From the IMG/VR virus record IMGVR_UViG_3300005582_000158, positions 1-20,122 of that record: DNA of 20,122 nt; one strand, written 5' to 3'. Position 1 is the stretch's first letter. Every line of letters starts with the position of its first letter. This document shows positions 1-20,122 of this stretch, piece after piece. The notes beneath the pieces were generated by a model, which did not search any database, had not been told where the DNA came from, and saw only the letters and a program-made list of their open reading frames with translations. A program made the translations under genes and the position numbers. Source of the stretch: a virus.

Positions 1-156
1 GTAGGTGTTACCGTTGGCTTGGTTGCCCATTGCTGCTCCGTAGGCGTTACCGTCGGCATAGTAGCCCATTGCTGCTCCGTTGGCGTTACCGTCGGCATAG
101 TAGCCCATTGCTGCTCCGAAGGTGTTACCGTTGGCGTTGAATCCAAATTGCACCGA
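1..156 (-). repeat. 39-bp tandem repeats in tail fibre gene
   Basis: Three near-identical 39-bp units lie at 1-39, 40-78 and 79-117, with a degenerate fourth at 118-156. Each encodes a 13-residue unit, so copy-number changes keep the frame. The array continues to the window edge, so the true copy number is unknown. Confidence 0.9.
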
Positions 157-1002
157 TCCATCGTAACCTCCGATTGCAAAGCTCATAGCTGCGCCGCTGT
201 TATAGCCTGTGCCAGACCAATCTACTGTGGTTGTCGTGCCGTCACTTCCGATGAGTTGGCGAGTATTAGGTAGGACAGATTGAGAGTCGTCGTCTGCGAG
301 TAATTGCGTGCCTATTATATTTCCCGTCATCGTCCCGCCTGACCGCTGCAACGCTCCTTCTGCGGTCGTTCCTTGTGCTGCGGTGGCGTATAGCGAGTTG
401 AATGCCGCGGTTAGAGTCGATACGATCAAACTCCACAAGACGTGCCTCGGCGTGAATGATACGGCTGAGTCGAGAATCGTAACTTTGTCGCCGTTCGCAA
501 TCGTGGCTTTGTTGGTTCCAAATTTACTCGTCAATCCCGCTGCGGTCGGGACGCGCTCATCGGCGAATCGGCTGTCATTGCCAGCAGCTACCGTTCCCGC
601 GCCAGTGCCGGTATTCTTAAAGGCAGCGTCTCCAAGCTCATCAGCGGTCAACGTGGCCTTCTCCCATACTGCCGCGCCGTTGGTGGCGTCAAAGCAAAGG
701 TATGCTTCCTGAGCGGTCAGATCATACCATTTCGAGCCGACTGAGTAACCATAAGTGATGTCATCATTGACGTTCGGCGCAACTGTCGCGTTCAACTTGT
801 TTTTCGCGGCCAATACCTCGATCCCGTTAACGAATAGCTTAGTCGCCGTCATCGAAATAGGCGTTGCCGTGCCGTCGCCTTTGTAGAGAATTACGGGAGT
901 CCCGCCGTCCGCTGGTAACGCGCCTTGAACGCCGAAATGAGCGAGCCATTTGTAAGTGTCGTCCACTCCGCCCGGTGTAAGTCCTGTTAGGTCTGCAGCC
1001 AT
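1..1002 (-). CDS. Tail fibre/spike protein, 3' end outside window
   Basis: The reading frame is open from an ATG at 1002 to the window edge (334 codons, no stop), so the C-terminus is missing. The middle carries two motifs recurrent in phage tail fibres: a segment at residues 125-150 (GDAAFKNTGTGAGTVAAGND) and the fibre signature SGGTMTGN near 221-228. From about residue 287 the chain becomes a run of 13-residue Gly/Ala/Asn repeats (GAAMGYYADGNAN type), reminiscent of the head repeats of trimeric autotransporter adhesins. It probably forms a trimeric fibre or adhesin at the tail tip that contacts the host surface. It starts 6 nt after the preceding stop and ends the tail module seen here. Fibre identity is inferred from motifs and composition; the exact receptor-binding part is not visible. 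Confidence 0.85.
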   Translation of the reverse strand, partial: MAADLTGLTPGGVDDTYKWLAHFGVQGALPADGGTPVILYKGDGTATPISMTATKLFVNGIEVLAAKNKLNATVAPNVNDDITYGYSVGSKWYDLTAQEAYLCFDATNGAAVWEKATLTADELGDAAFKNTGTGAGTVAAGNDSRFADERVPTAAGLTSKFGTNKATIANGDKVTILDSAVSFTPRHVLWSLIVSTLTAAFNSLYATAAQGTTAEGALQRSGGTMTGNIIGTQLLADDDSQSVLPNTRQLIGSDGTTTTVDWSGTGYNSGAAMSFAIGGYDGSVQFGFNANGNTFGAAMGYYADGNANGAAMGYYADGNAYGAAMGNQANGNTY

Positions 1003-1008
1003 GATTTT

Positions 1009-1488
1009 TTATCCTAGATTTTCCCACTCGTAATTGATTTCGCCCCACGTTTGGCCGGGAATGTAAACTCCCGCGTCGCTTGCTATTTTCCCGCCGATTA
1101 TCTCCACGGTTTGCCTCGTCAGCCGCGCTTCTTGGCTTGCTGGCCAGCTTTGAATCGCCGCGTCTGGAATCCGCCAGTTTCTCCCGTCTTCTAAACTGAT
1201 GAGAATATCAGCGGTAGATTTCGGAAGTGCTACGATGTCACTCAGTAGCGTGGCGAATCCTTCGACAACGCTCGTTTCGACATTGCACTTGATGAAGTTG
1301 AGCGAGGTTTTTTCATTACCTCTTGCAAACGCCTTGATGCCTGCCGCCCGAACGAATCCTTGAACTTGAACCATTTGGTCGCCATTGATCGCCAACGGCT
1401 CCCAAAGGTCATCATTATAGTCGAGAAGAACTAGAGCGATGCCGTCAGGGTCGTAGGTGATGCGAGCGAATGATCCGAAGAGTTCCAT
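1009..1488 (-). CDS. Uncharacterised tail-module protein
   Basis: A 159-residue soluble protein with no signal peptide or membrane segment. It lies between the tail-tube candidate and the tail fibre, 9 nt after the former's stop, so it is probably a tail component or tail assembly protein. I recognise no family motif. The C-terminal third is rich in aromatic and acidic residues (ending INYEWENLG). Function is inferred from position only; a tail-tube-associated or distal-tail protein is possible. Confidence 0.75.
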   Translation of the reverse strand: MELFGSFARITYDPDGIALVLLDYNDDLWEPLAINGDQMVQVQGFVRAAGIKAFARGNEKTSLNFIKCNVETSVVEGFATLLSDIVALPKSTADILISLEDGRNWRIPDAAIQSWPASQEARLTRQTVEIIGGKIASDAGVYIPGQTWGEINYEWENLG

Positions 1489-1497
1489 TTCAGCGGA

Positions 1498-2031
1498 TTA
1501 GCTCAAGTTTGAGAGAGTTCCTTCATTAAGTACGTTGCCAAGGACTCGCGCCATCAATGTGTGCGGGTTGAGGTTTTCGGCGAATTGGAAGGAATCCATG
1601 GTGAGCGATACCCATGTGTCGGAAGTGTCGATGAGATCGCCGTCCTGCTCGTATGCCTCACGGTGGAGCCATCCTTCAATCGCCTCGCTGCGGCTGTTCG
1701 GAACGTATGCGCCGGCAGTCACTCCATCAGCGTTTGACAGGAGCTCAAATTCAAGCTCGCCGAATTGTTGGATCGCGAAGGCGTGAACGAGTTTCGAGTC
1801 CAGGATGAATTCCTTGCGGTCTTCATATTTGCCTCCGCCTGTGACGGGTGCGCGGCGGGTGACTTTGGTTTGTTCGATCTGAGGCTCCCATTGCTCAATC
1901 GAGCCGAGTTGAGTCCAGTCAGCCTCGGTAGAGGCGAAGACAGGGAGAGCGGTGGAAACGACGGGCGAAGCGCCAACGGTTGAGCCTTCGCGAGCGAACC
2001 AAGCGTGTGATCCAATGATGATGTCTTTCAT
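1498..2031 (-). CDS. Putative major tail tube protein
   Basis: A 177-residue protein in the position where siphophage- and myophage-type genomes encode the tail tube, after the tail-completion gene. Features that fit a tube monomer are the early WTQLGSIEQWEP segment (residues about 39-50), alternating beta-strand composition and a C-terminal half that reads like a folded beta-sandwich (GWLHREAYEQDGD and following). The ATG at 2031 is preceded by an A-rich leader without an SD. No tail-assembly chaperone or tape-measure gene follows it inside the window, which is unusual, so the call rests on position and general resemblance. Confidence 0.5.
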   Translation of the reverse strand: MKDIIIGSHAWFAREGSTVGASPVVSTALPVFASTEADWTQLGSIEQWEPQIEQTKVTRRAPVTGGGKYEDRKEFILDSKLVHAFAIQQFGELEFELLSNADGVTAGAYVPNSRSEAIEGWLHREAYEQDGDLIDTSDTWVSLTMDSFQFAENLNPHTLMARVLGNVLNEGTLSNLS

Positions 2032-2069
2032 ATTATTTTAAGGGTGTGTTTTGAGGTTGTGAGAGTGAT

Positions 2070-2276
2070 TCAGTTAACTTTGACGAGTTGGACTTCGCCG
2101 GATGAGACGCGGAGAGATGCTTCATCGAAATCCATCGCTTCGATCTTGTGACCGGGAGCGCAAGTAAAATTTCCGTATCGGATAACTTTCAAGGCGATCA
2201 CTTGCGCGGTCTTGTTGACGGCTGGCTTTGCTGCTTTCGGTGCTATTTCTGTGGCGGGTGCGGTTTCTTCTAACAT
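2070..2276 (-). CDS. Small orphan protein in tail module
   Basis: A 68-residue protein with a low-complexity Ala/Pro/Thr/Lys-rich N-terminus (about 1-25) and a compact second half that looks like a small beta domain (ALKVIRYGNFTCAPG onwards). The start codon directly follows a run of CAT/CAC triplets (2277-2296). Its position between the tail-completion and tube candidates suggests a minor structural or head-tail joining role. I recognise no family. Confidence 0.6.
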   Translation of the reverse strand: MLEETAPATEIAPKAAKPAVNKTAQVIALKVIRYGNFTCAPGHKIEAMDFDEASLRVSSGEVQLVKVN

Positions 2277-2303
2277 GATGATGATGATGGTGGTGGTTTG
2301 TTG

Positions 2304-2759
2304 TTAAACGTCGCCTGTGACGGCTTGTAGGGACGAGAGGGGCGAAGTGAAAATGATCTGCGCGATGTCAAACTCGTTTTCGTCTCGGAAAGTGATGTCG
2401 CCCGATTTCAGCTTCATTCGCGTGTTGGATTTCAGCGTTGTGGGCCACCAATTATTCAGCGCGGCTTCAATCTCTGCCAGCAGATCGTCAGCGTCCTTTG
2501 TGTCCGATGCAGTGAGCAATGGCACGGTGAAAAGCGAGACGGTGAAATTGCCCTCATAGAAGCTAGCGTCGGCCTTGCTGGTATTCTTCGCGCTGATTAA
2601 ACGAATGACGACGCAGCGGCCTTTCGACTTCGCCATGCGTTGCTCAAACTGGCTCTCGATGTCATGCCGGCGATACACGATCACGCGATCAGCCAACTCG
2701 GGGATTTGATCCTCGAGCCGTGCTTTCATAGTGTTTGCTAGTGTGCGGAGTCGTGACAT
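2304..2759 (-). CDS. Putative tail completion/terminator protein
   Basis: A 151-residue alpha/beta protein. The pattern of an N-terminal helix (SRLRTLANTMKARLEDQ), central beta strands (GRCVVIRLISAKNT, GNFTVSLFTVPLL), a helix (DDLLAEIEAALNNWWP) and final strands is the fold pattern of tail terminator proteins and the Mu Gp37-like group. It follows the gp36-like connector gene by 3 nt, the usual order for connector, completion and tube genes. The assignment comes from layout and predicted secondary structure, not from a catalytic motif. Confidence 0.5.
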   Translation of the reverse strand: MSRLRTLANTMKARLEDQIPELADRVIVYRRHDIESQFEQRMAKSKGRCVVIRLISAKNTSKADASFYEGNFTVSLFTVPLLTASDTKDADDLLAEIEAALNNWWPTTLKSNTRMKLKSGDITFRDENEFDIAQIIFTSPLSSLQAVTGDV

Positions 2760-2762
2760 GAA

Positions 2763-3200
2763 TTAGAAATCTAGTAAATCTGCGCCGCCGTAAGACGATG
2801 AGGCGGCAGCTGCGACAGGATCGTCAGCGAACGCTTGAGAAGACATAGTGCGGAGATCGGCGAGCATCTTTTCGGCTGCTTTCTGTTCCTCGCGCCTTGG
2901 ATCGGTCATGCCCTCGGAAACTGGGCTTAAGCCGATGAGAGAATTTCTCCCAATCACAGCGGCGTAATAAATGCAGAAATCAGGCAGAGTTCCAGCGGCT
3001 CCCATTTGGGTCGTTGCTGGGTTCGATCGGATCGCGCCTCGAAACATTGCGAGAACTTGCGCGACAATTACCGCCATGCGGTCAATCGGTGTCACGTCGT
3101 CTTCGGTTGCGGTTGCTTCATAAACCTCAAGCTCCCGCGCACTCATGCGAGCTTTTACATCACCGGCGGTAAAGGTTATCCAAGGCACGATTAGAATCAT
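2763..3200 (-). CDS. Putative head-tail connector (Mu gp36/DUF1320-like)
   Basis: A 145-residue, mainly helical protein and the first gene of the tail module. The N-terminus (WITFTAGDVKARMSARELEV) resembles the start of DUF1320/gp36-type connectors, in which a short strand leads into a helix. A helical core with a loop containing LPDFCIYYAAVIGRNSL follows, then a charged helix (DPRREEQKAAEKMLADL). Length matches the family, about 140 residues. The ATG at 3200 lies 32 nt after a conserved GGGGGCCACTCCC element and downstream of the capsid terminator, so the gene probably heads its own transcript. Confidence 0.5.
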   Translation of the reverse strand: MILIVPWITFTAGDVKARMSARELEVYEATATEDDVTPIDRMAVIVAQVLAMFRGAIRSNPATTQMGAAGTLPDFCIYYAAVIGRNSLIGLSPVSEGMTDPRREEQKAAEKMLADLRTMSSQAFADDPVAAAASSSYGGADLLDF

Positions 3201-3230
3201 GCGGTGATTGTTTTCTAGCCGCTATCTTCG

Positions 3231-3244
3231 GGAGTGGCCCCCGT
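3231..3244 (-). promoter_or_regulatory. Conserved module-boundary element, copy 1
   Basis: On the coding strand this reads ACGGGGGCCACTCCC. It lies between the capsid terminator hairpin and the connector gene, 32 nt before the start codon. This copy can fold a 4-bp CGGG/CCCG stem around a 7-nt loop. It is the only copy not adjacent to a preceding stop codon. A promoter or activator site is the simplest reading because it follows a terminator. Confidence 0.6.
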
Positions 3245-3259
3245 GTGCAATGAATGGAA

Positions 3260-3292
3260 AAGCCGCCGTCCCACTGGCAGGAACGGCGGCTT
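3260..3292 (-). terminator. Hairpin terminator after major capsid gene
   Basis: A perfect 10-bp inverted repeat (AAGCCGCCGT / ACGGCGGCTT) extended by three inner pairs (one G-T wobble) closes on a 7-nt loop. On the coding strand it is followed by TTTT. It starts 23 nt after the capsid stop codon. The T-tract is short, so termination may be partial. It may also protect the 3' end of the capsid mRNA. Confidence 0.8.
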
Positions 3293-3315
3293 GAGCTAAC
3301 GACAAACTGAACGGA

Positions 3316-4221
3316 TCAGACAGTGGTGATTGTGAGGCGAGCGGCGCAAGCAGCGTTGTTGACGTATGCTGCCTCAGTCCATTCGGTGATGACTTTTTCG
3401 CCGAAGTCTTTCTGAAGGACGCGAACGCCGCCGAAAGGGTTCGCGGATACGCGGAACGTCTTAAACGCGGATGCGTCGAAGGTGTTTGCGCTTTCCTCTG
3501 CGAAATACAGCCAAACCTCAGTTCCAAGCGCTTTCGACTTAGTAGAAGTGCCGTTCATCGGAGTGTCTTTGATGGCGGTCGAAACCATGCACTTCGCGTT
3601 CGGGTTGAGGAAGAGACTGCCAATATCATCAATTGAAGGATTGATCTTCTGTGTCCCAGGGTAACGAGCAATCACTTTGCTGTGATTTTTGAAGATCGAC
3701 CATGCGCCAAGGTTGAAAACGACGCGGTTAGGAATGAGGCCGGTCGCGTTGGCGATGGTTTCCATGTAAGCGTCGATGTCAGCAACTGGATCATCCGATG
3801 CGCCCCAAACTTCGGCAGAGGCAGCGACGCCAGCGCGAAGGACGGTCAGAGTCTCATTCAGGCGGCTGTTGCCAGCTTGAGATACGAGGTTTTGAACGCG
3901 AGCCTCACGGAGCAAACGAGAACCTTCACCGGTGGTGGCATGGTCAAGTTCGTGAGTGTCGATGATGTCATGCAAAGCATAAGGGTTGAGGCTGATCGAA
4001 AGGCGCTCGCCATCGGTTTGAACGGCTGTGGAATCGCCACCGATTGCGCGTTTTGCGTTAGGCACTTGGAAGCCGGAACGCTTGGCGTAGTCAATGATGG
4101 TGAATTGTGCCGCGCCGGTTGTGACGATGGGAGCGAGGAAGTCAGCCAAAGGCGAAGAGGTCGATTGAAAGAGTCCCTTTGCGAATTGGTTTAGTGTGGA
4201 GATGTTTGCAGGAGTAGCCAT
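3316..4221 (-). CDS. Major capsid protein
   Basis: A 301-residue protein in the classical place after protease/scaffold and decoration genes. Features typical of an HK97-fold capsid protein of this size are an N-terminal arm (1-45), a central helical region with NLVSQAGNSRLNETLTVLRA (spine-helix-like), the segment NRVVFNLGAWSIFKNHSKVI (about 165-185) and a C-terminal beta region with RVLQKDFGEKVITEWTEAAY. It is the last gene before a strong hairpin, as expected for an abundant structural product. The leader before ATG 4221 is A/T/C-rich with no SD. The HK97 fold is inferred from position, size and pattern. Confidence 0.8.
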   Translation of the reverse strand: MATPANISTLNQFAKGLFQSTSSPLADFLAPIVTTGAAQFTIIDYAKRSGFQVPNAKRAIGGDSTAVQTDGERLSISLNPYALHDIIDTHELDHATTGEGSRLLREARVQNLVSQAGNSRLNETLTVLRAGVAASAEVWGASDDPVADIDAYMETIANATGLIPNRVVFNLGAWSIFKNHSKVIARYPGTQKINPSIDDIGSLFLNPNAKCMVSTAIKDTPMNGTSTKSKALGTEVWLYFAEESANTFDASAFKTFRVSANPFGGVRVLQKDFGEKVITEWTEAAYVNNAACAARLTITTV

Positions 4222-4259
4222 GATCTTATGGAGTTAAGGTGTGAATTTTTGGGTTAAAA

Positions 4260-4646
4260 TTAAGGAAGGATGATGTATGACGGAGAAAGAACGGCTTTGA
4301 TTAGCTGTCCCGCGATGGTGGAAGCCTCAAGAGCAACCGCGAACACTTTATGCGTTGCGGTCGTGGACTTGTTGCACTGGCCGGAAGCGGCTGGAACGAG
4401 GTTGTCGCCGATAGCGATACCTGATGCAGAAACTTCTACGAAGACGATTGCGCCGGAACCGGAAGGGGCGACGCTGACGATTCCACTTGCTTCGCAGTCG
4501 TTAATAACCACGCCGAGTGTTACTTCGGTGGCTGCGGTGGTGACGATAGTCGTTCCCGCGGAGACTTTGACGATTTTTCCACGGGTTACAGCGACCGCGC
4601 CGTTCGTGAACGGGAGGATTGGAATTTCATTTGCTAGGGTGCTCAT
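4260..4646 (-). CDS. Putative capsid decoration protein (DUF2190-like)
   Basis: A 128-residue all-beta protein rich in Gly, Ala, Val and Thr (GAVAVTRGKIVKVSAGTTI, LGVVINDCEASGIVSVAPSG). The domain pattern, in which short strands alternate with glycine turns and TLGVVIND is followed by a VFVEVSASGIAIGD strand pair, matches DUF2190-type small capsid proteins that lie just upstream of the major capsid gene and stabilise the shell. The gap to the capsid start is 38 nt, with no regulatory element visible. The leader CCCAAACCAAAACAAATC is A/C-rich and lacks an SD. Confidence 0.7.
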   Translation of the reverse strand: MSTLANEIPILPFTNGAVAVTRGKIVKVSAGTTIVTTAATEVTLGVVINDCEASGIVSVAPSGSGAIVFVEVSASGIAIGDNLVPAASGQCNKSTTATHKVFAVALEASTIAGQLIKAVLSPSYIILP

Positions 4647-4682
4647 ATTTTTTAGGTGTGTGAGATTTGTTTTGGTTTGGGA

Positions 4683-5699
4683 TTATGCGAATGCTTGAGG
4701 ATCGATTTCGGCGGCGCGTTCCCAGACGATCTGGAAGCCGGCGGATTCGCCTAGCTCGGTGCGAGCAGATGTGAGAGCGGCAGTAACGCGAGTTTCGCTG
4801 TCTTGGCCTGCTGCCGCGCCTGCTTTGACGATTGGATTGCCGAGTTCATCATTGAGCTTTGGAAGCTGAGCAAGAATTTCTTCAGCAAAGCTGTCACCTG
4901 CTGAAATCTTTTCGCGGAACTTGTCTTGCTTCTCGGTGTCTTTAGCGAGCAAGCGGCCATCTGTGACGGCTGCGCTCACAAGATCAGAGGCGCGTTGTTT
5001 GACGGCTTCGACTTCTTTCGCCTCGGCTGCTTCAACTTTAGTTTTGAGATCCTTGTTTTCAGTCTCAAGGCGATCTGCATCGGCTGCTTTTACTTTAAGA
5101 TTTTCGATAGCTTTTACAGCTTCGGTTTCTGCATTTTCAGCGGCTGCGCTGATCGAGAGGGAGGCGTATACTAGTGTCATGTTTGTAGTGTTTGTTTGGT
5201 GTGATTCGCTGGCTGCAATAGCTCCGATGTCTCGGAATGCGGGTTCGGTGACTAATCCGCCGATTGGACCTTTTAGCGGTAAGCCGGTAGGGAATCCGTT
5301 GCTATCTACGTAAAATTCGGGCGAGAAATAGCGGACGTCGCGACCTTCTACTGCATCACGACCACTTTTCGACCAGTCCATCGCAGCCATGACGCCCTTC
5401 CCTTTTTCGTAACGGAAGGAAGTCGGGTAAGCAGATGCCGGGAACTTGCGGGTGTGCTCAAAGTCAGTCCAAGGCTTTACTGGGTCGCTCATGCGCTTCT
5501 GCAGGTCTTTATTGAGAGCGGCTGCGATTGCTTCGCCTTTGTCGGCTGGAATGTGAATCTGAATGCCGTTTTTGTTAGACAGCGGGAAAATCTTATGGCT
5601 TCCCTCTGGTAGGAATACGATTTCAGCAGGTGCTTCGCTGCTATTTCCGGAAAAGGAAATCGCAGTAACAAGGTTAGCTGATGTAACGAGTTGAAGCAC
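4683..5699 (-). CDS. Mu-like prohead protease/scaffold (gpI-type)
   Basis: A 338-residue, two-part protein. Residues about 1-175 resemble the Mu gpI protease domain: a strand-rich N-terminus with HIPADKGEAIAAALNKD, a region with WTDFEHTRKFPASAYP, an RYFSPEFYVDSNGFP segment and the terminal motif GLVTEPAFRDIG, related to the LTNTPAI-type motif of gpI. Residues about 180-290 form a charged coiled coil (Glu/Lys/Ala-rich) typical of internal scaffolds. It should process the prohead while its C-terminal part scaffolds the capsid. The only in-frame start before an upstream TGA is GTG at 5699. A conserved module element lies 44 nt upstream. Which residues are catalytic cannot be decided by eye. Confidence 0.8.
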   Translation of the reverse strand: MLQLVTSANLVTAISFSGNSSEAPAEIVFLPEGSHKIFPLSNKNGIQIHIPADKGEAIAAALNKDLQKRMSDPVKPWTDFEHTRKFPASAYPTSFRYEKGKGVMAAMDWSKSGRDAVEGRDVRYFSPEFYVDSNGFPTGLPLKGPIGGLVTEPAFRDIGAIAASESHQTNTTNMTLVYASLSISAAAENAETEAVKAIENLKVKAADADRLETENKDLKTKVEAAEAKEVEAVKQRASDLVSAAVTDGRLLAKDTEKQDKFREKISAGDSFAEEILAQLPKLNDELGNPIVKAGAAAGQDSETRVTAALTSARTELGESAGFQIVWERAAEIDPQAFA

Positions 5700-5741
5700 G
5701 CTGTGAAATTGAGCAAGAAAACCTCACAATGTCATTCTGTG

Positions 5742-5757
5742 GGAGTGGCCCCCGTTA
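5742..5757 (-). promoter_or_regulatory. Conserved module-boundary element, copy 2
   Basis: The coding strand reads TAACGGGGGCCACTCCC, with the TAA being the stop codon of the gpF-like gene. The core ends 44 nt before the GTG of the protease/scaffold gene. No hairpin terminator precedes it. Confidence 0.6.
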
Positions 5758-6654
5758 ATCCATGACGATCCGATCTTCCTTTTCCCTGATTCTAGCAACG
5801 GCTTCGCGTGCATAATCGTCGGCGGTCTTGCTGCCTAGCGACTGGCGTTTCTGCTTCAATTCATCAAGCAATCGTTTCTTCACGTCGGGATTCATCGTCT
5901 TGACGCTCGCGCTCAACCCTTCGTTGAGTTCGGGAGGCTTTGCGGTTTCCTTCACGTCATCGACTTCCAGCCCTAACCGCTTCGCTTCTTCTCGGCTAAC
6001 GTCCTGCTGTCCCATGCCTGATCTAAAGCCATACGGCTCCCATGACACCCCGAAGCCGCCGATCTGTGGGTCGTTTTGATACATCGCCCACCATCCTTCA
6101 TCTGTTTTCAGCCTCACGTCGCCTTCATGCTCTGCGTGTCTCATGCGCTCGATGCCGACGTTGCGCTTGCGAATGAAGCGAGCAGCCGGAAAGCGGCGAA
6201 GAACGGCGGGTGTCATCCCTTGCTTCCAATTTCCGAACCCGTAGGCTTGCCGCACGTTCGTGTCAAAGATCAGGCGTAGGCGGCTTTCGCTTTTGATGTC
6301 TTGCAGGTCGTTTTGGTTCACCTCTGAGAATTCGCCCTCGCTCGCCATGCCTTCCTTGACCATGAAGACACGCATCGCCCGGACGAACTCGGCACGGCCA
6401 CCGGCCCGAATAGCAATGCTTTCAACTCCGCTAGGCGAAACAACCTTTTCAGTAGTTCCTGCCATGTAGTCAAAAATGAAAGCCTGCGCTCGATCAAGAA
6501 AACGTGCGTTCTCAACCCGTGACGAAAAGAACGAGCGGAATTTTACCGCGTCTTCTTCGCTTGCCCACGATGTCGAATCCCATTCTTGCGGGTTCGGGTT
6601 CTTGTCGAGGATGAAGCGGATTGCGTCCTCGTATAGCATGGGCTGAGTAATCAT
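5755..6654 (-). CDS. Phage head morphogenesis protein (Mu gpF/SPP1 gp7-like)
   Basis: A 299-residue minor head protein next to the portal genes, the standard location for the Mu F-like/SPP1 gp7 family. Visible family traits are the N-terminal helical region containing RSFFSSRVENARFLDRAQAF, the conserved centre with SRLRLIFDTNVRQAYGFGNW (about 135-154), the RNVGIERMRHAEHEG segment and the late EPYGFRSGMGQQ motif. It is thought to act inside or at the portal during head assembly. The start codon overlaps the stop of the gpG-like gene (ATGA), so the genes are translationally coupled. The C-terminal 60 residues are Lys/Arg/Glu-rich and probably helical. Confidence 0.8.
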   Translation of the reverse strand: MITQPMLYEDAIRFILDKNPNPQEWDSTSWASEEDAVKFRSFFSSRVENARFLDRAQAFIFDYMAGTTEKVVSPSGVESIAIRAGGRAEFVRAMRVFMVKEGMASEGEFSEVNQNDLQDIKSESRLRLIFDTNVRQAYGFGNWKQGMTPAVLRRFPAARFIRKRNVGIERMRHAEHEGDVRLKTDEGWWAMYQNDPQIGGFGVSWEPYGFRSGMGQQDVSREEAKRLGLEVDDVKETAKPPELNEGLSASVKTMNPDVKKRLLDELKQKRQSLGSKTADDYAREAVARIREKEDRIVMD

Positions 6655-7259
6655 AAGAGTTCAAGTTTATCAGTTAGGGCATCGAGCCAGCCTTTCGAGA
6701 ATTCGTCAGCAAGTAATTCTTCGGGCGGTATCGCGTCCGGCATCGGCGGCATGGTGACGCTTTTCACAAGTGCATAAACGCCGCGCACTCCACCGTCATC
6801 GGTCTTTTCCATGAGCACATTCTTCCCCTTTGGCCGAAAGAGTTTCTTTCTGGCGTAAATCTCATAATCAGCAACGCGTCGGCCTTTCGCATCTGGAATC
6901 AGCGGAATAGTGAGCCATGAAACGCGCTTCGGTGTGATCGTTCCTCCATTCACCTTGAAAGCGTAGTAATCCGCATTGTTTCCGATCACTGCGCCGGATG
7001 GATCAGCGGTGCGAAATGACCAGCCAGCCGCTACTTTTGATCCGAACTCTCCGGACTTACCAAGTGAGCCTTGCATGTAGCGACCGCCCTTCCATCCCCC
7101 TCGCTGGCTGAATGCTAGGTGATACGTTTCCGCCCCTTCCCTCGCCTGTCTACCGCCGACCTCGTTGAGGTCAGTTAATCCGCTGCCCGTGAGCGAGTCG
7201 ATCAAAGCGCCGATTTCTTCGGAAACCTTGCTGTCGATACTGACATCGATCTGAATCAT
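6651..7259 (-). CDS. Phage virion morphogenesis protein (Mu gpG-like)
   Basis: A 202-residue protein between portal and gpF-like genes, overlapping both by ATGA-type junctions. The N-terminal helix, a central strand with ADYYAFKVNGG, the basic segment ARKKLFRPKGKNVL and a helical C-terminus (LLADEFSKGWLDALTDKL) follow the pattern of the phage virion morphogenesis family, which covers tail completion or head-tail joining. The family is usually 150-200 residues. The exact role, head completion or tail connection, is not resolved. Confidence 0.65.
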   Translation of the reverse strand: MIQIDVSIDSKVSEEIGALIDSLTGSGLTDLNEVGGRQAREGAETYHLAFSQRGGWKGGRYMQGSLGKSGEFGSKVAAGWSFRTADPSGAVIGNNADYYAFKVNGGTITPKRVSWLTIPLIPDAKGRRVADYEIYARKKLFRPKGKNVLMEKTDDGGVRGVYALVKSVTMPPMPDAIPPEELLADEFSKGWLDALTDKLELL

Positions 7260-8977
7260 TCTTCGTATCGTTTGACGCTTCCGGCGATCATGGCCGTTCC
7301 GATTGCTTTCTCGAAAGCATCTTGCAGGGCTTCGGTTTTGATCCGGTCGAATAGCTCAGGCATTTCTTTCTGAGCTTTGTCGAGCGCGGCCATGAAGTCT
7401 TCATCGGTGACGCTTTTGGACATTGCTAGGGCTGCGAGACGTTCAAAAGCTGGGCGGACAGGTGAGAGCCATTCGCGGGTGACTCCCGTTAGGCTCTCGA
7501 GCACGGAATCAGCGAGCATGTCCACGGTTTTGAGTTTATCTGATGCGGCAGCAGCCGCTTGAATTGCTTTCAGCTCGTCCTTAGTCTCGTCAGGTGGTGG
7601 CGTTCCTTTTTGTGTAACCTCTGGAGTCCTTACAGGGACGAGCTGAAAAAGTTTGTCGCCTTCCGCTGGGATAGGCACGCCGAGGTCCTCATAAACGAAA
7701 GCCTCTGACATCGGCAAGTTCATGCGGGTGAGAATTTCCATGCGCTCGGCCTTGGCTTTCTCATCTTTCACGATCTCACGCTTTACCCATATCTCCGGCG
7801 CGTCTTCACGTCCGGTGCCATAGTTGACGGCGATGATTGCGGGGATGAATTGATAAGTGAGAACGCGCCCGACGAAATCGCAAACTGCATCAATTCTCGC
7901 TTGCTTCGTGTCGGCGTGAACCTCTCCAAGCGCACGACTTCCGCTTCCATCTGTTCCGCTGGTCAGGGTTTGTCCAAGGATGAACGTATCGCACTGCTTG
8001 TCAGCTAGGTCGATAAGCTCGCGCTGCGGTAGGTTTCCTCCGCCTTTGGACGATTCCACTAGGTTTATCTTCGTTTTAGGTCGAGTGATGAGATAACCAC
8101 GACTTCCGATGCCTGCGAGCATGCTGGCAACTGCGTTGTCATCTTTCGGGTCTGCTACTTCGGCGTGTCTCCATGGGATGCCGTAAAGCTGAGTGAAGTT
8201 CATAAACCACTTGAGACCATAGACGGCAGCGAGCCAGTAGGGAGCGAGAGCTCGGAGAGGTGCTGCGACTGAGGCGTGTCCGATGTGTCCTTTGTTGATC
8301 CCGATCAGGAAACGGTTGTCTGGGAAATCGACGTAGTTCCGGCTCCCCGTCAGTCCACTGGTGTCAAGCATCAGCCTGTCTTCGTTGTCGTCGCCGTGAC
8401 GCATCGTGTCATAGGGATAGCCGTAGAAACGCGCAGGAACCGGCTTCGTGGCGCGTGGCTTCCACATTCCGTCTTTATCCTTGCTCCAAAGAATTTCTTC
8501 TACCCCATGTCCGATGAAATAGCTCATCGCGAACGTGGAGATCATCTCTTCCAGGTTGTTTTCGCCGCGCTTAACGTCCGGCTTCATTCTCCATACGATT
8601 TCCTCGATCTCCTTCGCGAGTATTTCTGACTCTGGCGTTGGATCGTCGCCACGAATAGCAAACGGCATTACCTTCCACGGCGAGTTAGCGACCGCTCTTG
8701 CAATTTCTCCGATGTTCGATTGCAGCTTCGGCCATGAGTCAATCATAGCCGTAAAGAGAAGATGCTGATAGTGAAGATCGCCATTCAAAGCAGCGGCAAG
8801 CGTTTGCTTTACGTCGCCCGGTAACTGCTCGCGCTCGAAAAACTCAAGCATTCTGTCCCTCGCCATCGGTAGATTGATCGACTGAGAGAGCGAATCATTG
8901 CGATCTGATGCCGCCGTCACTAATTCTTCACCGCTTGGCGTGAATGCTGACTTAACGAAATCTAAGATTTTTCCCAT
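7256..8977 (-). CDS. Portal protein (DUF935, Mu gp29-like)
   Basis: A 573-residue portal. The N-terminus (1-75) carries the DUF935-type segment DVKQTLAAALNGDLHYQHLL followed by a helix and a strand containing SPWKVMPFAIRGDD. The core has the helical YFIGHGVEEILW region, the beta region PVPARFYGYP, the conserved APLRALAPYWLAAVYGLKWF helix (about 235-254) and the GIPWRHAEV turn. The C-terminal 110 residues are charged and probably helical (residues 460-573). It forms the dodecameric DNA gate of the capsid and works with TerL. It heads its module 43 nt after a conserved GGGGGCCACTC element. Overlap with the next gene is 4 nt. Confidence 0.9.
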   Translation of the reverse strand: MGKILDFVKSAFTPSGEELVTAASDRNDSLSQSINLPMARDRMLEFFEREQLPGDVKQTLAAALNGDLHYQHLLFTAMIDSWPKLQSNIGEIARAVANSPWKVMPFAIRGDDPTPESEILAKEIEEIVWRMKPDVKRGENNLEEMISTFAMSYFIGHGVEEILWSKDKDGMWKPRATKPVPARFYGYPYDTMRHGDDNEDRLMLDTSGLTGSRNYVDFPDNRFLIGINKGHIGHASVAAPLRALAPYWLAAVYGLKWFMNFTQLYGIPWRHAEVADPKDDNAVASMLAGIGSRGYLITRPKTKINLVESSKGGGNLPQRELIDLADKQCDTFILGQTLTSGTDGSGSRALGEVHADTKQARIDAVCDFVGRVLTYQFIPAIIAVNYGTGREDAPEIWVKREIVKDEKAKAERMEILTRMNLPMSEAFVYEDLGVPIPAEGDKLFQLVPVRTPEVTQKGTPPPDETKDELKAIQAAAAASDKLKTVDMLADSVLESLTGVTREWLSPVRPAFERLAALAMSKSVTDEDFMAALDKAQKEMPELFDRIKTEALQDAFEKAIGTAMIAGSVKRYEE

Positions 8978-9017
8978 GCGCTGAGATTGCCAGCGTCTCT
9001 CGCGTGTGTCGCCGTGT

Positions 9018-9033
9018 GAGAGTGGCCCCCGTT
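9018..9033 (-). promoter_or_regulatory. Conserved module-boundary element, copy 3
   Basis: The coding strand reads AACGGGGGCCACTCTC, two bases after the stop codon of the lysis membrane protein. Its core ends 43 nt before the portal start codon. No obvious -10 box lies downstream. Confidence 0.6.
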
Positions 9034-9035
9034 GT

Positions 9036-9233
9036 TTAGCGGTGACGCCAATGACAGACCTCTACGCCGCAGCCCTTGGACAGTCGGTCAATATCTTTGC
9101 GAAAATGTTCGATCAATGCGTCTTGTGCGTCGAGGCGGGATTGCAAGTTGCGCCAGATGATACCGGCGAGCGTTGCTATTACTCCTGAGAGAGAAATTAG
9201 AGTGGCGAGAATCCAAGAGACGGGAATTTCCAT
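9036..9233 (-). CDS. Small one-span membrane protein in lysis cassette
   Basis: A 65-residue protein with one hydrophobic segment at about residues 6-27, followed by a charged amphipathic stretch (28-52) and a short Cys/His tail with C55, C60 and H61. It starts 20 nt after the amidase gene. Size, one membrane span and a neighbouring endolysin suggest a holin, spanin-like or XhlA-like lysis accessory protein. The Cys/His tail could bind a metal or form a disulfide (inference). Translation starts without a visible SD. Confidence 0.65.
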   Translation of the reverse strand: MEIPVSWILATLISLSGVIATLAGIIWRNLQSRLDAQDALIEHFRKDIDRLSKGCGVEVCHWRHR

Positions 9234-9253
9234 GAGTAATCTTTAGTGAGTGG

Positions 9254-9808
9254 TTAAGCGTTTAGCAGTACTTCCGCTATTGCGTTGCAAGCGGATAGCC
9301 TTAAATCAGGATCAATCATTTTCGCTCTGTCCGATGCGTTGTCGATGAATCCGATTTCAAGTAAGAAGCACGGCTGAAATGACATGATGGCGAGGGTGCT
9401 GTGCTGACTCTCGCTTTCCGTCTTCGCGCCTCGGTTCCTTGTCCCTAGCGCACCGCATACAGCAGAAGTGATTTTTGCAGCTTTTGTCTTGTAATTTGTC
9501 CCTCGGTAAAATGTCTCTGTTCCGCTGGCTTTTCCGTCCGATGCGTTGCAATGAAGCGATAACATTATGTCGCCGTGATAATCTTTGGCTATCTTGGCTC
9601 TTTCGCTGATGGACGCTGAATCGGAATGGCTGATGCGGGTTCGGACTACTCGTTTGCCTCTATTCAGTAAAACTTCCCGCAATTCGTTTGCCCATTCCAT
9701 GACAATATCAGCTTCGGTTATTCCGCCAGATACCGCACCCGTGTCGAACACGCCTTGCTTGCGATTGCTCATTCCGTGGCCGGGGTCTAGTATGATGATC
9801 TTTTGCAT
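9254..9808 (-). CDS. N-acetylmuramoyl-L-alanine amidase (Amidase_3), endolysin
   Basis: A 184-residue single-domain zinc amidase that cuts the bond between MurNAc and the L-Ala of the peptide stem. The core motifs are all present: IILDPGHG with H11, E32 in GGITEAD, LSLHCNA with H86 (these three bind zinc) and the catalytic E151 in LLEIGFI. There is no signal peptide and no extra cell-wall-binding domain, so export must rely on a holin or host path. It lies 2 nt after the alpha/beta hydrolase stop and before the membrane protein, forming a three-gene lysis cassette. The family assignment is clear; the lytic role is inferred from context. Confidence 0.92.
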   Translation of the reverse strand: MQKIIILDPGHGMSNRKQGVFDTGAVSGGITEADIVMEWANELREVLLNRGKRVVRTRISHSDSASISERAKIAKDYHGDIMLSLHCNASDGKASGTETFYRGTNYKTKAAKITSAVCGALGTRNRGAKTESESQHSTLAIMSFQPCFLLEIGFIDNASDRAKMIDPDLRLSACNAIAEVLLNA

Positions 9809-9810
9809 GA

Positions 9811-10434
9811 CTATTCGGGAATCGGGATTGCTTTTGGTATTAGGTGAAATTCATCTTCAATGATGCGCAAGGCGCTATTGAGCGCGATAGGTGCTTTGAA
9901 GATCCCGCTGTGGCCTAGCCCGTGATGATTGATCGACTCATAAGAATGATTACGATAACGCTTTTCGTGGAGGGAGGGATGGGTGGCTTTGTAACCTAGC
10001 TTTCCCATTTCCCCCCAGGGATGAAAAGCTAACCAGCGCGAGAGCCAGACGATTTTGTCGCTCTCCGTGTGGAAAACGAGGCACTTGCTAACGGTTGGAG
10101 AGAGAGCCGTGTCGCAGTCGAGTGCTGGGTTGAAATACACGCAAGAAACCTTGGCTTTATACAATGATGAAAGCTCATGCAATGCTTGATCGATGAGGTT
10201 GCAACCATCCGAATGACCGATTAAAATATCACCGGCATGAACTTCTTTCGCGAGTTGCTGCGCTCTGCGTTTGTTTGATACGCGAACGCCTAGCAGTCCT
10301 CGCCAACCGCTTAAAAATTCGGTCACTTCGTATCGATCATTCTTGCGGAATAAGCTCGCTAGACGTCCAGTCGTGCCTTTCCCGTCGTCTGAGACGTTGA
10401 AACCGTGAACTAGAATGACGCGCTGCTGCTGCAT
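9811..10434 (-). CDS. Alpha/beta hydrolase (lipase/esterase-like) in lysis cassette
   Basis: A 207-residue protein with alpha/beta hydrolase hallmarks: an oxyanion-type HGF motif (residues 10-12), the nucleophile elbow G-H-S-D-G with S75, a candidate acid D126 and a candidate histidine H175 in GLGHSG. The core is complete but small with little lid. I chose ATG 10434 over GTG 10446 because an AAGG lies about 11 nt upstream. It is the first gene of the lysis module, directly before the amidase. This suggests an envelope-lipid or wall-ester hydrolase aiding release, analogous in position to LysB of mycobacteriophages, but no sequence relation to LysB is claimed and the substrate is unknown. Confidence 0.7.
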   Translation of the reverse strand: MQQQRVILVHGFNVSDDGKGTTGRLASLFRKNDRYEVTEFLSGWRGLLGVRVSNKRRAQQLAKEVHAGDILIGHSDGCNLIDQALHELSSLYKAKVSCVYFNPALDCDTALSPTVSKCLVFHTESDKIVWLSRWLAFHPWGEMGKLGYKATHPSLHEKRYRNHSYESINHHGLGHSGIFKAPIALNSALRIIEDEFHLIPKAIPIPE

Positions 10435-10479
10435 TGAATGACACACCTTTTTTCAGTCGCCGTCAAAAGTCATGGCGTT

Positions 10480-10494
10480 GGAGTGGCCCCCATT
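10480..10494 (-). promoter_or_regulatory. Conserved module-boundary element, copy 4
   Basis: The coding strand reads TAATGGGGGCCACTCC, overlapping the TAA stop of the 300-aa repeat protein. It has one change (C to T) in the leader base of the motif. The core ends 47 nt before ATG 10434 of the hydrolase gene and opens the lysis module. Confidence 0.6.
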
Positions 10495-11395
10495 AATTAG
10501 TTAGATCTACAGAGTGAGGAATTCCGAGAGACGCCTTCTGGACGCCTTCGTTTATGGTGTCTAGGTCTTGAAGCAGTGTATCTCTTACTGCCGCCCCCAC
10601 GTTGGAAGTTGTGAGCAAATCGCCCGTAACTGTAATATCTGAACTAACTCCCGCCGTTGCTCTTGGTGCGCCTGTAAGTTCTCCGTTGCCTTTTAACGCT
10701 GCGATGGTGTTTCCTAGCGCAACAACCGAAGCGGTTGCATTCGATGACCCAGCAAGATCTGCGACCATCTTCCATATCATCTTTGCCGCTGCTTGGCTTA
10801 CGTCACCGTTGCCGCTTAAATTGGAAATCATCTGGATGCTGCCAGTAATATCGGCTGAGACCTCACCGCTTCCGAGTAAGTTTGCGACTGCTTGCAATGC
10901 TCCTGCTAAGTCTCCCGATACGTTACCGCTTCCAGCAAGTGCCGCAGTTGCTGATAAAGCTCCAACTAAGTCAGAAGATAATGCGCCCGCGCCAACTAGA
11001 TTTGACTCAAGACTAAGCGCTCCTTTGATTGCCGCCGCGATTGCCCCGTTACCAGTGAGTGCTGCGGATGCAACGATGATATAAACAATCCCTGCGTTTG
11101 TGATATTGCCCGTTCCCGTCAATGCCGCTGTCCCTTTCAAACCTCCTGCTAGGTTTAGGTTGGCTAAATTGCCAGCTCCTTTAGTGCCGGTGAATGATGC
11201 AATGCCGCCGCTCTTTGTAGCTAATGCCCATGATGTCGGCGAGGTGGCGCCAAGCGGGATAGATGCACGGGGGGCACTCAAAAGAAATCCTCTAATGTTT
11301 CCGTTTTTGCCAGAAGATGCACGATCATTCAACGTCGAACCTGATATGGTTCGACCGATCATTTTATTCAGAACGCTGTAATTTCCGATAAGCAT
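10493..11395 (-). CDS. Repeat-rich structural (fibre-like) protein
   Basis: A 300-residue protein. Residues 1-75 form a non-repetitive head, residues about 91-242 form about seven units of 20-21 residues with the pattern LxGxG, then variable, then a short hydrophobic helix or strand (for example LAGSGNVSGDLAGALQAVAN), and residues 260-300 form a C-terminal tail with AVRDTLLQDLDTIN. Composition is Gly/Ala/Ser/Asn-rich with few charged residues. Such regular glycine-spaced repeats are common in phage fibre or tail structural proteins and may form an elongated shaft. It ends the structural block; a conserved element overlaps its stop. Function beyond structural is unknown. Confidence 0.7.
   Translation of the reverse strand: MLIGNYSVLNKMIGRTISGSTLNDRASSGKNGNIRGFLLSAPRASIPLGATSPTSWALATKSGGIASFTGTKGAGNLANLNLAGGLKGTAALTGTGNITNAGIVYIIVASAALTGNGAIAAAIKGALSLESNLVGAGALSSDLVGALSATAALAGSGNVSGDLAGALQAVANLLGSGEVSADITGSIQMISNLSGNGDVSQAAAKMIWKMVADLAGSSNATASVVALGNTIAALKGNGELTGAPRATAGVSSDITVTGDLLTTSNVGAAVRDTLLQDLDTINEGVQKASLGIPHSVDLTN
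10670..11125 (-). repeat. Region coding seven 20-21-residue LxGxG repeats
   Basis: The translated units begin at about residues 91, 112, 133, 153, 173, 193, 214 and (partial) 234. The two middle units at 153 and 173 are the most alike. At DNA level the units have diverged, so this is an old protein repeat, not a recent tandem duplication. Confidence 0.75.
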
Positions 11396-11401
11396 TATTT
11401 A

Positions 11402-12556
11402 TTAACCCCAAGCAAAATCAAGATGGCCGATGAACGAACTGTTTACAGGTGTGCCAACTCCTGAATAAAGAAGCCAAGTCAAACACGCTCCGTCATAGAT
11501 CCGAGGAAGAGATGGGACTTGGTTCATTAAGTCGCGTTCCGCTGCGACTCCTAGGGTTGTCATTGGTAAGGTGAGAAGTGGCTTGATGAGCAAGACTGAA
11601 TACTCGCCAGAAACATAAGTGATTGAGTTCGTGATTGATTCAATTGATCGAATCCCGGCATCTCCAGCTTGTAACGGCATCATTGGATTGTATTTACCTG
11701 CTCCCGTTCCCGAGTAGAGAACAAGTGAGTTCGCCGCTGCTACCTTGCCGATTGGCAATATGCTTGGCGTAGCTCTAGATGCGGTCGCTGCGCTGTTCGT
11801 GTATCCAAGGCTAAGGTTGGGCGCGGAAACTCCGAGCGGTGTGGCGTTGGAGTTAATGAAGATAGCCTGAACCCCTGCGCCGTTTGTATAACGAGGAAGG
11901 AGACAGTTAAGTGTATGCACTCCCGTGCCGGTGCTTGTGATGTCGATACTTGTTCCAGCGACGGCGTTCGCGTAGTTTGTCGCGAGCTTGCAAGTTGTGT
12001 CTGTTACCTTAATAACAAAATAGTCAGTTGCGAGAGCTAAACCAGCGGGAAGCGCGGCTGTGGTAGTGAATCTAACAGTAGTAAGCGGAAGTAAATTAAA
12101 GAACGAATGAGTGATAGTATCCGTTCCTGCATCTGCCGTAAAATCCCCCCGTGCGGTAAGCGTGTTCGTTGTCGCTTGTGCTGTGGTAGTCGTCACAGAA
12201 GTCACGCGATAGAAGCCTACAATATCCACAAGCATCGCAACGGCTGGCATGGTAGTTGCCGATGCACTAAACGCGCTGGCGTTGACTAGGTGCTTGTAGT
12301 CAGGGGCTACGTTGCCGCCATGTAAAATGCCTGTTGCGTTCGTCGTGGTATCGGTGAGTTGCTGGAACGAAAGGTTCGTTCCCGTGTTCAATATAGCGTC
12401 TGCCGCTGGGTTGCCACCCCCTCTGAATAGAGAATGCCACTCACCCGCAACCGCCGCTGTGGTTGGGTTAAAGTTTTTGTTCCAATCAGAACGAAAGAAC
12501 TTTCCGAGAACTGAAGTTTTTTGAATGAAGTCGTCAAAGCTGGTGAATCCGGGCAT
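11402..12556 (-). CDS. Structural protein, paralogue of the upstream 286-aa gene, with inserted domain
   Basis: A 384-residue protein sharing ordered blocks with its upstream neighbour: start MxGFxS, HGGNVxPxxKH (about 79-89), LPRYTxGAGV (220-229), YTNxxxTAxR (252-261), PLQAGDxGxRSIxSxT (294-309), LxLxKPL, and a PxIxDxAxLxxL end. Between FYRVTS and LPRYT, residues about 133-217 hold an extra domain absent from the paralogue, with the pattern LPAGLALATDYFVIKVTD ... SIDITSTGTGVHTLN. This pattern recurs as a bolt-on beta domain in many phage tail and fibre proteins. Probably a virion surface, fibre or baseplate protein. It starts 16 nt after the paralogue's stop. Confidence 0.75.
   Translation of the reverse strand: MPGFTSFDDFIQKTSVLGKFFRSDWNKNFNPTTAAVAGEWHSLFRGGGNPAADAILNTGTNLSFQQLTDTTTNATGILHGGNVAPDYKHLVNASAFSASATTMPAVAMLVDIVGFYRVTSVTTTTAQATTNTLTARGDFTADAGTDTITHSFFNLLPLTTVRFTTTAALPAGLALATDYFVIKVTDTTCKLATNYANAVAGTSIDITSTGTGVHTLNCLLPRYTNGAGVQAIFINSNATPLGVSAPNLSLGYTNSAATASRATPSILPIGKVAAANSLVLYSGTGAGKYNPMMPLQAGDAGIRSIESITNSITYVSGEYSVLLIKPLLTLPMTTLGVAAERDLMNQVPSLPRIYDGACLTWLLYSGVGTPVNSSFIGHLDFAWG
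11906..12160 (-). other. Domain insertion (about 85 residues) within structural paralogue
   Basis: Codes for residues about 133-217 of the 384-aa protein. Aligning the two paralogues by eye leaves this segment unmatched, while both flanks match. Boundaries are approximate to several residues. The segment itself resembles a recurrent phage beta-sandwich add-on domain. Confidence 0.6.
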
Positions 12557-12571
12557 ATTATTATTATTTGG

Positions 12572-13432
12572 TTAGTTAAAAACGGTTTTAATTAGCCCGT
12601 GAATCGGAGTGCCTGAAAGCGATCCGTTTGGGCAACAAATGAAATTGAGGTAAGCGTTGTCCTGAATCGGTGGACATTGTGCGAAATTAAGAAAGGGATC
12701 GATTTCAACGGGTGCGTCAACCCCTCTGATTTGCATTTGGCAAAGAGGCTTCACAAGGACAAGCGTGAACAATCCCACATCGCCGCCGAGCATGGTCACG
12801 CTTTGAATACTTCTTACTCCAGTATCGCCAGCTTGGAGCGGGATAAATGCGCCTGACGCGGCTGCAATAGCCCTATCACTTGTCACGATTGATCCGTTCA
12901 CCGATACGGAATTTTGAATGACTGTTGAACTGATTCTACCCGCTGTGCCGTTTTGGTTGGTGTAGTTCACAAAAAACGATTGTCCACCTGTTCGACCTGC
13001 TACTGATACCGCCATGATCTTAACTCCCGCGCCTGTCGTGTAGCGGGGCAGGGTGACTGTATTCGCTAGGAATTGCTCATCAGTTGTGCCCTCGTCGATG
13101 AACGGGTAGAACATGAGATAATCCAGAAGCATCATAGGCATTGGCAATGGCGTTGCTGTCGTGGTCATTGCCATGATGTGACGAACGTGCTTAGTCAAAG
13201 GCGATACGTTACCTCCGTGAGATAACCCTCCATCGCCTGATTGGGTTAGCGCGATGGCAGTTAAAGGGGTCGCTGCGTAATACTGAGGCGAGGGGAAACC
13301 GGAAGCCATGGAAAGATCAAACCATATTCCTTGCGGGGAAATCTGATTCGATTGTTTCCTAAAGCTAGAATACCTGACATTGCCGGATTCCTCAGCAGAT
13401 GCTAGCTCTGATACTGACGCAAATCCCGCCAT
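12572..13432 (-). CDS. Structural protein, shorter paralogue
   Basis: A 286-residue beta-rich protein homologous to the following 384-aa gene across nearly its whole length, but without the inserted domain. Shared landmarks are HGGNVSPLTKHV (72-83), LPRYTTGAGV (128-137), PLQAGDTGVRSIQSVT (198-213) and VLVKPL. No signal peptide or catalytic motif is seen. The pair resembles virion structural or fibre proteins expressed as tandem duplicates. The start ATG at 13432 follows the zinc-ribbon gene stop by 3 nt and has an AGGA 9 nt upstream, one of the few SD-like sites here. Confidence 0.75.
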   Translation of the reverse strand: MAGFASVSELASAEESGNVRYSSFRKQSNQISPQGIWFDLSMASGFPSPQYYAATPLTAIALTQSGDGGLSHGGNVSPLTKHVRHIMAMTTTATPLPMPMMLLDYLMFYPFIDEGTTDEQFLANTVTLPRYTTGAGVKIMAVSVAGRTGGQSFFVNYTNQNGTAGRISSTVIQNSVSVNGSIVTSDRAIAAASGAFIPLQAGDTGVRSIQSVTMLGGDVGLFTLVLVKPLCQMQIRGVDAPVEIDPFLNFAQCPPIQDNAYLNFICCPNGSLSGTPIHGLIKTVFN

Positions 13433-13435
13433 GAT

Positions 13436-13582
13436 TTATTCCTGTAATCCCCCAACGCCGTAAGCAACGGCTTCCATCTCAGCTATGATTGGAGCTTCGG
13501 TATGCTCACAAGTGCGAGTGATTACCTCAACCTCGATCAATACCACCTCTCCGCATTCCGAACATTTATGTGGAGTGGACAT
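13436..13582 (-). CDS. 48-residue zinc-ribbon-like protein
   Basis: A small ORF that fills the space between two structural genes exactly: ATG at 13582, TAA at 13436-13438, 2 nt after the upstream stop and 3 nt before the next start. The protein begins MSTPHKCSECGEVV and later has a TCEH pair. C7, C10, C25 and H27 could coordinate one zinc. The acidic middle and short tail show no other motif. Tight packing and the metal-binding pattern argue that it is real. Its role in a structural block is unknown; a small zinc-binding assembly or regulatory factor is possible. Confidence 0.7.
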   Translation of the reverse strand: MSTPHKCSECGEVVLIEVEVITRTCEHTEAPIIAEMEAVAYGVGGLQE

Positions 13583-13584
13583 GA

Positions 13585-14016
13585 TTAGGATTCAGTTGCG
13601 GTAAGGGCGTTGATTGCAAACTGGGGCTGAATCAAGTTGGATACAGCAAGTGACGCTGAAAGTGCGCCTGCGTAAAGAACCTTGCCTGCACCGCTCAATG
13701 CTGTGCCGATTGCAACGTGGGTGAGAGTTGCGCCAGAAGCTCCGCATTGAGGAAACTGAGCAAGTGCCGCGTTTGTTGCTGCGCCGCTTGCTACTGTCCA
13801 TCCTGCGCCGTTGCGGGTAATCGCAATACGAGCATAGTTTGTATAGGCTGCTTCGTTGGTAAGCTGTGAACCACCAATGCCGGGCGTTGCTGTATGCAGC
13901 GAAAGGTAAAGGCTGGTTGCTGGCGCTGCTGATGCGTTGTCTGCGATGTTGGCGATTGCCGTCGCATTGAAGATCAGCAAAGCAAGATCGTTTGAGAATG
14001 TGGTTGATTTTGGCAT
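13585..14016 (-). CDS. Phage structural protein of the LYLSLHTATPG family
   Basis: A 143-residue protein with a pattern I recognise from many tailed phages: a hydrophobic N-terminal helix, then LYLSLHTATPG (about 42-52), EAAYTNYARIAITR, a GWTVASG turn, a FPQCGASGATLTHVAIGTA strand pair, and SGAGKVLYAGALSASLAVSN before a short tail. Such proteins are annotated as fibre or baseplate-associated structural proteins, with no enzyme role. It starts after an A-rich leader (AAAAAAAGAAAAAACATC) without an SD. Family resemblance is clear; its exact site in the virion is not. Confidence 0.75.
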   Translation of the reverse strand: MPKSTTFSNDLALLIFNATAIANIADNASAAPATSLYLSLHTATPGIGGSQLTNEAAYTNYARIAITRNGAGWTVASGAATNAALAQFPQCGASGATLTHVAIGTALSGAGKVLYAGALSASLAVSNLIQPQFAINALTATES

Positions 14017-14032
14017 GATGTTTTTTCTTTTT

Positions 14033-14515
14033 TTAGATTGGTTGCGCTCTTGTCACAATTAGCCCGGACAAGTTAGGGCTTGAGAATGCGGAGAAGAATT
14101 GATCCAAACTTGAATCGTAGGGAGAAGGTACGAGGCGGTAGTAGATGGTAGCTCCATAAGCGTATTGATAAACCTCCCCCGCTGCGATGGTGTCGATCAA
14201 CACAGGTGCGGTAGTCCATGAATCTTTGAGCGTAACCCATCCGGAAACCCCGTTGGATTCTCCGGCCTCCATGATTTGGACGAGGATCGCGGGTGGTTGA
14301 GTTACCTCTAAGTCAATGACGGTTTCTCCTGGAAGTTCGATAGTTAGATCGGCAGGCTGAGAAATAGCTACTGTGACATCTGCCGCGCTTGGTTCTTCAA
14401 TAGTGACTGAAATCTCAGGATTCTCTTCGATGGCGACCTGAAAAACAGTTTCCTCACTGCCCGAAAGGTTAATCGGCGGAGTCTGCGTCAGAGTTATTTC
14501 GATTAGATCACTCAT
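14033..14515 (-). CDS. Beta-repeat structural protein
   Basis: A 160-residue acidic protein. Residues about 20-85 consist of short alternating strands separated by Pro (PEISVTIEEP, DVTVAISQP, DLTIELPGE, IDLEVTQPP, ILVQIMEAG). A distinct C-terminal domain follows (95-160), starting GWVTLKDSWTTAPVLIDT and ending near LIVTRAQPI. The strand-Pro repeat is typical of linkers or beta-solenoid parts of phage baseplates and fibres. The start overlaps the previous gene by ATGA coupling. A role in host contact or tail tip is inferred from position. Confidence 0.65.
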   Translation of the reverse strand: MSDLIEITLTQTPPINLSGSEETVFQVAIEENPEISVTIEEPSAADVTVAISQPADLTIELPGETVIDLEVTQPPAILVQIMEAGESNGVSGWVTLKDSWTTAPVLIDTIAAGEVYQYAYGATIYYRLVPSPYDSSLDQFFSAFSSPNLSGLIVTRAQPI

Positions 14516-14850
14516 TTTAGGATGGTTATACTTCCTTTCAGCAGGGTGATTTTATCGCTGCTCGCTGTTAGTCTTACTTTGAGCGCGAAATCGTGCTTGC
14601 CTAGCGGCCACTCAGCGGTGACTGAATCTGAAATTTCATTGATATGAATAACGTTGGATCCTGCTCCGGTAATGTTCGCGGTAGATTCTTCGGTGTCCCA
14701 TGTAACAACGGTCACTCCGGCTGCTGTGACGATCGTCATCACTGCGGAAGAAACGGCAACGGCGGAGGCGGATTGCGTGACGGTCGCGATATTACGTGCC
14801 GCGAACGTATCGCCTCTGGTAATGCTTGGGATTTCGTATGTTGCCGCCAT
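14512..14850 (-). CDS. Baseplate upper protein-like (BppU N-terminal-type) protein
   Basis: A 112-residue beta-sandwich-like protein. It opens with the common phage pattern ITRGDTFAARNIATVTQ, continues with a hydrophobic strand set (AVMTIVTAAGVTVVTWDTE) and a late WPLGKHDFALKVRLT strand, and ends with LLKGSITILK. This order resembles BppU-type N-terminal domains of phage baseplate or neck proteins, which attach receptor-binding parts. It is the first gene after TerL, with the conserved element 66 nt upstream of ATG 14850. It overlaps the next gene by 4 nt. Confidence 0.6.
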   Translation of the reverse strand: MAATYEIPSITRGDTFAARNIATVTQSASAVAVSSAVMTIVTAAGVTVVTWDTEESTANITGAGSNVIHINEISDSVTAEWPLGKHDFALKVRLTASSDKITLLKGSITILK

Positions 14851-14913
14851 GGATCGTATCTCTTGCGAGTTGGCTTGTGTTATATCGCCTCAAGATCGGT
14901 GTGTGATAGCGGC

Positions 14914-14930
14914 AGCAGTGGCCCCCGTTA
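14914..14930 (-). promoter_or_regulatory. Conserved module-boundary element, copy 5
   Basis: The coding strand reads TAACGGGGGCCACTGC, starting at the TerL TAA stop. The last two bases of the motif differ (TGC for TCC). The core ends 66 nt before the ATG of the first structural gene, the longest distance of the six copies. Confidence 0.6.
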
Positions 14931-16286
14931 GAATCCCGTCACGAGTCCAGTGCTGAATTGCATTGAATCTCTCGGCTGCTGAATAATGTTTTTCGCGGAA
15001 ACCGCACCGCTTAACCGTGAGCCGCAGCCGATGCAGCCTAGCAGAGCGTCAGCGCGGTCAGGGGACTTGATGCCGAGCTTTGCCATCTTCTCCTTGCTCT
15101 CACAGCGCAGCTTGCCCTTGTCGCTCCATTCGCTTTTCCGCGTGCTGATCTGTCTGAAGGTGATCGGGTCGAGCTGTCCGAGGTAAACGCGGCCCCGCTC
15201 GATCTCACGAGCTCCAACGTGCCACACTTCTCCGATGAGGTTCGCGTATTCTTCGGGATCGCTCGCAGCTTGCCCACCGTGAAATCGGTTCATGAAGAAG
15301 CCGAGCTCTTCGATAGCGTCAATCATTACGGTTCCTAATCCGTCAGCATCTCCCCACACTTGACCGGGCTGCAATCCATTTAATGCGAACTGATGAACGA
15401 ACTCACGCGCCGCTTGCATCGTGTCCTTCTCAATCCATGCCTTAGCGATGCAAGCGTGATTTCCCCTTCGTATCGCTAGCACGTTTTCGTCGCGCCCCGC
15501 TGCGAAGTCACAGAATGCCACGGTCTCGCCTTCTTCATTTTTTGGCGGCTGCGACTCGATGGCTTTGGCGAGCCGCTGTGAATCGATCACAAGCCTGTCC
15601 AAATCCTCAGTGAACTCCGCAAGGTGCATTGAGCGGTAGATTGGATGGTCTGCGCCGTAAGTCTCCAAGTCACGCTGCCGCTTTTCGGGGTCGATGTGCG
15701 GACACATATCAGAGCTGACCTTGATTGAGTAGAAATGCGCGGCCCGCGAGTGATGCGAGTCGTAGAATGCGCCACGCGGTGCGCCCGGTGAACTTGCCCA
15801 TATTTGAAAGAGTCTTGTGCATCGGTCAAACGCTTCGAAAACGCCTTCCGGCACGGTCTTCGCCTCGTCAACTACGATCATCACGGGGTCGGTATGATTG
15901 CCGAGCTTTGGATGCCAACCTTCGGCCCGTCCCGCGTCGTCAGTTGCGAAGCCAAGTGCGAAACCCTCTTCGTGCGTCTTGATCTCAGTTTGAAGGAAAT
16001 CCCAATGAGGAAAGACGCGGCGGTGTGTTCGCATCGCAGGCCATAGCTGCTTCTCAACCTGACGGAATGAACCCGAAGTGATGATGGCTTGTCCCCTTGG
16101 GTATTCGTTCAAGAACCACAAAACAATCGGCGCGATCACATCGCTGGTCTTGCCTGATCCGTTAGCAGCAACCAAGGAGAGAGGTTGACCACCTTCGGCT
16201 TGTAAGCCCACGGATTCCATCGCTTCGGCCTGCCAGTCATACGGGCGTTTGCCTAGCTTCATGACCGCGAACTCAGCAGGACTCAT
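14928..16286 (-). CDS. terL: Terminase large subunit (TerL)
   Basis: A 452-residue packaging motor from ATG 16286, which overlaps the TerS stop (ATGA). An upstream ATG at 16340 would add 18 residues inside TerS and is less likely. The ATPase half has a Walker A-like AANGSGKT (40-47), Walker B IVVDE (137-141) and a coupling motif SSPG (165-168). The nuclease half has candidate acidic ligands D260 (FCDFAAGRD), D313 (WGDADGLG) and D410 (SPDRADALLG), matching an RNase H-like fold. It cuts and pumps phage DNA through the portal. Length and motif order are normal for TerL. Confidence 0.93.
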   Translation of the reverse strand: MSPAEFAVMKLGKRPYDWQAEAMESVGLQAEGGQPLSLVAANGSGKTSDVIAPIVLWFLNEYPRGQAIITSGSFRQVEKQLWPAMRTHRRVFPHWDFLQTEIKTHEEGFALGFATDDAGRAEGWHPKLGNHTDPVMIVVDEAKTVPEGVFEAFDRCTRLFQIWASSPGAPRGAFYDSHHSRAAHFYSIKVSSDMCPHIDPEKRQRDLETYGADHPIYRSMHLAEFTEDLDRLVIDSQRLAKAIESQPPKNEEGETVAFCDFAAGRDENVLAIRRGNHACIAKAWIEKDTMQAAREFVHQFALNGLQPGQVWGDADGLGTVMIDAIEELGFFMNRFHGGQAASDPEEYANLIGEVWHVGAREIERGRVYLGQLDPITFRQISTRKSEWSDKGKLRCESKEKMAKLGIKSPDRADALLGCIGCGSRLSGAVSAKNIIQQPRDSMQFSTGLVTGF

Positions 16287-16708
16287 TTCGTTTTGTGGGT
16301 GCGAGTCCCTCTGATATGTTTTCGAATGTCTGCCGCCCATGCACTCACTGCTTCGGCATCTTCCTTGCTCAGCGTGCCGTTGACGTTGCCGGTATGCTCT
16401 GTCTTAGCTTCGACCTTTTCAGCCTGTCCGAGAATCTGCTTGCCGAGCCAAATCAAAAGCGCGACGTTGCCGGCTAGTGCCAATTCAAACTGCTTTTTCC
16501 TGAGCCTTGTTTTCCCGTTTTCCTTCCCTTTCTCGATTTCAGCGGAGAAACGATCTGCCAAAGTATCAACCGAGCAACCGACAACGGCAGCGATTTCTTT
16601 ATTCGAGCAACCGATGCCAGCGAGCTTTTCAACCGTTGCCGGGTCGATTTCTATCAATGGTCTTCCGATCTTCGGATCATCTTCTCTGGGTTGTTTTTTT
16701 GCGCTCAT
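16283..16708 (-). CDS. terS: Terminase small subunit (TerS)
   Basis: A 141-residue DNA-binding protein just before TerL. ATG 16708 overlaps the ParB-like gene stop (ATGA); a longer frame back to 16834 only shadows that gene. An HTH-like segment (about 24-52, ATVEKLAGIGCSNKEIAAVV then GCSVDTLADRF) precedes a helical oligomerisation region (65-100, with GNVALLIWLGKQILGQ) and a charged tail. This matches the TerS family of HTH-plus-oligomerisation proteins. It recognises the packaging site on phage DNA and recruits TerL. Confidence 0.85.
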   Translation of the reverse strand: MSAKKQPREDDPKIGRPLIEIDPATVEKLAGIGCSNKEIAAVVGCSVDTLADRFSAEIEKGKENGKTRLRKKQFELALAGNVALLIWLGKQILGQAEKVEAKTEHTGNVNGTLSKEDAEAVSAWAADIRKHIRGTRTHKTK

Positions 16709-17427
16709 GGTTTTGCTTCTTTCATTTCGTCGTTCTTGACGGTCAGCCCGTCGGTGCGTCGATTGCGCTTCCTCGCCTGCTCGGGCGTTTCGTTCATGCC
16801 CAGCGCGACGTTGTACGGCGGGTCGGTGAGCCACATGTCAACGTCCTGCTCGCCGCACAGCTTCCGCAGGTCATCAATGCTGGTCGAGTCTCCGCACATG
16901 AGTCGATGCTTACCAAGCACCCAGACATCGCCAAGCACGCTCACCGGATCGATGGGCGGCTCAGGCACTTCATCGGGGTCGGTTTCTCCCTCGGTTGTCT
17001 CCGCCATCAGGTCGGCGAGCTCTGATTCATCAAAGCCGATCAGCGATAGATCAAAGTCCTCGTCTTTCAGTTCGCTTAATTCAAGCGCGAGCATTTCTTC
17101 ATCCCATCCGGCATTCAGCGCGAGTTTGTTATCTGCGATAATGTAAGCGCGTTTCTGTGTCTCGGTCAGATAGCCTAGGCGGATGCACGGCACCTTGTCG
17201 AGTCCGAGCTTCTGCGCTGCCATGACTCGACCATGCCCTGCGATGATTCCATTTTCCCCATCGATCAAGACGGGGTTCGTGAAGCCGAACTCTCGGATCG
17301 ATCCTGCAATCTGTGCAACCTGCGCCTCTGAGTGCGTTCGGGTGTTTCGCGCGTAAGGGATTAAATCTGCGGTTTGCAGTGTTTCGATTTCAATGTTTTT
17401 CGCGGTCGTTATTTGCTTCGGAGGCAT
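16705..17427 (-). CDS. ParB-like domain protein with truncated DNA methyltransferase tail
   Basis: A 240-residue protein. Residues 10-110 form a ParB/Srx-like domain with PYARNTRTH, GFTNPVLIDGENGIIAGHGR (catalytic-type GHGR at 64-67) and KVPCIRLG. A linker of acidic and Pro residues (115-165) leads to WVLGKHRLMCGD and TDPPYNVA (201-208), the start of a beta-class N4/N6 methyltransferase domain with its DPPY motif. The chain stops about 30 residues later at KNDEMKEAKP; the FxGxG SAM-binding part seen in complete ParB-methylase fusions (about 400 aa) is missing. Methylation is therefore unlikely. The stop overlaps TerS by ATGA, so the truncated form is integrated in the packaging operon. Confidence 0.85.
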   Translation of the reverse strand: MPPKQITTAKNIEIETLQTADLIPYARNTRTHSEAQVAQIAGSIREFGFTNPVLIDGENGIIAGHGRVMAAQKLGLDKVPCIRLGYLTETQKRAYIIADNKLALNAGWDEEMLALELSELKDEDFDLSLIGFDESELADLMAETTEGETDPDEVPEPPIDPVSVLGDVWVLGKHRLMCGDSTSIDDLRKLCGEQDVDMWLTDPPYNVALGMNETPEQARKRNRRTDGLTVKNDEMKEAKP

Positions 17428-17435
17428 ATTCGCAT

Positions 17436-17464
17436 TTTATCGTTTTGCCAGGCGAAGAGGTCAA
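17436..17464 (-). promoter_or_regulatory. Possible sigma70-type promoter before ParB-like gene
   Basis: TTGACC (17459-17464) and GATAAA (17436-17441) are separated by 17 bp. Initiation would fall at or just before ATG 17427, giving an almost leaderless mRNA. The conserved element abuts the -35 box on its upstream side. No equivalent boxes stand out at the other five copies, so this is tentative. Confidence 0.3.
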
Positions 17465-17664
17465 CTTTCGGGAGTTGTCCCCGTGATTATGGTTTGATCG
17501 TGCAACTCATCAGAGTGACGCTGATTCCTAGCCGCTTGCCATGCTTCCCATGCTCTTTGCATGGATTCCATGTAATAAATCTCAGATACAGGTAATAGCT
17601 TCTTCGTGCTTAATCCTCGTGATAAAGCCCACTCCTCAAACTCTCGTCTAATTTCCTCGCTCAT
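17461..17664 (-). CDS. Small phage orphan (FEEWA...AWEAWQAA type)
   Basis: A 67-residue protein with an N-terminal helix REFEEWALSRG and a later MESMQRAWEAWQAAR helix. This pairing of an F-E-x-W start and an AWEAWQAA segment recurs in small early phage proteins of unknown function. The last 18 residues are polar, and its 3' end runs through the sixth conserved element. The ATG follows a purine-rich AAGAAAGATAGATAG leader. Confidence 0.65.
   Translation of the reverse strand: MSEEIRREFEEWALSRGLSTKKLLPVSEIYYMESMQRAWEAWQAARNQRHSDELHDQTIITGTTPES
17471..17484 (-). promoter_or_regulatory. Conserved module-boundary element, copy 6 (variant)
   Basis: The coding strand reads CACGGGGACAACTCCC, a variant with two changes in the GGGGGCCACT core. 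It lies inside the last codons of the 67-aa gene, and its core ends 45 nt before the ParB-like start. A 4-bp CGGG/CCCG stem with a 7-nt loop can form, as in copy 1. Confidence 0.5.
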
Positions 17665-17666
17665 AT

Positions 17667-18080
17667 CTATCTATCTTTCTTAATTCGGTCGGTTGGTTGG
17701 TTTAGGTATTGGAGTGCTTCGTCTGCGATTTGTCGGCAATACTTTGCGCTGCCTGTGATTGTGATTCTTTCTAATTCGTGCGCCAGCTTGTCCCGCTGTT
17801 CGGTGACTGCGGTTAGCTGCTTTGTCATGTCGGCAAGCTCGCGGGATTTAGCAGCGAGTTGCTGTGAATACTTGGCGTTCATTTTTATCTCGTCATCGGA
17901 GTATTTATCGCGTAAAACCCAAGTCAGCGGTTGGCGATATAGACCTATATTCATCCCTCCTACTTTGACCCATTCTAGCTTAGATGACTCAACTAAGGGA
18001 TTGCAGTTTTCGCACAATTCTGGATGTGTCGGTGTTTCGTGTGTTTTAATCTTTCTATTCCTTCTCCTTGTGTTGATCAA
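17667..18080 (-). CDS. Coiled-coil early protein with CxxC pair
   Basis: A reading frame of up to 137 residues. A basic N-terminus is followed by CENCN (about 23-27), a short globular part (WVKVGGMNIGLYRQPLTWVL) and a coiled coil at about 65-105 (QQLAAKSRELADMTKQ and LTAVTEQRDKLAHELERI). The start is uncertain: the frame opens at TTG 18080, inside the upstream 58-aa gene; an ATT at 18050 sits closer to the AAGGAGAAGG stretch; the first ATG codes for residue 43. Coiled-coil proteins of this type are common among small phage genes of unknown role. The stop overlaps nothing; the next start is 3 nt away. Confidence 0.65.
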   Translation of the reverse strand: MINTRRRNRKIKTHETPTHPELCENCNPLVESSKLEWVKVGGMNIGLYRQPLTWVLRDKYSDDEIKMNAKYSQQLAAKSRELADMTKQLTAVTEQRDKLAHELERITITGSAKYCRQIADEALQYLNQPTDRIKKDR

Positions 18081-18231
18081 TCTTCGCTCTAAGCCATGCC
18101 GAGCGGTGTTTCTTGCCGCCGGATAGCTTGTCCATTTTTGACCATTGCTCAGGCAGCATCGACAAGCTAGATGTTTTCGTTTTTCTTCCTTTGCCGCTGC
18201 CTGGCGGTCGGCCTACTGGTCGTTTTATCAT
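18055..18231 (-). CDS. 58-aa AT-hook/ribbon-helix-helix DNA-binding protein
   Basis: A compact gene with ATG at 18231 overlapping the stop of the preceding repeat-protein gene (ATGA) and TAG at 18055-18057. Residues 3-17 (KRPVGRPPGSGKGRK) contain an AT-hook core GRPPGSGKGR. Residues 21-51 read like a ribbon-helix-helix unit: strand SLSMLP, helix EQWSKMDKLSGG, helix HRSAWLRAKID. Such small basic proteins act as transcription factors or DNA-organising proteins. It is the only obvious DNA-binding regulator candidate in the early region. The 3' end holds AAGGAG, possibly the SD of the next gene. Confidence 0.7.
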   Translation of the reverse strand: MIKRPVGRPPGSGKGRKTKTSSLSMLPEQWSKMDKLSGGKKHRSAWLRAKIDQHKEKE

Positions 18232-18611
18232 GCGGTAAGTTCTTGGTTGTTTATATTCATGTCGGCAATCTCATCACTTACTGAGGTTAGCTCGGCTTCG
18301 ATCTTTGGTCGATTGTCTTCAATGTAGCCGTCGGAGTTTTCAGAATAGATTTCTTTGCCATTGGCATCATGTTCTTTTTTCCGCCAATAGCCATCGGAGT
18401 TTTCACAATAGATTTCTTTGCCATTTGCATCATGTTCTCTTTTCCACCAAGTGCCATCGGAGTTTTCAAAATAGATTTCTTTTCCATTGGCATCACGTTC
18501 CCATTTCCACCAAAAGCCATCGGAGTATTCACAATAGATTTCATTGCCGTCTTTATCCTTGATTCTGAATGGGAAGTCCTTAATCTTTAATTGTTGTGCG
18601 ATTGTTTTCAT
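18228..18611 (-). CDS. 21-residue-repeat protein, paralogue A
   Basis: A 127-residue protein built from four 21-residue units of the type NGKEIYxENSDGxWWKxExDA (about 21-95), after an N-terminal IAQQLKIKDFPF segment. The repeat resembles MORN/YwqK-like Y-x-N-G repeats, which form beta-hairpin arrays. The C-terminus (EAELTSVSDEIADMNINNQ) differs from the paralogues, which end in a conserved LTLEQIAxKLGIN...QLKIKD stretch. The cytoplasmic function is unknown. It is the last gene of a tandem array, starts 1 nt after the previous stop and overlaps the AT-hook gene. Confidence 0.8.
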   Translation of the reverse strand: MKTIAQQLKIKDFPFRIKDKDGNEIYCEYSDGFWWKWERDANGKEIYFENSDGTWWKREHDANGKEIYCENSDGYWRKKEHDANGKEIYSENSDGYIEDNRPKIEAELTSVSDEIADMNINNQELTA

Positions 18612-18612
18612 A

Positions 18613-18933
18613 TTAGTCTTTGATTTTGAGTTGCCCGATATTGATGCCGAGCTTAGCTGCGATCTGTTCCAGCGTTAGTTCAACGGGCTTCGGTCGCTTG
18701 TCTCTGATAACACCATTGGAGTTTTCATGATAGATTTCTTTGCCATTGGCGTCACTTTCACATCTCCACCAAAAGCCATCGGAGTTTTCACCATAGATTT
18801 GACTGCCATTGGAATCACGTTCACTTTTCCACCAATAGCCATCGGAGTCTTCACCATAAATTTGACTGCCATCGGCATTTTTGATAATGAGCGGAAATGC
18901 GGTTACGTTTAGTTGTTGTGCGATTGTTTTCAT
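18613..18933 (-). CDS. 21-residue-repeat protein, paralogue B
   Basis: A 106-residue protein with three repeat units (DGSQIYGEDSDGYWWKSERD, then NGSQIYGENSDGFWWRCESD, then NGKEIYHENSNG) and the C-terminal block VELTLEQIAAKLGINIGQL followed by KIKD. That block looks like a short helix-turn-helix or dimerisation element and is shared with paralogue C. It has one repeat fewer than its neighbours. The start is 1 nt after the stop of C, so the two are probably co-translated. Confidence 0.8.
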   Translation of the reverse strand: MKTIAQQLNVTAFPLIIKNADGSQIYGEDSDGYWWKSERDSNGSQIYGENSDGFWWRCESDANGKEIYHENSNGVIRDKRPKPVELTLEQIAAKLGINIGQLKIKD

Positions 18934-18934
18934 A

Positions 18935-19315
18935 TTAGTCTTTGATTTTAAGTTGCCCGACGTTGATTCCGAGCTTATCAGCGATATGTTCCAGCGTTAG
19001 TTCGACTTGCTTTGGGCGATTATCTCTGATAACACCCTTGGAGTCTTCGTAATAGATTTCTTTTCCATTGGCATCAATTTCCCATTTCCACCAAAATCCA
19101 GTGGAGTATTCACAATAGATTTGAATGCCATTGGCATCACGTTCACTTTTCCACCAAATGCAATGGGAGTGCTCACAATAGATTTCTTTGCCATTTGCAT
19201 CACGTTCCCATTTCCGCCAAGAGCCATCGGAGTCTTCATGATAGATTTCTTTGCCATTTTTATCTTTGATGGTAAATGGGAAGTCCTTGATCTTTAATTG
19301 CTGTGCGATTGTCAT
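18935..19315 (-). CDS. 21-residue-repeat protein, paralogue C
   Basis: A 126-residue protein with four repeat units between residues 20 and 95 and the same C-terminal LTLEHIADKLGINVGQLKIK block as paralogue B. The second unit is diverged (EHSHCIWWKSERD), showing that drift is allowed. The N-terminal MTIAQQLKIKDFPFTIKDK is near identical to that of the decayed copy D. It is preceded by a short CGCAAACCAAACAT leader without an SD and by a GC-rich hairpin. Confidence 0.8.
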   Translation of the reverse strand: MTIAQQLKIKDFPFTIKDKNGKEIYHEDSDGSWRKWERDANGKEIYCEHSHCIWWKSERDANGIQIYCEYSTGFWWKWEIDANGKEIYYEDSKGVIRDNRPKQVELTLEHIADKLGINVGQLKIKD

Positions 19316-19337
19316 ATGTTTGGTTTGCGCCCAGAAA

Positions 19338-19363
19338 GCCCCATCCCCGCGAGAGGATGAGGC
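19338..19363 (-). terminator. GC-rich hairpin before paralogue C
   Basis: The coding strand forms a 9-bp stem (GCCTCATCC / GGATGGGGC, one G-T wobble) with an 8-nt loop, followed by TTTC. It lies in the gap between the decayed copy D and gene C, next to a direct repeat GTTGCTAGGAGTTGCTAGG (19364-19382). Termination is plausible but the T-tract is weak; an attenuator or processing site is an alternative. Confidence 0.4.
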
Positions 19364-19399
19364 GTTGCTAGGAGTTGCTAGGCTATCTCTGATAACACC

Positions 19400-19612
19400 C
19401 TAGTCGTATTGGCCATAGTCATGGCCATTTGCATCACGTTCACTTTTCCACCAATAGCGAGTGGAGTATTCATGATAGATTTTTTTGCCATTGGTATCAA
19501 ATTCTTTTTTGCACCAAAAGCCATCGGAGTTTTCATGATAGATTTCATTGCCGTTTTTATCTTTGATGATGAACGGGAAGTCCTTGATCTTTAATTGCTG
19601 TGCGATTGTCAT
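19400..19612 (-). pseudogene. Decayed 21-residue-repeat protein, copy D
   Basis: The first 60 residues match the paralogues (IAQQLKIKDFPF, two repeats). Then the frame diverges to NGHDYGQYD and stops at a TAG (19400-19402). The bases directly after this stop (GGTGTTATCAGAGATA) still match the GVIRD codons of paralogues B and C in the same frame, so a once longer gene was cut by a small deletion or substitution giving a nonsense codon. Beyond this the homology ends and the C-terminal LTLEQIA block is lost. A 7-bp inverted repeat (TGGCCAT-AGTC-ATGGCCA, 19410-19427) sits at the breakpoint. A short, still expressed variant cannot be excluded. Confidence 0.65.
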
Positions 19613-19647
19613 ATGTTTGGTTTGGTTGGTTTTTTGGAATCATGCTA

Positions 19648-19944
19648 TTACAAATCATGATTTGAATCCCCTATTTCAAAATTGCACCCATCCCAATCAA
19701 GGTGTGTTCCCTCAGCGTCAAAAGCCCGGAAGCTGTAGTTGTTTTTCCTAAGGTTTTTTACTTTTTTAACTGCGGCCTCAGCGGTGGAGTGAGTGCTGTA
19801 GCCCTTGCCGCCATAGTAGGCGGCAAGAATGATGATGTATCCGGCGCTTGCCGGGATTTTGATTACCCGGTCCATGGTGTCGCTAGCGAGGTCGTGGATA
19901 CTGCCGGTGTTTGATTGTTTGGATGCAATGATGATGTTTTTCAT
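19648..19944 (-). CDS. 98-aa early orphan protein
   Basis: A 98-residue protein: N-terminal MKNIIIASKQSNTGSI, a hydrophobic strand with AGYIIILAAYYGGKGYSTH (about 34-52), a basic helix EAAVKKVKNLRKN and an acidic C-terminus. The mixed alpha/beta pattern suggests a small cytoplasmic domain. I recognise no family with known function. ATG 19944 follows a leader with repeated CAAAC units and no SD. Confidence 0.65.
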   Translation of the reverse strand: MKNIIIASKQSNTGSIHDLASDTMDRVIKIPASAGYIIILAAYYGGKGYSTHSTAEAAVKKVKNLRKNNYSFRAFDAEGTHLDWDGCNFEIGDSNHDL

Positions 19945-19994
19945 GATTTTGTTTGGTTTGGTTTGGTTTGTGTCGTGTTAGTTGGTGGGGTGAA

Positions 19995-20122
19995 TTAGAG
20001 GGTCTTAATAGCGGCTTGCAGCTCAGATAATGAGTACCCACGAGCAAGGCATGCCTTATTAGCGGCTTGCATATCTTTAGCCGTCCAGTTTTGCTCTTTT
20101 GCCCATGCACGAGCCGTTTCAA
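19995..20122 (-). CDS. Early protein, C-terminal part only
   Basis: The window edge cuts this gene; 41 codons remain, read in the frame whose first complete codon is at 20120-20118, ending at TAA 19995-19997. The peptide starts ETARAWAKEQNWTAKDMQAA and ends SELQAAIKTL. It is helical with W-A-K and A-A repeats and has normal phage-like composition. A longer frame across this region (19883-20122) is rejected because it runs through the next gene's leader and start. No family is recognised. Confidence 0.55.
   Translation of the reverse strand, partial: ETARAWAKEQNWTAKDMQAANKACLARGYSLSELQAAIKTL

Follow-up and report, generated by a model that had tools for sequence, protein, structure and literature searches.

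A conserved box at the heads of late modules in phages of Verrucomicrobiota is very probably the activator site of late promoters with mostly leaderless mRNAs

What marks the heads of the late gene modules in this phage, and at which step of gene expression could such a mark act? The window, the whole stretch of DNA analysed here, is a complete viral contig of 20,122 bases, for which a sequence-only reading had described a near-invariant 16-bp element at the start of six modules. The late genes of the window encode a ParB/methylase-like protein, the small and large terminase, an endolysin, a Mu-like portal, a minor head protein, a Mu I-like protease and the capsid protein. Outside these genes, four consecutive related ORFs on the minus strand (18228-19612) are made of 21-aa repeats with a 63-nt period, like DANGKEIYxENSDGxWWKxE, and the left end of the window (1-144) contains 39-nt direct repeats.

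On the minus strand we found six copies with at most two mismatches to the 15-base sequence ACGGGGGCCACTCCC, compared with a mean of 0.33 in shuffled sequences, none of which reached seven. All six are intergenic, stand at the heads of late modules and have the same orientation as the genes (Table 1). This bears out the sequence-only reading, the coordinates of which were correct to within 1-3 nt, as was its statement that four of the six copies begin on or beside the stop codon of the preceding gene. The copy at 17470 coincides with the extreme end of the preceding 67-aa ORF (17461-17664). Calling the element near-invariant over 16 bp was slightly too strong: the 15-mer is exact in only two copies, the others have one or two mismatches, and the part conserved across relatives is GGG[A/G]CCAC plus TCnC. 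The sole further match to the 15-mer in the window, at 11267-11281 on the plus strand, has three mismatches, is intragenic and resembles a chance occurrence.

Table 1. Boxes and predicted promoter parts in the window, with -35 and -10 assignments inferred from the alignment of 66 copies
Feature	Position	Strand	Remark
Box P1 ACGGGGACAACTCCC	17470..17484	-	head of ParB/methylase-terminase module
P1 -35-like TTGACC	17459..17464	-	from the alignment
P1 -10-like GATAAAAT	17434..17441	-	GATAAA with spacer 17, or TAAAAT with spacer 19
P1 predicted transcription start	17429-17427	-	ATG at 17427
Box P2 ACGGGGGCCACTGCT	14914..14928	-	directly after large terminase gene
P2 -35-like TATCAC	14903..14908	-	weak
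P2 -10-like TATAAC	14879..14884	-	predicted start ~14872; leader of ~22 nt, the exception
Box P3 ATGGGGGCCACTCCA	10479..10493	-	head of hydrolase/endolysin (lysis) genes
P3 -35-like ATGACT	10468..10473	-	
P3 -10-like AAAGGT	10445..10450	-	predicted start 10438, ATG 4 nt on at 10434
Box P4 ACGGGGGCCACTCTC	9018..9032	-	head of portal gene
P4 -35-like GCGACA	9007..9012	-	
P4 -10-like CAATCT	8984..8989	-	predicted start 8977, the A of the portal ATG
Box P5 ACGGGGGCCACTCCC	5741..5755	-	head of protease/capsid genes
P5 -35-like ATGACA	5730..5735	-	
P5 -10-like CAATTT	5706..5711	-	spacer 18; predicted start 5699, the G of the GTG start
Intrinsic terminator	3258..3292	-	13-bp stem with T run, close upstream of box P6; -25.7 kcal/mol, z -4.5
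Box P6 ACGGGGGCCACTCCC	3230..3244	-	after capsid gene, head of tail genes
P6 -35-like TAGCGG	3219..3224	-	
P6 -10-like CATGAT	3196..3201	-	predicted start 3189, 1 nt before GTG 3188

By terminase and portal searches 111 related loci (1.24 Mb) were collected. The nearest named phages by terminase are phages of Akkermansia and prophages of Luteolibacter are closer still, which places the hosts in the Verrucomicrobiota. In the 111 loci the locus strand has 67 copies of the core GGGG[AG]CCAC and the other strand 7, compared with 7/7, 13/16 and 18/26 for reversed or scrambled cores; a core copy within the protease gene (for example at 10575 in G011) reads as coding sequence and was excluded from the counts. 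The core recurs at orthologous heads (portal, protease, post-capsid, ParB/methylase-terminase and post-terminase), typically 44-45 nt before the start codon, and the genes downstream of the boxes included 11 protease, 10 portal, 8 post-capsid and 6 ParB/MTase genes. When the core was combined with a start codon at the fixed distance, several matches per well-covered box-bearing phage were obtained, on one strand only, and none in the controls. A scan of IMG/VR revealed the composite pattern in 12 stretches and the scrambled core in one. The early region was checked in relatives: the 35.2-kb G001, with a terminase 96% identical to that of the window, reaches into it and shares the six strong copies without having any further one. 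A single conserved site ahead of several late operons, with the early region free of it, is the arrangement of activator-dependent phage late promoters. On the terminase tree the presence of the box is clustered, with 5 changes compared with 13 on average in shuffles. The phage L128 carries the box and the candidate activator described below, yet its terminase groups with those of box-less phages; this hints that the box travels with other modules, and is only a hint because the branch of L128 is long.

De novo motif discovery on the upstream regions with a home-made EM program returned noise only, and a guided alignment was needed to see what lies between box and start codon. The alignment comprises 66 non-redundant copies chosen for a start codon 43-46 nt past the core, so that the peak at 44/45 nt among the 66 is partly due to the design; the core columns were fixed by the search. 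The unselected histogram of ATG/GTG triplets has its peaks at 44 nt (38) and 45 nt (19) as well, with 13 as the next highest value. In 44 of the 66 copies a T.G stands at precisely +10 from the core; other offsets beyond +1 have it only 0-8 times, the TC.. adjoining the core being the exception. Ahead of the start codon, an A...T pair is located at -11/-7 in 30 copies and at -12/-8 in 14 (together 44/66), with eight or fewer at any other place. Two single bases are enriched as well, C at -1 in 45 of the 66 copies and G at -14 in 40. This signature belongs to the box, since the -11/-7 pair is rare at box-free starts of the same phages (12/123 and 6/102, or 6-10%).

The spacings are 9 nt from box to -35, 17-18 nt from -35 to -10 and 6-7 nt from -10 to the start. 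A degenerate -35 and a -10 at a constant distance from the site are what is found at activator-dependent late promoters, and a -10 whose last base is 6-7 nt ahead of the start codon is what is found at leaderless sigma70 promoters. Sigma70 geometry at these spacings would yield a transcript starting at or next to the start codon, and the box-driven late mRNAs are predicted to be mostly leaderless or nearly so. A Shine-Dalgarno-like sequence precedes 6 of the 66 box genes and is also scarce at other starts (57/384, with crude start calls).

Taken by themselves, the matches to -35 and -10 are weak. In the window, the distances from core to start codon are 46, 67, 48, 44, 45 and 33 nt, the last one belonging to the post-capsid copy. 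The post-capsid gene probably starts with GTG 3188 and not with ATG 3200; the latter overlaps the predicted P6 -10, and the orthologues begin at GTG 3188. With this better-supported start, common to the orthologues, the distance of 33 nt becomes 45 nt. In both the window and the relative G006 a strong intrinsic terminator stands immediately before the post-capsid box, and a new transcription start is therefore needed there.

We consider it highly likely that the element is where an activator binds in a late-promoter regulon, one served by a phage activator together with host sigma70 and producing mostly leaderless mRNAs. A late promoter or activator site had been one of the functions originally suggested, and this part stands and can be made specific: the box, a fixed 9 nt to a -35-like element, then a -10 and a start near the start codon. 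Computation on the sequences shows the box with its orientation and constant spacing, the columns at -35 and -10, the recurrence at orthologous places and the confinement to phages, which together argue strongly for a promoter; that the box exerts positive control we infer. A phage-encoded activator would bind the asymmetric box c-GGG[A/G]CCAC-TCnC, with the core at positions of about -52 to -45 relative to the start codon, and would aid a host sigma70-type RNA polymerase at the degenerate -35 (T-n-G-A/C, 10 nt past the core). About 17-18 nt beyond the -35 a minimal -10 would follow, with A at -11 and T at -7 and frequently a G at -14, and transcription would start at the start codon or up to 4 nt ahead of it. 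One factor could in this way switch on about 6-8 late operons together.

A candidate for the box-binding activator is a conserved early protein (25206-25700 in G001), predicted to combine an XRE-like HTH with a three-stranded sheet and helix. Homologues are present in 11 of 11 box-bearing contigs longer than 20 kb, the truncated window being left out; in the genome of the window, the counterpart would lie just past the right end of the window. Box-less contigs of more than 20 kb are mostly without the protein, with a diverged copy in G008 (L013 184-438) and remote ones in two Akkermansia phages. The link between protein and box is one of co-occurrence along a clustered phylogeny. In some box-bearing phages the HTH half is absent and the second domain stands alone. 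Comparison of the candidate with HTH families gave weak matches, with sigma region 4 (PF08281, PF04545) below the cut-off. For the C-terminal part, the order of strands and helix in the full-length model fits an AP2/arm-type domain, and 4 of 13 members match PF20172 (DUF6538) weakly. Structure comparison aligned it with the HPI integrase arm domain 3jtz (VIA Z 4.3, rmsd 3.4, 58 aligned) and with the AP2 domain 6sy0 (VIA Z 4.5, rmsd 6.9, 54 aligned), scores that do not exceed those of unrelated folds (Z up to 5.4), so that the resemblance is a weak one. A profile search of solved structures with the C-terminal domain found no relative, and none of the structure comparisons was decisive. The 58-aa AT-hook/RHH protein, proposed earlier as a possible binder, is less likely: its homologues were found only in G001/L005, G009, G010, G011 and G013 and their loci and it is absent from other box-bearing phages, whereas the HTH/AP2-like protein is present in all well-covered ones. 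Another phage gene (L020 258-476, corresponding to 20058-20276 in G001) is weakly similar to ribosome modulation factor (PF04957, below the cut-off).

Could the box act in another way at the same promoters? As an operator, it would bind a repressor that silences the late genes in the prophage, and the leaderless promoters would be unchanged. We judge this very unlikely: a DNA-level site beside a promoter and a candidate with an XRE-like HTH, as in many repressors, would be in keeping with an operator, but an asymmetric box at a constant 9 nt upstream of a degenerate -35 fits polymerase contact better, and the corresponding place in box-less sister phages matches the sigma70 consensus more closely. 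Less probable again is a phage sigma factor or polymerase-binding protein that reads the box as an extended promoter element and replaces host sigma70. Downstream of the box the sigma70-like -35/-10 bases are kept at standard spacing, and the below-threshold resemblance of the candidate to sigma region 4, which would suit such a factor, has to be set against the absence of the HTH half in some box-bearing phages. An RNA element in the 5' UTR, either a processing site or a ribosome-loading signal as also suggested from the sequence alone, is the least likely of all, for the fixed box-to-start distance, the orientation and the scarcity of Shine-Dalgarno sequences would agree with it, but the conserved -35/-10 columns between box and start account for the distance, no hairpin is conserved and the post-capsid copies follow a terminator. 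The CGGG/CCCG hairpin described for two copies can form a 4-bp stem in only 25 of the 66 copies and was rejected as a common feature. Pairing of CCACTCCC with 16S rRNA was considered and dropped since the TCCC part is only partly conserved.

An activator-dependent late regulon has precedents. The Mu late promoters lys, I, P and mom are activated by C (PMC4461284). Mu likewise has several late operons with an activator site upstream of a non-consensus -35, and the Mu-like portal and I-like protease are common to both. In contrast to Mu, the box has a different sequence and is asymmetric, the mRNAs are predicted to be leaderless, and the early region of the relative G001 encodes RecT, a RecE-like exonuclease and a DnaC-like loader. 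A profile search with the candidate activator gave no match to the Mor/C model. In P2, as summarised in PMC3931495, the zinc-finger protein Ogr activates the late promoters PP, PO, PV and PF, and a small phage activator with one short motif for four late operons is similar in kind to what we propose. The P2 site is TGT-N12-ACA and the zinc finger CX2CX22CX4C; the box is G/C-rich and asymmetric without such conserved columns, and the candidate family is without conserved cysteines, which matters only if the candidate is the activator. In cluster K mycobacteriophages, the start-associated sequence (SAS) lies within about 10 nt of the start codon. It has the sequence GGGATAGGAGCCC and is a short asymmetric repeat found mostly in one orientation at many gene starts (PMC3203893). 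The box differs from it in sequence and is located 44-45 nt upstream of the start, with promoter elements between.

The regulon is new, while its functional kind, the activator-dependent late promoter of phages, is known. Two points are unusual, namely an asymmetric box for which there is a possible activator and the predicted leaderless state of major late mRNAs. Mapping in Akkermansia muciniphila put about 10% of transcription starts at the start codon (PMC4782308); this bacterium is in the same phylum as the hosts, but its leaderless transcripts come from host promoters without the phage box. A text search of the literature for the box gave no phage paper among the matches listed, and none on Luteolibacter phage promoters was found in a search outside which most subscription journals lay. 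Gene control in Verrucomicrobiota phages is little known, and the analysis provides a testable late-gene regulon with start predictions at base resolution and a candidate activator. A further implication is that portal, protease and tail genes may be translated without a leader, and start-codon calls are corrected accordingly. How phages use leaderless mRNAs becomes directly testable in cultured Luteolibacter strains.

Frequent matches in host genes had been named as an observation that would speak against a phage element. Most host genomes have no such excess: in four of five assemblies the core with a fixed-distance start codon was at or near the control level, and Luteolibacter pohnpeiensis, which contains several prophage fragments, gave 15 matches compared with 4 in the control. 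In a box-less clade of phages the post-terminase place contains TTGACG-N17-CATTGT, and in Akkermansia prophages TATGAT or TATCAT is found there 6 nt before the ATG. Sigma70-like promoters in box-less relatives make short-leader or leaderless late transcription an apparent common background, to which the box looks like an addition accompanying a weaker -35. In the box-less G008, AAATAGGATACnTTCGnTGTT occurs twice on the minus strand, at 35140 and 28483 of the contig (loci L025/L026). This sequence, given also as AAATAGGATAC.TTCG.TGTT, is located after the terminase and before the gene in the protease position, which are box places elsewhere. A new family of late activators, with an XRE-like HTH plus an AP2/arm-type-like domain or the latter alone, might read the GGGACCACTC box and produce leaderless late mRNAs across a group of Verrucomicrobiota phages, with diverged activators of relatives using other boxes, such as AAATAGGATAC in G008, at the same gene heads; for this wider proposal we see the balance as even. 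Two contigs binned as Porticoccaceae and Oscillospiraceae (L048 and L062) carry terminases of the Verrucomicrobiota-phage type, which reflects either a binning error or a wider host range.
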